This document shows positions 1-64,000 of a stretch of DNA of 64,000 bases, piece by piece. Position 1 is the first letter of the stretch. Every line of letters starts with the position of its first letter. This stretch comes from Corynebacterium lizhenjunii. Its GTDB lineage: Bacteria; Actinomycetota; Actinomycetes; Mycobacteriales; Mycobacteriaceae. The translations under genes and the position numbers were made by a program. The DNA lies in assembly GCF_011038655.2 (NCBI RefSeq), contig NZ_CP064954.1, forward strand, positions 2,232,001 to 2,296,000, written 5' to 3'. The notes under the pieces were generated by a model that was not told the origin of the DNA, made no database searches, and saw only the letters and a list, made by a program, of their open reading frames with translations.

Positions 1-1109
1 CTACCGCGCTCCTTCCCGTATCCCCCAACCAGCCCCACGGAACAGGACAGCCTTCGACTTTCACCGTAGAGTTCGTCGCGGGCGTGGATACAGGGAATGG
101 GACGCTCAAGGATCAGATCTTCATCTACGAGCTAACCTTGGATAAGCGCAGCATCCACCATGAGGCGCTCTTGATTCGTCGCTCTACCAAAGAGGACTTC
201 TTCTTTGAGCGCGAAGGACAAACAGTCACCCTCTATGGGGCCCTCGAGTCTAATTCCAGGGTCCAAGCTCATGCTTCCGTCGTCGCCCCCAACGCGACAA
301 TCCTGGGCGCCATTGGCTCCGACCAGTCGGTCCAGGATCCCTACCTTCACGCAGCCTACGAGTGGTTTGCCAAGCAGCTTACAGTGATCTATCGGTCTTC
401 CCAGTTCATCCACCTGCCGGCTCGCTTCGATACGGACAAGCTGTTTGCTCAGGCCATGAATGAAGGACTCACGCGTGCCGACACAGGAATCACTGCCCTC
501 AAACTGGAGGAAATGAAGGTAGACGCCCTGCCTACTGAGGCTGACGTGCTGGACCGTTTGGTGGAAATGCTCTCTGACAAGGGCGGCACTTTTGTCATCG
601 GTGGCGATGCCGGGGATTACGCTGTTCTTGACATTGAGGCTGACCAACTCAGGGCGCGGCGTCTAGTGGCCGAGCACGCAATCTCCATAGGGCCAATGGA
701 AGATCCTCAGACTTTCACCTTGAATCTGCGGGATGAGTCGGATGGAACTCAGCGCTTCATGAACCTTCTACCCGTTTTGTTCCAGTTACGCGAGGAAGAT
801 GCTCGTGCCGTCTTCCTGGTAGACGAACTCGAGAGCTCCATGCACCCGAAACTGACGGAAGACTTCATCCGCAGCTTCCTAGAGGATTTGGATGGCGACG
901 CTCGTCGCCAACTCATCTTCACTACCCATGAGGTTCAGCTCATGCGCGCAGACCTACTCCGGCGTGATGAAATCTGGTTAGCGGAAAAAGTTTCGGGACA
1001 GTCTCAGCTGGTGCGGGTGTCGGACTTCTCCGACATCGGAGTGCGTAAGGACGCCGATCTGCTATCCTTCTACATGTCCGGACGCCTAGGGGGCGTCCCC
1101 AGGGTCTAA
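1..1109 (+). CDS. AAA-family ATPase, 5' end outside window (RloA/AAA_15-like)
   Basis: The reading frame is open from base 3 to the TAA at 1107-1109, so the gene begins left of the window; the GTG at 84 is internal, because in-frame sequence before it reads on smoothly. The visible part is the C-terminal two thirds of an ABC/SMC-type ATPase. A signature-like stretch SDGTQRFMNLLPVLF is followed by a Walker B box FLVDELESSMHP and a switch-histidine region QLIFTTHEVQLM. This order is typical of AAA_15/AAA_21 ATPases that accompany restriction or abortive-infection systems, such as RloA. Walker A would lie upstream, outside the window. A broken gene follows directly. Inference: part of a defence locus; the partner and target are not visible. 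Confidence 0.75.
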   Translation, partial: TALLPVSPNQPHGTGQPSTFTVEFVAGVDTGNGTLKDQIFIYELTLDKRSIHHEALLIRRSTKEDFFFEREGQTVTLYGALESNSRVQAHASVVAPNATILGAIGSDQSVQDPYLHAAYEWFAKQLTVIYRSSQFIHLPARFDTDKLFAQAMNEGLTRADTGITALKLEEMKVDALPTEADVLDRLVEMLSDKGGTFVIGGDAGDYAVLDIEADQLRARRLVAEHAISIGPMEDPQTFTLNLRDESDGTQRFMNLLPVLFQLREEDARAVFLVDELESSMHPKLTEDFIRSFLEDLDGDARRQLIFTTHEVQLMRADLLRRDEIWLAEKVSGQSQLVRVSDFSDIGVRKDADLLSFYMSGRLGGVPRV

Positions 1110-1118
1110 GGGGAAGTT

Positions 1119-1279
1119 GTGACCACCAAAAAAGTTCACTGCATGAAAGGTACCCTCAGAATTTTTCCCGAAGTTCCTCGGGGACAGAAACCGTCTCCCA
1201 GATCCCCGAGTTCATCGCTTTCCTAGACGAACGAGCCCGCAAACTCGGATGGGCCCCTAGGCAAAGCCAGACTAACTGA
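1119..1279 (+). pseudogene. Remnant of a gene formerly downstream of the ATPase
   Basis: A GTG at 1119 with a GGGGAAG motif just upstream opens a short frame (VTTKKVHCMKGTLRIFPE) that soon stops. In the +2 frame the following sequence reads TETVSQIPEFIAFLDERARK and ends at TGA 1277-1279, which looks like the genuine C-terminus of a protein. The simplest reading is a gene that lost its middle and its frame. RloA-like ATPases usually have an RloB-type partner here, but too little is left to assign it. Confidence 0.4.
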
Positions 1280-1334
1280 TCCCTCCGTGCGGGTGTTCAA
1301 GACTGTTTGTAGCTCCCAAAGTCTGACTAAAATG

Positions 1335-1418
1335 ACCTAACTCGGCTTTCATTACTGCAATCCACAGCTGGCGCTCCAGCACAATTTTGCGCTCTAGGGG
1401 CTCCAGATTTGGCTCATC
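1335..1418 (-). pseudogene. Probable purB (adenylosuccinate lyase) N-terminal fragment
   Basis: On the minus strand the frame reads LERKIVLERQLWIAVMKAEL. This closely resembles the N-terminal helix of actinobacterial PurB (pattern K-I/V-x-x-E-R-Q/R-L-W-L/I-A-V-x-x-A-x-x-E-L-G). There is no start codon context and the match fades on both sides, so this is debris. purB lies close to purD in C. glutamicum, and purD and a second purD fragment occur in this window, which supports the reading. The match is from memory of the family and has not been aligned. Confidence 0.45.
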
Positions 1419-1575
1419 TCTGCTGATGCCCGAGCGTGCCGATGCCTCCTCTGCCCACTCACCGCTCCCACCCCACTGCCCACAGTGAGGCCATGGGACC
1501 TTGCGCTTACGCGAAGTCCTGATACACTTGTGGGCAACAGTTTGGTTGCTAGCAGCGGCTAGGCTGGAAAATGAA

Positions 1576-1611
1576 GGAATCCCCAGCCAACCGGTATTGA
1601 CTGAGGATTCC
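1576..1611 (-). terminator. 3' hairpin of peptide unit A (left array)
   Basis: Read on the minus strand, GGAATCCTCAGTC pairs with GGCTGGGGATTCC across a 10-base loop, a few bases after the stop of the peptide gene. No T run follows, so it may be a 3' stabiliser or a T-poor terminator. The stem bases differ from those in the right array, but pairing is kept. Confidence 0.6.
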
Positions 1612-1617
1612 CCGGAC

Positions 1618-1782
1618 CTAATGGCCCGTGTGAAGCATGGCGTTAACCAGCTCCACAATTGCGGTCGCAAGACCAGTGAGCTCGCTCACCAGCTTGATCT
1701 TTGCGGGATCGCTGGGGGCGAGTTTCTTCTGCTCGCGACCGGGCATGCGCCGTGGGCGCTTCCGCTTGGAATGCTTACCCAT
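1618..1782 (-). CDS. 54-aa cationic/amphipathic peptide, left array copy A
   Basis: ATG at 1782-1780 is preceded by GGGAGGTGCAAC, a strong ribosome binding site; TAG at 1620-1618. The product has two halves. Residues 1-20 (MGKHSKRKRPRRMPGREQKK) carry at least eleven Lys/Arg. Residues 24-51 are mainly hydrophobic, with polar residues at K30, S33, E34, T40, E44, N47 and H51, the 3-4 spacing of an amphipathic helix. The peptide ends HTGH. No cleavable signal peptide, lipobox or cysteine is visible. The frame is open upstream to a GTG at 1887, which would give an 89-aa form, but the strong binding site and cross-array conservation fix the start at MGKHS. Function unknown; candidates are a surface-active or bacteriocin-like peptide, a porin-like peptide or a type I-like toxin. 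Confidence 0.8.
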   Translation of the reverse strand: MGKHSKRKRPRRMPGREQKKLAPSDPAKIKLVSELTGLATAIVELVNAMLHTGH

Positions 1783-1955
1783 GTTGCACCTCCCTTCGTC
1801 GGGGGTTGGTTCCCTCGCCAGATATGGCGCGCGGAAACATGGCCCACGAAGACGCGCGGACCTACCGCGCACCGACGAGGAAGTCACTCCTACTTAAGGC
1901 TTAAAGGTCGTGGGACCCCCAAGCGCACCGTGTTTGTGAACCGTCTCCTAGATTA
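1783..1955 (-). promoter_or_regulatory. Promoter and structured leader of peptide copy A
   Basis: A -10-like TAATCT (1955-1950) lies about 8 nt before the conserved GGTTCACAAACACGG, the likely RNA 5' end near 1942. The leader of about 160 nt contains TGACTTCCTCGTCGGTGCGCG, shared with the right array, then a stem GGTCCGCG/CGTGGGCC with loop CGTCTT, and a second stem CGCCA/TGGCG. These stems occupy the same positions as stems of different sequence in the right-array leaders. Confidence 0.6.
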
Positions 1956-2090
1956 GTGGTGCTCTCTTCGGTTGTCGAGGGGCGGTAATGCCTCCGGGTG
2001 ATTCGTGTGGGAGGCTTGCACTTACGCACAGTCCTGATACACTTGTGGGCAACAGTTTGGTTGCTGGTCGCGGCCAGGCTGGAAAATGAA

Positions 2091-2127
2091 GGAATCCCCA
2101 GCCAGGGGTTAGCTGACTGAGGATTCC
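2091..2127 (-). terminator. 3' hairpin of peptide unit B (left array)
   Basis: Minus-strand GGAATCCTCAGTC pairs with GGCTGGGGATTCC. The stem is the same as in copy A, but the loop differs in sequence and length (GCTAACCCCT region). No T run. Confidence 0.6.
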
Positions 2128-2133
2128 TCGGAC

Positions 2134-2298
2134 CTAACGGCCCGTGTGAAGCATGGCGTTAACCAGCTCCACAATTGCGGTCGCGAACCGCGTCAACTCG
2201 CTCACCAGCATTAGGATTGCAGTCCAGCTGGGGGCGAGTTTCTTTTGCTCGCGACCGGGCATGCGCCGTGGGCGCTTCCGCTTGGAATGCTTACCCAT
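2134..2298 (-). CDS. 54-aa cationic/amphipathic peptide, left array copy B
   Basis: Same start context as copy A (GGGAGGTGCAACATG), ATG at 2298-2296, stop at 2136-2134. Residues 1-24 are identical to copy A. Residues 25-30 are replaced (WTAILM for DPAKIK) and residues 37-38 read RF for GL, then ATAIVELVNAMLHTG is again identical, ending in Arg rather than His. The variation is therefore confined to the middle of the helix. W25 here matches W25 of most right-array peptides. The upstream in-frame extension reaches position 2409. Function unknown; see copy A. Confidence 0.8.
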   Translation of the reverse strand: MGKHSKRKRPRRMPGREQKKLAPSWTAILMLVSELTRFATAIVELVNAMLHTGR

Positions 2299-2472
2299 GT
2301 TGCACCTCCCTTCGTCGGGGGTTGGTTCCCTCGCCAGATATGGCGCGCGGAAACATGGCCCACGAAGACGCGCGGACCTACCGCGCACCGACGAGGAAGT
2401 CACTCCCACTTAAGGCTTAATGGCCGTAATGACCCCCAAGCGCACCGTGTTTGTGAACCGTCTCCTAGATTA
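2299..2472 (-). promoter_or_regulatory. Promoter and structured leader of peptide copy B
   Basis: -10-like TAATCT at 2472-2467, GGTTCACAAACACGG from about 2459, then the leader seen in copy A. It differs mainly by a few bases near TTAAGCCTTAA, close to 2405-2420. The binding site GGGAGG faces an upstream C-rich stretch (ACCCCCGACGAAGGGAGG) that could pair with it. Confidence 0.6.
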
Positions 2473-2605
2473 GTGGTGCTCTCTTCGGTTGTCGAGGGGC
2501 GGTAATGCCTCCGGGTGATTCGTGTGGGAGGCTTGCGCTTCTTTGTCGTCACGTTATACTGGGGTCAACAGTTTGGGTGCTAGCAGCGGCCAGGCTGGAA
2601 ATGAA

Positions 2606-2642
2606 GGAATCCCCAGCCAGGTGCGAATTGACTGAGGATTCC
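2606..2642 (-). terminator. 3' hairpin of peptide unit C (left array)
   Basis: Minus-strand GGAATCCTCAGTC pairs with GGCTGGGGATTCC around a loop from the ATTCGCACCT region. It follows the peptide stop codon by about 6 nt, as in the other units. Confidence 0.6.
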
Positions 2643-2648
2643 TCGGAC

Positions 2649-2813
2649 CTAACGGCCCGTGTGAAGCATGGCGTTAACCAGCTCCACAATTGCGGTCGCA
2701 AGACCAGTTAGCTCGCTCACCAGCTTGACCTTTGCCGGGTTGCTGGGGGCGAGTTTCTTCTGCTCGCGACCGGGCATGCGCCGTGGGCGCTTCCGCTTGG
2801 AATGCTTACCCAT
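2649..2813 (-). CDS. 54-aa cationic/amphipathic peptide, left array copy C
   Basis: ATG at 2813-2811 after GGGAGGTGCAAC; stop at 2651-2649. It is nearly identical to copy A, with N25 and V29 in the variable centre (SNPAKVKLVSELT) and Arg at position 54. Codons of the first 24 residues are the same as in the other left copies, which points to recent duplication or gene conversion. Context and possible functions as for copy A. Confidence 0.8.
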   Translation of the reverse strand: MGKHSKRKRPRRMPGREQKKLAPSNPAKVKLVSELTGLATAIVELVNAMLHTGR

Positions 2814-2986
2814 GTTGCACCTCCCTTCGTCGGGGGTTGGTTCCCTCGCCAGATATGGCGCGCGGAAACATGGCCCACGAAGACGCGCGGACCTACCGCG
2901 CACCGACGAGGAAGTCACTCCCACTTAAGGCTTAAAGGTCGCGGGACCCCCAAGCGCACCGTGTTTGTGAACCGTCTCCCAGATTA
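2814..2986 (-). promoter_or_regulatory. Promoter and structured leader of peptide copy C
   Basis: -10-like TAATCT at 2986-2981 and GGTTCACAAACACGG from about 2973 are followed by a leader almost identical to copies A and B. This is the first unit of the left array in transcription order. Upstream of it only the broken fourth copy remains before the pilus terminator. Confidence 0.6.
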
Positions 2987-3022
2987 GTGGCGCTTTCCTC
3001 TGTTGTCGAGTGGTAGTAACGC

Positions 3023-3108
3023 CTCAACTATCGCTGTTGCGAAACGAGTTAACTCGCTCACCAGCTTGATCTTTGCGGGATCGCTGGGGGCGAGTTTCTT
3101 CTGCTCAG
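3023..3108 (-). pseudogene. Truncated fourth copy of the peptide gene
   Basis: Minus-strand translation gives EQKKLAPSDPAKIKLVSELT followed by RFATAIVEA. This corresponds to residues 17-44 of the peptide, with no start and no HTG end. The first part matches copy A and the RFATAIVE part matches copy B, so it is mosaic. The break lies about 15 bp before the terminator of pilus locus 1, which suggests that arrival of the pilus locus cut this unit. Confidence 0.7.
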
Positions 3109-3123
3109 TGATGACCTAACGGT

Positions 3124-3158
3124 CAAAAAGCCGGCCCCCGAGTGGGGGCCGGCTTCTA
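3124..3158 (-). terminator. Rho-independent terminator of pilus operon 1
   Basis: On the minus strand AGCCGGCCCCC pairs with GGGGGCCGGCT around the loop ACTC, followed directly by TTTTT. It lies about 60 bp after the stop of the tip protein gene. It is nearly symmetrical, so it may also stop plus-strand transcription. Confidence 0.9.
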
Positions 3159-3217
3159 TGGTTGCGGGCGCTGGATTATGGCCCGCAAACTAGACCCAGC
3201 AGATTAAACGCTGCACA

Positions 3218-6200
3218 TTAAGCCCTGCGTCGCAGTGCGTATGCGCATCCGGAGACTATCAGTGCCAGCGATGCCGCCAGCGGCAACCCAACGCCCCATC
3301 CGCCAGTTTGCGGCAAGGTACCAGTTTGGTCCTGGACGTCGGCGACCTTGATTATGCCCACCGTGTTGTTAGCACCACCAGCACCAGCGGTGATCAAGGT
3401 GCTGCCACCGTCGAGGATTCGCACCGCGGCCACATCCTGGCCGTTGCGGGTCTGCCACGCCGTGGTGAACTTAATAGGCTGTGAGAGCAGGCTCAGCCCA
3501 GCCGGTGCTTGGGTTTCCACCAACCAGTAGGTGCCCGGAGTCTTGAGCTCCACACTGAAGGTGCCCTGACCGTTGTCGTTCAACGCAACCGGCTCGGTGT
3601 TGGCCATGTCCAGCTCACCGGTCTCGGAGGCCGGGTAGACCGCGAAGTCAGCGCCGCTAATCGGGGTGGTTGCGCCACCTGCTTGCATCTTCACAATCTG
3701 GACCTGCATGTCCTTCGGTACCTCCGGCGGCGGGAAGTCCACACAGCCTTCATCCTCAAAGCCATCAACGGCCGCCTTGTTCAACAAGCCCTTGGTGTTG
3801 CCGGTACAGGTGCCCAGGTCTGGGTTCTTCTCCAGCTTGTCCTTGTCGGCGTTAAACTCCACTTCGACCCGGTAGGTCTCGGAGCGGCCAGCTTCTAGCA
3901 CGCGTGGTCCGCCCAGGATGTAGGCACCATTGGTCGGCTCAAGGGTGCTAAAGCCAGACTCGCCAGGGCGCTTGACCTTGAAGCTATTGACCGTAAAGGC
4001 TTCGGAGAACTGCGGGGTGTCCTTGACCTGGTTATAGGAGGTCTTGACCCGGCCAGTATTGGTGACCTTGACGTCATAGGTCACCTTGTACGGGCCGTTT
4101 TCACCAAGGGCTTCGACGTCCTTGCTATCTACGGTGCCGTCACGGTTGATGTCCACGGCGGACTTTTCTACCCGCACGTCACAGCTAGACGTAAACGTAT
4201 TGTTATTGGCATTGGTGTCGTGCTCATTGTTGACTACCGTGGCGGTATTAGCCACGCACTGCCCTCGGGCTTGCGCCGTCAGCTGGGCACTTACACGCAC
4301 GCTCACCTGCGGGCGGGTATCGCCTTGGGCTCGCGCAGGCAAGTTACCGAACTCTAAGGTCAAGCCGTTGGCGTAGCGCTTTTCCACGAAAGGAATGTTG
4401 GTGCCGGTGTTATCCACCACCTCTTCCCTGCGCAGGTCAGTAAAGCCAGCTTCCACGGTGTCGTGCAGGCTAAATCCGCTCAGGCCATCGGGGCCGTTAT
4501 TCCAGGCGTCGATCCACCAGTAGATCCGTCCGTCCCTGATTTCCTCACGGCGCTTGACAATCTCCAGGTCAGTCTTGAACGTAGGCTTCGGCATGTTGTA
4601 GCCGTTAGAAGTACCGTTGGTGTTGTATGCCGCTGGTGCATTTCGGTCCACGCTGGCCAGGGTAAACCTGGGGTTCGCACTCGTCGGGTTCTCCACCCGA
4701 ATACGGATCACGTCAGAGGACTGTCCACTAGAACCGGTACCAAAGCCCAGGGTGCCATCACTGTATGTCCATGCCTTCGACCACTGGTGGTTCAGGGGAA
4801 TCCTTGCACCATACCTGGTGCTCAAGCTCGTGATGTCCCACCGTTGGCTCTGTCCGTTATCCAAATTGATGCGTTCGATATAAACGGATCGAGCAGTTGT
4901 TGGCCGGGTGTTCATATCCAGATTGGAGTTCCACCGGTTGATAATGCCCCACGCATAGTTTCCGGTATCCGGAAGCATGGCGTAGTCCTCGGAAGCAGTG
5001 CGGTACCGCTTGCCATAGTCACCGGGAGCACGCGGTGGCTCGGAGGAAGAGAACTGGTAATCCGTGCGGGCAGAGACACTGTTCAAGTCCACGCTGTAGA
5101 GCGCACCCGTACCAGACAGCGATCCATTGGTCACCCAGTAACGTCCGTTAGCATCGAAGAAGCCGACGTTGATACCGCCCCACAGGTCATTGGGCCACTT
5201 TTGGCCGTACTCACCTTGGAATCCGTACCCATTGTGGGTAGGAGCAGAACCGCCACCCTTGGTCACCTTGCCCAGGTCGTGGACCTCGCCAGTTACCGGA
5301 TCGATTTGCAGCAGGTGGCCGGCAGGACGGCAGGGATCTTCATAGAACAACGCGTTTCTGACATCGGTAAACGCCGTCGTGTCATTGCCATAAAAATCTT
5401 TACCAATGCGCGGCTGGCTAATTGCATACAGCCAGTTATCCTGCTGGTTATACGCCAAGGCGTTTACCACCCACGTAGTGGACTGTCCAACGGGTACGAA
5501 TGCACCAGAGACAGCGGTCTGCAGGTAGAGCTGGGAATGATCGCGCCCCTGATCGCTAGGCTGGGATGCCGTGACGTAGACGGAGGTACCGCGCTGGCGT
5601 TCCGCGTTGGTCAATTCGCGGGCAGGCTTACGCGAAACCACCTGGGAGCCTTCACCAACGCAGACCTCTGGCGGAGAGCCCAAAATCTGGTACTGGATCT
5701 GGCCAGGACCTAACGGGGAGGGAACCTCCGGGCACGGGCGGGCATCGCCAGTGTTGGTAAATTCCATGGTGACTTCAATCTTCCAACCAGGTTCTACCTT
5801 CTGGGCGGCCCCGGTGTGCAAAACGCCACCGCCATTGCCTTCGCCTTCCACAGCTTCGCGGATAAGCATCTGGCTACCGGCCCTATCACTCGGCACGACG
5901 GAACGGATGTACCTCTGCACACCACGGGAGTCCAAAAGCCTCACTCGGACGGGTCGACGAGTATCCAGCTGATAACCATTGCGGTGCTGAACTTGCGCCA
6001 GAATGGGTCCGCGCAAATCTCCAGTGCCCCTAACTTCCTCCGTCATGGTCATCACCACATTGGTACGGGTATTGGAGACTACCGTGGTTAGGTTTCCGCG
6101 GGTCCACCGGAAGGTGTTGTCCCTAAACTGGCAGCGTTCAAAGTTATCGTCAGCGCGATTGTCACCTTCGGTGTTCCCACCAGTTCCAGGGCCTGCGCCC

Positions 6201-6898
6201 TGGCCTGGGTCAGCCGGGGGATTCTGGTTTTCACCCGCGCCGGGGTTTTCGCCCGCGCCCGGATCCTCGGTACCCGGAGTCTCCGTCCCCGGATCGTCAG
6301 TGCCCGGCACCTCAGTACCCGGGTCCTGGTCCTCATCGCCGCCAGGAATCTCTTCCTCGGGAACGCTATTTACCTGGCCGATGGCGGTAATGCTATTCGG
6401 CCTAGCACCAAGACCCGGATCATTAATAAACGTCATTGACACCAGGTCGCCCCTGGTGACAGTCTTTCCGCCAGGAATGTTGAGGGTATAGGAGAAATCA
6501 CCCCGTCCACCTTGGAATTGGACACCATTGCGCGTATAGGTTTGATCGCCAACCCGCACTGTGACTTGTCGGTTGCCTGGTTGTAATGGTGTCCGGGGGT
6601 TGTTATAGGTGAACCTGAAGGTAATGCTGGTGATCGTGGCGTCGGCTTGCACCGTGCCCGAATAGATCATCGGACGACTAGGACCATTGCTAACTATCCC
6701 GTCAACAGACACCGGAACAGTGCCCTGCGCCTGAGCTTGCGGGGCGTTGCTGGCGGCATAGGACGCCAGGCTCAGCGCCAGCAGCGCCGCAGCGATGAAG
6801 GCGAAGAGTTTCTTCATCGCGCCAAGTGCTGCTGGGTGGGCCGGGTCCGCAGCTGCGGAACGGCTGTGAGAGGTGTTGCCATGTTTCACGTTTCGCAT
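3218..6898 (-). CDS. Sortase-anchored pilus tip protein of locus 1 (SpaF-like)
   Basis: A 1226-residue surface protein. Near residues 28-58 is a signal peptide core (KKLFAFIAAALLALSLASYA, then a likely AQA cleavage site). An N-terminal beta-rich region follows, then a Pro/Gly/Thr/Glu linker near residues 185-245, a GNLTT...EEV beta domain, a long region with propeller-like repeats (GYGFQGEYGQKWPNDLWGG), DUF11-like repeats (near 780-1080, with a Ca-binding-like DINRDGTVDSKD) and a CnaB-like domain with E-box YWLVETQAPAGL. It ends LPQTG, hydrophobic segment, RRRA, so sortase anchors it. I see no DxSxS vWA site, unlike some corynebacterial tip pilins. It is last in the operon and its ATG overlaps the sortase TAA (TAATG). 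An alternative start is Met28 at 6817. Tip role inferred from size and position. Confidence 0.85.
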   Translation of the reverse strand: MRNVKHGNTSHSRSAAADPAHPAALGAMKKLFAFIAAALLALSLASYAASNAPQAQAQGTVPVSVDGIVSNGPSRPMIYSGTVQADATITSITFRFTYNNPRTPLQPGNRQVTVRVGDQTYTRNGVQFQGGRGDFSYTLNIPGGKTVTRGDLVSMTFINDPGLGARPNSITAIGQVNSVPEEEIPGGDEDQDPGTEVPGTDDPGTETPGTEDPGAGENPGAGENQNPPADPGQGAGPGTGGNTEGDNRADDNFERCQFRDNTFRWTRGNLTTVVSNTRTNVVMTMTEEVRGTGDLRGPILAQVQHRNGYQLDTRRPVRVRLLDSRGVQRYIRSVVPSDRAGSQMLIREAVEGEGNGGGVLHTGAAQKVEPGWKIEVTMEFTNTGDARPCPEVPSPLGPGQIQYQILGSPPEVCVGEGSQVVSRKPARELTNAERQRGTSVYVTASQPSDQGRDHSQLYLQTAVSGAFVPVGQSTTWVVNALAYNQQDNWLYAISQPRIGKDFYGNDTTAFTDVRNALFYEDPCRPAGHLLQIDPVTGEVHDLGKVTKGGGSAPTHNGYGFQGEYGQKWPNDLWGGINVGFFDANGRYWVTNGSLSGTGALYSVDLNSVSARTDYQFSSSEPPRAPGDYGKRYRTASEDYAMLPDTGNYAWGIINRWNSNLDMNTRPTTARSVYIERINLDNGQSQRWDITSLSTRYGARIPLNHQWSKAWTYSDGTLGFGTGSSGQSSDVIRIRVENPTSANPRFTLASVDRNAPAAYNTNGTSNGYNMPKPTFKTDLEIVKRREEIRDGRIYWWIDAWNNGPDGLSGFSLHDTVEAGFTDLRREEVVDNTGTNIPFVEKRYANGLTLEFGNLPARAQGDTRPQVSVRVSAQLTAQARGQCVANTATVVNNEHDTNANNNTFTSSCDVRVEKSAVDINRDGTVDSKDVEALGENGPYKVTYDVKVTNTGRVKTSYNQVKDTPQFSEAFTVNSFKVKRPGESGFSTLEPTNGAYILGGPRVLEAGRSETYRVEVEFNADKDKLEKNPDLGTCTGNTKGLLNKAAVDGFEDEGCVDFPPPEVPKDMQVQIVKMQAGGATTPISGADFAVYPASETGELDMANTEPVALNDNGQGTFSVELKTPGTYWLVETQAPAGLSLLSQPIKFTTAWQTRNGQDVAAVRILDGGSTLITAGAGGANNTVGIIKVADVQDQTGTLPQTGGWGVGLPLAASLALIVSGCAYALRRRA

Positions 6899-7794
6899 TA
6901 CTTATTCTTTCGCAGAGTTGAACGCAGCCAGAGGCCAAGGACTAACAGAACCAAAAGGGCGGCGGCAAGAAATGCCCACATCCACCATTGCCAGTGGAAG
7001 CCAGAGTCTTCAAAGACTCCTTCTTCCTCCGGGTCCATGGGGACCCGTTCGGCATGCACCAACAAGCGGTGGGTGTTAATGCCATAGGGGGTACAGGTGA
7101 CCAAGGTGATCAGGTCTTTGCCTTCTACCCGCGCCAGGCTGTCGACTTCCTCAGGCAAGACGACATCAATGTCAAAGACCTGATACTTCATCTTCTGCCC
7201 GGCCACGTGCAGGTAGACGGCATCACCCACCGCAACGGTGGAGAGATTGTCAAAGAGCGTGGCATTTTGCAGTCCCGTGTGCCCGGTCAGAGCCGCGTGG
7301 CGGTTCTCCCCGCCCACGGGCAAGTCCGTGCCAAAGAGGTGACCCACGCCGCGCTGCAAGACCTCATGGCTGGTGCCGTGATAGATGGGCAGATTGATGC
7401 TGGCCTTGGGGATAGCAATTCTGCCCATCGCCTCATAGTTGGCCAGCTGTTGCTCATAGGCCTGGTATTCGGCATTGTGGCGGTCTTGTGTGCCGGACCA
7501 CGGGTCGCTCAGCGTTGCTTGGCCGCGGGTGGCGTTGTACTCCAGGGCATCGGAAAGCTGCTGGTCAATGACCTCCGGGGCTTGCGTGCTTTCAAACTGC
7601 GCGTAAGCATCTGCCACCCGGGTTTGCTGCCAGTTATTCCACTGGGTGGCCACCACGGGGTATAACAGCACGCACAGCCCGGCCAGCACCAACAGCACAG
7701 GGATGAGGACGTTGGATCCCTTGCGCCGCTTCTGCCCCTGGCCTGCGGGCGGCCCGGGCGGGCCCAGCGGTCGGTTGGTTGTTTCCACCGTCAT
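6898..7794 (-). CDS. Class C pilin sortase, locus 1, second sortase (SrtC-like)
   Basis: A 298-aa membrane transpeptidase that links pilins through their sorting signals. An N-terminal TM segment (VLIPVLLVLAGLCVLLYPVV) is followed by a lid motif SDPW, which blocks the active site in class C enzymes. The catalytic His is in ALTGHTGLQ, Cys in ITLVTCTPYG and Arg in HRLLVHAERV. A second C-terminal TM segment ends STLRKNK. ATG at 7794 is chosen because it follows the minor pilin stop by one base after an AGGAAGG binding site; a longer frame to 7860 would overlap the pilin. It is very close in sequence to the locus 2 sortase at 18826-19677, with the last 40 residues identical. Confidence 0.92.
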   Translation of the reverse strand: MTVETTNRPLGPPGPPAGQGQKRRKGSNVLIPVLLVLAGLCVLLYPVVATQWNNWQQTRVADAYAQFESTQAPEVIDQQLSDALEYNATRGQATLSDPWSGTQDRHNAEYQAYEQQLANYEAMGRIAIPKASINLPIYHGTSHEVLQRGVGHLFGTDLPVGGENRHAALTGHTGLQNATLFDNLSTVAVGDAVYLHVAGQKMKYQVFDIDVVLPEEVDSLARVEGKDLITLVTCTPYGINTHRLLVHAERVPMDPEEEGVFEDSGFHWQWWMWAFLAAALLVLLVLGLWLRSTLRKNK

Positions 7795-7795
7795 G

Positions 7796-8611
7796 CTAGC
7801 GGCCTTCCTGGCCAGGTTGGTCCGCGTCACGCTTGCGCCGGGCCAGCAGCGCACCCGCAAGTATCAGCACCGCAGCTATGCCAACGATTCCCAGTACAGA
7901 CGCACCGGTAGAGGCCAGGCCCGGGCGCTGCGAGGTGCCAGATTGCGGCGGCGTGGTCGCCGGGGCCGTCGGCTCGCTCGGCCGGGTGGGGGTCTGGGTT
8001 GGCGTCGGCGTAGGCGTTGGGGTGGGTTCCGGCCGCAACGTTGGCGGATTAAAAGGCGGGTACGGCGGGCGCGGCGGAGTAGACTCCGCGGGCGGCTGCG
8101 CCGGGGTGGACTCCGGCGGGGTGTCCATCTTTGCAAACACCTTCGGGGAACAATCCCACCCAGACTCGCTTCCCACCGGCAGGGTCAGCACAAAGTCCTG
8201 CGGGGTGGCATTGCGCCCATGGGCAGGCACAGTGGCACTGACCAGATAGGCGCCTACCGGCAGGTCGTGGAAACGAGCATCGCCCGCGGCATCCGTGGTG
8301 GCACGCCAGGTGCCCTCGGTGCGAGCTTGCGCGGCCTTGGCAGCATCGAGCTCGCCCACAGCATCCCAGCCGACCTGGGTGCTCAGGTCAATGTCTGCCA
8401 GCTTGGCCAGGGAAAACTCGGTGCCAGCTATGCCTTCTTCCCCGCTGGGTTGGATGCTCAGCGTCAGGTTCGCGCTCTTACACTGGGCCACCTGCGCTAC
8501 CTCTAGCTTGCCGATGTCCCCCGTGACCACCTTTGCCTGCACCGGCAGCGCCCCTAGGCCGGCGACCATGCAGGCCGCTGCCAGGGCAAGGCGGGTAGTT
8601 GCCTTCTTCAT
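7796..8611 (-). CDS. Minor/basal pilin of locus 1 (SpaE-like, LASTG signal)
   Basis: A 271-aa secreted protein. The signal peptide (MKKATTRLALAAACMVAGLG...VQA) precedes one CnaB-like beta domain (EFSLAKLADIDL...LPVGAYLVSA) and a long Pro/Thr linker (PTPTPTPTQTPT). The sorting signal is non-canonical, LASTG, then a hydrophobic stretch and RRKR. Minor pilins of corynebacteria often have LAxTG rather than LPxTG, so this is probably the basal or shaft-decorating subunit. ATG at 8611 overlaps the TGA of the upstream sortase (TGATG); a GTG one codon earlier is possible. GAGGAAGG lies 9 nt before the ATG. Confidence 0.85.
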   Translation of the reverse strand: MKKATTRLALAAACMVAGLGALPVQAKVVTGDIGKLEVAQVAQCKSANLTLSIQPSGEEGIAGTEFSLAKLADIDLSTQVGWDAVGELDAAKAAQARTEGTWRATTDAAGDARFHDLPVGAYLVSATVPAHGRNATPQDFVLTLPVGSESGWDCSPKVFAKMDTPPESTPAQPPAESTPPRPPYPPFNPPTLRPEPTPTPTPTPTQTPTRPSEPTAPATTPPQSGTSQRPGLASTGASVLGIVGIAAVLILAGALLARRKRDADQPGQEGR

Positions 8612-9576
8612 CACTGTTTGCCTTCCTCGCTACCGTTGGGAGATTCGCTGCTATCAGATTCGTTGGGGTGGTCTTGGCCCGGGCGGGTGGCGCGGTGTGC
8701 GTGCAGGGCGCGCCATAGCCACGCTGCCAGCAGCAGCGCTACCAGCACGGCACCTGCCATAAAGGCCCACATCCACCACTGCCAGGCAAGGGCTGGGGAG
8801 GCATCGAAAGCTTCCAAGTCCTCGTGGTCTAACTCCACGCGATGGCCGTGGACCAACAGGCGGTGGGTGTTGATGCCATAGGGGGTACAGGTAACCAACG
8901 TGATAAGGTCCTGCCCTGCCTGCGGGCGCAGACTGTCTGTCTCATTTGGTAGCACCACTTCGATGTGATCCACCTGGTACTTGAGCTTTTCGCCGGAGAC
9001 CTGCACATAGATGGCATCGCCTTCTTTGACGTTGGTGAGGTTGTCAAAGAGCGTGGCGTTGGGAAGGCCCGTATGCGCAGTAAGCACCGTATGGGTATCC
9101 TCGCCACCAACCGGCAAGTCCGATCCATAAAGGTGACCTACACCAATTTGCAGCGTGTGGTGGTCCGTGCCGTGATACACCGGCAGGTTGACCCCTGCGG
9201 CGGGAACCAGCAGGCGTGCCATGGCATCGCCATAGCTGAGCTGGTCCGTATAGGCCTTGTAGTCACCATTGTCCTTTTCCACCTGGGCCAACCAGGGGTC
9301 CAGGATGGGGCCAGTGGAGCGGGTCTGGTTATACTCACGCGCCAGCTCTATGGCGGTATTAAGTTGTTCGGGTTCGACACCTTTTTCCAAGCGGTCATAG
9401 GCCTGCGCGGCGCGCTGTTGGCCCCAGTTATTCCACTGGGTGGCCACCACGGGGTAGACCATCACCGCTAGGCCCAGAACTACCAATAACGTGGTGACCA
9501 GGATGGTCTTGCGGTCGTGGTGTTTCTTTGCCCGGCGCCGGGCTGAATTTGGCCTTGGTTGCGTACCCACAGTCAT
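8611..9576 (-). CDS. Class C pilin sortase, locus 1, first sortase (SrtB-like)
   Basis: A 321-aa enzyme with N-terminal TM (ILVTTLLVVLGLAVMVYPVV), lid ILDPWLAQ, catalytic His in LTAHTGLPN, Cys in ITLVTCTPYG and Arg in HRLLVHGHRV, a C-terminal TM and a Ser/Glu-rich tail. It sits directly after the major pilin, the place of the polymerising sortase in spaD-srtB-spaE-srtC-spaF loci. ATG at 9576 is preferred over the in-frame GTG at 9585 because GGGTGA then lies 8 nt upstream, as in the paralogue of locus 2. It is clearly distinct from the second sortase of the same locus. Confidence 0.92.
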   Translation of the reverse strand: MTVGTQPRPNSARRRAKKHHDRKTILVTTLLVVLGLAVMVYPVVATQWNNWGQQRAAQAYDRLEKGVEPEQLNTAIELAREYNQTRSTGPILDPWLAQVEKDNGDYKAYTDQLSYGDAMARLLVPAAGVNLPVYHGTDHHTLQIGVGHLYGSDLPVGGEDTHTVLTAHTGLPNATLFDNLTNVKEGDAIYVQVSGEKLKYQVDHIEVVLPNETDSLRPQAGQDLITLVTCTPYGINTHRLLVHGHRVELDHEDLEAFDASPALAWQWWMWAFMAGAVLVALLLAAWLWRALHAHRATRPGQDHPNESDSSESPNGSEEGKQ

Positions 9577-9602
9577 GACAGTCACCCAGCAAGAAGTCTT
9601 AG

Positions 9603-9654
9603 AAAAAGTGCGAACTAAATACTCTGCGCGCAGGGCGCGGGGGTTGCCCCGCCC
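9603..9654 (-). terminator. Intercistronic hairpin after major pilin, locus 1
   Basis: Minus strand GGGCGGGGCAACCCCCGCGCCC forms a GC-rich stem with a small bulge; TTTTT follows after about 25 nt. It lies between the pilin stop and the sortase start. Locus 2 has a better-formed hairpin at the same place. Probably a leaky attenuator that makes the major pilin more abundant than the downstream proteins. Confidence 0.5.
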
Positions 9655-9678
9655 TACGGCAGTAATGCGGCTAAGAAA

Positions 9679-11277
9679 TTAAGCCGTCTTGGTGTTGCGG
9701 CGTGCGTAGAGAGCTCCAGCACCGATGAGCACTGCAGCAATCGCAGCCAGGATGCCAATACCAGCACCACCGGTCAGCGGCAGCTTCGGAGTGGTGTCCT
9801 TCAGGTTCTTCACCGTTGCAGTCAGCTCATAAGCCTGGGCGTTGACTTCCGCCTCAGCACCATCACCTGCAGTAGCAGTGAATGCGGTCTGGTCAGTCTT
9901 CTTCAGCTGCAGGGTGATCGGCTTGGACAGCAGCTCGTAGCCAGCCGGGGACTTGGTCTCCAGCAGGCAGTAAGCCTTGAACTGCTCTGGGCTTGCCGCA
10001 GAGTTGTCGTCGAAGTCGTTGACGTGCAGGCCCTCGATGGTCACGGTGCCATCAGCAGCGGTAGTCCACTTGTCCTTGCCCTTGACGGTGAGCTTATCGC
10101 CGTTAAGATCCGCAGCATCACAGGTCTCATTGGCAGAGCCGTAGACCTCGAACTCAGCGCCCTGGAGGTTGACATTCGCGTCCTCGGCGTCCTTCTTGAC
10201 GATCTTGACGTTGGCCCAGTAGGACTTGGTCTCATTGGTCGGGGTGGTGGTGTCGGTGGTGTCGCCGCCACCGGTACCGTTGTTGGAAATCACGGTAGCC
10301 TTGTTAGCCAACTCGCCATGGGCGTTGACCGTCACGTCGAAGCTCAGGCGCAGCTTCTTACCGGTCGTCTTGTAGCCATCGTTGAACTTCTTCAGGCCGG
10401 CGTCAGTCAGGGTGACCTCGAGATTCTGGGTAGCCTCGGTGTGGTTGACGGTGAAGTCGCCAGCAGCCAGAGCGGTCAGAACTTCGCCATTTGCACCCAG
10501 GATCTCCACCTTGGTGGTCTCCCCTGTCTTGTAGGCGACCTTGGCCTCATCCAGGTCATCAACGAAGCTGAATTTGGTCAGACCATTGACCGGATCCAGA
10601 CCACCCGGGACATCACCGGTAATAGAGAAGGTGATGTCCTGCCCCACCTGCTTATTGGTGTCTTCAACGGCCTTCTCAGCGCGGGACTGGTAGTTCTTCG
10701 GGTAAGCGTGAACGTCGTAGTTCCACTCGGTGCCACCGTCGGCAGTGTTGCCCTTGGTCATCGGCACAAAAGCAATGAACGGGGATGCCGGAGCAAAGCC
10801 ATCCTTCGGGGTGGTTTCCACCACGTAGTAGGCACCGATGGGCAGGTCCGAGAGCTTGATCTCACCAGCGGCATTGGTCTTTTGTTCTTCCCCGTACTTG
10901 GTAGCACCGGCAACCTGACCGTTTGCGAGGGTGAAGTTGCGAGCATCCAGGTTAGCGGCTGCAGCCAGACCAGCGTTGGTGTTCAGGTTCACGGCGTCGA
11001 TCTTGAAGAAGGTAAAGCCCACGCCGTCCAGCGGAGTACCGGAAACGTTCGGGTCTACTTCACCGGTGGGGGTACCGGTGGTTTCCGGGTTGGCCTTCTT
11101 GTGGATGGTCAGGGTGCCGGTTTCCTGGTTGATGGTGGCAGCGTTGCCAGCCGGAGCAGCGGTGCCGGCAGGCTGGCCGCCTTCTTGTGCCACGGCACCC
11201 GTAGCGCCCAGGCCCAGGGACAGGCCGATGACGGCGGCAGCGGAGACGCTGCGGAGCGCGATTGCATTTTTAGCCAT
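9679..11277 (-). CDS. Major (shaft) pilin of locus 1 (SpaD/SpaA-type)
   Basis: A 532-aa pilin, polymerised by the class C sortase. The signal peptide (MAKNAIALRSVSAAAVIGLS...AVAQ) is followed by CnaB-type domains. The pilin motif WNYDVHAYPK (about residues 184-193) supplies the lysine that joins the next subunit. The E-box YCLLETKSPAGYELL (near 430) supports internal isopeptide bonds, and the signal LPLTG (near 500) precedes a hydrophobic stretch and ARRN. ATG at 11277 is chosen because TGAGGAA lies 9-10 nt upstream; a GTG five codons earlier is inside that binding site. First gene of the operon. Confidence 0.92.
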   Translation of the reverse strand: MAKNAIALRSVSAAAVIGLSLGLGATGAVAQEGGQPAGTAAPAGNAATINQETGTLTIHKKANPETTGTPTGEVDPNVSGTPLDGVGFTFFKIDAVNLNTNAGLAAAANLDARNFTLANGQVAGATKYGEEQKTNAAGEIKLSDLPIGAYYVVETTPKDGFAPASPFIAFVPMTKGNTADGGTEWNYDVHAYPKNYQSRAEKAVEDTNKQVGQDITFSITGDVPGGLDPVNGLTKFSFVDDLDEAKVAYKTGETTKVEILGANGEVLTALAAGDFTVNHTEATQNLEVTLTDAGLKKFNDGYKTTGKKLRLSFDVTVNAHGELANKATVISNNGTGGGDTTDTTTPTNETKSYWANVKIVKKDAEDANVNLQGAEFEVYGSANETCDAADLNGDKLTVKGKDKWTTAADGTVTIEGLHVNDFDDNSAASPEQFKAYCLLETKSPAGYELLSKPITLQLKKTDQTAFTATAGDGAEAEVNAQAYELTATVKNLKDTTPKLPLTGGAGIGILAAIAAVLIGAGALYARRNTKTA

Positions 11278-11720
11278 GTGGTAATTCCTCACTGGTGACT
11301 TGTAGCACCCGAACGTCGCTGCCGGGAGCTGATGAAACGGAGATGGCGCACCGGGAGTCAGGCCGGTGGCAGCTATTCCGGCGGCTAGACCACACTGTCA
11401 AACCGGGGGTAAGACCGGGGGTAACCGATGGAACAGCCAACCGGACCAACCAAAGCCCGGATACGTCTAAGGGTTCTGCTCCAAGATTCGCTTGAAGCTT
11501 AGGGTCACCATAACCCACAGAATTTTAAATACATAGCCCAAGCACTACAGACAGGAAACCTTCCGAGGACACCCCCCCCCCGCGAGTCTTTGACCTGCGG
11601 AAATAATAGAATCTTAAGGTTTAGTGAGATTCGCCACAGGGTACTGACAGGAGCCTTAAAGTAGATTTGCCTGAAATGTATAGACAAATACCAGGAGCAT
11701 TCGAAGCCAATTCTGTCTGT
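11278..11720 (-). promoter_or_regulatory. Upstream region of pilus operon 1 with a G10 tract
   Basis: This 440-bp region has no gene. It is homologous to 23181-23540: both begin with the same 33 bases before the pilin ATG, then share TGGGTTAYGGTGRCCC, CTTC, TTGGAGCA and AGACGTATC blocks, read on the minus strand. A run of ten C (11572-11581; G10 on the coding strand) lies about 295 bp before the start codon. An AT-rich GTATTTAAAATTC follows about 41 nt downstream of the tract and could hold a -10 box. The long leader and the G tract suggest slippage-based expression control. Confidence 0.6.
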
Positions 11721-11902
11721 ACCTTAAATAATTTCGTGGCCTTGTTCAGCCGCTAAACCAATGTCATTGCGGTGGAAAACCCCGGCATGGCGACCTGATC
11801 CAAAACGGCGTGGGCGGCCGCGTGGGCATCGGCAAGCTGGGGTCCCTTAGCCGGGGCAGCCGGGTAGCCCTGCGCAGCCAGAACCACCGCCGGGCCCTAC
11901 GG
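11721..11902 (-). pseudogene. purD: Decayed 3' end of purD
   Basis: The sequence aligns by eye with the end of intact purD (23541 onward). Shared blocks, on the plus strand, are ACCTTAAA, GGCTAGACCAATATCACTGC with changes, GGCGGCCGCG, GGGCATCGGCAAGCTGGGG, AGCCGGGGCAGCCGGGTAGC and CCGCCGGGCCCT. Two blocks of about 120 and 150 bp present in purD are missing here, and the frame is broken. It occupies the same position relative to pilus locus 1 as intact purD does relative to locus 2. Confidence 0.8.
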
Positions 11903-12004
11903 AAGCCTTTTGGGAACACAGCCCCTCACGGCCAATCACTCCTAGCGAGGTACTGAAGTCCCTCCAAGGGCAATGGCCAGATTACGGGTCACTTCTCGCA
12001 ATCG

Positions 12005-13267
12005 TCAGAGCTCGCCTTGGAACGCGCGAACGGACAGTACAGCTTGAAGTTGCTTGAGTAAGCCCAGCTTTTCTTGCAACCTTCGAGTTACACATTCGAT
12101 GCCTTGGATAGTAGCTGCCAACGCGAGTTGCTCGATGGAACTCAATTCGGGGACTTGGATCTGAAGAAACGCAGATTGGGTTATATTTTTCATACTCCCA
12201 CCGCTTCCCATCGCCTTCGCACTAATCCGCGCTCGGACTTGCCTGTGCTGAAGGATCCCCACTAATGCGCTCGGTTCAACTGTGTCCTTCAGTCCGAGAC
12301 GCCACAATTTGTCTGGAAGATATAGGTTCGAGAAATCTCCCTTTACCAGCGCCGACGCTCCCACTAACTCCATAGTGTTAGCGCGGCTCACCAGAATATC
12401 ACCCCGGTTCACGGCATGGTGCGGAGCCGGCTCATAGTCGTCAGGCAATGGCTTGGATTCCTCCGGCAAGAACTCGCCGGTAGTCACCGAGCTTACTTTA
12501 AGAACTCGATTTTGAACGTTATCCGAAGCGGCCTCTTTAAGACTCTTTCCAGAACTTATGTCCTCAACGTAGTGCGACAGCGGACACTGGGGCTTTCCGA
12601 GGATAAATCGCTCAATTTCTGACTGCTTCAGTAGAAGGATACTCGATAGTTCATTCTGCGTCGCCTGTACATTCTGGGCAGCCTCATCAAGTAGTAATGC
12701 GATGCGGTGTTGTTCCTCCAGCGGTGGGAGGGGGAATGGAATCGCTTCAAAGACTGTCTTTCGAATTGATGGCACGGAGGTAGTTGATGCGTATTGGTAA
12801 AAGTCAATGCTCCGCGACCAGGACAGCAGAAATGAAGAATCTACAAGAGTAGATGGTAAGAATGCGAACAAGTTGTTATCTATACATGACTCTTGAGCGA
12901 CGAGTGCGCGCCGATTAAGTCTTATTGCCTCGCCAATTTTAGCAAAAACCAAAGATCCACATGGAATGACTTTAGCTTTGAGTTCTTGGGAAATATCTTC
13001 ATTGATGTAGTCAGCCGCAACAGTGAGCTGCCCTCTGAAATTCGCGTTCTTAAGACTCCCAACTTTGAAAAACGGATACCTTCCCTGCTCTATTCCTTGG
13101 TAACGCTTAGGGAAGCCCATTCCACCTACAAATGTCCCCAATGACCCCCACCGAACCCACTTCCAGCTTTCAGGTATCGAATGCGGCTGCTCATTCTTAG
13201 GCACGAGTGCCTTGTCAGGAATCCTGTTGAAGTCCTCAATACGTGGGTAAATTCCATTGCGTGCCAT
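12005..13267 (-). CDS. hsdS: Type I restriction-modification specificity subunit HsdS
   Basis: A 420-aa DNA recognition subunit with two target recognition domains, each followed by a long helix. TRD1 spans about residues 30-190 and ends in IPFPLPPLEEQHRIALLLDE. TRD2 spans about 230-390 and ends in IQVPELSSIEQLALAATIQG. The repeated conserved ends and QxxI/L spacer helices are typical of HsdS. Its ATG overlaps the hsdM stop. No hsdR is found in the window, so only modification can be predicted. Downstream (11903-12004) I see nothing but purD debris. The DNA is less GC-rich than its neighbours, in line with horizontal gain. Confidence 0.9.
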   Translation of the reverse strand: MARNGIYPRIEDFNRIPDKALVPKNEQPHSIPESWKWVRWGSLGTFVGGMGFPKRYQGIEQGRYPFFKVGSLKNANFRGQLTVAADYINEDISQELKAKVIPCGSLVFAKIGEAIRLNRRALVAQESCIDNNLFAFLPSTLVDSSFLLSWSRSIDFYQYASTTSVPSIRKTVFEAIPFPLPPLEEQHRIALLLDEAAQNVQATQNELSSILLLKQSEIERFILGKPQCPLSHYVEDISSGKSLKEAASDNVQNRVLKVSSVTTGEFLPEESKPLPDDYEPAPHHAVNRGDILVSRANTMELVGASALVKGDFSNLYLPDKLWRLGLKDTVEPSALVGILQHRQVRARISAKAMGSGGSMKNITQSAFLQIQVPELSSIEQLALAATIQGIECVTRRLQEKLGLLKQLQAVLSVRAFQGEL

Positions 13268-14841
13268 TACTTGCCTTCCGTGAGCATGGCCTTGAGCTTA
13301 GCCAGGCCAGCTGTGATGTCGTGGTCGAGGGTTTCGATCTCGGCGATGATTTCTAGCGGGTCCCGGGTCTCAGTAGCCTCCAGAACAATTTCTTTGTACC
13401 GGTTCATCGACAAGTCATACCCAGCCCGCACAATCTCTTCCCGGGGCACAGTAAACGAGTACTCGGTGCGTGCCCGGTCCCGCTCCGTGCCGGTGCGTTC
13501 ATGCCAGCGGGCCACCACATCCGGCAGGTTGTTCACCTGCGCTTGCTCAGCAGTCAGGACCACCGGGTGGGGGTCAGCAGCACACTGCGGGTCATCATAA
13601 TCCTGAACATGCGAAACCGGTGCAGGACCCAACAAACGCGCCTCCAGCAACGGGGTGCGCTTATCATCCAACGAGTACCCATCAGCGGTGACGTCATAAA
13701 ACCACACCTGGTCCGTACCACCAGAATCAGTACGGGTAAAACACACAATGGCAGTCGAGACCCCGGAGTACGGCTTGAACACCCCGGAGGGTAGTTTGAT
13801 GACTGCATCCAGGCGCTGGTCCTCAACTAAGTGTTGGCGCAAGACTTTGTGTGCCTTGGTGGAACCAAACAGCACACCCTCCGGAACAATCACCGCAGCC
13901 CGCCCACCAGGCTTGAGCAGTTGCAGAAAACGGTGAAGGAATAACAGCTCAGTCTTCTTCGCCGTGGTAGCAGATTTCAGTGCTGGGTCGATGGCGTCTT
14001 TATCCAAGCTTCCAGCAAAAGGAGGATTAGCCAAAATAAGGTCATAGGCCCCAAAATGCTCGGCATCAAGATGAGTTAAGGAATCTTGATAGGCGATGGC
14101 AGGCTCATCAAAACCATGCATGAACATATTCATCGCTGCGATACGCACCATGGTTTTATCAAAATCAAACCCCGTTAGCCCCTGCTCCAGGAAGGTATCC
14201 CGGGTGGGTTTATCAAACAACTGGTCCTGGTGATGGGTCTTGATCCAATCATTAGCTGCTACCAAAAACCCTGCGGTTCCACAGGCCGGGTCAATAATGC
14301 GCAGGGACGGGGTTGGGGCCATAAGCGCTACTAGTAGTTCGATGATGTGGCTAGGGGTGCGAAACTGCCCATTGGTACCAGAGGTAGATAGTTTGTCCAG
14401 CATGTATTCATAGAGGTCGCCGGCGATGTCTTTGTTGGCGAACTCTAGGGCGTCGATAAGTTCCATCACTCGGCCTAAGGTGGCCTCTGATTCGATGTCG
14501 AAGGAGGCATTAGCCATGTGTTGTTGGAAACCATGCCCGCCCATGGTTTTGATAAACGGGAAGACCTCTGTAGTGATGGTGGCTTTACGCCGAGCCAAAT
14601 CCGCGTCCTCAATCAGGTTGCGCCAGCGCAGGTGCTGCTGGGAAGCATTAAAAATATCGCTGGTGGCGGTGGGATCACCAAGGTTGCGGCGGGTATCAAT
14701 ATAGGCCTGGCGGGTATCCAACTCCCGGATAAACAGCAGGTAGGTGAACTGCTCGATCACCGAAATCGGGTTAGAAATACCCCCAGACCAAAACGTATCC
14801 CAAATGCGGTCAACGCTGTTCTTCAATGCGCCAGTAATCAT
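13267..14841 (-). CDS. hsdM: Type I DNA methyltransferase subunit HsdM (N6-adenine)
   Basis: A 524-aa protein. The HsdM N-terminal helical domain (ITGALKNSVDRIWDTFWSGG, ISNPISVIEQFTYLLFIREL) precedes the catalytic domain with the SAM-binding motif DPACGTAGF and the methyltransferase motif LILANPPF. It pairs with HsdS and methylates adenine at the site chosen by HsdS. ATG at 14841 is chosen because family members begin with MITG; the frame runs further upstream into the pilus terminator but that part is not HsdM-like. The stop overlaps the hsdS start, so the two are translationally coupled. It is missing the HsdR partner. Confidence 0.92.
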   Translation of the reverse strand: MITGALKNSVDRIWDTFWSGGISNPISVIEQFTYLLFIRELDTRQAYIDTRRNLGDPTATSDIFNASQQHLRWRNLIEDADLARRKATITTEVFPFIKTMGGHGFQQHMANASFDIESEATLGRVMELIDALEFANKDIAGDLYEYMLDKLSTSGTNGQFRTPSHIIELLVALMAPTPSLRIIDPACGTAGFLVAANDWIKTHHQDQLFDKPTRDTFLEQGLTGFDFDKTMVRIAAMNMFMHGFDEPAIAYQDSLTHLDAEHFGAYDLILANPPFAGSLDKDAIDPALKSATTAKKTELLFLHRFLQLLKPGGRAAVIVPEGVLFGSTKAHKVLRQHLVEDQRLDAVIKLPSGVFKPYSGVSTAIVCFTRTDSGGTDQVWFYDVTADGYSLDDKRTPLLEARLLGPAPVSHVQDYDDPQCAADPHPVVLTAEQAQVNNLPDVVARWHERTGTERDRARTEYSFTVPREEIVRAGYDLSMNRYKEIVLEATETRDPLEIIAEIETLDHDITAGLAKLKAMLTEGK

Positions 14842-14933
14842 GCCTATAACCATAAACGCAGGGGTGGACATGAAGGGGATAAACGGTGCGGAATATGGAC
14901 GGTGCGGAATTGGGGGCATCGGCAAGCTGAGGC

Positions 14934-14970
14934 AAAAACGCCACAGCCGGCCCCTGGGGAGGGACCGGCT
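14934..14970 (-). terminator. Rho-independent terminator of pilus operon 2
   Basis: Minus strand AGCCGGTCCC pairs with GGGGCCGGCT (one G-T pair), loop TCCCCA, followed by GTGGCG and TTTTT. It lies 8 bp after the tip gene stop. A copy of the dispersed GCATCGGCAAGCT motif follows at 14916-14928. Confidence 0.85.
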
Positions 14971-14977
14971 GGAGAGG

Positions 14978-17900
14978 CTAAGCCCTGCGGCGCACAGCGT
15001 AGGCACAACCGGCAAGGAGCAGCCCTAGCGATGCAGCCAGCGGCAACCCCACACCCCAGCCGCCAGTCCGCGGGAGGGTGCCGGTCTGGTCTTGGACGTC
15101 GGCGACCTTGATTATGGCCACCTTGCCAGCAGAACTATCTTCCGTACCGGCGGTAATAAGGGTGCTGCCGCCATCGACAATCGTGGCCGAAGGCTCCTCA
15201 GTGTCACCCTTAGTCACCCACTCCGTGGTGAACTTCACCGGCTGCGACAGCAAACTCAAACCCGCCGGGGCCCGGGTCTCCAGCAGGAAATAAGTGCCCG
15301 GGGCCTTGAGCTGCACGGTGAAGGTACCGCTGGCGCCATCCTTCAACGTAATCGGCTCGGTGGTGGCCGTGTCCAGGGTGCCGTCCTCAGTAGCCGGATA
15401 GACCGCGAAGTCAGCGCCCGAGATAGGCGAGGTTTCCGGGGAATTGGCCCGCATCTTCACAATCTTGACAGTCATATCCTGCGGCGTGGGGAAATCCACG
15501 CAGGCGTCATCCTCGGAGCCATCTACGTTTACCGCGTTGAGCAAGCCCTTGGTATCGCCCTCGCAGGTGCCTAAATCCTTGTTTGCCTCCAGCTTTCCCT
15601 CATCAGCCTTAAACACCACCCGGACCTGGTAAATCGCTGAAGCGCCCTTATCCAAGACACCCGGACCGCCGAGTGTATAGGAGCCGCCCTCCGGTGCTGC
15701 GTCTTCCTCACCCTTGAGCACCTCAAAGCCTTGGGCACCCGGGCGCTTGACGGCGAAAGTCTCCACCGCAAAGGCCTCAGAGAACCGCGGCGTATCCACC
15801 ACGCGGTTGTAAGAGGTCTTCTCCGTTCCCTTATTAGTTACCTTGACGTCATAGAAGACGGTGTACTTGCCGTCCTTATCCGGGCCTTGGACATCCTTGC
15901 TGTCCACCTCGCGATTGTTGTTGGTATCCACCACCGACTTCTCCACAATGATGTCGCACGTGGAGGTGAAGGTGTTGTTATCGATGTTGGTGTCCTTTTC
16001 ATTGTTCACCACCGTGGCAGTGTTGCTTACGCACCGGTCCGGGGCATCATCGTTCAGCTTGGCGCTGACCTTGACGCTAACCTGTGGGCGGTCATCGTCT
16101 GCGGCGCGGGCAGGCAGCTGGCCAAATTCTATGGTCAAGCCATCTGGGCGCTGCTGCTCCAGGTAAGGAATGTCGGCTTTGGTGTTAAAAACCACCTCTT
16201 CCTTACGCAGGTCAGAGAAATCCTGCGTCACCTTATCGCGCAGGCTAAAGCCACTGATGCCATCCGGGCCGTTATTCCACGCATCAATCCACCAGTAAAT
16301 ACGACCGTCCCGAATTTCTTCGCGGTGCTTGATAATCTCCAGGTCGGTGTCAAACGGCGAGCTGTAGCCGTTACTGGTGCCGTTCGTGTTGTACGCCGTG
16401 GGCGCGTTTTGGATCACGCTAGCCAGCTCAAACGTGGGCTTGTCCGCCGTCGGATTGGTGACGTGAATGCGAATCACATCAGAGTTTGCACCACTGGAGC
16501 CAGTACCAAAGCCCAGGGTTCCATCACCATAAGTCCAGGCCTTACTCCACTGGTTGCCCAAACGGATTTTCGCACCATATTCAGTCTGCATATCGGTAAT
16601 GTTCCACCGCTTGCTTTGACCCGTTTTCAGATCAATCCGTTCGATGTAGATGCTTTGGCGGTCATCGGAATTCCACCCGTTAACAATGCCCCAGGCATAG
16701 TTGCCTGCACCCGGCAGCACTGCGTAGTCCTCAGAGGCGGTGCGATGGGCCTTGCCGTAGTCGCCGCCCTTTCGAATCTGGTTATCGAAAGAATACTGCG
16801 TCTTGGCGGAAGCATTATCCAGGTTCACGTTATACAGAGCACCGGTACCCGAAAGGGAGCCGTTGGCAACCCAGAAGCCGCCGTCTGAGTCGAAAACGCC
16901 AACATTGATGCCGCCCCAGAGATCATTCGGCCAAGCCTGGCCGTACTCACCTTGGAAGCCGTAGCCTTTGGAGTTTTGTGCGGTGCTGCCTGCGGTTTTG
17001 GCCACCTTGCCCAAGTCGTGGACTACCCCACTAAGCGGGTCAATCTGCAGCAAGTGGCCAGCCGGGTAGCACGGGTCCTCATAGAACAATGCTTGCTGGC
17101 CGTTAATGGCCCGGGTATCCAGGCCTTTGGCATCCTTGCCGATGCGCCCCTGGCTAATGGCGTACAGCCAATTGTCTGCTGGGTTGTACGCCAGGGCGTT
17201 GACCACCCAATTATTGGGCTCCCCCACGGGCACGAAGTCACCGGCAACACTGGTCTGCAAGTAAAGCTGTGACTTATTGCGGCCCTGGTTACGGGGCTCA
17301 GATGCCGTAACATACACCGAGGTTCCGCGCTGGCGTTCCTCATTGCTCAGCTCACGTGGAGGTAGACGACGCTCCACCTGCGGACCACCAGCCTCACAGC
17401 GCGTGGGCATCGGCTCCATAACCCGGTACTCGATGGAGCCAGGACCCAGCGGAGACCTCACACTGGGATCTTTACGGTCTCCATCGCGATCCCCGAAGGG
17501 CAGCTCAGCCACGATCCGGTAGCCGGGCTCCACCTGAATACCTTGCTTCTTCAATCGGTCATTGTTGTGGATAATGCCGCCCCAGCTTCCCTCACCTTCC
17601 AGGGCAGGGCGAGTCCACATGAGGTCGTCATCAGCATTCGGCTTGGCAGAGCTGGTATAAACCACGCGGCCCGAGCGATCCAGGACCTTAAACGTAACGT
17701 CCTTGCCGCCTTCGATGTCGTAACCATTCTTATGCTGCACACGAGCAAAGATTTGTCCGTGGAGCAGGCCAGACCTGTCGATTTCCTCCGTCATGGTCAC
17801 CAGGGAACTGCTGCCCTGGGTTGCAGTAGTAGTGAGGTTGTCGAGTTCCCATTCTTGCGGGGGCAACGGCTCGGTAATCGTGTACGTGATGGAGCCGGGA

Positions 17901-18826
17901 CCCAGCGGAGACCTCACACTGGGATCTTTACGGTCTCCATTGCGATCCCCGAAGGGCAGCTCAGCCACGATACGGTAGCCGGGCTCCACCTGAATACCTT
18001 CTTTCAACCGGCTATCGTTATTGATAATGCCGCCCCAGCTTCCCTCACCTTCCAGGGCAGGGCTAGTCCGCATGATTTTGTCACTGGCGTTCGGCCTGGC
18101 AGAGCGGGTATAGACGACGCGGCCCGCACCATCCAGAACCTTGAAGGTGACGTCCTTGCCTCCCTCGATGTCGTAACCATTCTTATGCTGCACACGAGCA
18201 AAGATTTGCCCATCGAGCCGGCCCGAACGATCTATTTCCTCCGTCATGGTCACCAGAGAACTGCTGCCCTGGGTTGCTGTGGTGGTGAGGTTTCCGCTAG
18301 CCCACTCCTTAGCCTCTTGCACCACCTCTCCGGTAGCGGTGATGGAGTGTCCGGTGTTTGCTACTCGATAGCCACCACCACCGACGCCGCGCTCATCTCT
18401 GAAGCTTAAGGAAATATCCTGATCCTTAGTAACGTCTTGGCCACCCGGGATCGTGTACGTCAGGCGATACGTCGCACCGCTTTTCCTCAACGCGCTTGCT
18501 GGAGACTGATAGGCCCGGCCACCAACCTGGATCCGCATAGGACTAGAAATAATCGGCGCAAATCGACCGTCGCCGTAATTAAACTGAAAGGTCACACTGT
18601 TCAGCCTTCCGGTAGCGCCAATCCTGCCAGACTGCCGAATTTGACCACGAGATTGGTCCACGCGCTGATCGTTGACTGGAATAGTGCCCTGCGCCTGGGC
18701 TTGGGGGGCGTTGCTAGCGGCATAGGACGCCAGGCCCAGGGCCAGGAATAGCGCCAGGATTGCGGCCAGGATTTTCTTGCCCGTGGTGTTGAGGGCGGTG
18801 GCTTTGCCTAGATTCACGTTTCGCAT
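14978..18826 (-). CDS. Sortase-anchored pilus tip protein of locus 2 (SpaF-like, duplicated domain)
   Basis: A 1282-residue paralogue of the locus 1 tip protein. A signal peptide (KKILAAILALFLALGLASYA) is followed by an N-terminal beta domain. Then a unit of about 155 residues (NLTTTATQGSSSLVTMTEEI to SPLGPGSI) occurs twice, near 177-325 and 334-480; locus 1 has one, more divergent copy. After this come the propeller-like region (GYGFQGEYGQAWPNDLWGG), DUF11-like repeats, a CnaB-like domain with E-box YFLLETRAPAGL, and LPRTG, hydrophobic segment, RRRA. The linker rich in Pro/Gly/Thr of locus 1 is absent. Start ATG 18826 overlaps the sortase stop (TAATG). A tip adhesin is inferred. Confidence 0.85.
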   Translation of the reverse strand: MRNVNLGKATALNTTGKKILAAILALFLALGLASYAASNAPQAQAQGTIPVNDQRVDQSRGQIRQSGRIGATGRLNSVTFQFNYGDGRFAPIISSPMRIQVGGRAYQSPASALRKSGATYRLTYTIPGGQDVTKDQDISLSFRDERGVGGGGYRVANTGHSITATGEVVQEAKEWASGNLTTTATQGSSSLVTMTEEIDRSGRLDGQIFARVQHKNGYDIEGGKDVTFKVLDGAGRVVYTRSARPNASDKIMRTSPALEGEGSWGGIINNDSRLKEGIQVEPGYRIVAELPFGDRNGDRKDPSVRSPLGPGSITYTITEPLPPQEWELDNLTTTATQGSSSLVTMTEEIDRSGLLHGQIFARVQHKNGYDIEGGKDVTFKVLDRSGRVVYTSSAKPNADDDLMWTRPALEGEGSWGGIIHNNDRLKKQGIQVEPGYRIVAELPFGDRDGDRKDPSVRSPLGPGSIEYRVMEPMPTRCEAGGPQVERRLPPRELSNEERQRGTSVYVTASEPRNQGRNKSQLYLQTSVAGDFVPVGEPNNWVVNALAYNPADNWLYAISQGRIGKDAKGLDTRAINGQQALFYEDPCYPAGHLLQIDPLSGVVHDLGKVAKTAGSTAQNSKGYGFQGEYGQAWPNDLWGGINVGVFDSDGGFWVANGSLSGTGALYNVNLDNASAKTQYSFDNQIRKGGDYGKAHRTASEDYAVLPGAGNYAWGIVNGWNSDDRQSIYIERIDLKTGQSKRWNITDMQTEYGAKIRLGNQWSKAWTYGDGTLGFGTGSSGANSDVIRIHVTNPTADKPTFELASVIQNAPTAYNTNGTSNGYSSPFDTDLEIIKHREEIRDGRIYWWIDAWNNGPDGISGFSLRDKVTQDFSDLRKEEVVFNTKADIPYLEQQRPDGLTIEFGQLPARAADDDRPQVSVKVSAKLNDDAPDRCVSNTATVVNNEKDTNIDNNTFTSTCDIIVEKSVVDTNNNREVDSKDVQGPDKDGKYTVFYDVKVTNKGTEKTSYNRVVDTPRFSEAFAVETFAVKRPGAQGFEVLKGEEDAAPEGGSYTLGGPGVLDKGASAIYQVRVVFKADEGKLEANKDLGTCEGDTKGLLNAVNVDGSEDDACVDFPTPQDMTVKIVKMRANSPETSPISGADFAVYPATEDGTLDTATTEPITLKDGASGTFTVQLKAPGTYFLLETRAPAGLSLLSQPVKFTTEWVTKGDTEEPSATIVDGGSTLITAGTEDSSAGKVAIIKVADVQDQTGTLPRTGGWGVGLPLAASLGLLLAGCAYAVRRRA

Positions 18827-19677
18827 TACTTATTCTTTCGCAGGGTTGAACGCAGCCAGAGGCCAAGGACTAACAGAACCAAAAGGGCGGCGGCAAGAAA
18901 TGCCCACATCCACCACTGCCAGTGGAAGCCAGAGTCTTCAAAGACTCCTTCTTCCTCCGGATCCATGGGGACCCGTTCGGCATGCACCAACAAGCGGTGG
19001 GTGTTAATGCCATAGGGAGTACAGGTAATCAAGGTGATCAGGTCTTTGCCTTCTACCCGCGCCAGGCTATCGACTTCTTCCGGCAGGACTTCTTCGATGT
19101 CGAAGACTTGGTATTTCATCTTCTGCCCGGCCACGTGCAGGTAGACGGCATCGCCCACGGCGAGCTTGTTCAAGTTGTCAAACAGCGTCGCATTTTGCAG
19201 GCCCGTGTGCCCGGTCAGTGCCGCGTGGCGGTTCTCCCCGCCCACAGGAAGGTCCGTGCCAAAAAGGTGGCCTACACCGCGCTGCAAGACTTCATGGCTA
19301 GTGCCGTGGTAGATGGGCAAAATGATGTTTGCCTTCGGGATGGCGATCCGGCCCATGGCATCATAGTTAGCCAGCTGCTGGGCATAGGCCTGGTATTCGG
19401 CGCTGTGGCGGTCCTCCTCACCGGACCAGGGATCCGAGATGGAGGCTTGGCCGCGGGTGGCGTTATACGCCAGGGCATCGGAAAGCTGCTGGTTAATGAC
19501 CTCCGCCGGCTGCTCAGACTCAAAGCGGGAGTAGGCATCCGCCACGCGGGCCTGCTGCCAGTTATTCCACTGGGTGGCCACCACGGGGTATAACAGCACG
19601 CACAGCCCTGCCAGCACCAACAGCACCGGTATTAGCACGTTGGAGGCCTTGCGCCTGGTGGTACTCGCTTCCGCCAT
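18826..19677 (-). CDS. Class C pilin sortase, locus 2, second sortase (SrtC-like)
   Basis: A 283-aa class C sortase: TM (VLIPVLLVLAGLCVLLYPVV), lid SDPW, His in ALTGHTGLQ, Cys in ITLITCTPYG (Ile in place of the usual Val of TLVTC), Arg in HRLLVHAERV, and a C-terminal TM ending STLRKNK. Middle and C-terminal parts are nearly identical to the locus 1 enzyme, while the N-terminus differs (MAEASTTRRK against a Pro/Gly-rich start). ATG is one base after the minor pilin stop. Confidence 0.92.
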   Translation of the reverse strand: MAEASTTRRKASNVLIPVLLVLAGLCVLLYPVVATQWNNWQQARVADAYSRFESEQPAEVINQQLSDALAYNATRGQASISDPWSGEEDRHSAEYQAYAQQLANYDAMGRIAIPKANIILPIYHGTSHEVLQRGVGHLFGTDLPVGGENRHAALTGHTGLQNATLFDNLNKLAVGDAVYLHVAGQKMKYQVFDIEEVLPEEVDSLARVEGKDLITLITCTPYGINTHRLLVHAERVPMDPEEEGVFEDSGFHWQWWMWAFLAAALLVLLVLGLWLRSTLRKNK

Positions 19678-19678
19678 G

Positions 19679-20482
19679 CTAACGGCCTTCCTGCCCGCTG
19701 CCGTTGTGCCCGCGGTTGCGGCGCTTCAGCAGCACACCGGCCAGAATCAACAGCGCGGCAAGGCCCACCACGCCGAGTACGGACGCACCAGTGCGCGCCA
19801 GCCCGCCAGGTGGCGAGGGGTTGCTCGGTGTCGGGGTGGTGCCAGGCTGGGAAGGCACCGAGGTCCGCGGGGCATCGGCAGGCTGCGACGGTGTCTCGCG
19901 CGGAGTTGGGGTCGGCGTTGGTGTGGGCTCCGACTGAGGCGTGGGCGGCACAAAAGGTGGATATGGTGGGCGCGGCTGGGTAGTCTCCGGAGTATCATCC
20001 GGGGTCTTGACCTTGGCGTGGACTTCCGGCGCGCAATCCCACCCGGTCTCGCTTCCCACCGGCAGGGTGAGCACAAAGTCCTGCGGACTAGCATCAGCAT
20101 TAGCAGCAGCCTCAGCGCTCACGAGGTACGCGCCGACTGGCAAGCCCTGCAGCCGCGCGTGGCCCGTGCTATTCGTGGTCGCACGCCAGGTGCCATCGGT
20201 AGGCAAACTAGCAGCGCTACGAATATCCAGATTCTCTACAGCATCCCAGCCTGCCTGCGTGTGCAGGTCAATATCAGCCAGCCTGGTCACGCTAAACTTG
20301 GTGCCCGCACCACCGTCTTCCACAATGAGTGTGAGCTCTACCGTGTCACACTGGGAGACGTCTGCTACTTCTAGCTTGCCGATGTCCCCCGTAACCACAC
20401 TGGCACCAGCTGGCAGGGCACCCAGGCTGACAGCCACGCACGCTGCGGCTATCCCCACACGGGTAGTTGCCTTTGTCATCAT
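19679..20482 (-). CDS. Minor/basal pilin of locus 2 (SpaE-like, LARTG signal)
   Basis: A 267-aa secreted protein with signal peptide (TTRVGIAAACVAVSLGALPA), one CnaB-like domain (GTKFSVTRLADIDLHTQAG, LPVGAYLVSAEA), a Pro/Thr linker and the non-canonical sorting signal LARTG, hydrophobic segment, KRRN. It corresponds to the locus 1 minor pilin, but the mature part is clearly diverged while the start (VVTGDIGKLEVA) is conserved. Start ATGATG at 20482 follows GAGGAAGAC. Confidence 0.85.
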   Translation of the reverse strand: MMTKATTRVGIAAACVAVSLGALPAGASVVTGDIGKLEVADVSQCDTVELTLIVEDGGAGTKFSVTRLADIDLHTQAGWDAVENLDIRSAASLPTDGTWRATTNSTGHARLQGLPVGAYLVSAEAAANADASPQDFVLTLPVGSETGWDCAPEVHAKVKTPDDTPETTQPRPPYPPFVPPTPQSEPTPTPTPTPRETPSQPADAPRTSVPSQPGTTPTPSNPSPPGGLARTGASVLGVVGLAALLILAGVLLKRRNRGHNGSGQEGR

Positions 20483-20485
20483 GGT

Positions 20486-21427
20486 TTAGTCTTCCTCGCT
20501 GTTGCCAGTAGGTTCGCCGTCATGGCTTTCGCCGCCACTATCGTCTGCCTTGCGCAGGGTGCGCCATAGCCACGCTGCCAGCAGCAGCGCTACCAGCACG
20601 GCACCTGCCATAAAGGCCCACATCCACCACTGCCAAGCAAGGGCTGGGGCGGCGTCGAAAGCCTCCAAGTCCTCGTGGTCCAACTCCACGCGATGGCCGT
20701 GGACCAACAGGCGGTGGGTGTTGATGCCATAGGGGGTACAGGTAACCAACGTGATAAGGTCCTGCCCTGCCTGCGGGCGCAGGCTGTCTGTCTCATTCGG
20801 CAACACCACTTCGATGTGATCCACCTCGTACTTGAGCTTTTCGCCTGAGACCTGCACATAGATGGCATCGCCTTCTGCGACATCTTTCAGATTGTCAAAG
20901 AGCGTGGCATTAGGAAGTCCCGTATGCGCAGTAAGCACCGTATGGGTATCCTCGCCCCCAACCGGCAAGTCCGATCCATAGAGGTGACCCACACCAATTT
21001 GCAACGTGTGGTGGTCCGTGCCGTGGTACACCGGCAGGTTAACCCCTGCAGTAGGCACTACCAGACGCGCCATGGCATCGCCATAGCTGAGCTGGTCCGT
21101 GTAGGCCTTGTAATCGCCATTGTCCTTTTCCACCTGGGCCAACCACGGGTCCAAAATGGGACCGGTGGAGCGGGTCTGGTTGTAGGCCCGGGCGTCCTCA
21201 ATAGCAGTATTTAATTGTTCCGGATCAGCCTCCTTCTCCAACTGGGCGTACGCATCCGCAACACGCTGCTGCCTTAAGTTATTCAGCTGCGTAGCTACCA
21301 CCGGGTAGACCATCACGGCCAGACCCAAAAGCACCAACAGCGTGGTCACCAGGATGGTTTTGCGGTCATGGGAGCGCTTATCGCGGTGCCGCCCGGCACC
21401 GGGTGCAGGTTGCGTACCCAAAGTCAT
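20486..21427 (-). CDS. Class C pilin sortase, locus 2, first sortase (SrtB-like)
   Basis: A 313-aa class C sortase with N-terminal TM (ILVTTLLVLLGLAVMVYPVV), lid ILDPWLAQ, His in LTAHTGLPN, Cys in ITLVTCTPYG, Arg in HRLLVHGHRV and a C-terminal TM. The catalytic core is nearly identical to the locus 1 first sortase; the termini differ. ATG 21427 is preferred over the GTG nine bases upstream, because GGGTGA then sits 8 nt before it, as in locus 1. Follows the major pilin and is expected to polymerise it. Confidence 0.92.
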   Translation of the reverse strand: MTLGTQPAPGAGRHRDKRSHDRKTILVTTLLVLLGLAVMVYPVVATQLNNLRQQRVADAYAQLEKEADPEQLNTAIEDARAYNQTRSTGPILDPWLAQVEKDNGDYKAYTDQLSYGDAMARLVVPTAGVNLPVYHGTDHHTLQIGVGHLYGSDLPVGGEDTHTVLTAHTGLPNATLFDNLKDVAEGDAIYVQVSGEKLKYEVDHIEVVLPNETDSLRPQAGQDLITLVTCTPYGINTHRLLVHGHRVELDHEDLEAFDAAPALAWQWWMWAFMAGAVLVALLLAAWLWRTLRKADDSGGESHDGEPTGNSEED

Positions 21428-21459
21428 AAATCTCACCCAGCAGAATGAAGAAGCTAATC

Positions 21460-21499
21460 AAAAAGTCTGCACGGTGGGACGGCCCCAGGCCATCCCACC
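21460..21499 (-). terminator. Intercistronic hairpin after major pilin, locus 2
   Basis: Minus strand GGTGGGATGGC pairs with GCCGTCCCACC (one G-T pair) around CTGGG; TTTTT follows 9 nt later. It lies about 20 bp after the major pilin stop and before the sortase gene. As a terminator it must be partial, because the rest of the operon has no other visible promoter. Confidence 0.7.
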
Positions 21500-21521
21500 C
21501 AGCTCTCAAGCGACTAAGAAA

Positions 21522-23180
21522 TTAAGCCGTCTTGGAGTTGCGACGTGCGTAGAGAGCTCCAGCACCAATCAGTACTGCTGCAATCGCAGCCAGGATGCCA
21601 ATACCAGCACCACCGGTCAGCGGCAGCTTCGGAGTGGTGTCCTCCAGGTTCTTCACCGTTGCAGTCAGCTCATAGTTCTCCGCCTTGACATCGGTAGCAC
21701 CTTCGCCAGCGGTACCAGTGAAGCCAGTCTCCGGAGTCTTCTTCAGCTCCAGCTTGATCGGCTTAGACAGCAGCTCGTAACCAGTCGGGGACTTAGTCTC
21801 CAGCAGGCAGTACGCCTTGAACTGCTGTTCGCTGGCGCCAGAGTTATCATCCCAGTCGTTGACGTGCAGGCCATTGATGGTCACCTGGCCCTTGTCGTTG
21901 GTGGTCCACTTTTTCTGGCCATCAACTTCGATCTTGTTGTCTTCGACCAAATCAGCCTCAGTGCACTGATTGTCTGCAGAACCGTAGACCTCGAACTCAG
22001 CGCCTTTCAGAACCTTCTTCTCGTCTTCAGCGTCCTTCTTGACGATGTTCACCTTCGCCCAGTAAGACTTGGTCTCATTGGTCTCGGTGGTGTAGTCACC
22101 ACCACCGGTACCGTTGTTAGAAACCACGGTGGCCTTGTTGGTCAACTCACCAGAGGCCTTCACAGTAGCGGCGAAGGACAGACGCAGCTTCTTACCGGTC
22201 GTCTTGTAATCCTTATTGAACTTGGCCAGGCCATCCTTGGTCAGCTCAGCGGTCAGCTTCTGAGTGCCTTCATCCACTGCAACGGTGAAGTCGTCTTTGT
22301 AGGTCAAGGTCCCCAAAGCATCAGCGGTTGCATCTGCACCCAGCACCTCAACAGTAGGAGTCTGGCCTGCCTTGTAGGTGACCTTGGTTTGATCCAGGTC
22401 ATCGCTAAACACAAACTTGGTCAGGCCCTTGTCCCGATCCAGACCACCCGGAACATCACCGGTAATAGAGAAGGTGATGTCCTGACCCACCTGCTGATTA
22501 GTATCTTCAACAGCCTTGGTTGCAGTGGACTCGTAATTCTTCGGATAAGCGTGAACATCGTAGTTCCACTCAGTGCCACCTTTGGCAGCGTTACCCTTGG
22601 TCATCGGCACAAAAGCAATGAACGGGGATGCCGGAGCAAAGCCAGGCTTCGGAGTGGTTTCCACCACGTAGTAAGCACCAATGGGCAGGTTCTCGAGCTT
22701 GATCACACCATCGCCATCAGTGGTCAGCTCACCTTTGACGGCATTTTTATCCTCGTACAGGTCAGCGCCAGCGACGGCACCGTCGGCATAGGTGAAGTCA
22801 CTAGCCTTCAGCTTCGCAGCTTTAGCCAGACCATCGTTGGTGTTCAGATCAATGTCTTTGATCTTGAAGAACTTGAAGCCCACGCCCTCCAGTGGCGTGC
22901 CGGAAACGTTGGCGTCTTCCTCACCGGTGGGGTCGCTGGTGCTCTCCGGGTTGGCCTTCTTGTGGATGGTCAGCGTACCGGTGGTCTGGTTGATGGTGGC
23001 GGGGTGAGCGGGGTTGCCAGCCGGAGCAGGGGTGCCGGCAGGCTGCTCGCCATCCTGCGCAGCAGTGCCAGCAGGCTGCTCGCCATCCTGGGCCACGGCA
23101 CCCGTAGCGCCCAGGCCCAGGGACAGGCCGATGACGGCGGCAGCAGAGACGCTGCGCAGCGCGATAACATTTTTAGCCAT
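21522..23180 (-). CDS. Major (shaft) pilin of locus 2 (SpaD/SpaA-type)
   Basis: A 552-aa pilin. The signal peptide (MAKNVIALRSVSAAAVIGLS) is almost identical to that of locus 1. The mature start carries a short tandem duplication (QDGEQPAGTAA, QDGEQPAGTPA) absent from locus 1. The pilin motif WNYDVHAYPK lies near 205-214, the E-box YCLLETKSPTGYELL near 455, and LPLTG near 520, followed by a hydrophobic stretch and ARRN. Ends are conserved with locus 1 while the middle differs, as expected for an exposed antigen. ATG 23180 is supported by TGAGGAA upstream. Confidence 0.92.
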   Translation of the reverse strand: MAKNVIALRSVSAAAVIGLSLGLGATGAVAQDGEQPAGTAAQDGEQPAGTPAPAGNPAHPATINQTTGTLTIHKKANPESTSDPTGEEDANVSGTPLEGVGFKFFKIKDIDLNTNDGLAKAAKLKASDFTYADGAVAGADLYEDKNAVKGELTTDGDGVIKLENLPIGAYYVVETTPKPGFAPASPFIAFVPMTKGNAAKGGTEWNYDVHAYPKNYESTATKAVEDTNQQVGQDITFSITGDVPGGLDRDKGLTKFVFSDDLDQTKVTYKAGQTPTVEVLGADATADALGTLTYKDDFTVAVDEGTQKLTAELTKDGLAKFNKDYKTTGKKLRLSFAATVKASGELTNKATVVSNNGTGGGDYTTETNETKSYWAKVNIVKKDAEDEKKVLKGAEFEVYGSADNQCTEADLVEDNKIEVDGQKKWTTNDKGQVTINGLHVNDWDDNSGASEQQFKAYCLLETKSPTGYELLSKPIKLELKKTPETGFTGTAGEGATDVKAENYELTATVKNLEDTTPKLPLTGGAGIGILAAIAAVLIGAGALYARRNSKTA

Positions 23181-23545
23181 GTGGTAATTCCTCACTGGTG
23201 ACTTGTAGCACCCGAAAACACTGATCGGGCCTTAAATCGGACATGGCGTACCAAGGGTTAGGAAGTGGACCAACCCTTATTCAGATACGTCTTAGGCAAG
23301 TGCTCCAAATAGATCGAAGCTCAGGGCCACCGTAACCCAGGCTGAATGGAATTAACAGTTTTCGGTAGTTCACTGGAGAAATAAACCCCGAAAAGCCTTA
23401 CCCCCCCCCGCGATTACCTGCACAAATACCCGAGCATCACATGCAGGTGAGAATCATCACAGGTAAATCTCAACTTATTCCAAGCGCACCCGAAGCTAAG
23501 GAAGCTCCTTAGAATCGGGCGCGGATTGCAGTTAAGAAATGGACC
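23181..23545 (-). promoter_or_regulatory. Upstream region of pilus operon 2 with a G9 tract
   Basis: No gene in these 365 bp. Nine C (23401-23409; G9 on the coding strand) lie about 220 bp before the pilin ATG, and GTTAATTCC follows about 45 nt further on. Blocks shared with 11278-11720 (33 bases next to the ATG, TGGGTTACGGTGGCCCTGAG, TTGGAGCA, AAGACGTATC) mark a conserved control region. TTTGGAGCACTTGCCTAAGACGTATCT may hold a promoter. The far end overlaps the purD stop. Confidence 0.6.
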
Positions 23546-24820
23546 TTAAACGGAGATCTGGCCCTCCGCGGCGGCTAGACCAATATCACTGCGGTAGAAC
23601 CCACCAGGCATGTCCACCTGGTCTAGTACGGCGTAGGCGGCCGCGCGGGCATCGGCAAGCTGGGGCCCCTTGCCCAACACATTGAGCACCCGGCCCCCAC
23701 TGGCCACAAAGCCCTGGCCCGCGGCGGCAGTGCCAGCGTGGAGAATCTTGGCGGTATCGCCCAAGTCAGGGGAGGTAATCTGCGCGCCCTTAACCGGGGC
23801 AGCCGGGTAGCCCTCTGCCGCCAGAACCACCGTCACGGCATAACCGTCCTCCCACTCCAACGGCGGCAACTGAGCCAGGGTGCCCGTCGCCGTGGCGTGC
23901 AGCACCTGCGCCAGCGGGGAGCGCAGCAAAGACAACACCGCCTGCGTCTCCGGATCTCCAAAACGGCAGTTGAACTCCACCACCGCCGGGCCCTGCGGCC
24001 CCCACGCCAGGCCCGCATACAGCAGGCCGGAATACGGAGTACCCCGGCGCACCATCTCCCGGGCCACCGGCACGCAAACCTCCTCTACGATGCGGCTGAC
24101 TCCATCAGCTGGCAACCACGGCAACGGCGTGTACGCCCCCATACCGCCTGTGTTAGGGCCCTGGTCACCATCAAAAGCCCGCTTGTGGTCCTGGGCGGGC
24201 AGCAGCGGAACCACCGTCTCCCCATCCACCAGGCAGAACAAAGAAACCTCCGGGCCCTCCAGGAAAGACTCCAACAACACCGGATTACCCGCCGCCAACA
24301 CCGCGTCCACATGGGCACGCGCCTGGGCGCGATCCTGGGTGACCACCACACCCTTGCCGCCTGCCAGGCCATCATCCTTAACCACAAAATGCGGTCCAAA
24401 GCGGTCCAAGGCGGCCTCAATATCGCCGTCCTGGGCACCCGGGGTCAGCTGCTCCGCGCGGGCAGTGGCCACTCCCGCAGCGGCCATGACTTCCTTAGCA
24501 AACTGCTTCGAGCCCTCAATCTGAGCAGCAGCCTGGCTGGGGCCAAAGACTGCAAAACCCTGCTCACGCAGCACATCCGCCACACCCGCCACCAGGGGGA
24601 CCTCCGGACCCACCACCACCAAATCCGGGGAAATAGCCTGGGCCAGCTCCAACATCCGGGCAGGATCGTCCACCTGCGAGTACTCCGGGTGGACAGTGGC
24701 CAGCTGAGCAAAGGCGGCGCTGCCAGGTGCTGCGTGAAGCTGAGAAACCAACGGATCAGCTTTCAGGCCTTTGAGCAGGGCGTGTTCACGGCCGCCCGAA
24801 CCAATAACAAGAATTCGCAT
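23546..24820 (-). CDS. purD: Phosphoribosylamine-glycine ligase PurD (GAR synthetase)
   Basis: A 424-aa enzyme of purine synthesis that joins glycine to phosphoribosylamine using ATP. The start [16 protein letters not shown] is the classic PurD N-terminus. ATP-grasp features include [13 protein letters not shown] and the conserved [15 protein letters not shown]. Length is normal. ATG 24820 is chosen because the frame upstream (to 24883) has no family similarity. It is divergent from the HIT gene across 34 bp. The 3' end carries one copy of GCATCGGCAAGCT. A decayed copy of this end lies at 11721-11902. Confidence 0.97.
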
Positions 24821-24854
24821 GCCATCTATCTTAACTGCCGGTAGGGTAAGACCC

Positions 24855-25286
24855 ATGTCTTCTGTATTTACCAAGATCATCAACGGCGAACTGCCCGGAC
24901 GGTTTGTCTACCGCGACGATAAAGTCGTGGCTTTTTTATCCATCGAACCACTGCGCTACGGGCACACCCTGGTGGTGCCCGTTGCCGAGGTAGACAAGTG
25001 GACCGACCTAGACGCACAGACCTGGGCGCACCTCAACGAAGTAGCCATGAAGGTGGGCAACGCCGTCAAGAACGCGTGGGATAGCCAACGTGCCGGCTAC
25101 ATCATTGCAGGCTTTGACGTCCCGCACACCCACATCCACGTCTTCCCCACCGACAAAATGGAAGAATACGACTTCAAGCGCTGCTATGCTGCCGATGCCA
25201 CCGATGCCGCCGCCATGGACGAGGCCGCCACCCGCATCCGCCAGCACCTGGGCACCGATACCGACGGCTACGTAGTGCAGGACTGA
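24855..25286 (+). CDS. HIT-family protein (nucleotide hydrolase/transferase)
   Basis: A 143-aa histidine triad protein with N-terminal [20 protein letters not shown] and the active-site motif HTHIHVFP (HxHxH). Such proteins hydrolyse or transfer nucleoside phosphoramidates or adenylylated compounds. ATG 24855 is chosen from family alignment; the frame is open further upstream but inside the purD start. A HIT gene lies between purD and the two-component genes in C. glutamicum as well. Confidence 0.93.
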
Positions 25287-25357
25287 GGGGCTCTAGCTAG
25301 GGGGCGCTTGCCGGGGGCTCTAGCTAGGGGGCGCTTGCCGGGGGCTCTAGCTAGGGG
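25287..25357. repeat. 27-bp tandem repeat, 2.6 copies
   Basis: The unit GGGGCTCTAGCTAGGGGGCG plus CTTGCCG occurs at 25287-25313 and 25314-25340, then 17 bases of a third copy. It fills the gap between the convergent HIT and sensor kinase genes and runs into the kinase stop codon. No terminator with a T run is seen between the two genes. Confidence 0.85.
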
Positions 25358-26787
25358 CCTGAGGGGGCATCGGCAAGCTGAGGCTGCTCAAGCTTAGGCA
25401 AAGCCACGGTGAAGGTAGAGCCCACGCCCTCCTCGGAGACCAAAGTGATCTCCCCGCCGTGCTGCTCCACGATGGACTTAGTGATGGCCAAGCCCAGGCC
25501 AGAGCCACCAGTATCGCGCGTGCGGGAAGTATCCGCACGGTAGAAGCGCTCAAAAATATGGGAGGCAACATCCGGGCTCATGCCCCGGCCATTATCCGTG
25601 ACATCAATACATACGTGCGTGCCCACCTCGCGCAAATCGATGCTGACCTCCGCGTCCTCGCCGCCGTGGCGTAGACCATTGCTGACCAAGTTCAACAACA
25701 CCTGGTGCAAACGGTCCGGGTCGCCATTAACCAACGGGATTCCCTTGGACTGATTGTGAACCTCCACCTTGCGGCCCGGAAAAGCCGCCCGAGCAGAGGA
25801 ACCAGCAGACAGCGCCAACTCCAAAAGGTCTACCGTGCGCAACTCCAGGCGATTGCCCTCCGCGCGAGTCAGCGCCAACAAGTCCTCTACCAGCAACGAC
25901 ATGCGGGTAGATTCCTCATTGACCTTCTCTAACACGCGGTCCACATCATCCGTAGCGCCCGAACGGTACAGCTCCGTGTAACCGCGCAAACTAGTCAGCG
26001 GAGTGCGCAGCTCATGCGAAGCATCCCCGACAAAGCGGCGCATCTGCTCCTCCTTATTCTGCGCAGTCTCCACCGAACGCTGAATCTGCGCCAACATGCC
26101 GTTAAGCGCCTGGGACAACTCGCCCACCTCCGTGCGGGCGTCCCACTTAGGCACACGTTTGTCCAGGTTGCCAGCCGCGATTTCCGATGCCGTCTTTTCC
26201 ACCACCTGCAAAGGGCGCAAGGCCCGCTGGATACCCCAATAGCTGACCAAGCTGATAATGACCAACACGGCGAAAGAAATGAGCATCTGGATAGCCGCCA
26301 GGCCACGCAGCTGGTTATTCTCACGCTCCACCCGCTTGGCCACCACAATGACAGTGCCGCCGTATTCAGTGGCAATCGCGCGCCACTGGGGGCTGTTCTT
26401 AGGCGAGGTGGCGCGGGTGCCATCCACCGGGGTGGCGTCCACCGTCTGCGGCGGGCCGTCGATGACCAAGTCCTCCACCTTCGGCACCGCCGACGGCTCC
26501 AAGTTGAAGTACTGCTCGCGGCCATTGGGCTGAAAACTAATCAGGGAGTACTCACTGGGCGGGTGGCGGGCGTTATCATCGCCCAACAACTCCTCATTGC
26601 GCGCCCAACCATTGACCGCGGCGCGCAGATCCTTATCCACCTGGCCATAGACAGTCTCCCGCATGATGGTGTTTACCGCCAGCGAGCTAATGCCCAAACC
26701 CAACGCAGATACCACCACCACCATGACCATCAAACTCACGCGCAGCGGCACTGACGTAGCCAGCCCCGAAGTCAAGCGGGAATGCAT
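25351..26787 (-). CDS. phoS: Sensor histidine kinase (PhoS-like)
   Basis: A 478-aa kinase. TM1 (near 15-40), an extracellular domain of about 120 residues, TM2 (MLISFAVLVIISLVSYWGI), HAMP (RALRPLQVVEKTASEIAAGN), H-box SHELRTPLTSL with the phosphorylated His, N-box LLNLVSNGLRHGG, and G boxes DNGRGM and GGSGLGLAI. It follows the response regulator by 3 bp. Its resemblance to C. glutamicum PhoRS, which controls phosphate starvation genes, is judged from the regulator sequence and the purD-HIT-kinase order, not from an alignment. The last residues (QLADAPSG) are encoded by the dispersed GCATCGGCAAGCT motif. Confidence 0.85.
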   Translation of the reverse strand: MHSRLTSGLATSVPLRVSLMVMVVVVSALGLGISSLAVNTIMRETVYGQVDKDLRAAVNGWARNEELLGDDNARHPPSEYSLISFQPNGREQYFNLEPSAVPKVEDLVIDGPPQTVDATPVDGTRATSPKNSPQWRAIATEYGGTVIVVAKRVERENNQLRGLAAIQMLISFAVLVIISLVSYWGIQRALRPLQVVEKTASEIAAGNLDKRVPKWDARTEVGELSQALNGMLAQIQRSVETAQNKEEQMRRFVGDASHELRTPLTSLRGYTELYRSGATDDVDRVLEKVNEESTRMSLLVEDLLALTRAEGNRLELRTVDLLELALSAGSSARAAFPGRKVEVHNQSKGIPLVNGDPDRLHQVLLNLVSNGLRHGGEDAEVSIDLREVGTHVCIDVTDNGRGMSPDVASHIFERFYRADTSRTRDTGGSGLGLAITKSIVEQHGGEITLVSEEGVGSTFTVALPKLEQPQLADAPSGP

Positions 26788-26790
26788 AAG

Positions 26791-27492
26791 CTAACTGCGC
26801 GGCTTTCGCAACACATAGCCCACGCCGCGCACCGTATGAATCAGCTGGGTCTCCCCCGTATCAATCTTGCGGCGCAGATAAGAAATATAGGACTCCACCA
26901 CGTTGCCGTCACCACCAAAGTCGTAGTGCCACACGTTATCCAAGATCTTTGCCTTCGACAGCACCACCTCCTTGTTCTGCATGAGGTAGCGCAAGAGGTT
27001 GAACTCCGTGGGCGAGAGATCAATGATCTCACCAGCCTTGGTGACCTCATGGGTGTCATCATTCAGCGTCAAATCCGCATACGTCATGGTGGCGTCCGCG
27101 CGGCCATCATCTGCCAGCTGGCCACGGCGCAAAATCACCCGCAGCCTGGTAATGACCTCCTCCAGACTGAAAGGCTTAGTCACATAGTCATCCGCCCCAA
27201 TAGTGAGCCCATGTATACGCTGGTCCACACTATCCTTAGCCGTCAAAAACAGCACCGGGCCATCCAAGCCCTCCTGACGCAACTTGGTCAGCAGCTCAAA
27301 GCCGTCCATGCCGGGCATCATCACATCCAAAATGTAGGCGTCCGGGTTAATCTCCCGGGCAACCCGCAAAGCCTCATTACCCGAACCAGCCGTATGCACC
27401 TCGAAGCCCTGAAACTTCAAGGACACCGTGAGCAACTCGACGATATTGGGCTCATCATCAACTACTAGGACAGTGACGTCTTTTTCTTCCAC
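26791..27492 (-). CDS. phoR: OmpR/PhoB-type response regulator (PhoR-like)
   Basis: A 233-aa regulator. The receiver domain has acidic pocket DDE (VLVVDDEPN), phosphorylation site in YILDVMMPGMDGFELL, and switch lysine in YVTKPFSLEEVI. The winged-helix DNA-binding domain has SPTEFNLLRYLM, GGDGNVVESYISYLRRK and HTVRGVGYVLRKPRS. The start is GTG at 27492 after AAGGAAGG. Operon with the kinase. The sequence is very like C. glutamicum PhoR as I recall it; the specific name is inference. Confidence 0.85.
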   Translation of the reverse strand: MEEKDVTVLVVDDEPNIVELLTVSLKFQGFEVHTAGSGNEALRVAREINPDAYILDVMMPGMDGFELLTKLRQEGLDGPVLFLTAKDSVDQRIHGLTIGADDYVTKPFSLEEVITRLRVILRRGQLADDGRADATMTYADLTLNDDTHEVTKAGEIIDLSPTEFNLLRYLMQNKEVVLSKAKILDNVWHYDFGGDGNVVESYISYLRRKIDTGETQLIHTVRGVGYVLRKPRS

Positions 27493-27673
27493 CAGAAAGC
27501 CTTCCTTGGTATGGGTTGGGGGTTATGGGTTTTGGGGTTAAAGGGCTAAACAACTTCAATTACAAGGCAGTATGCCATCTAGCCTATAGGAGGTTCTTCC
27601 CAGAAGCTGTCAGAATGCTGTGAAGGGGCGGCTGGGGCGCACGAAAGAGCACACGGAAGCGGGCGTAAACAAA

Positions 27674-27703
27674 AATGAACAAACATCATTAGAATAGTCA
27701 GCC
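27674..27703 (+). promoter_or_regulatory. Candidate promoter/operator of the DHA2 efflux gene
   Basis: The inverted repeat AATGA-N7-TCATT (27674-27690) overlaps a -10-like TAGAAT at 27690-27695, eight bases before the ATG at 27704. The leader would be very short. A TetR-type repressor often binds such sites, but none is encoded next door. The rest of 27493-27673 holds the divergent phoR promoter and nothing else I can identify. Confidence 0.35.
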
Positions 27704-29137
27704 ATGAGAACCCACCGATGGACTTTCTTCGCGGTCATTTCCATTGGCCTGCTGATGATTGGCCTTGATAATTCTATTTTGTATACCGCGCTGCCTACCT
27801 TAGCGACCGAGCTGGACGCCTCTGATACTGAGCAGCTGTGGATTATCAACGCATATGCACTGGTACTGGCCGGACTACTGCTAGGCACCGGCACGCTGGG
27901 CGACAAGGTGGGCCACCGACGCATGTTCCTGGTGGGTCTCGCGATTTTTGGTCTATCTTCCTTGGCGGCGGCCTTTGCGCCTTCGGCATGGCTATTGGTC
28001 GCCGCACGCGCCTTCCTGGGTCTGGGCGCCGCGGTGATGATGCCCGCGACGCTGGCTTTGATCAGGCATACCTTTCCCGATGAAGTCGAGCGCAACACCG
28101 CCATCGGCATCTGGGGTTCCGTGGCAGTCACCGGTGCGGCGGCCGGGCCGACCGTCGGCGGGTTTTTGCTAGAACACTTTTGGTGGGGATCGATATTCCT
28201 TATCAACGTTCCGATTGTCGCCGTGGCCTTTCTGCTGACCTTGTGGCTGGCGCCGCCCAACCAGCCGAACCCAGACAAGCACTGGGACCTGCCGTCGGCA
28301 CTATACGCACTGGTAACACTGACTGCCCTGGTGATGGTGATTAAATCCACCGCCAGTGCGCACTACGGCACCGCGGCAATCACACTGGGAGTGACCGTGG
28401 TGGGCGCGGTCGTTTTTGCGCTGCGGCAACGCAAACTGGACGATCCTCTGCTGGCGTTTGAGATCTTCCGTTCCCGGATTTTCAGCGGCGGCGTGCTGGC
28501 AGCCGGCGGGGCCATGTTCGGCCTCGCCAGCCTGGAGATGTCTACCACCCAGAAGCTACAACTGGTAGACCAATTCACTCCCCTGGAGGCAGGCCTAGTG
28601 ATCTCCGCCATGGCTATCGCGGCCCTGCCCACCTCCGTCCTGGGCGGCGCTGTGCTGCACAAAGTTGGCTTCCTGCCGCTGATTAGCGGCGGATTCCTGT
28701 TGATGACGGTATCCGCCGCCACCGTCTGGTGGGCCGGCGGGCGGGATAGTTTCACTGTCTTCGTCGTGGCGATGATCCTCGGCGGGCTGGGCGCGGGCCT
28801 GGTAATGTCCGTGTCCTCCACCGCGATTATCGGCGGCGCTCCCCTCCACCGCACCGGCATGGCCGCCGGCGTGGAAGAAGTTTCCTACGAGTTCGGAACC
28901 TTGCTGGCCATCGCCATCACCGGCTCTCTGGTGCCTTTCTTCATGGCACGCCACACTGACCTGTCCACCGATGCCCTCCACCAGCCCGACCTCCACAGCC
29001 TCGCCGCCCCCGCCTACAACAGCGGTTACCTGACCACCATCGGCCTCATGGCGCTGGTGCTGCTGACCATCACCGTGATTACCGTCTGGTGTTTCCGCGA
29101 CAACCCCAAGTCCGGATCACACGCGGTGGTGCACTAG
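27704..29137 (+). CDS. DHA2-family MFS drug efflux transporter (14 TM)
   Basis: A 477-aa proton-coupled exporter resembling SmvA/QacA-type pumps. The DHA2 start motif IGLDNSILYTALPTLATEL in TM1, the loop motif LGDKVGHRRMFL, and GAAAGPTVGGFLLEHFWW (motif C) are visible, with about fourteen hydrophobic segments. Substrate cannot be told; quaternary ammonium compounds or dyes are common for the group. No ribosome binding site is obvious upstream. Confidence 0.88.
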   Translation: MRTHRWTFFAVISIGLLMIGLDNSILYTALPTLATELDASDTEQLWIINAYALVLAGLLLGTGTLGDKVGHRRMFLVGLAIFGLSSLAAAFAPSAWLLVAARAFLGLGAAVMMPATLALIRHTFPDEVERNTAIGIWGSVAVTGAAAGPTVGGFLLEHFWWGSIFLINVPIVAVAFLLTLWLAPPNQPNPDKHWDLPSALYALVTLTALVMVIKSTASAHYGTAAITLGVTVVGAVVFALRQRKLDDPLLAFEIFRSRIFSGGVLAAGGAMFGLASLEMSTTQKLQLVDQFTPLEAGLVISAMAIAALPTSVLGGAVLHKVGFLPLISGGFLLMTVSAATVWWAGGRDSFTVFVVAMILGGLGAGLVMSVSSTAIIGGAPLHRTGMAAGVEEVSYEFGTLLAIAITGSLVPFFMARHTDLSTDALHQPDLHSLAAPAYNSGYLTTIGLMALVLLTITVITVWCFRDNPKSGSHAVVH

Positions 29138-29245
29138 TAAACGGGAGCTAGCCAGTGGCCGGGACGCCTAGGATGATTGGCCTAGACACCCCGGCGCATT
29201 GACGGGATGCTGTTCTTACCTTCGGGGACTATCGTTCTTCCGCCG

Positions 29246-29310
29246 ATGCGTAGCCCCTCTTCCTCCATGCGTAGCCCCTCCTCCTTAATACATAGCCCCT
29301 CTTCCCTAAC
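29246..29310. repeat. 21-22-bp tandem repeat, 3 copies
   Basis: ATGCGTAGCCCCTCTTCCTCC, ATGCGTAGCCCCTCCTCC with TTAA, and TACATAGCCCCTCTTCCC follow one another just upstream of the first unit of the right peptide array. The rest of 29138-29324 shows no gene. Confidence 0.75.
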
Positions 29311-29324
29311 GCGCGGGCAACCGG

Positions 29325-29518
29325 TAGAGTGTTGGGTGGTTCACAAACACGATTGACTCGGGGGTCCTCGGATTAGCCGTTAGGCAACCACGACGCTCGG
29401 GAAAAGAAATGGATGTGACTTCCTCGTCGGTGCGCGCCAAAGCCCGCGCCAACGTGGGCTAACTCCCGCGCTCCAAACGGGCGAGGGACCAACCCCTCCG
29501 AACGAAGGGAGGTGTGTA
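29325..29518 (+). promoter_or_regulatory. Promoter and structured leader of right-array copy 1, with 17-codon uORF
   Basis: -10-like TAGAGT at 29325-29330; RNA start probably near 29338. A small hairpin GCC-GTTA-GGC precedes an open frame 29409-29462 encoding MDVTSSSVRAKARANVG. Downstream are the stems GCCCGCG/CGTGGGC (loop CCAA), CGCTC/GGGCG, and CCCTCC-GAACGAA-GGGAGG; the last covers the peptide's ribosome binding site. Confidence 0.6.
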
Positions 29519-29683
29519 ATGGGCAAACACTCACTGAGCAAGCGCCCTAAGCGCACACCCGGTCGCGGAAAAGAGAACTCCACTGCCAGCTGGGATGCCA
29601 TCCTTGAGCTGGTCAGCGGAGTAATCTACTTCGCGGCTGCGATGGTGGACTTGATTAGTGCCATCATCCACCTGGGCCGCTAG
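29519..29683 (+). CDS. 54-aa cationic/amphipathic peptide, right array copy 1
   Basis: ATG 29519 after GGGAGGTGTGTA. The product begins MGKHSLSKRPKRTPGRGKEN (eight Lys/Arg), then a helix SWDAILELVSGVIYFAAAMV and DLISAIIHLGR. Polar residues D26, E30, S33, Y37, D44, S47 and H51 fall on one helix face. It lines up without gaps with the left-array peptides (same 54-residue length; MGKHS, PGR, S33, G53 kept). No signal peptide, cysteine or sorting signal. Function unknown: surface-active or porin-like peptide, bacteriocin, or type I-like toxin are all open. Confidence 0.82.
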   Translation: MGKHSLSKRPKRTPGRGKENSTASWDAILELVSGVIYFAAAMVDLISAIIHLGR

Positions 29684-29688
29684 GCCCA

Positions 29689-29726
29689 AGCGTCCTCAGC
29701 CGAAATCTACGGAGGCTGGGGACGCT
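29689..29726 (+). terminator. 3' hairpin of right-array copy 1
   Basis: AGCGTCCTCAGCC pairs with GGCTGGGGACGCT (one T-G pair), 12-base loop, 5 bp after the stop codon. CCATTTCC follows; no strong T run. Confidence 0.65.
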
Positions 29727-29891
29727 CCATTTCCAGCTTGCCCGCGCAAACGGCCAAACTGTTGCCCACAGTCTAGCACCACCAGCCAACAGCGCAACCC
29801 CCAAATTCTCGGTCAGAGAGACCTGCTCAAGACTAAAACCTCACCCTTCGCAGGGGGCCTAAAAGTCCTTCCCGCCGACACAATCAACAGG

Positions 29892-30083
29892 TATAGTGTT
29901 GGGTGGTTCACAAACATGCTTGACTCGGGGGTCCTCGGACTAACCGCAAGGTAACCACGGTGCTCGGGAAAAAATGGATGTGACTTCCTCGTCGGTGCGC
30001 GCCAAAGCCCGCGCCAACGTGGGCTGACTCCCGCGCTCCAAACGGGCGAGGGACCAACCCCTCCGAACGAAGGGAGGTGTGTA
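29892..30083 (+). promoter_or_regulatory. Promoter and structured leader of right-array copy 2, with uORF
   Basis: TATAGT at 29892-29897; RNA start probably near 29905. The small stem is ACC-GCAA-GGT, a base-pair change that keeps pairing compared with copy 1. The uORF at 29974-30027 encodes the same 17 residues but ends in TGA. SD-hiding hairpin as in copy 1. Confidence 0.6.
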
Positions 30084-30248
30084 ATGGGCAAACACTCACT
30101 GAGCAAACGCCCTAAGCGCACACCCGGTCGCGGAAAAGAAAACTCCACCCTCAGCTGGACACTCAAACTTCAGCTGACGGGCGGAGTAATCTACTTCGCG
30201 GCTGCAATCGTGGAGTTAGTAACTGCACTGCTCCACCTGGGCCGCTAG
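30084..30248 (+). CDS. 54-aa cationic/amphipathic peptide, right array copy 2
   Basis: ATG 30084 after GGGAGGTGTGTA. First 22 residues identical to copy 1. The centre reads LSWTLKLQLTGGVIYFAAA, then IVELVTALLHLGR. The most divergent centre of the right array; K28 and Q30 replace the acidic residues of other copies, so net charge is higher. Helix polar spacing is kept. Confidence 0.82.
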   Translation: MGKHSLSKRPKRTPGRGKENSTLSWTLKLQLTGGVIYFAAAIVELVTALLHLGR

Positions 30249-30253
30249 GCCCA

Positions 30254-30291
30254 GATATCCTCAGCCGAACTACCACGTGGCTGGGGATATC
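30254..30291 (+). terminator. 3' hairpin of right-array copy 2 (compensated stem)
   Basis: GATATCCTCAGCC pairs with GGCTGGGGATATC. The outer four pairs differ from copies 1, 3 and 4 on both strands together, while the inner pairs are the same. This is direct evidence that the RNA pairing matters. Confidence 0.7.
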
Positions 30292-30455
30292 CCATTTCCA
30301 GCCTGCCCGCACAAACGGCCAAACTGTTGCCCCACAGTCTAGCACCAACAACCAACAGCGCAACCCCCCCCAAATTCCCAGCAACCCCTACTAGAGGTCG
30401 GAACTTCGCCTTTCGTCGAGCCTTTGGCTCCCTTCCCTCGCTGCCGAACAACGAG

Positions 30456-30650
30456 TATAGTGTTGGGTGGTTCACAAACACGATTGACTCGGGGGTCCTC
30501 GGACTAGCCGCAAGGTAACCACGACGCTCGGGACAAGAAGATGGATGTGACTTCCTCGTCGGTGCGCGCCAAAGCCCGCGCCAACGTGGGCTAACTCCCG
30601 CGCTCCAAACGGGCGAGGGACCAACCCCTCCGAACGAAGGGAGGTGTGTA
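30456..30650 (+). promoter_or_regulatory. Promoter and structured leader of right-array copy 3, with uORF
   Basis: TATAGT at 30456-30461; start near 30469; small stem GCC-GCAA-GGT (G-T closing pair); uORF 30541-30594. The region upstream of the promoter differs from the other units (CTTTCGTCGAGCCTTTGGCT). Confidence 0.6.
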
Positions 30651-30815
30651 ATGGGCAAACACTCACTGAGCAAACGCCCTAAGCGCACACCCGGTCGCGG
30701 AAAAGAGAACTCCACTGCCAGCTGGGACACCATCCTAACGCTGGTCAGCGGAGCAATCTACTTCGCGGCCGCACTGGTGGACTTGATTACAGCCATAGTC
30801 CACACGGGCCGCTAG
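30651..30815 (+). CDS. 54-aa cationic/amphipathic peptide, right array copy 3
   Basis: ATG 30651 after GGGAGGTGTGTA. Residues 1-26 as in copy 1; the centre TILTLVSGAIYFAAALVDLI is followed by TAIVHTGR. The HTG end resembles the left-array peptides more than copies 1 and 2 do. Function unknown. Confidence 0.82.
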   Translation: MGKHSLSKRPKRTPGRGKENSTASWDTILTLVSGAIYFAAALVDLITAIVHTGR

Positions 30816-30820
30816 GCCCA

Positions 30821-30858
30821 AGCGTCCTCAGCCGAAATCTGCGGAGGCTGGGGACGCT
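30821..30858 (+). terminator. 3' hairpin of right-array copy 3
   Basis: AGCGTCCTCAGCC/GGCTGGGGACGCT with loop GAAATCTGCGGA, 5 bp after the stop codon. Confidence 0.65.
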
Positions 30859-31020
30859 CCATTTTCCAGCCTGCCCGCACAAACGGCCAAACTGTTGCCC
30901 CTCAGTCTAGCACCACCAGCCAACAGCGCAACCCCCAAATTCTCGGTCAGACCTGCTCAAGACTAGAACCGCACCCTTCGCAGGAGCCTAAAAGCCCTTC
31001 CCGCTGGCGCAATCAACAGG

Positions 31021-31211
31021 TATAGTGTTGGGTGGTTCACAAACACGATTGACTCGGGGGTCCGCGGACTAACCGCAAGGTAACCACGACGCTCGGGACA
31101 AATGGATGTGACTTCCTCGTCGGTGCGCGCCAAAGCCCGCGCCAACGTGGGCTAACTCCCGCGCTCCAAACGGGCGAGGGACCAACCCCTCCGAACGAAG
31201 GGAGGTGTGTA
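31021..31211 (+). promoter_or_regulatory. Promoter and structured leader of right-array copy 4, with uORF
   Basis: TATAGT at 31021-31026; start near 31034; small stem ACC-GCAA-GGT; uORF 31102-31155; SD-hiding hairpin as in the other copies. Confidence 0.6.
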
Positions 31212-31376
31212 ATGGGCAAACACTCACTGAGCAAGCGCCCTAAGCGCACACCCGGTCGCGGAAAAGAAAACTCCACTGCCAGCCGGATTGCCGTCCTTGA
31301 GCTGGTCAGCGGAGTTATAATTCTCGCGGCCGCACTGGTGGACTTGGTTACAGCCATAGTCCACACGGGCCACTAG
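31212..31376 (+). CDS. 54-aa cationic/amphipathic peptide, right array copy 4
   Basis: ATG 31212 after GGGAGGTGTGTA. Residues 1-24 as in copy 1; the centre RIAVLELVSGVIILAAALVD lacks the Trp25 and Tyr37 of the other right copies. It ends LVTAIVHTGH, with the same terminal HTGH as left copy A. Function unknown. Confidence 0.82.
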   Translation: MGKHSLSKRPKRTPGRGKENSTASRIAVLELVSGVIILAAALVDLVTAIVHTGH

Positions 31377-31381
31377 GCCCA

Positions 31382-31419
31382 AGCGTCCTCAGCTGAAATC
31401 TACGGAGGCTGGGGACGCT
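31382..31419 (+). terminator. 3' hairpin of right-array copy 4
   Basis: AGCGTCCTCAGCT/GGCTGGGGACGCT, loop GAAATCTACGGA, with one extra G-T pair at the loop end compared with copy 1. Confidence 0.65.
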
Positions 31420-31522
31420 CCATTTCCAGCCTGCCCGCGCAAGCGGCCAAACTGTTGTCCCACAGTCTAGCACCAACAACCAACAGCGCAACCGAAGCTG
31501 CCCCAGGTCGATAGGACAAGCC

Positions 31523-31645
31523 CTACTTGTATAAGTCGCGGGATAGTTTCGTATCCAGGTGACCCGCCGCCGGTTGCGTTTTCCCAGGTCGCATTGCGGG
31601 TTCGCGGCTACTTGTATAAGTCGCCGGGTAGTTTCGTATCCAGGT
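31523..31645 (+). repeat. Paired 38-bp repeat, 85-bp period (locus 1)
   Basis: Two copies of CTACTTGTATAAGTCGCGGG plus (A)TAGTTTCGTATCCAGGT lie at 31523-31560 and 31608-31645. The 47-bp spacer holds GTTTTCCCAGGTCGC exactly 17 bases after the first copy and 15 before the second. The same layout, spacing and core sequences occur in inverted orientation at 60636-60758. No gene overlaps it. Confidence 0.85.
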
Positions 31646-31730
31646 ATCGCGTGGGGCGGATGGTACTAGACACCAGATGCTTCAGCCTGGCATCTCGCCT
31701 TACGACGCACGCCGCGCCGTTTCGATGCAG

Positions 31731-31791
31731 CGCACCCTCCTTGTCTAATTCGCCAGACAGAGGCTATGGAATTAGCGCCAAGGAGGGTGCG
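31731..31791 (+). other. Long perfect hairpin in intergenic region
   Basis: CGCACCCTCCTTG (31731-31743) pairs perfectly with CAAGGAGGGTGCG (31779-31791), and inside it AATTC pairs with GAATT. The hairpin lies between the right peptide array and the convergent OPT gene. No T run follows on either side, so it may be a terminator without tail, an RNA structure, or the end of a lost mobile element. The rest of 31420-31856 shows no gene. Confidence 0.7.
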
Positions 31792-31856
31792 AGGGCCAGC
31801 AACAAGATCCCGCAGGGTAAGACCAAAGTAGTCAAACCCCGAACGGGCGTGGGAGG

Positions 31857-33944
31857 TTAACTAGCGGCCTTCTTGCGGGTCCAGGAGTAAATGCCCGCGA
31901 TGGCGACGGCGAAGACCACCACGCCGAGGACGCTGGCAGCGGTGCCGCCGGGGAAAATCTCCAGCGGGCTGGCGCCGCCAGAGGCCGCGATGATAGCCGC
32001 GTTGACCACGCCGAAGAGGGACTCGCCCACAATCAAGCCGGTGGCCAGCAGGGTGCCGGTACGCTGCTTGAACTCGGGGTTCGGTTGGCGGGCGGCCCAG
32101 CGATCATAGAACTTACCCAGGATGGCGCCCAGCGGAATGATGATCGTCAGGGATACCGGCAGGTACATGCCCATGCCGACGGCCAGCGGGGACAGGGAGT
32201 ACTTGTCAGTGGTGGCGCGGAGGACCTCATCAATAATGATGAGCACCGCGCCAATGCCCATGCCGGTGAAGATGAGCGACCAATCCAGCGAATTATCAAA
32301 AATACCGGAGGCCACCGAGGACATCAGCGCAGCTTGCGGAGCAGCGAGTGCGTCCTCGCCGGCGCCCTCCATGCCCTGGAAGCCGAAGCCGGTGAGCATA
32401 ATTTGCAGAATCGGCGGGATAACCACGGAGCCAAACAGCACGCCGATAATCAACGCCACCTGCTGCTTCCACGGGGTGGCGCCCACCAGCTGGCCGGTCT
32501 TAAGGTCCTGGAGGTTGTCGTTAGAAATGGTGGCGATGCCAAAGACAATGGCGGCGGTGAACAGCGTATATGCCACCAAGGACAGCGGCTGCGCGTCGGT
32601 GCCGCGGGTGACGGCAGCAATCAGCAGCGAGACCGCCAAAACGGCGATAATGCCAATGGAGGAAATAGGCGAGTTAGACGCGCCAATCAGACCAGCCATA
32701 TAACCACACACAGACGCAATGACCAGGCCCAAAACCAGGGTAAAGAGCACCGAAATTGTGATAAGGACTACCTTGTGTTCCTCAATATCAGTACCCGCGA
32801 CAAAGTTCCACAACAGCCCCGCGATAGGCACCATGAGCAGCACAATCGTGCCTGCCACATACGGGAAAGGAATGTCGCGCTCTTCTACGGCGACTTCCTG
32901 GCCGGACTTACGGTTGCGCGAAGAAGCTAAGGACTGGGCGATGCCGCGCCCAATCGGCCCGGCAATTTTGATCAAGGTCCACACTGCGGCGATGGCCATG
33001 GTGCCCACGCCGATGAAGCGGATTTCGGAAGAAAAGACGGTATCAACAATATCTGCCAGCGCTGCGGTGTCCGTCGCGGCCGCTACCTCCCCCGCGTTGC
33101 GCAGCGGCAGGAGCACGAAGAAGGAAATAAACACGCCCACCAACATGGCTATACCGACGGGCAACCCCACCAGGTGGCCAACGCCAATCAGCGCCATGGA
33201 CAGCGAGGAGCCCAGCGTGGTAGCGCCCGTGCCAAACTTGAAGTAGCCCGAAACCGAGGAGGCAATGGCCTTGGTGGCCGCCAGCAGGGAGACTGCGGCA
33301 GAAACCAGGCTGCCTACCAGGATTACCCGCAAGCCCTTGGCGTTTTCGGCGGCAGGGTCGGCGGGCGCGGCACCGTCGGCAGACCTGGCACCGGCGGCGG
33401 AGGTCACACCGGCAGACCTGGCGCCATTGGCGGCATCGGCAAGCGAGGCGTCGGCGGCATCGGCAGACATGCCGGCGGAATCGCCGACCTTGAGCACCTC
33501 GGCGGCGGCCACACCTTCGGGATAGGGCAGGTCAGAGCCGGTGACCAAAGCGCGGCGCAGGGGGATGGAGTACATCACGCCCAGGATGCCGCCGATGGCG
33601 CACACCGCAGTAGTCTCCCAGAAGCTGAAACCGGTCCAATAACCGACCATCACCAGACCAGGCAGGACGAAAATGATGGCGGACAAAGTGCCGGCGGCAG
33701 ACGCGATGGTCTGCACGATGTTGTTTTCTTTGATATTGTGGCCAGCAAATTTGCGCAACACGGCCATGGAAATCACGGCTGCGGGAATGGAGGTAGCAAA
33801 CGTCAGGCCCACCTTGAGACCCAGGTAGACATTTGCGGCAGTAAAGACAAGCGTGATCAGTCCGCCGATGATGACGCCGCGCAGCGTCAGCTCGCGCAGC
33901 TCGGAGTGCTCGCGTGTGCCATCCGGGGCTAGTGGGGTAGCCAT
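31857..33944 (-). CDS. OPT-family oligopeptide transporter
   Basis: A 695-aa membrane protein with about 14-16 hydrophobic segments. N-terminal LTLRGVIIGGLITLVFTAAN, VYLGLKVGLTFATSIPAAVI and SDLPYPEGVAAAEVLK are hallmarks of bacterial OPT proteins, which import oligopeptides or metal-chelate compounds. A stretch of about 45 residues rich in Ala, Asp and Gly (near 160-205) interrupts the cytoplasmic loop after the PYPEG motif; two degenerate GCATCGGCA motifs lie in it. ATG at 33944 follows AAGGGTCTTCC. Confidence 0.92.
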   Translation of the reverse strand: MATPLAPDGTREHSELRELTLRGVIIGGLITLVFTAANVYLGLKVGLTFATSIPAAVISMAVLRKFAGHNIKENNIVQTIASAAGTLSAIIFVLPGLVMVGYWTGFSFWETTAVCAIGGILGVMYSIPLRRALVTGSDLPYPEGVAAAEVLKVGDSAGMSADAADASLADAANGARSAGVTSAAGARSADGAAPADPAAENAKGLRVILVGSLVSAAVSLLAATKAIASSVSGYFKFGTGATTLGSSLSMALIGVGHLVGLPVGIAMLVGVFISFFVLLPLRNAGEVAAATDTAALADIVDTVFSSEIRFIGVGTMAIAAVWTLIKIAGPIGRGIAQSLASSRNRKSGQEVAVEERDIPFPYVAGTIVLLMVPIAGLLWNFVAGTDIEEHKVVLITISVLFTLVLGLVIASVCGYMAGLIGASNSPISSIGIIAVLAVSLLIAAVTRGTDAQPLSLVAYTLFTAAIVFGIATISNDNLQDLKTGQLVGATPWKQQVALIIGVLFGSVVIPPILQIMLTGFGFQGMEGAGEDALAAPQAALMSSVASGIFDNSLDWSLIFTGMGIGAVLIIIDEVLRATTDKYSLSPLAVGMGMYLPVSLTIIIPLGAILGKFYDRWAARQPNPEFKQRTGTLLATGLIVGESLFGVVNAAIIAASGGASPLEIFPGGTAASVLGVVVFAVAIAGIYSWTRKKAAS

Positions 33945-34056
33945 GGAAGACCCTTTCTATTGACTAATAGTGAACACTCGAATGGTAGTCCCCGCGCGCG
34001 GAAATGCCACATCGAATATGCACATCACCGCACGTTTGGGGGATAGAGTGGGACGC

Positions 34057-35517
34057 ATGAGTTCTTCTACTACTGATACTGCCCAGGCCGTGCGCACCTT
34101 TATCGAGGCTGACCGCGAGCGCATCTTTAGCCAGCTGGCGGAGATTGTGGCCTTCAACTCCGTACACAACGAGCCCGGCTGTGAGGCCGACAATGCCGCT
34201 GCCGCGCAGTGGGTGCAGGACCGCCTGCGCGAGGCCGGGTTTGCAGTGGAGGCCATTGCCACCACCGATGGTTCCACGGCCCTGCTGGGCACCAAGTCTG
34301 CCGATGCTGCCGATGCCCCCACCGTCCTGCTCTACTCCCACTACGACGTGGTGCCCGCCGGGGACCACGCGGCGTGGGAGTCGCACCCCTTTGAGCTCAC
34401 GGAACGCCCAGGCGCGGCGGGCAACCCGCGCTGGTACGGCCGCGGGGCGGCGGATTGCAAGGGCAACCTGGTCATGCACCTGGCGGCGCTGCGCGCGGTG
34501 GAGGCCGCTGGGGGTACGCGGGTGAACGTGAAGGTGCTCATCGAGGGCTCGGAGGAGCGCGGTGGTGAAGGCCTGAGCCACCTGATTGCCACCCGCCCGG
34601 AACTTTTTGCTGCGGACGTCATCTTGATTGCCGATGCCGGCAACGCCAAAGCCGGCCAACCGACCCTAACCACGTCCTTGCGCGGCGGTGCGCAGATTGA
34701 GGTCCGCGTGGACACGTTGAGCGCAGCAGTGCACTCGGGCCAGTTTGGTGGGGCCGCGCCGGATGCCGTCAAGGCGCTGATGCGGGCGATTGATTCGCTG
34801 ACGGATGACTACGGCCGCACCGTCATTGACGGCGTGGACTGCGCGGGCGTATGGCCTGGCCAGGCCTATCCGCCGGAGGACTTTGCCGCCGATGCCCAGA
34901 TGCTGCCCGGCACCGAAATCATGGGCGCCGGGGACCCGGCCGGTGCCACCCCGGTGGCGGATATGATTTGGGCCCGCCCCGCGATAAGCGTGACTGGTTT
35001 TAGCTCCACACCGGTGGAGCAGGCCGTCAACGCGGTGCCGGCGACGGCCGCGGCGAACCTGAATCTGCGCACCCCAGCCACCATGGACCCCCAGGCCACG
35101 GCGGAGGCCGTGTGCGCGCACTTGGAAGCCCACGTGCCGTGGGGCGCGAAGCTGAGCTGGAGCATCAAGGACGCCAACCGTGGCTTCGAGACCGATCCGG
35201 ACAAGCCCGCTGCGAAGCTGCTAGCCGAGTGTTTGGCAGACGCCTACAGCGCCGGGCAGGACTCCGCGCAGGACGCCGGTCGTTCCGTCGGGCAGGGATC
35301 TGCGCAGGACGCGGCACCCGTGAGCGTCAGCGCACAGGGCATGGGCGGGTCGATTCCCCTGACGGTGGAACTCCAAGAGGCATTCCCGGAGGCCGAAATC
35401 GCGCTGTTCGGAGTGGAGGAGCCGCAGTGCACTATCCACTCCGCAAATGAATCGGTGGATCCGGAGGAGCTCAGCGCCATCGCCATCGCTGAGGCGCTGT
35501 TCCTCACGCGACTCTAA
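34057..35517 (+). CDS. M20-family dipeptidase/peptidase (zinc)
   Basis: A 486-aa metallopeptidase. Zinc and catalytic motifs: YSHYDVVPAG (metal His and adjacent Asp), WYGRGAADCKG, and EGSEERGGEG (catalytic and metal Glu). The dimerisation lid domain (HSGQFGG) follows, and a metal His is in CTIHSANE near the C-terminus. Resembles dipeptidases of the CNDP type. An insertion of repeats (GQDSAQDAGRSVGQGSAQDA) lies near residue 410. ATG 34057 is chosen from the family N-terminus; the frame opens earlier. It is divergent from the OPT transporter, so peptide import and breakdown may be linked. Confidence 0.9.
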   Translation: MSSSTTDTAQAVRTFIEADRERIFSQLAEIVAFNSVHNEPGCEADNAAAAQWVQDRLREAGFAVEAIATTDGSTALLGTKSADAADAPTVLLYSHYDVVPAGDHAAWESHPFELTERPGAAGNPRWYGRGAADCKGNLVMHLAALRAVEAAGGTRVNVKVLIEGSEERGGEGLSHLIATRPELFAADVILIADAGNAKAGQPTLTTSLRGGAQIEVRVDTLSAAVHSGQFGGAAPDAVKALMRAIDSLTDDYGRTVIDGVDCAGVWPGQAYPPEDFAADAQMLPGTEIMGAGDPAGATPVADMIWARPAISVTGFSSTPVEQAVNAVPATAAANLNLRTPATMDPQATAEAVCAHLEAHVPWGAKLSWSIKDANRGFETDPDKPAAKLLAECLADAYSAGQDSAQDAGRSVGQGSAQDAAPVSVSAQGMGGSIPLTVELQEAFPEAEIALFGVEEPQCTIHSANESVDPEELSAIAIAEALFLTRL

Positions 35518-35726
35518 CCCCGAAGGCGCAGCCCCTCGGAAGCCGTTGGCGGGAGCAAGCCGGCAGCCGTCGGCGGGAGGAAGCCGGCAGCCAGCGGCAA
35601 ATGCGCGGCGACGGGCAAGGCCCGCCCCTTTACGCCTCTTACGCACCTTTACGCAAGTGAAAAAATTACGGTACTGTGGTACCCGTTCACTACAGGCTTT
35701 AACTAAACGAGGGGTCCGCCACTGCC

Positions 35727-38700
35727 GTGCTGCTTTTGCTCATCGCCTTGCTCGCCGCATCTGTTGCAGCACCCGCGCTCATCTATTATCTAGGCCGGCC
35801 GGCCTTTGGACTCATCGCGCTGGTTCCCGGCGCGGGATTCTTCTGGGTCCTCAACCTCTTCCATACCGGGGCGTTCGCCAACGGCGCCGCCTTGGAGGCC
35901 ACGTACCGGTGGATGCCCAGCGCCCACCTGGAGTTTGGCTTCCGCATGGACGCACTGGCCGGCCTGTTTGCCCTGATTATTTTGGGCGTGGGCACGCTTA
36001 TCCTGTTGTATTGCTGGGGGTATTTCGACCACACCCCGCGGCGCCTGACCATGTTCGGCGCCCAAATGTCCGGCTTTGCCGCCGCGATGTACGGGCTGGT
36101 TATCGCAGATAACTTCCTGCTGCTCTACGTCTTCTGGGAAATCACCTCCCTGCTGTCGTTCTTGCTGGTCAGCTACTATGGGGAGCGCGCGAGCTCCCGG
36201 CGTTCGGCGCAGCAGGCGTTCATGGTTACCGTCCTGGGCGGCCTGGCCATGCTGCTGGGCATGATTGGCTTTGGCCGCCAGACTGGGGTGTGGAACTTCA
36301 GCGGGATCGCCACCCTGGATGTTGATATCACCGCCACGCCGTTCATCACGTCGTCGATTGTGTTGGTCCTGGCCGGCGCGCTGACCAAGTCCGCGATTGC
36401 CCCGGCGCACTTCTGGCTGCCAGGGGCAATGGCCGCACCTACACCGGTTTCGGCTTACCTTCACTCCGCGGCGATGGTCAAGGCAGGCATCTACCTTATT
36501 GCCCGCCTGGCCCCGGAGTTGCATGAGGTTGCCACCTGGCATCTGGTGGTAATCCCGGCCGGTTTGTTCACCATGCTGCTGGGCGGTTGGATGGCCCTCA
36601 AGCAGCGCGATCTGAAGCTGGTGTTGGCCTATGGCACGGTCTCGCAGCTGGGCTTCATCATGTCGGTCGTGGCCATCGGCTCGCGCGAGGCTATGCTCGC
36701 GGGCTTGGCGCTGACCTTCGCGCATTCCCTGTTCAAGGCCGCCCTGTTTATGGTGGTGGGCGCGATTGACCACGTGACGGGGACCAGGGACATCGGCAAG
36801 CTTAGCGGCCTGTGGCGGCGCGCGCCCATCCTGCTGGTGATTTCTGTGGTCTCCGGGCTGTCCATGGCTGGCGTGCCCCCGCTGCTGGGTTTTGTGGCTA
36901 AGGAGACGGTGCTGGAGGCCGTGATGGCTGAGGAGCTGCTGGTGGGCATGCCACGCAACATGATGTTGGTGGCCATTGTGCTGGGCTCCATGCTGACCAT
37001 GGCTTATACCTTGCGTTTCCTGTGGGGGGCGTTTGCTACCAAGTCTGCCGATGCCCCCAGTGGCTCCACCGAGCACCCCGGCCTGTCGCCTGCTGTGGCT
37101 GGCATGCACGCCGTTGGTCCGCTGCTGTGGATTCCCCCCGCGGTGCTCACGGCGCTGACCATCTTCTTCGGGCTTAACCCGGGCCCGCTCAGCGGCGCCA
37201 TCAATGCGCACCTGAACAATATCTTCGGTCCAGACGCGCACGGCTACCTGGCCTTGTGGCATGGATTTACCCCGGCACTGGGAATCTCTGTGGTCATTAT
37301 CGTGGCCGGTTGTGTGCTGCACTGGCAGCGCGACCTGCTGGCCAAGGCCCAGTTTGAAACCCCGGCACTGGGCTCTGCGGATAACGCCTATGACTTTGTG
37401 TTGGCACAGCTGCGCACGTGGTCGCTGCGCATTACTGCGTCCACGCAGCGCGGTTCCCTGCAGGCGAGCCTGACCACCATTTTCATCTGCTTCATCCTGA
37501 TTACCACCATCGCGCTGATTAGTGGGGACCTCACGGATGTGCGCATGATCATTGCAGATAACCCGTGGCAGGCTATCGCGGCGTTTATCATCATCGCCGC
37601 TGCCGTGGCCGCGACTGTCATGCACAACCGCCTCTCCGCAGTGCTGGTGGTTGGCGTAACCGGCTACGCGATGGCGGCGATTTTCGCCCTGCACGGCGCA
37701 CCGGACTTGGCGCTGACCCAGCTGCTGGTGGAGACCATCGTGGTGGTCATCTTCATGCTGGTGCTGCGCAAGATGCCGGCCAACGTAGACTGGCGCCCGG
37801 AGCCCTCGCGCAATCGCCTGCGCGCGTGGCTATCCGTGGCCACCGGTCTAGCCACCGTGCTAGTGGGCTTGTTCGCCATCAATGCGCGCGTATCCCGGCC
37901 CATCTCGGAATACATGCCAGAGCTGGCCAAGGAGATAGGCCACGGCGCAAACGCCGTCAACGTGCTGCTGGTGGACATGCGTGCATGGGATACCTTTGGG
38001 GAAATCACCGTATTAGTCATCGCCGCCACCGGCGTGGCCTCCCTGATCTACCGCACCCAGTCCTTTACCCGCGCCTCGCGCCGGCCCACCCTGCAAGTCA
38101 CCGGCCGGCGCTGGTTGGCTGCCGGATCCGAGTCCGAGCAGCAACAAAACCGCTCCCTCATGGTGGACGTGGCCACCCGCGTGCTCTTCCCCTCCATCAT
38201 GGCGCTATCGCTGTACTTCTTCTTCGCCGGCCACAACGCCCCCGGCGGCGGATTCGCCGGCGGCCTGGTCGCCGCCCTGGCGCTCACCCTGCGCTACCTG
38301 GCCGGCGGGCGCCAAGAACTCGAAGAGGCCCTGCCCATCGACGCCTCCCGCCTCCTAGGCAGCGGGCTTATCATCTCCGCCATCGCCGCCATAGTGCCCA
38401 TGGGCTTTGGCCACCCGCCGCTAACCTCCGGCTACACCAGCGTGGACATACCGCTTATCGGCGGAGTCTCCCTGCCATCTGCCCTGGTCTTTGACGCCGG
38501 CGTCTACCTGATTGTGGTGGGCTTGATTAAACAAATCCTCGACTCCCTGGGCATCAAGCTCGACGAGGAAGAAGAAGCCCGCAAGCAGCGCGCTCGCGAC
38601 CGCAAGCGCTCCCTTGCCCGCCAACAACAACGCTCCGCAGGGGTTAGCTCCACCCGGGAACCGGTGGGGGTGCGCGGCGGTGGGGCTGCGGGGGCATCGG

Positions 38701-38786
38701 CAAGCTCAGGCACCAGCCCTATCACCGGAACATTCCGGGCCATCCCCACCCACCACCAGCCACAGGAGGAGACCAATGGAAGCTAA
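35727..38786 (+). CDS. mrpA: Na+/H+ antiporter subunit A, MrpA fused with MrpB domain
   Basis: A 1019-aa subunit of the multi-protein Mrp cation/proton antiporter in the cytoplasmic membrane. The NuoL-like proton channel part has FWEITSLLSFLLVSYYG and KSAIAPAHFWLPGAMAAPTPVSAYLHSAAMVKAG-type sequence. A DUF4040-like segment is near 635-690, and a C-terminal MrpB domain near 810-930 (FFFAGHNAPGGGFAGGLVAA). The start is GTG 35727. TTTACG and TACTGT 18 bp apart near 35650-35680 may form the promoter, next to the palindrome GGTACTGTGGTACC. The last 11 bases overlap mrpC. The C-terminal tail contains a dispersed GCATCGGCAAGCT copy. Confidence 0.95.
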   Translation: MLLLLIALLAASVAAPALIYYLGRPAFGLIALVPGAGFFWVLNLFHTGAFANGAALEATYRWMPSAHLEFGFRMDALAGLFALIILGVGTLILLYCWGYFDHTPRRLTMFGAQMSGFAAAMYGLVIADNFLLLYVFWEITSLLSFLLVSYYGERASSRRSAQQAFMVTVLGGLAMLLGMIGFGRQTGVWNFSGIATLDVDITATPFITSSIVLVLAGALTKSAIAPAHFWLPGAMAAPTPVSAYLHSAAMVKAGIYLIARLAPELHEVATWHLVVIPAGLFTMLLGGWMALKQRDLKLVLAYGTVSQLGFIMSVVAIGSREAMLAGLALTFAHSLFKAALFMVVGAIDHVTGTRDIGKLSGLWRRAPILLVISVVSGLSMAGVPPLLGFVAKETVLEAVMAEELLVGMPRNMMLVAIVLGSMLTMAYTLRFLWGAFATKSADAPSGSTEHPGLSPAVAGMHAVGPLLWIPPAVLTALTIFFGLNPGPLSGAINAHLNNIFGPDAHGYLALWHGFTPALGISVVIIVAGCVLHWQRDLLAKAQFETPALGSADNAYDFVLAQLRTWSLRITASTQRGSLQASLTTIFICFILITTIALISGDLTDVRMIIADNPWQAIAAFIIIAAAVAATVMHNRLSAVLVVGVTGYAMAAIFALHGAPDLALTQLLVETIVVVIFMLVLRKMPANVDWRPEPSRNRLRAWLSVATGLATVLVGLFAINARVSRPISEYMPELAKEIGHGANAVNVLLVDMRAWDTFGEITVLVIAATGVASLIYRTQSFTRASRRPTLQVTGRRWLAAGSESEQQQNRSLMVDVATRVLFPSIMALSLYFFFAGHNAPGGGFAGGLVAALALTLRYLAGGRQELEEALPIDASRLLGSGLIISAIAAIVPMGFGHPPLTSGYTSVDIPLIGGVSLPSALVFDAGVYLIVVGLIKQILDSLGIKLDEEEEARKQRARDRKRSLARQQQRSAGVSSTREPVGVRGGGAAGASASSGTSPITGTFRAIPTHHQPQEETNGS

Positions 38787-39279
38787 CCTCATGCTGCTTC
38801 TGGCCACCGGCGCCCTGGTGGCGGCGGGCGTGTACCTACTGCTCGACCGCGCGATGACCAAGATGCTCATGGGCATCCTCCTCATCGGCAACGGGGCAAA
38901 CCTACTCATGCTACAAGCCGGCGGACCGCCCGGCTCCCCGCCAATTATGGGCCGCGATGTTGCCCCCTACGGCGAGCGGATTGCAGACCCGCTGGCGCAG
39001 GGCATGATACTGACGGCAATTGTTATTTCCATGGCGCTGACCGCGTTCATCCTCACCCTGGCATACCGTCAGTACCGCTACCGCTCCGCGGACATTATCG
39101 AAGACGACACTGAGGATGCCGCCATCGCCGCCATCGCCACCAAGGCCCCGGCCAGCGCCAGCGCAGACATGGACGCCTCCGCGGACCCAGCCACCGGGCG
39201 CGCCACCAAGCAAGGCGATAGCTTTGGCCCGCGCTTTTTTGAAGGCCCCGTCGAAGACGCCACGGGAGGCCAGCGATGA
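38776..39279 (+). CDS. mrpC: Na+/H+ antiporter subunit MrpC
   Basis: A 167-aa NuoK-like subunit with three TM segments (MLLLATGALVAAGVYLLL, ILLIGNGANLLML, GMILTAIVISMALTAFILTL). It is longer than the usual 110-120 residues because of a soluble tail after residue 110 rich in Ala and Asp. ATG 38776 follows AGGAGGAGACCA and overlaps the mrpA end. Confidence 0.93.
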   Translation: MEANLMLLLATGALVAAGVYLLLDRAMTKMLMGILLIGNGANLLMLQAGGPPGSPPIMGRDVAPYGERIADPLAQGMILTAIVISMALTAFILTLAYRQYRYRSADIIEDDTEDAAIAAIATKAPASASADMDASADPATGRATKQGDSFGPRFFEGPVEDATGGQR

Positions 39280-41201
39280 GCGACTCCCTGCACCCCTTCG
39301 TAGACGCGCTGCTGCCGTGGGTCAGCTACCTGATCCCGCTGCCGATTCTCATCCCGGCCGTCGCCGCCGCCCTGGCGCTGCTGCTGGGGCGTACTCCCAG
39401 GTTGCAACGCGTGCTGGCATTCTTCTCCTTGCTTGCCAATGCCGTGGTGGCCGCCGCCCTGATTGTGATCGCCGACGTCGCCGGCATCCAGACCCTGCAG
39501 CTAGGCGGATGGGACGCGCCCATTGGCATCACGCTGGTCGCTGACCGGCTCAGCGCCATGATGCTCTTTACCTCCTCCGTCGTGCTCTTTAGCGTGATGT
39601 GGTACGCCATCAGCCAGGGCCTGCGCGACGGCGGCAAAGAAGACCCCGTCGCCGTATTCCAGCCCACCTACATGCTGCTGAGCATGGGCATTAACGTCTC
39701 CTTCCTAGCCGGAGATTTGTTCAACCTCTACGTCGGTTTCGAGATTTTCCTGGTGGCCTCCTACGTGCTGCTCACCCTAGGCGCCTCCCCACAACGCGTG
39801 CGCGCCGGCGTGGTCTACGTGATGGTCTCCATGGCCTCATCCCTGGTCTTCGTGCTGGGCCTGGCCCTGGTCTACGCCGCCGTGGGCACCATGAACATGG
39901 CCCAAATCGGCCTGCGCATGGAAGAAATCCCGGCCGGCACGCGCACCGCCATCTTCGGCGTGCTGCTGATTGCCTTTGGCATCAAGGCGGCCGTGGTGCC
40001 GCTGGATGCCTGGCTGCCAGATAGCTACCCCACCGCCCCGGCCCTGGTCACCGCCGTCTTCGCCGGCCTGCTGACCAAAGTGGGCGTGTACGCAATCATC
40101 CGCATGCGCACCTCCGTGTTTAGCGACGGCAGCCTAGATACCCTCTTTTTGTGGGTCGCGCTCGCAACAATGATCATCGGTATCTTAGGCGCCATGGCGC
40201 AAACGGACATCAAACGTATCTTGTCCTTTACCCTGGTCAGCCACATCGGATACATGATCTTCGGCGTGGGCCTAGGCTCCGCCCAAGGCCTTTCCGGCGC
40301 CATCTTCTACGCCATCCACCACATTCTGGTCCAGACCACCCTCTTCCTGGTCGTCGGCCTGATTGAGCGCCAAGCAGGCACGTCCTCCCTGCGGCGCCTG
40401 GGCTCGCTGCTCTACTCCGCCCCGCTGATCGCCATCTTGTACTTCATTCCCGCCATGAACCTGGGCGGCATCCCGCCGTTCTCCGGCTTCCTGGGCAAAG
40501 TCATCCTCCTCCAGGCCGGCGCCAACGAGGGCTCCTGGCTGGCGTGGGTGCTTATCATCGGCGCCGTGGTGACCTCCCTGCTCACCCTCTACGTCATGGT
40601 GCTGGTGTGGGCCAAAGGCTTCCAGCGCGACCGTGCCGATGCCCCCGAAGGCCACCTGGCCCAAGCCCGTCCCGCTCCCCTGGGCGATGTCACCGACGAA
40701 GTCGAGTTCGACGAGCGCGCCGACGTGGGCAAACTCCCCTTCGGCATGGTGGCATCCACCACTTTGCTGGTGGTGGCATCACTATCCATCACCGTACTGG
40801 CCGGGCCCATCTCCGGCGTGACCTCGCGTGCCGCGGAGTCCGCCCAAGACACCCGCAATTACCGCGAAGCAGTCCTGGGCCCCGACTTCGACGCTGCGGC
40901 TGGCTCGGCTGGCCCGGCAGGCAGCAGCGCGGCCGGCAACGACGCAAACGGCAGCGCGGCCGGCAGCGGCGCGGGCAGCCCGGCTGGCGCTGACAGTGAC
41001 GGTGACGGCGGCATCGGCAAGCAAGAGCGCAAACCCGGGCGCACGCTGGATGCCCCGGAACAAAACACCGGCGGCAGCGACAGCCTGGACCGCCGCAGCA
41101 CCCCGCTGCCAGACCCGGCGCCCGGCATTTCCACCGCACCCGTGACCCCCTCCCCCACCCCGGTTAGCACCGCGCCCGCGAAGGAGGACCTCCATGGCTA
41201 A
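39276..41201 (+). CDS. mrpD: Na+/H+ antiporter subunit MrpD
   Basis: A 641-aa NuoM/N-like proton channel subunit (GDLFNLYVGFEIFLVASYVL, KAAVVPLDAWLPDSYPTAPA, HHILVQTTLFLVVGL). The usual length is about 500. The extra part is a C-terminal tail after residue 530, rich in Gly/Ala/Ser and then Pro/Thr, of unknown role. Its start ATGA overlaps the mrpC stop and its end overlaps mrpE by 8 bp. Confidence 0.95.
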   Translation: MSDSLHPFVDALLPWVSYLIPLPILIPAVAAALALLLGRTPRLQRVLAFFSLLANAVVAAALIVIADVAGIQTLQLGGWDAPIGITLVADRLSAMMLFTSSVVLFSVMWYAISQGLRDGGKEDPVAVFQPTYMLLSMGINVSFLAGDLFNLYVGFEIFLVASYVLLTLGASPQRVRAGVVYVMVSMASSLVFVLGLALVYAAVGTMNMAQIGLRMEEIPAGTRTAIFGVLLIAFGIKAAVVPLDAWLPDSYPTAPALVTAVFAGLLTKVGVYAIIRMRTSVFSDGSLDTLFLWVALATMIIGILGAMAQTDIKRILSFTLVSHIGYMIFGVGLGSAQGLSGAIFYAIHHILVQTTLFLVVGLIERQAGTSSLRRLGSLLYSAPLIAILYFIPAMNLGGIPPFSGFLGKVILLQAGANEGSWLAWVLIIGAVVTSLLTLYVMVLVWAKGFQRDRADAPEGHLAQARPAPLGDVTDEVEFDERADVGKLPFGMVASTTLLVVASLSITVLAGPISGVTSRAAESAQDTRNYREAVLGPDFDAAAGSAGPAGSSAAGNDANGSAAGSGAGSPAGADSDGDGGIGKQERKPGRTLDAPEQNTGGSDSLDRRSTPLPDPAPGISTAPVTPSPTPVSTAPAKEDLHG

Positions 41202-41712
41202 ACTCAGCGGCCTCAAACACCGCTTCCACCCGCTCTTCGTCCTGTGGCTCACCATCATGTGGTGCCTGCTAATGGGCGAGGTCTCCGTAGCCAACATCGT
41301 GGGCGGCATCCTCGTCGGACTGGCAGTCACCATGGCGCTGCCCCTGCCAGCCATGCCGCTATCCGGCCTGGACATCTCCTGGGGACTGCTGGCGCGCTTC
41401 ATCCTGGTATGGATTGGCGAGTTCTTCCAAGCTTCCGTCAAAGTTGCCTGGCTGGCGCTACGCCCGGCCGCCCCGCCGAAGACCGCGATTCTCACCGTCC
41501 CCATGCGCGTGGACAGCGAATTTGTCCTCGCCCTGTCCGTCATGCTCTACAACCTGCAGCCCGGCGGGGCTGTGACCGACATCGACATCGCCTCGCGGCA
41601 ACTGACCGTGCACATACTCGACGCAGACAACCCGCAAGCAATCGCGCGCGAACTCGCCGCCATCGCGCGGCTAGAAAAGTCAATGATCCACATCTTTGAA
41701 AGGACGGTTTAG
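41194..41712 (+). CDS. mrpE: Na+/H+ antiporter subunit MrpE
   Basis: A 172-aa membrane subunit with N-terminal TM segments (FVLWLTIMWCLLMGEVSVAN) and the conserved NSITLTPGT-like region, here ALSVMLYNLQPGGAVTDID, which has lost the usual motif wording. It overlaps mrpD by 8 bp and abuts mrpF. Confidence 0.9.
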   Translation: MAKLSGLKHRFHPLFVLWLTIMWCLLMGEVSVANIVGGILVGLAVTMALPLPAMPLSGLDISWGLLARFILVWIGEFFQASVKVAWLALRPAAPPKTAILTVPMRVDSEFVLALSVMLYNLQPGGAVTDIDIASRQLTVHILDADNPQAIARELAAIARLEKSMIHIFERTV

Positions 41713-41988
41713 ATGGACCCCAGTTTGTACAACATCGGACTGACAGTGGCCGCGGTGCTCATCACGGTGTCCTTTCTGATCACCACGTGGCGGATTATTG
41801 TCGGCCCCAACTCGCTAGACCGCCTGGTGGGCATGGACGGCTTCGTGGCCATGTTCCAGTGCGCCATGGCCACCTACATCTGCTACTCGCTCAATACCAC
41901 CGTAGTCAACGCCATGCTGGTGGTGGCCCTTTTGGGCTTCATCTCCACCGTGGCCGTGACCCGCTACCGCCGAAGGGACGTGCAATAA
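41713..41988 (+). CDS. mrpF: Na+/H+ antiporter subunit MrpF
   Basis: A 91-aa subunit with three TM segments (LTVAAVLITVSFLITTWRII, FVAMFQCAMATYICY, AMLVVALLGFISTVAVTRY) and the family motif GPNSLDRLVGMD. It directly follows the mrpE stop. Confidence 0.93.
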   Translation: MDPSLYNIGLTVAAVLITVSFLITTWRIIVGPNSLDRLVGMDGFVAMFQCAMATYICYSLNTTVVNAMLVVALLGFISTVAVTRYRRRDVQ

Positions 41989-41990
41989 CC

Positions 41991-42344
41991 ATGCTTGCCG
42001 ATGCCGCCTCCCTAATCTTCATCCTCACCGGCGCCCTGCTCATTTTCGCAGCCGCCGTAGGCGTGGCCCGTTTCCGCGACACTATGTCGCGGGTGCATGC
42101 CATTTCCAAACCGCAGACCATCGGACTGGTGCTGTGCCTGATTGGCGCGTGTATACGGGTGGTGTTCCACCCCGATTTTGATGTGAACCACCGTTCTGAT
42201 TTGGGCATCGTGGTGTTGTTGGGGCTGTTCGCTCTGATGACGGCGCCGGTGACCGCGCAGCGTATCTCGCGTATCGCGCGCCGCGAGGGCTTGTACGCGC
42301 CGGACATGTCGCGCAACGACAGGCCGCGGGCGCGGCGGCGGTAG
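41991..42344 (+). CDS. mrpG: Na+/H+ antiporter subunit MrpG
   Basis: A 117-aa subunit with GALLIFAAAVGVARFRDTMS, RVHAISKPQTIGLVLCLIGA and PVTAQRISRIA typical of MrpG/MnhG. ATG 41991 is 2 bp after the mrpF stop. It completes the operon. A C-terminal Arg-rich tail (RPRARRR) is extra. The 173 bp up to the next gene contain only two copies of GCGTGCGGCGGTGGGGTGGC. Confidence 0.93.
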   Translation: MLADAASLIFILTGALLIFAAAVGVARFRDTMSRVHAISKPQTIGLVLCLIGACIRVVFHPDFDVNHRSDLGIVVLLGLFALMTAPVTAQRISRIARREGLYAPDMSRNDRPRARRR

Positions 42345-42517
42345 GCAGTGGGCTAGCAGGCGCGCGGTCGGCGCTGCAGGCGTGCGGCGGTGGGGTGGCC
42401 GCCAGCACGCGCGGCATCGACAGACACGGCGGCGCTAGACAGTGGGGCAGCAGGCGCGGCAGGCGCGCGGACAGCGTGCGGCGGTGGGGTGGCGGGCGCA
42501 CGCTAAGATGAAGCGCT

Positions 42518-43804
42518 GTGAAGAGACTTTATGGTGTGCCCACGGTGGCGGCGTTGCTCACCGCCTTCGTCGCGTGGATCTTGTGGCTGATTCCGCAATC
42601 GGATTTCCCGCACGCCCTGCACTGGCGCATCCCTATCGACCTCAAAATCTACCTGCTGGCCGGCCAAGAGGTGGCCGCAGGCGGCGACCTTTACGATGCC
42701 CCCTACATCGGCGACCTCCCCTTCACCTACCCGCCCTTTGCCGGGGTAGTCTTTAGCTGGCTGGCCGGTTTAAGCGACAACTGGATCATCTCCGTGTGGC
42801 AGATCGGTACCGCCCTGGCGCTATGGGTAATCCTGCTGCTGGTGCTGCGCAATCGCGACATCGCGCTGCGGCCGCTGACGGTGTACACCGCACTGGTCTT
42901 TTCTTTGGCGTCGCTGGCCATCGAGCCGATTCACGGCAGCTACTTCTTTGGCCAGATCAACGTCTGGCTCATGCTGCTGGTCAGCCTGGATTTGCTGCCT
43001 AAGCGCTGGCGGTTGCCGGGCGTGGGCATTGGCCTGGCTGCCGGTTTGAAGCTCACCCCGGCCTACCTGGGCTTGGTGTTGTTGTTCCAGCGGCGCTGGT
43101 GGGCTGCGCTGGGCAGCGTGGTCACCTTCGGTTTTACCGTCTGGTTGGGCTTGCGACTGATCCCCGACGCGATGGTGTTTTGGACCGATGCCATCTTCAA
43201 CTCTTCCCGCGTGGGCGAGCACCTCAACCCCGGCGCGATGGCCCTGCGCTCCTTCCTAGAGCGCGAGTACGGCGTCGAAGGCGGCCCGCAGTGGATCATG
43301 GCGGTTGTGGTGGTGGGCATCCTCAATTGCGCCGCGGTGTTGGTGGCCATGTGGCGGGGCAACACGGCGCTGGCCATGTCGTTTAGCGGCCTGGGCGCCT
43401 GCCTGATTTCCCCGTTTAGCTGGTTCCACCACTACGTGTGGCTGGTGCCGCTGGCGCTGTGCATCTTCATTGGGGCCAACCAACTGCTGGGCCGCTGGCT
43501 GGTGGAAAGCCCCCGGTCCTTCCCCGGCGCGGGCCAGCTCACCGGCGCGCTTTCGCTGCTGGTCGCCATGGCCTCCATGGTGCCGTTTGTCTCCCAGACG
43601 GTGTGGCCAGAAGTCGCCTACCGCTCCTCGGAGGACTACCAGAGCATCTGGCCGCTGGGCCAGGAGTATTTCATTGGCGCCTGTATTCTCTACATGGCGC
43701 TTTATGCCCTGAGCGGCTTTGCCGGCAAGTCTCCAAAGTTGTTTCGCTCTAACTCCGCACAGGCCAGGTCCACTGCGGATTCCCACTGGCCGGTCTCCGC
43801 ATAA
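42518..43804 (+). CDS. GT87-family polyprenyl-phosphate mannosyltransferase
   Basis: A 428-aa integral membrane glycosyltransferase with about ten TM segments. The family start motif [20 protein letters not shown] precedes [14 protein letters not shown], and the loop [15 protein letters not shown] is conserved in GT87. Related enzymes add alpha-1,2-mannose to lipomannan/lipoarabinomannan in Corynebacteriales. The start is GTG 42518. The last 103 bases overlap the convergent ybdK-like gene; the C-terminal 33 residues are hydrophilic and may be extension rather than family sequence. Confidence 0.85.
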
Positions 43805-44871
43805 CGGGCCCGCTGGCGCTCATAGCCGGCCCCGGCGGCGATAATTTCCGGGATAATATCCAGCTCCTGCGCGCACCCCAGCTCTGCAGCCAGCGGGCGC
43901 AGCTGCTCCACCAGGTCCGCTAGCTCGTCTTTGACCCAGCGCTCCTCGGTGTCGCGGGAGGTGATCACCAAAGCGTCTAGCCCGTAGCGCGCCGCGCGCC
44001 ACTTGTTCTCCGCCACGTGCCACGGTTGCAGGCTGGGCAGCTCCTGGCCGGCATCGATCATCCTGTCGTAGTGCACCACCAGGCAGTGCGTCAGTGCCAC
44101 CACGGCGGATAGCTCGCGCAGGTTAGAGGAGGCATCGGAAACCCGCACCTCCACCGTGCCCCACTTTGATGCCGGGCGAATATCAAAGTGCATGGACCCA
44201 GTGTGGTTAATCACCCCGGATATCGCCTGGTCACGCATGTAGTCTTGCCACTGCTGCCAGGTTTGGAATTGGTACGGCAGCCCCGCGGTGGGCAGCTGCT
44301 GGTAGAGCATGGTCCGGTTCGACGCGTAGCCGGTGTCAATCCCCTGCCACCCCGGTGAGCTTGCCGATACCGCCAGCAAATGCGGGTACTTGGTCAACAG
44401 CGCATTGATAATCGGCCACACCCGGTCCTCGTGCGAAATGCCCACGTGGACGTGCGTGCCCCACAGCAGCATCTGCTTGCCCCAGTATTGGGTGCGGTTG
44501 ATAATCTCCTGGTGGGATTCCTTATCCCCCACCGGGTTGTCTTGGTAGGTTGCCGTGGGGTGTCCCCCGGAGGCCCACAGCGCTAGCCCCAGTTCCCCGG
44601 CGGCCGCCCGCACTGCGTCCAGGCCGTGCGCTAGCTGGCCGATGGCCTCCGGCACCGTATCGCACACCCCCGTCACCAGTTCCACGGTATTGAGCAGGAA
44701 CTCCTTTTCCAGGTGCACCTCCGGGGCGCGCTGGTGGACTAGCTCAATAACTTCCGGCCCACGGGAGACCAGCTGGCGCGTGCGGGGGTCTACCAGGCAG
44801 ATTTCCCACTCGACGCCCAGGGTCGGCCGGGGCGAGCGCGCAAAGATTTCAGGGGTGGCGGCAACGTTCAC
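43702..44871 (-). CDS. YbdK-type carboxylate-amine ligase (glutamate-cysteine ligase family 2)
   Basis: A 389-aa GCS2-family enzyme. N-terminal [18 protein letters not shown], the metal/ATP region [29 protein letters not shown], and the glutamate-site region [19 protein letters not shown] are visible. The family makes gamma-glutamyl or related amide bonds; the true substrate is unknown. GTG 44871 starts the conserved part; the open frame further upstream overlaps the preceding gene. Its 3' end overlaps the GT87 gene by 103 bp in convergent orientation. Confidence 0.88.
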
Positions 44872-44881
44872 GCCTGATAGT

Positions 44882-45613
44882 CTACTGGTTGACCAATACC
44901 ACCGTGAGCGCCCGCCCCTGTTGCGGCAGCCCGTCGATGTTCTCCCGCGCAATGCCACCCAGCCGGTCCGCGAGTTCGCGGGCGCGGGCCTGGGCATCGG
45001 CATCGCCCGCGGGGAAGAACACGGTGGTCTGGGGCAGAATTTCCTGGTTGAAGTTGCCCACCTCGCCCACTGCGTAGCCGTCCGCCTCAATCTTTTGTGC
45101 TTCCTGCGCCGCCAGGCCCGCCACCGTGGAATTGTTCAGCACGTTGACCACCAGCTTGTCTGCCGATGCCCCCTCCCGGCCCCGCTGCGCCCCTTCCGCG
45201 CGTCCTTGCGCCCCGGCGTCGGCTGGCGCGCCGTTTTCTCCGGGGCCGTTCGCACCGCCCGGCGCGCCCGCACCATTCGCACCTTCCGGCGCGCCCGCAC
45301 CGCCAGCACCGTTCGCACCACCCGGCGTGCCCGCGCCTTTCATGGCACCCGGCGCGCCCGCACCGCCTGCGCCATTCCCGCCGTGTTCGGGGCCGGTGGC
45401 GGCGGGGTTGGAACCTGCGGGGGAATCAGTATCGCGGGTCAAAGCGTAGAGACCCCACAGGGCCAGGGCTACCGCAACGGCGATGAGCACCATGGCCAGG
45501 CCGCGCAGGGGCAGAGTGGGGCGGGTATCGGCAGACTGGGCCTCAGTGGACTGGACATCGGCAGGTTGGACATCGGCAGACTGGGCAGCGGCAGAAGAGT
45601 TTTCGGGATTCAC
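44882..45613 (-). CDS. LytR C-terminal-domain protein with collagen-like linker
   Basis: A 243-aa membrane-anchored protein. An N-terminal part with repeated [19 protein letters not shown], one TM segment ([20 protein letters not shown]), and an extracellular low-complexity stretch of Gly-Ala-Pro-Asn repeats ([15 protein letters not shown]) precede a LytR_C domain ([20 protein letters not shown]). GTG 45613 is the likely start. It lies between the DUF3263 gene (10 bp upstream) and the YbdK gene (10 bp downstream), so the three are one operon. Confidence 0.82.
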
Positions 45614-45623
45614 ACGCGTAACT

Positions 45624-45884
45624 TTAGCTATCAGCCTCCTCAAGGGGCGGTGCGGCGCGCCGAAGATCCGCCCGGCGGTTGCGCAAACGCCGCAACCGGC
45701 CCACCAACACCGGAGCGGCAGCCAGCGCCGCCGGATCATCGACCAACTGGTTCAAACGCTGGTGATACCGCACCGGCGACATATCCAGTTGCTCGCGAAT
45801 AGCCGCCTCCTTCGCCCCCACCGCGCGGGGGGCGTGGGCCTCAAAATCGAGGATGGCGACATCAAGCTCAGACAACTCAGACAT
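45624..45884 (-). CDS. DUF3263 protein, small helix-turn-helix-like
   Basis: An 86-aa protein. ELDVAILDFEAHAPRAVGAK and EAAIREQLDMSPVRYHQRLN match the DUF3263 family of Actinobacteria, predicted HTH-type proteins found next to LytR_C genes. ATG 45884 is divergent from def across 43 bp. A regulatory role is inference. Confidence 0.88.
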   Translation of the reverse strand: MSELSELDVAILDFEAHAPRAVGAKEAAIREQLDMSPVRYHQRLNQLVDDPAALAAAPVLVGRLRRLRNRRADLRRAAPPLEEADS

Positions 45885-45927
45885 GCCACCACAGTAGGCG
45901 CCCCGGGCACGGCTTAGACTATGAGCC

Positions 45928-46542
45928 ATGACTATTCGCGAAATCGTCATTCACGGCGACCCCGTCCTTCACAATCCCACCGCACCCGTCACGGAGCCCA
46001 TCAGCTCCCCGGAGCTCCAAGAACTCATCGCGGACATGTATGAAACCATGGACCGCGCCCACGGCGTAGGCCTGGCAGCCAACCAAATAGGCGTAAGCAA
46101 ACGGCTATTTGTCTACAACTGCCCGGACACCGACGGCCCCGACGGCAGCGAGCTGCCCGGCGGCGGCATGCGGCGCGGCTGCGTGATAAACCCCGTGCTC
46201 GAGACCTCCGAGATCCCCAAGACCATGCCCGCCGACGACGGCTCCGACGACGAAGGCTGCCTATCCGTCCCCGGTGAAGGCTTCCCCACCGGCCGCGCGG
46301 ACTGGGCGCGAGTCACCGGCGTAGACGAACACGGCGAAGAGGTTTCCATCGAAGGCTACGGCTTCTTCGCGCGCATGCTCCAGCATGAGACCGGCCACCT
46401 GGATGGCTTCGTCTACACCGACGTTCTCACCGGGCGCTACAAGCGCGCCGCCAAGAAGACCATCAAGGCCAACGGGTGGACCGAGCCGGGACTAACCTGG
46501 CTGCCCGGCGAGGGCCCCGACCCCTTCGGCCACGACGACTAA
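45928..46542 (+). CDS. def: Peptide deformylase
   Basis: A 204-aa enzyme that removes the formyl group from new proteins. All three motifs are present: [18 protein letters not shown] (metal Cys) and QHETGHLDG (metal His pair and catalytic Glu). Between motifs 1 and 2 is a longer loop ([19 protein letters not shown]), usual in actinobacterial enzymes. It is followed after 1 bp by a GNAT gene. Confidence 0.96.
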
Positions 46543-46543
46543 G

Positions 46544-47746
46544 ATGAGCTACATTTTCCGTTCCGATGCCCCCGCCGTCGGCGACCGCGTGGTGGTGCGC
46601 CGCCGCTTCACCGTACCCGCTCCCACGACGGCGGAAGCTGGCGCAGATCCCAGCGCCGGGGCTGGCGCAGGTTCAACCGCGAGCGCGGAAGCTGGTGCAG
46701 ATCCCAGCGCCGGGGCTGGCGCGGGTTTGGGCGCGGGGGCTGGCGCGGGCGGGTCGGTGGTGCACTCGGATGTCATCGGGCATGTGCTGTCGACTGACCC
46801 GCTCGTGGTGCGCCCGCAGGAAATCGGCGGCTACCCCTCCAACCTGGAGGCGGTAAAAATCCCTGCGGAGCAGATTCAGATCATCAAAAAGCTCTCCCCA
46901 CGCATGGTGCGCAACTCCGATATCCGCGCCGTCGAAACCGCCACCGCAGCAGCCTTCCCCGGCAAGGAACACGCGTGGACCAGCGACGGCCAGTGGCTCA
47001 TGCGCGCCGGCGACGGCGTGACGGAACGCTCCAACTCCGCCACCCCCCTGGGACCATCGGCCGGATTTAGCCCCGTGCCGCTAGACGAGATTCGCGCCTT
47101 CTACGCCCGCCACGGGCTGCCGGTGCAATTGGAGATCCCGGAGCGCATCGGCAAACCAGCCGAAAAACTCGTAACCCAACCCGGATGGCAACTAGGCCCA
47201 GAAATAACCGTCATGGTGCGATCACTGACCCAGGAACCGCCCGCACCGGCAGAGGCGGAACGGGACGGGGACGTACCGGAAGGGGCGGCATCGGCAAGCA
47301 CGGTAAAGGACAGCACGCCCTGGCGCTTTGAGATTACAGACCAGCCGGACCCAGACTGGCTGGAGCTATACCATTTCCGCGGGCAAGCCCTGCCAGCCGA
47401 AGCGCTGCGGTACCTGCGGCAACGCATAGACGGGACCATGGGGTTCGGGCGGCTGCTCGACGCCACCGGGCGCACCGTCGCCATCACCCGCGGCACCCTG
47501 ACCGAATCCGGCGACGGCACCTGCTGGCTCGGATACTCCGCCGTCGAAGTCGCCGCCACCCACCGACGCCGCGGACTGGGAACCGCCCTCGGCCTGCACA
47601 TGCTGGACTGGGGACGCAACAACGGCGCACAACGCGCCTACCTGCAAGTACTCAGCAGCAACATCGCCGGCATTGGCCTCTACCACAAGCTGGGATTCAT
47701 CGAACAACACCGTCACCGCTACGCCACCGAAGTAGCGCCACGGTAA
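46544..47746 (+). CDS. GNAT acetyltransferase with N-terminal SH3-like domain
   Basis: A 400-aa protein resembling the corynebacterial N-acetyltransferase family that includes the N-acetylglutamate synthase candidate Cg3035. The N-terminal small beta domain (SDAPAVGDRVVVRRRF, SVVHSDVIGHVLSTDPLVVR) is split by an insert with two copies of AEAGADPSAGAGAG, made by a 54-bp tandem duplication at 46632-46739. The C-terminal GNAT domain has the acetyl-CoA motif AATHRRRGLGTALGLHML and QVLSSNIAGIGLYHKLGF. A possible arginine-synthesis role is by family only. Confidence 0.8.
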   Translation: MSYIFRSDAPAVGDRVVVRRRFTVPAPTTAEAGADPSAGAGAGSTASAEAGADPSAGAGAGLGAGAGAGGSVVHSDVIGHVLSTDPLVVRPQEIGGYPSNLEAVKIPAEQIQIIKKLSPRMVRNSDIRAVETATAAAFPGKEHAWTSDGQWLMRAGDGVTERSNSATPLGPSAGFSPVPLDEIRAFYARHGLPVQLEIPERIGKPAEKLVTQPGWQLGPEITVMVRSLTQEPPAPAEAERDGDVPEGAASASTVKDSTPWRFEITDQPDPDWLELYHFRGQALPAEALRYLRQRIDGTMGFGRLLDATGRTVAITRGTLTESGDGTCWLGYSAVEVAATHRRRGLGTALGLHMLDWGRNNGAQRAYLQVLSSNIAGIGLYHKLGFIEQHRHRYATEVAPR

Positions 47747-47756
47747 CCTGGTCTTC

Positions 47757-48548
47757 ATGCGAATCGCGACGTGGAACATCAACTCCGTGCGGGCGCGCAC
47801 CCAACGCGCCATCGACCTCATGGCCAAGCACAACCTGGACGTGATGTGCCTCCAAGAAACCAAAGTAACCGACGGCAAATTCCCCGCAGCCGCGTTCCAC
47901 GACGCCGGCTACCACGTCGCACACCACGGGCTCAACCAATGGAACGGCGTGGCCATCATCTCGCGCGACGAACCCGAAGACATCCGCGTGGGCCTGCCCG
48001 GCCAGCCCGGGTTCCACAAAGACCCCACAAAGGAGCAGACACTAGAGGCCCGCGCACTGGGCGTACGGCTGCGCGGAGTCGACATCTGGTCTCTCTACGT
48101 GCCCAATGGGCGCGAACTGACAGACCCACACTACCAGTACAAACTGGCGTTTCTTTACGCAGCGGCGCGGTATGCGGAATCTCACTCGCGCGGCAAACTG
48201 CTCATGGCCGGGGACTTTAACGTCGCGCCCACGGATGGCGATGTGTGGGACATCGGGGCGTTTCGCGGCAAGACGCACGTCAGCGAACCGGAACGTGCGG
48301 CCTTCGACATGCTGCTTGAAGCCGGGCTGCGCCCGCTAGAGCACACGGAACCGTACACGTACTTCGACTACAAAGGCGCGCGCTTTGAACGCGGCCAAGG
48401 AATGAAGATTGACTTCCTGCTGGCAAGCGCGTCCCTGCCGACAGGACAGGCGTTTGTCGATGTCGCCGAACGCGCCGCCGAAGGCACCTCCGACCACTGC
48501 CCGCTAGTCGCCGAACTAGACGTCACCGACTTTGACTCGGTGCGCTGA
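47757..48548 (+). CDS. xthA: Exodeoxyribonuclease III / AP endonuclease
   Basis: A 263-aa DNA repair enzyme with IATWNINSVRAR, catalytic Glu in CLQETKV, GDFNVAPTDGDV, and SDHCPLVAEL at the C-terminus. Standard length. It follows the GNAT gene by 10 bp and precedes the cardiolipin synthase gene by 5 bp. Confidence 0.95.
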   Translation: MRIATWNINSVRARTQRAIDLMAKHNLDVMCLQETKVTDGKFPAAAFHDAGYHVAHHGLNQWNGVAIISRDEPEDIRVGLPGQPGFHKDPTKEQTLEARALGVRLRGVDIWSLYVPNGRELTDPHYQYKLAFLYAAARYAESHSRGKLLMAGDFNVAPTDGDVWDIGAFRGKTHVSEPERAAFDMLLEAGLRPLEHTEPYTYFDYKGARFERGQGMKIDFLLASASLPTGQAFVDVAERAAEGTSDHCPLVAELDVTDFDSVR

Positions 48549-48553
48549 CACTG

Positions 48554-50011
48554 ATGGATATCCATATTGATTTTCCCGCCTGGCAAGGTGTGGCGGTAAC
48601 CATTGATTACGCCATTAAAGCCATAGCCGTCGGCATGGTGCCCGAAGGCCGGCGCCCGTCCAGCTCCACAGCGTGGCTGCTGGCTATTTTGCTGCTGCCC
48701 TTCGTCGGCTTGCCGCTGTTTTTGCTCATGGGCTCGCCCTACATCAACCGTCGGCGCCACAAAATCCACAAACAAGCCCAGGCCGCGATTCAAGACGTGC
48801 AGGCGGAACTGCCGGACCACCCTTCGGACAGGCTACCGGCGGAAATCGAGTCCATTTTGAAGCTCAACCGTCGCCTGACGGGCTTTCCCGCCATGGACGG
48901 CGAGCGCGCCATCATGCACGCGGACTACAACTTGGCCATAGAGGAAATGGCGGCGGCCATCGACCGCGCCCGCAGTTACGTCTACGTCGAGGTCTACATC
49001 CAATCCTGGGACGAAGTCACAGACGTCTTCTACCGGGCGTTGGAGCGCGCCGCCGCCCGGGGCGTGACGGTCAAATTGCTACTAGACCAAGTGGGCAGCC
49101 TGAAATACCCGGGCTATTTTAGGCTGGGCAAACGGCTGACCGCGGCTGGCCTCGACTGGCGGCTGATGCTGCCCATCCACCTCCACCGGCTGCGTTTCCG
49201 CCGGCCGGACTTGCGTAACCACCGCAAGATAATTGTCATCGACGGCCAGGTGGGCTTCATCGGCTCCCTGAACCTGATTAAGCGCCAGTACAAGACCAAA
49301 GACCGCGCCTGGGTGGATTACATGGTCGAACTCCACGGACCGATTGTGACGTCCCTGGAGACCATGTTTGGTATCGACTGGTACACCGAATCCGGCGAGG
49401 TCCTCGAATTCGAGCTACCCGAGCTGGAAAAGAACAAAAGTCCTGAAACCAACTACCTGCAGCTTATCCCCTCCGGGCCCGGCTTCGACACTGAGCCGAA
49501 CCTGCGCATGTTCAACTCCGTTATCCACCACGCCAAGCAGCGGCTGATTCTGGCGTCGCCGTATTTTGTGCCCGACGAGTCCATGCTGGAGGCCGTGACC
49601 ACCGCCTGCTACCGCGGCGTCGAGGTCGAACTGTTTGTCTCCGAGGAAGCCGACCAATTCATGGTCCACCACGCGCAGTCCTCCTATTATCAGGCCCTTC
49701 TGGAGGCCGGGGTGCGCATTTACCAGTTCCCCAAGCCTTTTGTGTTGCACTCGAAGTTCTTGCTCGCCGACCCCGCCGACGACCTCGCCCTGTGCATGTT
49801 CGGCTCTTCCAACATGGACATGCGCTCCTTTGGTCTCAATTACGAATCCACCATGCTGGTCGCCCAGGGCAACTTGATAGACAAGTTCAACACGCTTGCC
49901 GATAACTACCGCGCCGTGTGCTACGAGCTCACCTTGGAGGAATGGAACCGGCGCGGTTTCTTCCGCCGCTACATCGACAATGTCATGCGCCTGACCTCCG
50001 CTTTGCAATAG
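48554..50011 (+). CDS. cls: Cardiolipin synthase (phospholipase D superfamily)
   Basis: A 485-aa membrane enzyme with two N-terminal hydrophobic segments (AIKAIAVGMVPEGRRPSSS, WLLAILLLPFVGLPLFLLMG) and two HKD active-site motifs, NHRKIIVIDGQVGFIGSLN and LHSKFLLADPADDL. It makes cardiolipin from phosphatidylglycerol. Directly after the stop lies a dispersed motif copy (AGCTTGCCGATGC, 50010-50022); the remaining 200 bp up to the HNH gene are GC-rich and without gene. Confidence 0.93.
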   Translation: MDIHIDFPAWQGVAVTIDYAIKAIAVGMVPEGRRPSSSTAWLLAILLLPFVGLPLFLLMGSPYINRRRHKIHKQAQAAIQDVQAELPDHPSDRLPAEIESILKLNRRLTGFPAMDGERAIMHADYNLAIEEMAAAIDRARSYVYVEVYIQSWDEVTDVFYRALERAAARGVTVKLLLDQVGSLKYPGYFRLGKRLTAAGLDWRLMLPIHLHRLRFRRPDLRNHRKIIVIDGQVGFIGSLNLIKRQYKTKDRAWVDYMVELHGPIVTSLETMFGIDWYTESGEVLEFELPELEKNKSPETNYLQLIPSGPGFDTEPNLRMFNSVIHHAKQRLILASPYFVPDESMLEAVTTACYRGVEVELFVSEEADQFMVHHAQSSYYQALLEAGVRIYQFPKPFVLHSKFLLADPADDLALCMFGSSNMDMRSFGLNYESTMLVAQGNLIDKFNTLADNYRAVCYELTLEEWNRRGFFRRYIDNVMRLTSALQ

Positions 50012-50223
50012 CTTGCCGATGCCCCTCCCCGCACCCCTACCACTCCCTTGCCCGCGCTTCTAGCCCCTCCGGCTGCCTGTTTTCGGCTGCCGTGGGGCTG
50101 GGGTGCTGCGCTGCGTCGCAGGTGGCGGGACGCTTCCTGGCGCGTTGCGCTGCTTGCTGCGCTACTCGTTGCGCAGCCTGTCGCGTCGCGCTTGGCGTGC
50201 TGCCGGCGCTGCGGGCACGGGGG

Positions 50224-51384
50224 TTAGTTGGTGGGGCTAGTCGGCACCGGGACACCACCACCAGGTGACTGCCACGCCACCTGCCCACCAACCCTTACCA
50301 TCCGACCCCGCCGGACGGGCACTCCTCCTGGCGGGTGGTCTTCATTGGCACCATTATGATGCGGGCATAACACCGTGAGATTCCTGATGTTGGTTTCCCC
50401 ACCATCAGCCCACGACGTGATGTGGTGGACTTGGCACTTATCAAACGGCACGTGACAATCCAACCACGCACACTCAGGGCTCTCCGCAGCAAGCAGGAGG
50501 CGCTGCTTGTCGGTGGCAAAGCGTTCCATACGGTAAACATCCACCGGACCATGCACCCGGCTAAGGATTGCGACAAACCCGTGCTTGAACAAAATGCGCT
50601 CAGCTAGTTCTTTCCCAGTCATCCGCGCCCCATTATTCGCCCGAACAATAATGTCGCCAGCTTCCCCCGCGCCGCCTGCGTTAGCACCGCTGGTGTTGGC
50701 ATTGCCTGCGTTGGCACTGCTTGCGCTGGCACTGGTGTGGGTGTTGCCCGTGAGGTCTGCACCGGTGCCGGTGGCACTGGTGTGGTTGCATTCGTTAACG
50801 GCGAGCAGTTTGGCGAAGGTATCTAGCTGGAGGGTAATCATGGGGATGTAGTTCAACCGCCCGGCACCACCTTCACCACGCACCAGGTTAAAGAAGCTTT
50901 CTGCCGGGGCATCCTGATCGATAGCATCGTAGACATCAGTAATGTCCACATCGCGAGCAGTAATCGACATGGTGGCTGTGCCATTGGCGTAGCGACGTAT
51001 AGAGACTTTTTCTACCGGGGTGTCATCCTTCGGGTTCCATTCCCGGCGTAGTTTACGCGCCACAGTAGTGAACTGGCCTGCAGGTGTGGCGCACAGGTGT
51101 TGGCGCATCCTCCACTGCTGGGTGGTTTTGGTCTTGGTGACTTCGCGTTCTATTTCTTGCATGGCGATAAGCCCATGTCCGTGGCGCTGTGCCCCTTTAA
51201 TAGCGCTCCTTTGCCTGCGGCTAGGCTGGCCAGGCCCGCAGTACAGCTGGTAGAGGCGCACCAGGAACTCTGCGGTATCTGGTGCAACACCTAAGCCCTC
51301 CAGGTCTGTGGTGGTGGCACGCGCAAGCTGAGGCAGTGCGTCGATGACGCTGCCTAACAGGGCGGCGATGTTGATCTCGTTCAT
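50224..51384 (-). CDS. HNH endonuclease domain protein (DUF222 type)
   Basis: A 386-aa protein. The N-terminal DUF222-like helical region (NEINIAALLGSVIDALPQLA) is followed by a low-complexity insert of Thr/Ser/Asn/Ala (ASASSANAGNANTSGANAGG) and a C-terminal HNH nuclease (CQVHHITSWADGGETNIRNL, VLCPHHN). This family is abundant in Actinobacteria, often in several copies, and sometimes linked to selfish intron-like elements. ATG 51384 fits the family N-terminus; the frame is open to 51528. A role in DNA cleavage is inferred. Confidence 0.85.
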   Translation of the reverse strand: MNEINIAALLGSVIDALPQLARATTTDLEGLGVAPDTAEFLVRLYQLYCGPGQPSRRQRSAIKGAQRHGHGLIAMQEIEREVTKTKTTQQWRMRQHLCATPAGQFTTVARKLRREWNPKDDTPVEKVSIRRYANGTATMSITARDVDITDVYDAIDQDAPAESFFNLVRGEGGAGRLNYIPMITLQLDTFAKLLAVNECNHTSATGTGADLTGNTHTSASASSANAGNANTSGANAGGAGEAGDIIVRANNGARMTGKELAERILFKHGFVAILSRVHGPVDVYRMERFATDKQRLLLAAESPECAWLDCHVPFDKCQVHHITSWADGGETNIRNLTVLCPHHNGANEDHPPGGVPVRRGRMVRVGGQVAWQSPGGGVPVPTSPTN

Positions 51385-51811
51385 GGTGTTGACGCTAAGG
51401 CGATTGTGCAACCCCGCGCAAGGGGAATTTTGGGAAAACCCGAAATCTGTGGATAACTCGGCGAAAATGTGCACTCTATTAGACAATTGTCGAAGAATTC
51501 CACAGGGAGAATGCCACAAACGTGACATAATCTAGCCCCGCACGGACAAACGGGGTGCTGACTCAGCCTGGGCCGGCAATAAAACAGCGGCGCGCGCACG
51601 CGGGGCGGGGCCGCAAAATGGGTTGCGTGGAGAACGGGCAGACTGTGGCGCGCGCACGCGGGAAAGGGCCGCGAACTGCGTTGTGCGGCGCACGGGCGGA
51701 TTGGGACGCACGCGAGAGGGAGCAGCGGCAGACTATTGCGGCGCGCAGGGAGGGAACCCAGCCTAGCCCGGTAAGGGGCTGAGGCGGGTGAGGGAAAGGG
51801 GCATCGGCAAG
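51385..51811. other. Intergenic region without recognised gene
   Basis: It holds the promoter side of the HNH gene and the 3' flank of the MFS gene. A roughly 60-bp imperfect tandem repeat (GGCGCGCGCACGCGGG...GGGCCGC at about 51588 and 51650) and a GCATCGGCAAGCT copy at 51801 are present. A TTGTGC/TAGACAATTGTCGAAG palindrome (near 51480) may be an operator for the HNH gene. No terminator with a T run is seen. Confidence 0.4.
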
Positions 51812-52993
51812 CTAGGGTGTTGCGCGGGCAAGGGCGCGAACGGACCAGAAAGCAGCGACAGCGGCCAACGCACCGCTGCAGAAGATGCCCAGACCCATAG
51901 TGGCCGGCGGGTAGGAGCCGAAGCCCATCAGCGGGGAGACCGCGCCGCCCAGCAGGGACTGCACGCAACCCATGACGGCAGAAATGGAGCCGGCGTAGGG
52001 GCGCATGTAGCCGGTGGCCAAGGCGGTGGAGTTGCCCATGATGACGCCTACGGGGGCGGTAGCGAGCATCACCAGTGGAAGCACCACGGCCGGGCCGGCG
52101 TGCAGAGCGGTGGCCACAGCGGCACCCGCCCCGCCACAGACCATAAGCACCGTCCCGGCGCGCAGCATGGTGGCCGGGCCAACACGGCCGACAAGACGCC
52201 CATTGACCACGGTGGTGGCGAAAATCCCCAGGGCGTTTAGCGCGAAGAGCAGCGAGTAGACCCGCGGGCTAAACCCGTAAACGGACTGCACCACAAAGGA
52301 AGAGGCGGAAATGTAGCTAAACAGCGCCGCGAACGCGAAAGCAACGGTGAGAATAAACCCCCACAGCACGGGGGTGCGCAGGACGCGCGCGTAGTTGCCG
52401 GCGACGGTGCGCACCAGGCTGCCGGTGCGCGCAACGCCGCCGCCGGTTTCAGGCAGCAGCCAATACGCCAGCACCAGTTGGAGGGCGTGCAGGCCCACGA
52501 GGACCCAGTAGATGCCGCGCCAGCCAATTGGCTGCGCAAGCAGGCCGCCTAGAATCGGCGCGACGGCCGGGGCCAGAGCGCCAATGGCCATGAGCAGGGA
52601 AAACGCGCGGGCGGCGGCCTCACCGCTGAGCAGGTCCGGCACCACGGAGCGCGCCAGCACCGCGCAAGCCCCGCCGCCCAGGCCTTGGAATATGCGCGCC
52701 GCCACTAGCGTGCCGATGCCCGGTGCCATCGCCGCCACTGCCGATGCCCCAAGCGCCACCACCGCCCCCGCCAACAGCAAGCGGCGCCGGCCCACGATGT
52801 CTGAGACCGGCCCGATAAGCAGCTGCCCCATGGCCATGCCCACAAAGAAGCCGGTCAGGGTGAGTTGGACCTGCGGTTGGGTGGCGCCGAACTCGTCGGC
52901 AATCTGCGGCATGACCGGGAGGTACATGTCAGTTGCAAAAGGCGCTGTTGCGGACAACAGCGCCAAGACAAACAACAAGGGGGCAGAAATCAT
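51812..52993 (-). CDS. Bcr/CflA-family MFS efflux transporter
   Basis: A 393-aa, 12-TM exporter. ATAPFATDMYLPVMPQIADE is the Bcr/CflA TM1 signature, and GPVSDIVGRRRLLLAG is the MFS loop motif. It probably exports drugs such as bicyclomycin-like compounds, or dipeptides. ATG 52993 overlaps the TGA of the ABC permease (ATGA), so the transporter is coupled to the ABC genes; the longer frame upstream lies inside the permease gene. Confidence 0.9.
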   Translation of the reverse strand: MISAPLLFVLALLSATAPFATDMYLPVMPQIADEFGATQPQVQLTLTGFFVGMAMGQLLIGPVSDIVGRRRLLLAGAVVALGASAVAAMAPGIGTLVAARIFQGLGGGACAVLARSVVPDLLSGEAAARAFSLLMAIGALAPAVAPILGGLLAQPIGWRGIYWVLVGLHALQLVLAYWLLPETGGGVARTGSLVRTVAGNYARVLRTPVLWGFILTVAFAFAALFSYISASSFVVQSVYGFSPRVYSLLFALNALGIFATTVVNGRLVGRVGPATMLRAGTVLMVCGGAGAAVATALHAGPAVVLPLVMLATAPVGVIMGNSTALATGYMRPYAGSISAVMGCVQSLLGGAVSPLMGFGSYPPATMGLGIFCSGALAAVAAFWSVRALARATP

Positions 52994-53757
52994 GCGTCCC
53001 GTTTTACCAGGCTGACTACTCCTAGGATCCATAGGGCTAGCCCCCAGCCCATGAAGACGAAGAGGTAGCCCCAGACGTTGCCTTCGAGGGGGCCATCGGC
53101 GGCGGGGATGTCGCCCAGCCAGCCGCGCAGGGCGTAGAAGGGGGAGAAGTGGACGGCGTCGGAGCCGATCTTGGGGATCAGCTGAACCATGGTGTCAATG
53201 CCCCAGAAGAGAATAAGGCCCACGGCAATCGAGCCGGCGGATTGGCGCAACAGCAGCGCCAGGCCTTGGGAAAAGAGCACTAGCAGTGCGGTTCCCAGGG
53301 GGAATGCCCACAGGGCTCGCTGTGCGGCGGGATCGGAAAACAGGGTGGTGTAGCCGCCGTGGATTTCATCGGCAAGCAGGCCGGCCAAAAGCAGGGCCGC
53401 TGCTAGGCCCACCAGCATGATGACTGCGGCGACGACAGCGTAGAGCAACAGCTTGGCGGCGGCGACGACCTCGCGTTTTGGCGTGGCCAGGTACACCGGG
53501 ACTTGCAGGTTGTAGCGGTATTCGGTGGTGACCACCATGATGGCCTGGATCATCAACACCGACAGGTTGAGCCACTGGAGGCCGGAGACCAAGGCGGCGG
53601 CGTCAGCGATGGCGGGAGCTCCCTCGAACAGTGACGTCGCCGTGGTCACCAGCCATGCCCACACCAGGGTGAAGACGAAGAACAGCGCGGTGGTCCACCA
53701 GAAGGACTTAGTTGAGGTCAGCTTGGACCATTCCGCGCGCAGAACGTTAAGCAACAT
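52990..53757 (-). CDS. ABC-2 type exporter permease
   Basis: A 255-aa membrane protein with six TM segments. N-terminal MLLNVLRAEWSKLTSTKSFWWT (here shortened) is typical of ABC-2 permeases of Actinobacteria, followed by TTEYRYNLQVPVYLATPKR and LGVVSLVKRDA at the end. ATG 53757 overlaps the ATPase gene by 11 bp. With the ATPase it forms an exporter of unknown substrate. Confidence 0.88.
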   Translation of the reverse strand: MLLNVLRAEWSKLTSTKSFWWTTALFFVFTLVWAWLVTTATSLFEGAPAIADAAALVSGLQWLNLSVLMIQAIMVVTTEYRYNLQVPVYLATPKREVVAAAKLLLYAVVAAVIMLVGLAAALLLAGLLADEIHGGYTTLFSDPAAQRALWAFPLGTALLVLFSQGLALLLRQSAGSIAVGLILFWGIDTMVQLIPKIGSDAVHFSPFYALRGWLGDIPAADGPLEGNVWGYLFVFMGWGLALWILGVVSLVKRDA

Positions 53758-54685
53758 TGCCGTCCCCTTTCGTGCCGGCGTGGTACTGGACATCATCTTT
53801 AGTCATGTGCATAAACGCTTCCTCCAGGGAGGCCCGGCGCGCGGTGAGTTCGGCCAGCGGCACGCCCACAGAGTAGGCCAATTTGCCCACGTAGTCGGTG
53901 GTGGTATCCGGCACCACCAGGCGGGCACGCCCTTCGGCGTCGGTGTCTTGGGTGGCGGAAAGGCCTTCGGCGCGCAGGGCATCGGCAAGCTCGGACAGAT
54001 GTTCGGCACGCACCAGGACGGCTGAGGCGGCGTGGTTTTGGACAAACTCGCCCACCGGCTGGTTAGCAATCAGGCGCCCGCGGCCGATGACCAGCAGCTG
54101 GTCCGCGGTCTGCGCCATCTCTGAGAGCAGGTGCGAGGAAATCAGCACGGTGCGTCCCTCAGCGGCCAGGGAACGCACCAGGGTGCGCACCCAGTGGATG
54201 CCTTCTGGGTCTAGACCATTTACTGGCTCGTCCAGGAGCAGCACTTCCGGGTCTCCCAGCAGCGCGGCGGCTAGGCCCAGACGCTGTCCCATGCCCAGGG
54301 AGAAGCCCCCGGCGGGCTTGCCGGCGACATCGCTAAGCCCCACTATGCCCAGTACCTCATCAACCCGCCGCAGCGGAATCCCGTTGGAGTGCGCTAGCCA
54401 CTTCAAGTGATTCGCGGCGCTGCGCCCGGAGTGGACCGCTTTGGCATCCAGCAGGGCGCCGACTTTGCGCAGGGGTTGTTTCCATTCGGCGTAGGGTTTG
54501 CCGTCAATGAGCGCCTGCCCGGCGATGGGCCGGTCCAGGCCCAGAATCATCCGCATGGTGGTGGACTTGCCGGCGCCGTTGGGGCCGAGGAACCCGGTGA
54601 CTTGCCCGGGGGTGACCGTAAAGGTCAGGTCATCTACTGCGCGGACTGACCCGTATTCCTTGGTCAATCCTTGTACGTCAATCAT
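53747..54685 (-). CDS. ABC exporter ATP-binding protein
   Basis: A 312-aa ATPase with Walker A GPNGAGKSTT, a signature-like FSLGMGQRLGLAAALLG, Walker B EVLLLDEPVNGLDPEG and H-loop LISSHLLSEMAQ. The C-terminal extension is typical of ABC-2 drug or bacitracin exporters. ATG 54685 lies 10 bp after the Nudix stop. A dispersed motif copy (53979-53991) encodes part of ELADALRAE. Confidence 0.93.
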   Translation of the reverse strand: MIDVQGLTKEYGSVRAVDDLTFTVTPGQVTGFLGPNGAGKSTTMRMILGLDRPIAGQALIDGKPYAEWKQPLRKVGALLDAKAVHSGRSAANHLKWLAHSNGIPLRRVDEVLGIVGLSDVAGKPAGGFSLGMGQRLGLAAALLGDPEVLLLDEPVNGLDPEGIHWVRTLVRSLAAEGRTVLISSHLLSEMAQTADQLLVIGRGRLIANQPVGEFVQNHAASAVLVRAEHLSELADALRAEGLSATQDTDAEGRARLVVPDTTTDYVGKLAYSVGVPLAELTARRASLEEAFMHMTKDDVQYHAGTKGDGNVA

Positions 54686-54695
54686 GCGCACTACC

Positions 54696-55187
54696 CTACC
54701 GGCAAATCTCGCGCAGCCGGGGCAGTGCTTGGGCAAAAGGCTCCAGCAGGTCCAGTCCGGTGGTTCCGGCCCACAGCTGGGTTAGCGGAACCCAGCGCAA
54801 TTCTACGGACTCGGCGTTGGCTTGGGTTTCTAGCTGGCGCGGTGCGGTGGCTATCACGGTGGTGTATGTCCAGCCGCTGGGCCCGGGTCCGGCGGTGACT
54901 TCCTGCGCGACGACGGTGACCTCGCGGCTGTCAATGCCGCATTCTTCCACAGTTTCGCGCAGCGCCGCGGCCTGGGCGGATTCCCCGGCATCGCGCGCGC
55001 CACCGGGAATGCCCCAGGTCCCGCCCATGTTGGTCCAGGGTGCCCGGTGTTGTAGCAGCACCGCGCCGTCGGCGATAAGAAACAGCCCGGCCGCCCCAAA
55101 GCGCCCCCACACCGGCTGCCCGCTGGGCCCCTGTGCCCAGCCGTCGCCGCTGCCTTGCTTGCCGATGCCCTGCCTACCTGTAGCCAT
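54696..55187 (-). CDS. Nudix hydrolase
   Basis: A 163-aa protein with a complete Nudix box, GARDAGESAQAAALRETVEE followed by CG, and upstream WGIPGG. It hydrolyses nucleoside diphosphate derivatives; the substrate is unknown. It is first of a four-gene operon with the ABC exporter and MFS gene. ATG 55187 is preferred; the frame upstream is extra. Confidence 0.9.
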   Translation of the reverse strand: MATGRQGIGKQGSGDGWAQGPSGQPVWGRFGAAGLFLIADGAVLLQHRAPWTNMGGTWGIPGGARDAGESAQAAALRETVEECGIDSREVTVVAQEVTAGPGPSGWTYTTVIATAPRQLETQANAESVELRWVPLTQLWAGTTGLDLLEPFAQALPRLREICR

Positions 55188-55243
55188 GCCTGCCATCCTA
55201 GCGGGGAGGGGGCATCGGCAGGCTAAGTGTGTATTCTGAAGCA

Positions 55244-56673
55244 ATGACTAAGCCCGCACCGACTGATGGCGTGGTCACGGACCATTGGCTGGATGAGGTC
55301 ACCTCGCCCTCGCAGCCGCTGTTTGACCGCGCGACGCACCGCGCTATGGCGTGGTTTGCGGGGCCGGCGCGTCTGGTGCGGCAGGCCTACGGGTTTGTGG
55401 CAACCACGCCGGGCAAGCTGACGGCGCTAACATTGGTGCTCACGGTGGCTATTGGGGCGGCGGGGCTGTCGATGGCGAATTTTTCTTCCGTACGCCACGA
55501 GCGCCTGGATGTGCTGCTCAATTCGACGGAGCCGATGAACTCCGCGGCGCACAAGCTCTACACCTCGTTGTCTTTGGCAGACACGGTAGCTACTACGGGG
55601 TTTGTGCAGGTGGGGTTGGAATCGGCGGACTCGCGGGCGCGCTACCATGCCGCGCTGGACCGCGCTACGGTGGCGGCGACGGAGTCGGTGCTGGGCACGG
55701 ACTCGCAGGATAGGGAGATCCGCGAGCTGGTGGTCTATATTCAGCGCCAGTTGCCGGTGTATGCGGGGATGGTGGAAACGGCGCGCGCGAACCACCGGGA
55801 GGACAACGCGGTGGCCGTGAATTACATGTCCAATGCCTCTGCGCTGATGCGCGAGGAGATTCTTCCGGCGGCCGCCGAGCTGTTTCGCCTGACCGGCATC
55901 AAGGTCGAACAGCAGCAAAACGAGTTAACCTCACCGCAGTGGGTGCCCATTTCCGGGTTCTTGGCGGCATTGGCGTTGTTGTTGGCGGCGCAGTGGTGGC
56001 TGTGGCGGCTATCAAGACGGCGCTTTAACCGCGGCTTCCTAGCGGCCACGGCACTGCTGGTGATTGCGCTGGCCTGGGTAGTCACGGCTAATGTTTTGAC
56101 GTGGACGGCCGGGTCGCAGCGCTTTGAGTCCACCGCCGCGCCGTGGGAGCAACTGACCAATGCGCAGATTGCCGCGCAGCAGGCGCGCACCACGGAGACG
56201 TTAATGTTGGTCTCCCGCCAGGCGTCCTTAGAGTCTACCGGTGGGGTGGGGTTTGAGCAGATGCTCAGCCAACTGCACCAGGCGTTAGATGCCTATGAGG
56301 ACGCCGAGTACTTGGAGCGTTCGCAGCGCTTTGCGGTGTATACGGCGCGGGCAGCGGCCGATAATTGGTCTACCGCCCACCACGCGCTGGTGGCGGATTT
56401 GAGCGCCGGGCGCTACGACCGGGCCGTGGCGCATACCACCGGCATGTCGCAATCCGGCAAGCCGCTGGGAGCGGTGTCCGCCGCGGAGTCTTTTAATAAG
56501 GTAGACCATTCGCTAACGGAGTTGATTGCAGATACCCGCGATGTCATGCGCTCCTTCATCCAAGACGGCGTGCGGGCCAACCGCGCCCTGGGCGGCGGCG
56601 TGGGCGCACTAACGGTACTGGCTATCATTTGCGTGTGCTTGGGCATTCGCCCCCGGCTTCAGGAGTATCTGTG

Positions 56674-56674
<1 letters not shown>
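55244..56674 (+). CDS. glnX: GlnX-like membrane protein of the PknG pathway
   Basis: A 476-aa membrane protein with TM segments LTALTLVLTVAIGAAGLSMA, ISGFLAALALLLAAQWWLW, LAATALLVIALAWVVTANVL and LTVLAIICVCLGIRP, and long helical periplasmic parts between them. Known role in Corynebacteriales: GlnX passes an amino acid signal from GlnH to kinase PknG. The operon glnX-glnH-pknG is complete here. ATG 55244 is chosen; a GTG five codons upstream is possible. Its stop overlaps the glnH start (TGATG). Confidence 0.9.
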
Positions 56675-60384
<3,710 letters not shown>

Positions 60385-60635
60385 TGGCCTTTCGTGGTGC
60401 ACTTGCCGAGGGTCTGGGGCTGCATGTTTGTCCCGGGTCTGGCCCCCAGTCCTAGCTGGCCTTTCGCGGGCCCGACAGTCAATCTGTCGTGTACCGGCGC
60501 GGTTGCCGCTGGTCGCTCGCACAACGGTCCGCGCAGCACCGCATCCACCGCCTGGCCACGCAGACTACGCTGACCACGCAGGCCATCCAACCCGCCCGGA
60601 CAACACAGACCGCAACCCCATCCGTCACTTCAGCT

Positions 60636-60758
60636 ACCTGGATACGAAACTAGCCCGCGACTTATACAAGTAGACAAATTCAAAATCCGCGACCTGGGAA
60701 AACCCTACTGTCCTTTCGCCACCTGGATACGAAACTTTCCCGCAACTTATACAAGTAG
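60636..60758 (-). repeat. Paired 38-bp repeat, 85-bp period (locus 2)
   Basis: On the minus strand two copies of CTACTTGTATAAGTYGCGGG plus (N)WAGTTTCGTATCCAGGT lie at 60758-60721 and 60673-60636. The 47-bp spacer contains GTTTTCCCAGGTCGC at the same offsets (17 and 15) as the element at 31523-31645. The variable parts of the spacers are unrelated. It lies in the accessory insert between pknG and the DUF559 gene. Confidence 0.85.
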
Positions 60759-60841
60759 ACACCACTGGAGCAAGACGCATTGCCAAGACCCTCGGGACTG
60801 AGCAATCGCCCACCACCCACAAAAGGCAATGAGTTACTGTC

Positions 60842-61687
60842 TTACATCCACCGCCGTACAGTCTGCACAAACTCCACTGGTCGTTGAAAAAGTTCCCCCG
60901 GAGAGAAGCGGAGCACGCGGTACCCTGCGTTTTGAAGACGGACTTCCCGCCGGCGTTCATCGCGTATCATTTCGTCAGCGCTGCGACCGTCCCAGCTGTT
61001 GCTGTATTTGACCTCGCCGTCGATTTCAACCACCACACTCTTTCCAACTAACAAGTCCACCCGTATTCCCTCCAACACATTGACTTGCTGCCGGGCCGAA
61101 ATCCCCTCGTAATGCAGTAATGCGTATGCAAGGGCTTCATATGGAGACTCAGACAAGCCGGTCGCCAGCTTCAGAACTCGCCGAACCTCACCGCGGCCTT
61201 TGACATTACGCATGCAATCTAGAATGTCTTGTACCCCTTGCAAGCTCTCACCCCCGTGCAGATGACCTTCGGCCGCCACAAATCCGCGGATCCACCCGCT
61301 GAATCTGGCGATGTCAAATATTGTCCGGTCCACGGTGGTCGCTCTAACGCCGCACACTGTAGTCACTGCTCCTTCAAGCCGCATTCGTCGGTACTCGGTT
61401 TGCGGTGGCCAATTCGCCTTCGGAGGAAGGCTGCCCGAGAACGCCGCTAACATCACCGGCGCAGGCTGCTCCCTGGATGGCAGGACCCACAGGTTGTGAA
61501 CACTGCCTGCCGATTCCCCCACTAGCACCGCCCTGCGCAAACTTAGGGCTTGTGCAAGGCAGCGAAGGCGATATTGTTCGTGTCGTTGAAGCTTCTCGTA
61601 GGCTGCGCGGTCTACGCCATAGCCGCGAGCCAATGTCACCGAGTGGGCGGTATCCCCCGAGAGCTTCTGTATGCGCAGAAGTTCCAT
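60842..61687 (-). CDS. DUF559/Vsr-like nuclease-fold protein
   Basis: A 281-aa protein. The C-terminal 110 residues have a DUF559-type endonuclease fold: VDLLVGKSVVVEIDGEVKYS, DERRREVRLQNAGYRVLRFS. The Asp and Glu-x-Asp residues fit a PD-(D/E)xK site. The N-terminal part resembles the wing-like domain of AbiEi-type proteins (ARGYGVDRAAYEKLQR). Such proteins are common in actinobacterial accessory regions and function is unproven. ATG 61687 is the likely start. It occupies the space where pknG and ackA are neighbours in other corynebacteria. Confidence 0.75.
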   Translation of the reverse strand: MELLRIQKLSGDTAHSVTLARGYGVDRAAYEKLQRHEQYRLRCLAQALSLRRAVLVGESAGSVHNLWVLPSREQPAPVMLAAFSGSLPPKANWPPQTEYRRMRLEGAVTTVCGVRATTVDRTIFDIARFSGWIRGFVAAEGHLHGGESLQGVQDILDCMRNVKGRGEVRRVLKLATGLSESPYEALAYALLHYEGISARQQVNVLEGIRVDLLVGKSVVVEIDGEVKYSNSWDGRSADEMIRDERRREVRLQNAGYRVLRFSPGELFQRPVEFVQTVRRWM

Positions 61688-61960
61688 AGGCACTAGCCCA
61701 CCACATTTCGCCCCGCAGCGCAAGGGGTTAGCCCGGGAACGGACTCAAGGGGTCCCGGCAAGATTTCCTCTAAAGCAATCCGCCATGGACAAACAGAACC
61801 AATCAATGCCCGCGAAGGAAGCTGGGCTTACGAAGAGTCCACCCTGGCCGCCCCGCAGGAGCAACTCTTAGGCTTCTACCAGCCGTTATGCGGAAGCGCG
61901 CTTAATGTCCAGGGTTCCTGCTAATCTCCTTTTCACCTTCAAGAATAAGGAGATTTCACC
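61688..61960. other. Intergenic region upstream of the small membrane-protein operon
   Basis: No supported gene. A 28-codon frame at 61785 (MDKQNQSMPAKEAGLTKS...) has no binding site. CTCCTTTTCACCTTCAAGAA-TAAGGAG near 61929-61952 forms an imperfect inverted repeat (CTCCTT/AAGGAG) that would cover the binding site of the next gene. Confidence 0.4.
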
Positions 61961-62539
61961 ATGACAGCCCAACAACAAACAACTGCAGCGCAGCGATTAG
62001 CCGACTCCGTTTTCCCCACAGCCATTAGCTCAATGCTGGGGGTTGTACGTCTTGTGGTCATCATTATCGCGCTAGGCTCCCTGACAGCAGTCACCCTAGC
62101 TCTAACGGCCCTGCTTACCCACTCGAGTATGGGAACAATCGTCGCAGATTTAGCGACCTATCAAGGACCGCTAGTGGGTGCCTTTGCCACCTTACTTACT
62201 GCTTCCGTGGCTCTAGATGCCGTTGGCCAAAAGATGCGCGCCGACCATCGCGAGGAGTTCCTGGCCAAAATGAAGTGGGCCGTTGAGCTCACCTTACAGA
62301 CTGGCAATCCAGACCACCAAGCACTAGGACTTCAACTAATTTCCAGCAGCATGCAACCGCCAACAAATCGGTATTCTGACAAGACTCTATACTATCCACT
62401 CCGTTGGTTTACCCAGCAGATCACGCACGTGCTCCCTGCAAAACAGCCGGATTCCTCATCGCTGGATGACAAGGCACCCGCAGGCCCAGGCAACCTTGTA
62501 GACTGTGAACAGGAACGCCACGAAAGTGAGGAACACTAA
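61961..62539 (+). CDS. Small membrane protein of unknown function
   Basis: A 192-aa protein. AAGGAG lies 8 nt before ATG 61961. Two TM segments are visible (VVRLVVIIIALGSLTAVTLA, LVGAFATLLTASVALDAVG), then a soluble helical part (MRADHREEFLAKMKWAVELT) and a polar tail rich in Asp, Glu and Ser. No family recognised. It is coupled to the next gene (TAAATG). GC content is lower than in the neighbouring core genes, which suggests acquired DNA. Confidence 0.75.
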   Translation: MTAQQQTTAAQRLADSVFPTAISSMLGVVRLVVIIIALGSLTAVTLALTALLTHSSMGTIVADLATYQGPLVGAFATLLTASVALDAVGQKMRADHREEFLAKMKWAVELTLQTGNPDHQALGLQLISSSMQPPTNRYSDKTLYYPLRWFTQQITHVLPAKQPDSSSLDDKAPAGPGNLVDCEQERHESEEH

Positions 62540-62713
62540 ATGTCTTCCAAAAATGCGAACACGCAATGGGACCATCTCACCGAACAACAACTCCGCAACT
62601 TAAGGGAAGCAGCGGAAGAAGCTGTCCGCGCCATCGAGGCAGCTTATCCATTTGATCCCAACAAAAAGCGCACGTGGAAGCAGGTTTTCGTCGACGCTTA
62701 CCGCTCCGCATAA
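62540..62713 (+). CDS. 57-aa protein of unknown function
   Basis: ATG 62540 overlaps the stop region of the previous gene (TAAATG; GAGGAACAC upstream as binding site) and ends at TAA 62713. The product (MSSKNANTQWDHLTEQQLRN, LREAAEEAVRAIEAAYPFDP, ending QVFVDAYRSA) is helical and polar with no TM segment. Probably a soluble partner of the membrane protein. No family recognised. Confidence 0.6.
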   Translation: MSSKNANTQWDHLTEQQLRNLREAAEEAVRAIEAAYPFDPNKKRTWKQVFVDAYRSA

Positions 62714-62820
62714 ACACCCACTACAACAGCTACTTCGGCGGCAATCCGGGTTATTGGCGGGCACCGCTCGGGGGACGGGCCAGGGCCCACTTAGGAGCGA
62801 CCCCACTAAGAAGAGGATTG

Positions 62821-62930
62821 CCTAGGGGCGCCCGCCAGCGAGGGGAACGCCCTACCTAGGGGGAGGCGCCAGCCAACGAGGGGAACACCCTGCCTAGGGG
62901 CGCCCGCCAGCGGGGGAGGCGCCGGCCAGC
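62821..62930. repeat. GC-rich degenerate tandem repeat before ackA end
   Basis: Units CCTAGGGGCGCCCGCCAGCG-AGGGGAACGCCCT (62821-62854), CCTAGGGGGAGGCGCCAGCC-AACGAGGGGAACACCCTG (62855-62892) and a third partial copy fill the 3' flank of ackA. The rest of 62714-62951 holds nothing recognisable. Confidence 0.7.
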
Positions 62931-62951
62931 GGGAAGAAGAGGGGATCGGGG

Positions 62952-64000
62952 CTAGTAGAGGCCCTCCGCGCGGGCTTGGGCAGCGACGGCCGCGGACTTT
63001 TGGGCGATGGCCAGCTCCTCGTTGGTGGGGACCACGAAGACCTTCACGGGCGAGTCCGCGGTAGAAATCATGCGGGGCTCCTTGGAGCGGACCAAGTTGG
63101 CCTCCTTGTCGAAGTGGATGCCGTACATGTCCAGGTTGTAGAGGGCGTCTTGGCGGACCTCGGTATCGTTTTCGCCGACGCCGGCGGTAAACGTAATCGC
63201 ATCCACACGGCCCAGGGCGATCATGTAGGAGCCAATGAATCGCCGCAGCTGGTGGATGTATATGTTGTAGGCCAGCCAGGCGTCTTGGTCTTGTTCCTCA
63301 ATGCGTTGGCGCAGCAGACGGAAGTCGTTGACTCCGGCGATGCCCTTGACACCGGATTGCTTGTTCAGCAGATTATCAATCTCATCAATCGACATGCCCG
63401 CCTGGCGGACCAGGTGGAAAATAATGCCCGGATCTATATCTCCGCAGCGCGTGCCCATGGCCAGGCCCGCCAAAGGGGTCAGGCCCATGGAGGTATCGAT
63501 AGGCCGGCCGTGGCGAATAGCAGCAGCTGAGGCACCATTGCCCAGGTGCAAGGTAATTTGGTTGACGGTGGCGGGGTCCTTGTCCAACAGCTTTGGCACC
63601 TGCTGGGACACGAACTCGTGGGACGTGCCGTGGAAACCATAGCGGCGCACATCGTACTGCGAGGCCACCTCGCTGTTAATGGCGTACAGCGCGGCAGCCG
63701 GCGGAATGTGATTAAAGAACGCGGTATCAAACACCGCCACGTGCGGAATATCCGGCAGCATGGCACGGGCCACCCGAATGCCGTCCAGGTTGGCGGGGTT
63801 GTGTAGCGGCGCGAGAGGGATCAGGTCCTCGATCATGGACTCGATTTCATCGACAATCAACTGCGGCTCGGAGAAGAGCTTGCCGCCGTGCACCACGCGG
63901 TGGCCAACGGCAATGACCTCAACATCGGTAGGCCCCACGTTGTGCTCGCCCATAATGGCAAAAGCACGCTCCAGACCGAAAGAATGCGTGGGGATTTCCA
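62952..64000 (-). CDS. ackA: Acetate kinase, 5' end outside window
   Basis: The frame is open from the stop at 62952 to the window edge ([20 protein letters not shown] runs through the internal ATG at 63953). Motifs: [67 protein letters not shown]. It converts acetyl phosphate and ADP to acetate and ATP. About 50 N-terminal residues are missing. Its place downstream of glnX-glnH-pknG is the corynebacterial arrangement, with pta expected beyond the edge. Confidence 0.97.

Follow-up and report, generated by a model that had tools for sequence, protein, structure and literature searches.

The window analysed here, 64,000 nucleotides of Corynebacterium lizhenjunii contig NZ_CP064954.1, carries two inverted arrays of short genes for closely similar peptides, and the question raised by this locus is what kind of system they form. 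The initial annotation named three candidates, surface-active or bacteriocin-like peptides, porin-like peptides and type I-like membrane toxins, and held that sequence could not choose among them; the comparative evidence does lean, and it leans to the last. We consider it probable that the units are type I toxin-antitoxin modules, without sequence match to the families described in Pfam, NCBIfam and Rfam. A type I-like toxin is favoured because of a conserved convergent antisense promoter, a covarying leader, linkage to plasmids and resolvase genes, and the presence of decayed copies.

Peptide genes and their relatives

Re-reading the letters confirmed seven intact open-reading frames in the two arrays, each of 54 amino acids and each starting MGKHS. 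Copies 1 to 4 lie on the plus strand at 29519..29683, 30084..30248, 30651..30815 and 31212..31376, and copies A, B and C on the minus strand at 2649..2813, 2134..2298 and 1618..1782 (all from the open-reading frame list with letters checked, copy 1 also by alignment), whilst a truncated eighth copy, the fourth of the minus array, lies at ~3023..3106 on the minus strand (profile match G000:C1:2235023-2235106). The genome holds 17 family matches, intact or decayed, the seven window genes and ten more; when the contig was scanned, the 54-aa profile gave no match and a 49-aa form gave 16 loci. The pilus and purD genes noted between the arrays are indeed there, but their placement looks incidental, because other copies sit elsewhere in the genome. 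A Pfam scan of nine window frames gave an AAA_21 ATPase, pilin and sortase proteins, MFS, OPT, a histidine kinase, purD and restriction specificity, and the plus array is flanked by the MFS transporter and the OPT transporter.

The seven window peptides align with 21 invariant residues, 12 of these within the first 16. Their layout is a cationic N-terminus followed by a hydrophobic C-terminal helix, amphipathic in some copies: among 43 distinct peptides, 41 have a mean hydrophobicity above zero over the last 30 residues, the exceptions being two broken copies, and amphipathicity of this stretch reaches significance (p < 0.05) in no more than 16 of the 43 and three of the seven window copies. 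Intact copies measure 46–54 aa, within the size of type I toxins (<60 aa). The seven frames are not chance occurrences, since they have collinear relatives in other species and pN/pS values of 0.43–0.64 across five groups, a sign of moderate purifying selection on the peptide. The seven peptides have no Pfam or NCBIfam match above cutoff and none in Rfam; profiles from these three collections gave no homology between them and the described type I families (Hok, Ldr, Fst, TxpA, BsrG, Ibs, AapA). Rfam at gathering thresholds had no match in the whole window, and a relaxed search of 29300-31500 returned low, chance-like matches only.

A profile search of the family, as the initial annotation had proposed, found relatives in 31 of 242 Corynebacterium genomes, whereas among 396 genomes drawn from the phylum the own genome was the sole match. 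Frames broken by stops are not the rule among these relatives: 62 of the 69 genus matches are stop-free in the matched part, and several of the 69 are truncated. Relatives also occur on 14 of 72,556 plasmid records, pNG2 among them, and on none of the phage records searched. A resolvase gene lies upstream of the unit on the same strand in ten of 11 fetched plasmid records; the pCpho copy is without a resolvase of this kind. Linkage to mobile elements, common in type I systems though not defining, is thus present through plasmids. In pNG2 and other plasmids the small gene 3′ of the resolvase is unassigned, being labelled hypothetical protein or left unannotated.

A cationic N-terminus with a hydrophobic helix would also suit secreted surface-active or bacteriocin-like peptides, kept at low synthesis through a cis-antisense RNA, with the N-terminal half for export or as a leader and the C-terminal half as the active core; the conserved N-terminal and variable C-terminal halves in most arrays agree with this, as do the transporters beside the plus array. 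We think it unlikely, given that the non-coding leader is as strongly conserved as the N-terminus, that the usual neighbour of the plasmid copies is a resolvase with no transporter recurring as a constant neighbour, and that no known family is matched above cutoff; an immunity gene of a kind foreign to Pfam may nevertheless be present.

Leader and messenger RNA

The units share one order: a sense promoter box, a 125–182-nt leader, the small open-reading frame, a 3′ hairpin and a convergent antisense promoter. At the level of sequence, the earlier statement that each gene has a promoter, leader and 3′ hairpin of its own holds. Of 35 units that carry the motif GGTTCAC, 33 have a −10 box TANNNT exactly 7 nt upstream of it; the motif is absent from 11 of 46 complete units. 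In plus copy 1 the box reads TAGAGT (29325..29330, plus strand; motif spacing, letters checked) and the structured leader spans 29338..29518 (plus strand; alignment and fold, match of leader model R1 at G000:C1:2261413-2261521). Motif, leader model and letters place the other leaders at 29905..30083, 30469..30650 and 31034..31211 (plus strand, copies 2 to 4) and at 2814..2973, 2299..2459 and 1783..1942 (minus strand, copies A to C).

Of 36 listed leaders, 35 entered the alignment and one, a frameshifted row, was dropped (A5 uses 26). In the leader helices 98.8% of cells are paired and five pairs are changed on both sides, a number that 6 of 500 shuffles reach; the helices were predicted from overlapping sequences, so that pair counts are biased in their favour, and related sequences inflate simple counts. 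The covariation score exceeds that of all 500 shuffles and all slides, whilst the number of further pair types was matched or exceeded by 45 of 500 shuffles.

Two window copies gave mRNA fold z-scores of −7.4 and −6.5, and in the full mRNAs of 15 chosen units the predicted mean unpaired probability of the Shine-Dalgarno (SD) sequence was 0.11–0.37. A folded toxin mRNA with a masked ribosome-binding site, one criterion of type I systems, is therefore what the fold models predict for these units. An SD-sequestering helix is possible: such an alternative helix can form in 92.8% of cells, with covariation barely above shuffles and a marginal cognate/non-cognate test (218/5000). Another pairing, predicted by RNAalifold between leader GTGACT and the nearly invariant CCCGGTCG of the open-reading frame, was set aside after a weak result in the cognate/non-cognate test (521/5000). 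Inside the frame, a hairpin lies at codons 43-51. Among 34 distinct sequences its fourth pair is A-T in 20, G-C in 7 and of another kind in 7 (raw counts), and the base on the 3′ side of this pair is synonymous. Beyond the stop of plus copy 1 lies a terminator-like hairpin with a weak T run (29690..29725, plus strand; sequence and fold), which a generic terminator scan did not report.

The leader model had 52 matches in 25 of the 242 genus genomes, and we read eight loci, most without a peptide match. Three held truncated or interrupted genes, three were leader remnants without a family frame, one had a divergent intact frame and one a frame without a start; one of the eight runs into an apparent transposase fragment. 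A search of 397 genomes drawn from the order gave a single match beyond the genus (E 6e-4), which had no such frame and looks like chance. Strong folding, and a covarying leader that is the best conserved part in most arrays, could mean that the RNA itself is the product, with the leader acting as a riboswitch or as a regulatory RNA whilst the frame is incidental. This we regard as very improbable, for in the eight loci the leader never precedes another recognised intact gene, and the frame keeps its phase and amino acids across wide divergence.

Predicted convergent antisense promoter

A promoter sequence of the form TTGCRN-N16/17-TANNCT points back at the gene, mostly from 82–99 nt beyond the stop; it is an addition to the initial annotation, from which it was absent. 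Between +50 and +150 from the stop, the pattern TTGN3-N16/17-TAN3T is present in 40 of the 46 units that are complete and non-redundant, compared to 0 of 46 on the sense strand and a mean of 1.36 (maximum 5) in 200 dinucleotide shuffles; the 46 leave out incomplete N-termini, starts <300 nt from the locus end and repeated or cut-short flanks, and include some damaged copies. Before this filter, 48 of 64 flanks had it with a spacer of 15–18 at 50–100 nt from the stop. Bases outside the search pattern are conserved too: the −35 keeps C and R, the −10 keeps C, and a CAG recurs downstream, with spacer and flank poorly conserved (14 of 18 representatives matching, hand-picked with their flanks already known). 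The −35 is far from TTGACA, and a generic sigma-70 scan gave no promoter in either window array. In plus copy 1 the candidate promoter comprises TTGCGC (29797-29792), N16 and TAGACT (29775-29770), hence 29770..29797 on the minus strand, followed on that strand by 30336..30363, 30904..30931 and 31464..31491 for copies 2 to 4. On the plus strand, copy A has TTGCGC-N16-TATACT (2533..2560), copy B TTGCAC-N16-TACACT (2016..2043) and copy C TTGCGC-N16-TACACT (1501..1528), all by pattern with letters checked.

In the own genome, three of four full-length frames without a leader match still carry this antisense pattern, as if toxin expression had gone first. Plasmid linkage and moderate purifying selection would also accommodate a small membrane peptide that is not toxic but serves the plasmid or the cell envelope, in copy control, transfer or stress, under the control of its leader and an antisense RNA. 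Against it are the truncated, interrupted and leaderless copies, and the retention of the antisense pattern in those three frames, and we give it little credence.

Paralogues within arrays diverge unevenly. Mean identity in the window plus array is 99.5% in the leader and 97.8% in codons 1-20 versus 77.8% from codon 21 to the stop, and in the minus array 100% and 98.9% versus 87.8%. Three of the four arrays compared have this near-identical 5′ half and a diverged half, the one that the putative antisense RNA would cover; array G168 C19 has no such asymmetry (two of its three copies were compared, and five of six in G168 C52). The candidate antisense terminator is weak and visible only in part of the minus array, as a hairpin inside the copy C frame (1709..1721, plus strand; terminator scan), and the scan of 1400-3250 reported four sites of all kinds compared to 1.9 (sd 1.3) in shuffles. 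A similar terminator-like hairpin lies in the truncated minus copy at 3081-3093.

A putative type I module among known systems

Under the type I reading, the sense promoter would give an mRNA of ~350–400 nt whose leader and coding region are tightly folded and whose ribosome-binding site is mostly paired, which would restrain translation. The convergent promoter just 3′ of the gene would give a small antisense RNA, by our guess ~180–190 nt, covering the 3′ UTR together with the last two thirds of the frame and blocking or removing the mRNA. On loss of the module the unstable antisense RNA would be the first to disappear, leaving a long-lived mRNA for synthesis of the 46–54-aa peptide, which would insert in the membrane via its hydrophobic C-terminal helix, with a cationic N-terminus. 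Plasmid units, 3′ of a resolvase, would have a role in plasmid maintenance, and the chromosomal arrays would be accumulated copies, part of them decayed. We infer the making of two RNAs, the length and end of the antisense RNA, toxicity, membrane action and post-segregational killing; the conserved promoter sequences, covarying leader helices, kept frame and RNA pairs, plasmid and resolvase linkage and paralogue asymmetry were computed here.

More tentatively, at somewhat under even chances, we suggest a superfamily peculiar to Corynebacterium and the plasmids of this genus, which would be the first type I family in Actinomycetota. In it, a switch-like leader cassette that stays fixed and a private half that changes fast, common to toxin helix and antitoxin, would make tandem paralogues orthogonal, widely shared plasmids (pNG2 included) would be partly stabilised, and leaderless chromosomal copies with an antisense promoter would serve as anti-addiction antitoxins. 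Should the type I reading be confirmed, these units would represent the first RNA-controlled toxin family of such kind in this phylum; the type I class would reach a further phylum, the unassigned small gene 3′ of the resolvase in pNG2 and other plasmids would be explained, and tandem paralogues would offer a chance to watch antisense specificity evolve. Reports of the type I class come only from Proteobacteria, Firmicutes and Tenericutes, to which a single case from Cyanobacteria was added in 2025 (PMC12390103). A literature search that covered few subscription papers, and not the 2003 pNG2 paper, brought up no account of a type I system in actinobacteria.

In txpA/RatA and bsrG/SR4 of Bacillus subtilis, a peptide gene faces a convergent, overlapping antisense RNA gene. 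The Clostridioides difficile type I layout also has a convergent overlapping antisense RNA gene (PMC6563280). The Corynebacterium units resemble these systems, including the CD2517.1-RCd8 type, in the small peptide gene, the convergent overlapping antisense gene (here predicted), the long 5′ UTR and, for the class, masking of the ribosome-binding site. They differ in a cationic N-terminal part, a covarying leader common to most copies, occurrence on Corynebacterium chromosomes and plasmids, and no Pfam or NCBIfam match above cutoff. Type I toxins are usually charged at the C-terminus (PMC6563280), whereas the Corynebacterium peptides are charged at the N-terminus.

With hok/Sok of plasmid R1 and par/fst of pAD1 the units share a plasmid-borne small toxin and a tightly folded mRNA (here predicted). 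Those two are plasmid-borne with chromosomal copies that are often decayed; the hok/Sok antisense RNA targets the leader, and fst has direct repeats common to both RNAs. By contrast, the Corynebacterium antisense RNA would cover the 3′ UTR and 3′ two thirds of the frame, and no consistent long fst-like direct repeat joined leader and 3′ flank in the 40 of 46 units examined. In Helicobacter pylori, aapA/IsoA forms paralogous type I loci with SD-masking alternative hairpins and structural constraint within the frame (PMC6733600). The present family is alike in its paralogy, its possible SD-masking hairpin and RNA structure inside the frame, and unlike it in an antisense promoter 3′ of the frame. 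The AapA peptide is, we presume, a different one. TisB, of 29 aa, is a hydrophobic helix with spaced charged residues and no cationic N-terminal tail; the Corynebacterium peptides resemble it in a hydrophobic helix with spaced charges and differ in antisense layout, size and N-terminal tail.

The peptide family and its distribution

The initial annotation had described seven peptide genes in two arrays, three at 1618-2813 (minus strand) and four at 29519-31376 (plus strand), and these were confirmed at their coordinates, all with 54 codons and the N-terminus MGKHS. A family profile search of the closed, 2.6 Mb C. lizhenjunii genome returned 17 matches including these seven; a truncated eighth window copy lies at about 3023-3106, a further group at 53-55 kb, two matches at 2.331 Mb and one each at 393 kb (truncated), 446 kb and 2.079 Mb. 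Pfam and NCBIfam gave nothing above cutoff for the window peptides, and Rfam no match. The C-terminal half of the peptide is hydrophobic, and the amphipathic helix proposed earlier is invalid as a description of the whole family because significant amphipathicity was seen in only 16 of 43 distinct peptides.

Sixteen proteins were recovered by protein search: 13 are of the window type or near it, and three, of 49 aa, are more remote. Profile matches, some weak or truncated, occurred in 31 of 242 Corynebacterium genomes (own genome counted), whilst among 396 genomes drawn from the phylum the own genome was the only match. A second species (G168; loci L081 and L082) carries its own arrays, encoding peptides with a GTG start. 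A remote peptide version (MATKGEEPHGEKP...) is found at two loci, L096 and L097, of genome G197, which has no match to the leader covariance model. The unit (a peptide gene, typically with promoter box, leader, 3' hairpin and putative convergent antisense promoter) is present in 14 of 72,556 plasmid records, at a single site in each (13 Corynebacterium, one Winkia), and in none of the phage records searched. Of the 11 plasmid records fetched, 10 encode a recombinase akin to that of pNG2 (PF00239 resolvase with HTH_7) upstream of the unit and in its orientation, pCpho being the sole exception; the C. aurimucosum genome paper interprets the pET44827 resolvase as securing plasmid stability (PMC2830990).

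Predicted promoters, leader and message fold

On the opposite strand, 3' of the stop codon, the pattern TTG(C)RN-N16/17-TANNCT is followed ~8 nt on by a conserved CAG. Of 46 complete, non-redundant units, 40 have this predicted promoter and none has it on the sense strand, whilst shuffles gave a mean of 1.36 and a maximum of 5; with the completeness filter removed, 48 of 64 flanks contained it, with a spacer of 15-18. It sits at an almost fixed distance past the stop codon, 82-99 nt for most subfamilies, with a possible counterpart 52-53 nt past the stop in the remote G197 subfamily. Among 18 hand-picked representatives, 14 matched the pattern and three of the remaining four were near matches by eye; in the 14, positions left free by the search pattern were also conserved, the spacer and flanks not. 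A generic sigma-70 scan did not report these sites. Within the reading frame, a hairpin resembling a terminator of the antisense strand was confined to part of the minus array.

On the sense side, a TANNNT box precedes GGTTCAC at exactly 7 nt in 33 of 35 motif-bearing units; 11 of 46 units, among them several copies that are truncated or have no leader, do not contain the motif. Leaders measure 125-182 nt from GGTTCAC to the start codon used in the computation, and RNAalifold gave a consensus fold over 35 of them. For the named helices, evaluated on 26 leaders, 98.8% of cells are paired and five pairs are altered on both sides; none of 500 shuffles and no slid version reached their covariation score, and two other helix measures were matched by 6 and 45 of 500 shuffles. 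An alternative helix, predicted to mask the Shine-Dalgarno sequence (SD), can form in 92.8% of cells, with covariation near shuffle level. When cognate and non-cognate duplexes were compared across 10 leader clusters, the first helix was supported (2/5000 permutations), the SD-masking helix only weakly (218/5000). Predicted folds of two window mRNAs lie far below shuffles (z -7.4 and -6.5). A hairpin recurs at codons 43-51, its fourth pair being A-T in 20, G-C in 7 and other in 7 of 34 distinct sequences (raw counts), so that the synonymous base often follows its partner.

Divergence, decay and a type I reading

Mean identity among the plus-array copies is 99.5% in the leader, 97.8% in codons 1-20, 77.8% from codon 21 to the stop and 87.0% in the 3' UTR; for the minus array the values are 100, 98.9, 87.8 and 86.6%. 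Five copies on contig C52 of G168 show a like trend (92.3, 88.2, 78.4 and 82.2%), which is absent from the two copies compared on its contig C19. Such asymmetry would be expected if paralogues have a common control cassette but each requires an antitoxin of its own; alternatively, it could stem from gene conversion of the 5' half. The predicted antisense duplex was strongest with the own message in all rows, as a perfect complement makes inevitable, and neighbouring messages fell far behind in the window arrays, less so in some G168 pairs.

The leader covariance model gave 52 matches, spread over 25 of the 242 Corynebacterium genomes. Six of eight such loci inspected had no peptide match, and the loci comprised truncated or interrupted genes (G209, G247, G211 contig 1), leader remnants passing into other DNA (two in G168 and one in G004, where the adjoining DNA resembles part of a transposase gene), a divergent intact reading frame (G148) and one without a start (G234). 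By eye, other, IS-like DNA displaces the gene start in three named records and in G006. Four full-length own-genome reading frames have no leader match, three of them retaining the antisense promoter pattern. The array at 53-56 kb (L026) is decaying, one leader there preceding a truncated reading frame, and adjoins a putative transposase gene and a putative restriction specificity gene (by eye).

Taken together, the small peptide, its hydrophobic C-terminal half, the tightly folded message, the conserved convergent antisense promoter, the plasmid site downstream of a resolvase and the decayed copies match the type I layout with a 3'-overlapping antisense RNA, and on these sequence features we consider it probable that the unit behaves as type I toxin-antitoxin modules do. 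In clostridial type I systems, as described in PMC6563280, toxin and antitoxin genes converge, 5' UTRs are long and ribosome-binding sites are sequestered, but the toxins are charged at the C-terminus, unlike the peptides here. Until a cyanobacterial report, the only phyla with known type I systems were Proteobacteria, Firmicutes and Tenericutes (PMC12390103).

Neighbouring elements

An AAA_21 ATPase gene (84-1106, plus strand; putative AbiEii toxin in the Pfam text) adjoins the minus array, and a type I restriction specificity subunit (Methylase_S; 12008-13267, minus strand) lies between the two arrays. Pairs of 38-bp imperfect palindromes (CTACTTGTATAAGTCGC...GTATCCAGGT), 85 bp apart, occur at 31523-31645 (plus strand) and 60636-60758 (minus strand); this ~150 bp element has 11 genomic sites, one of them directly upstream of the leaderless 446-kb copy.
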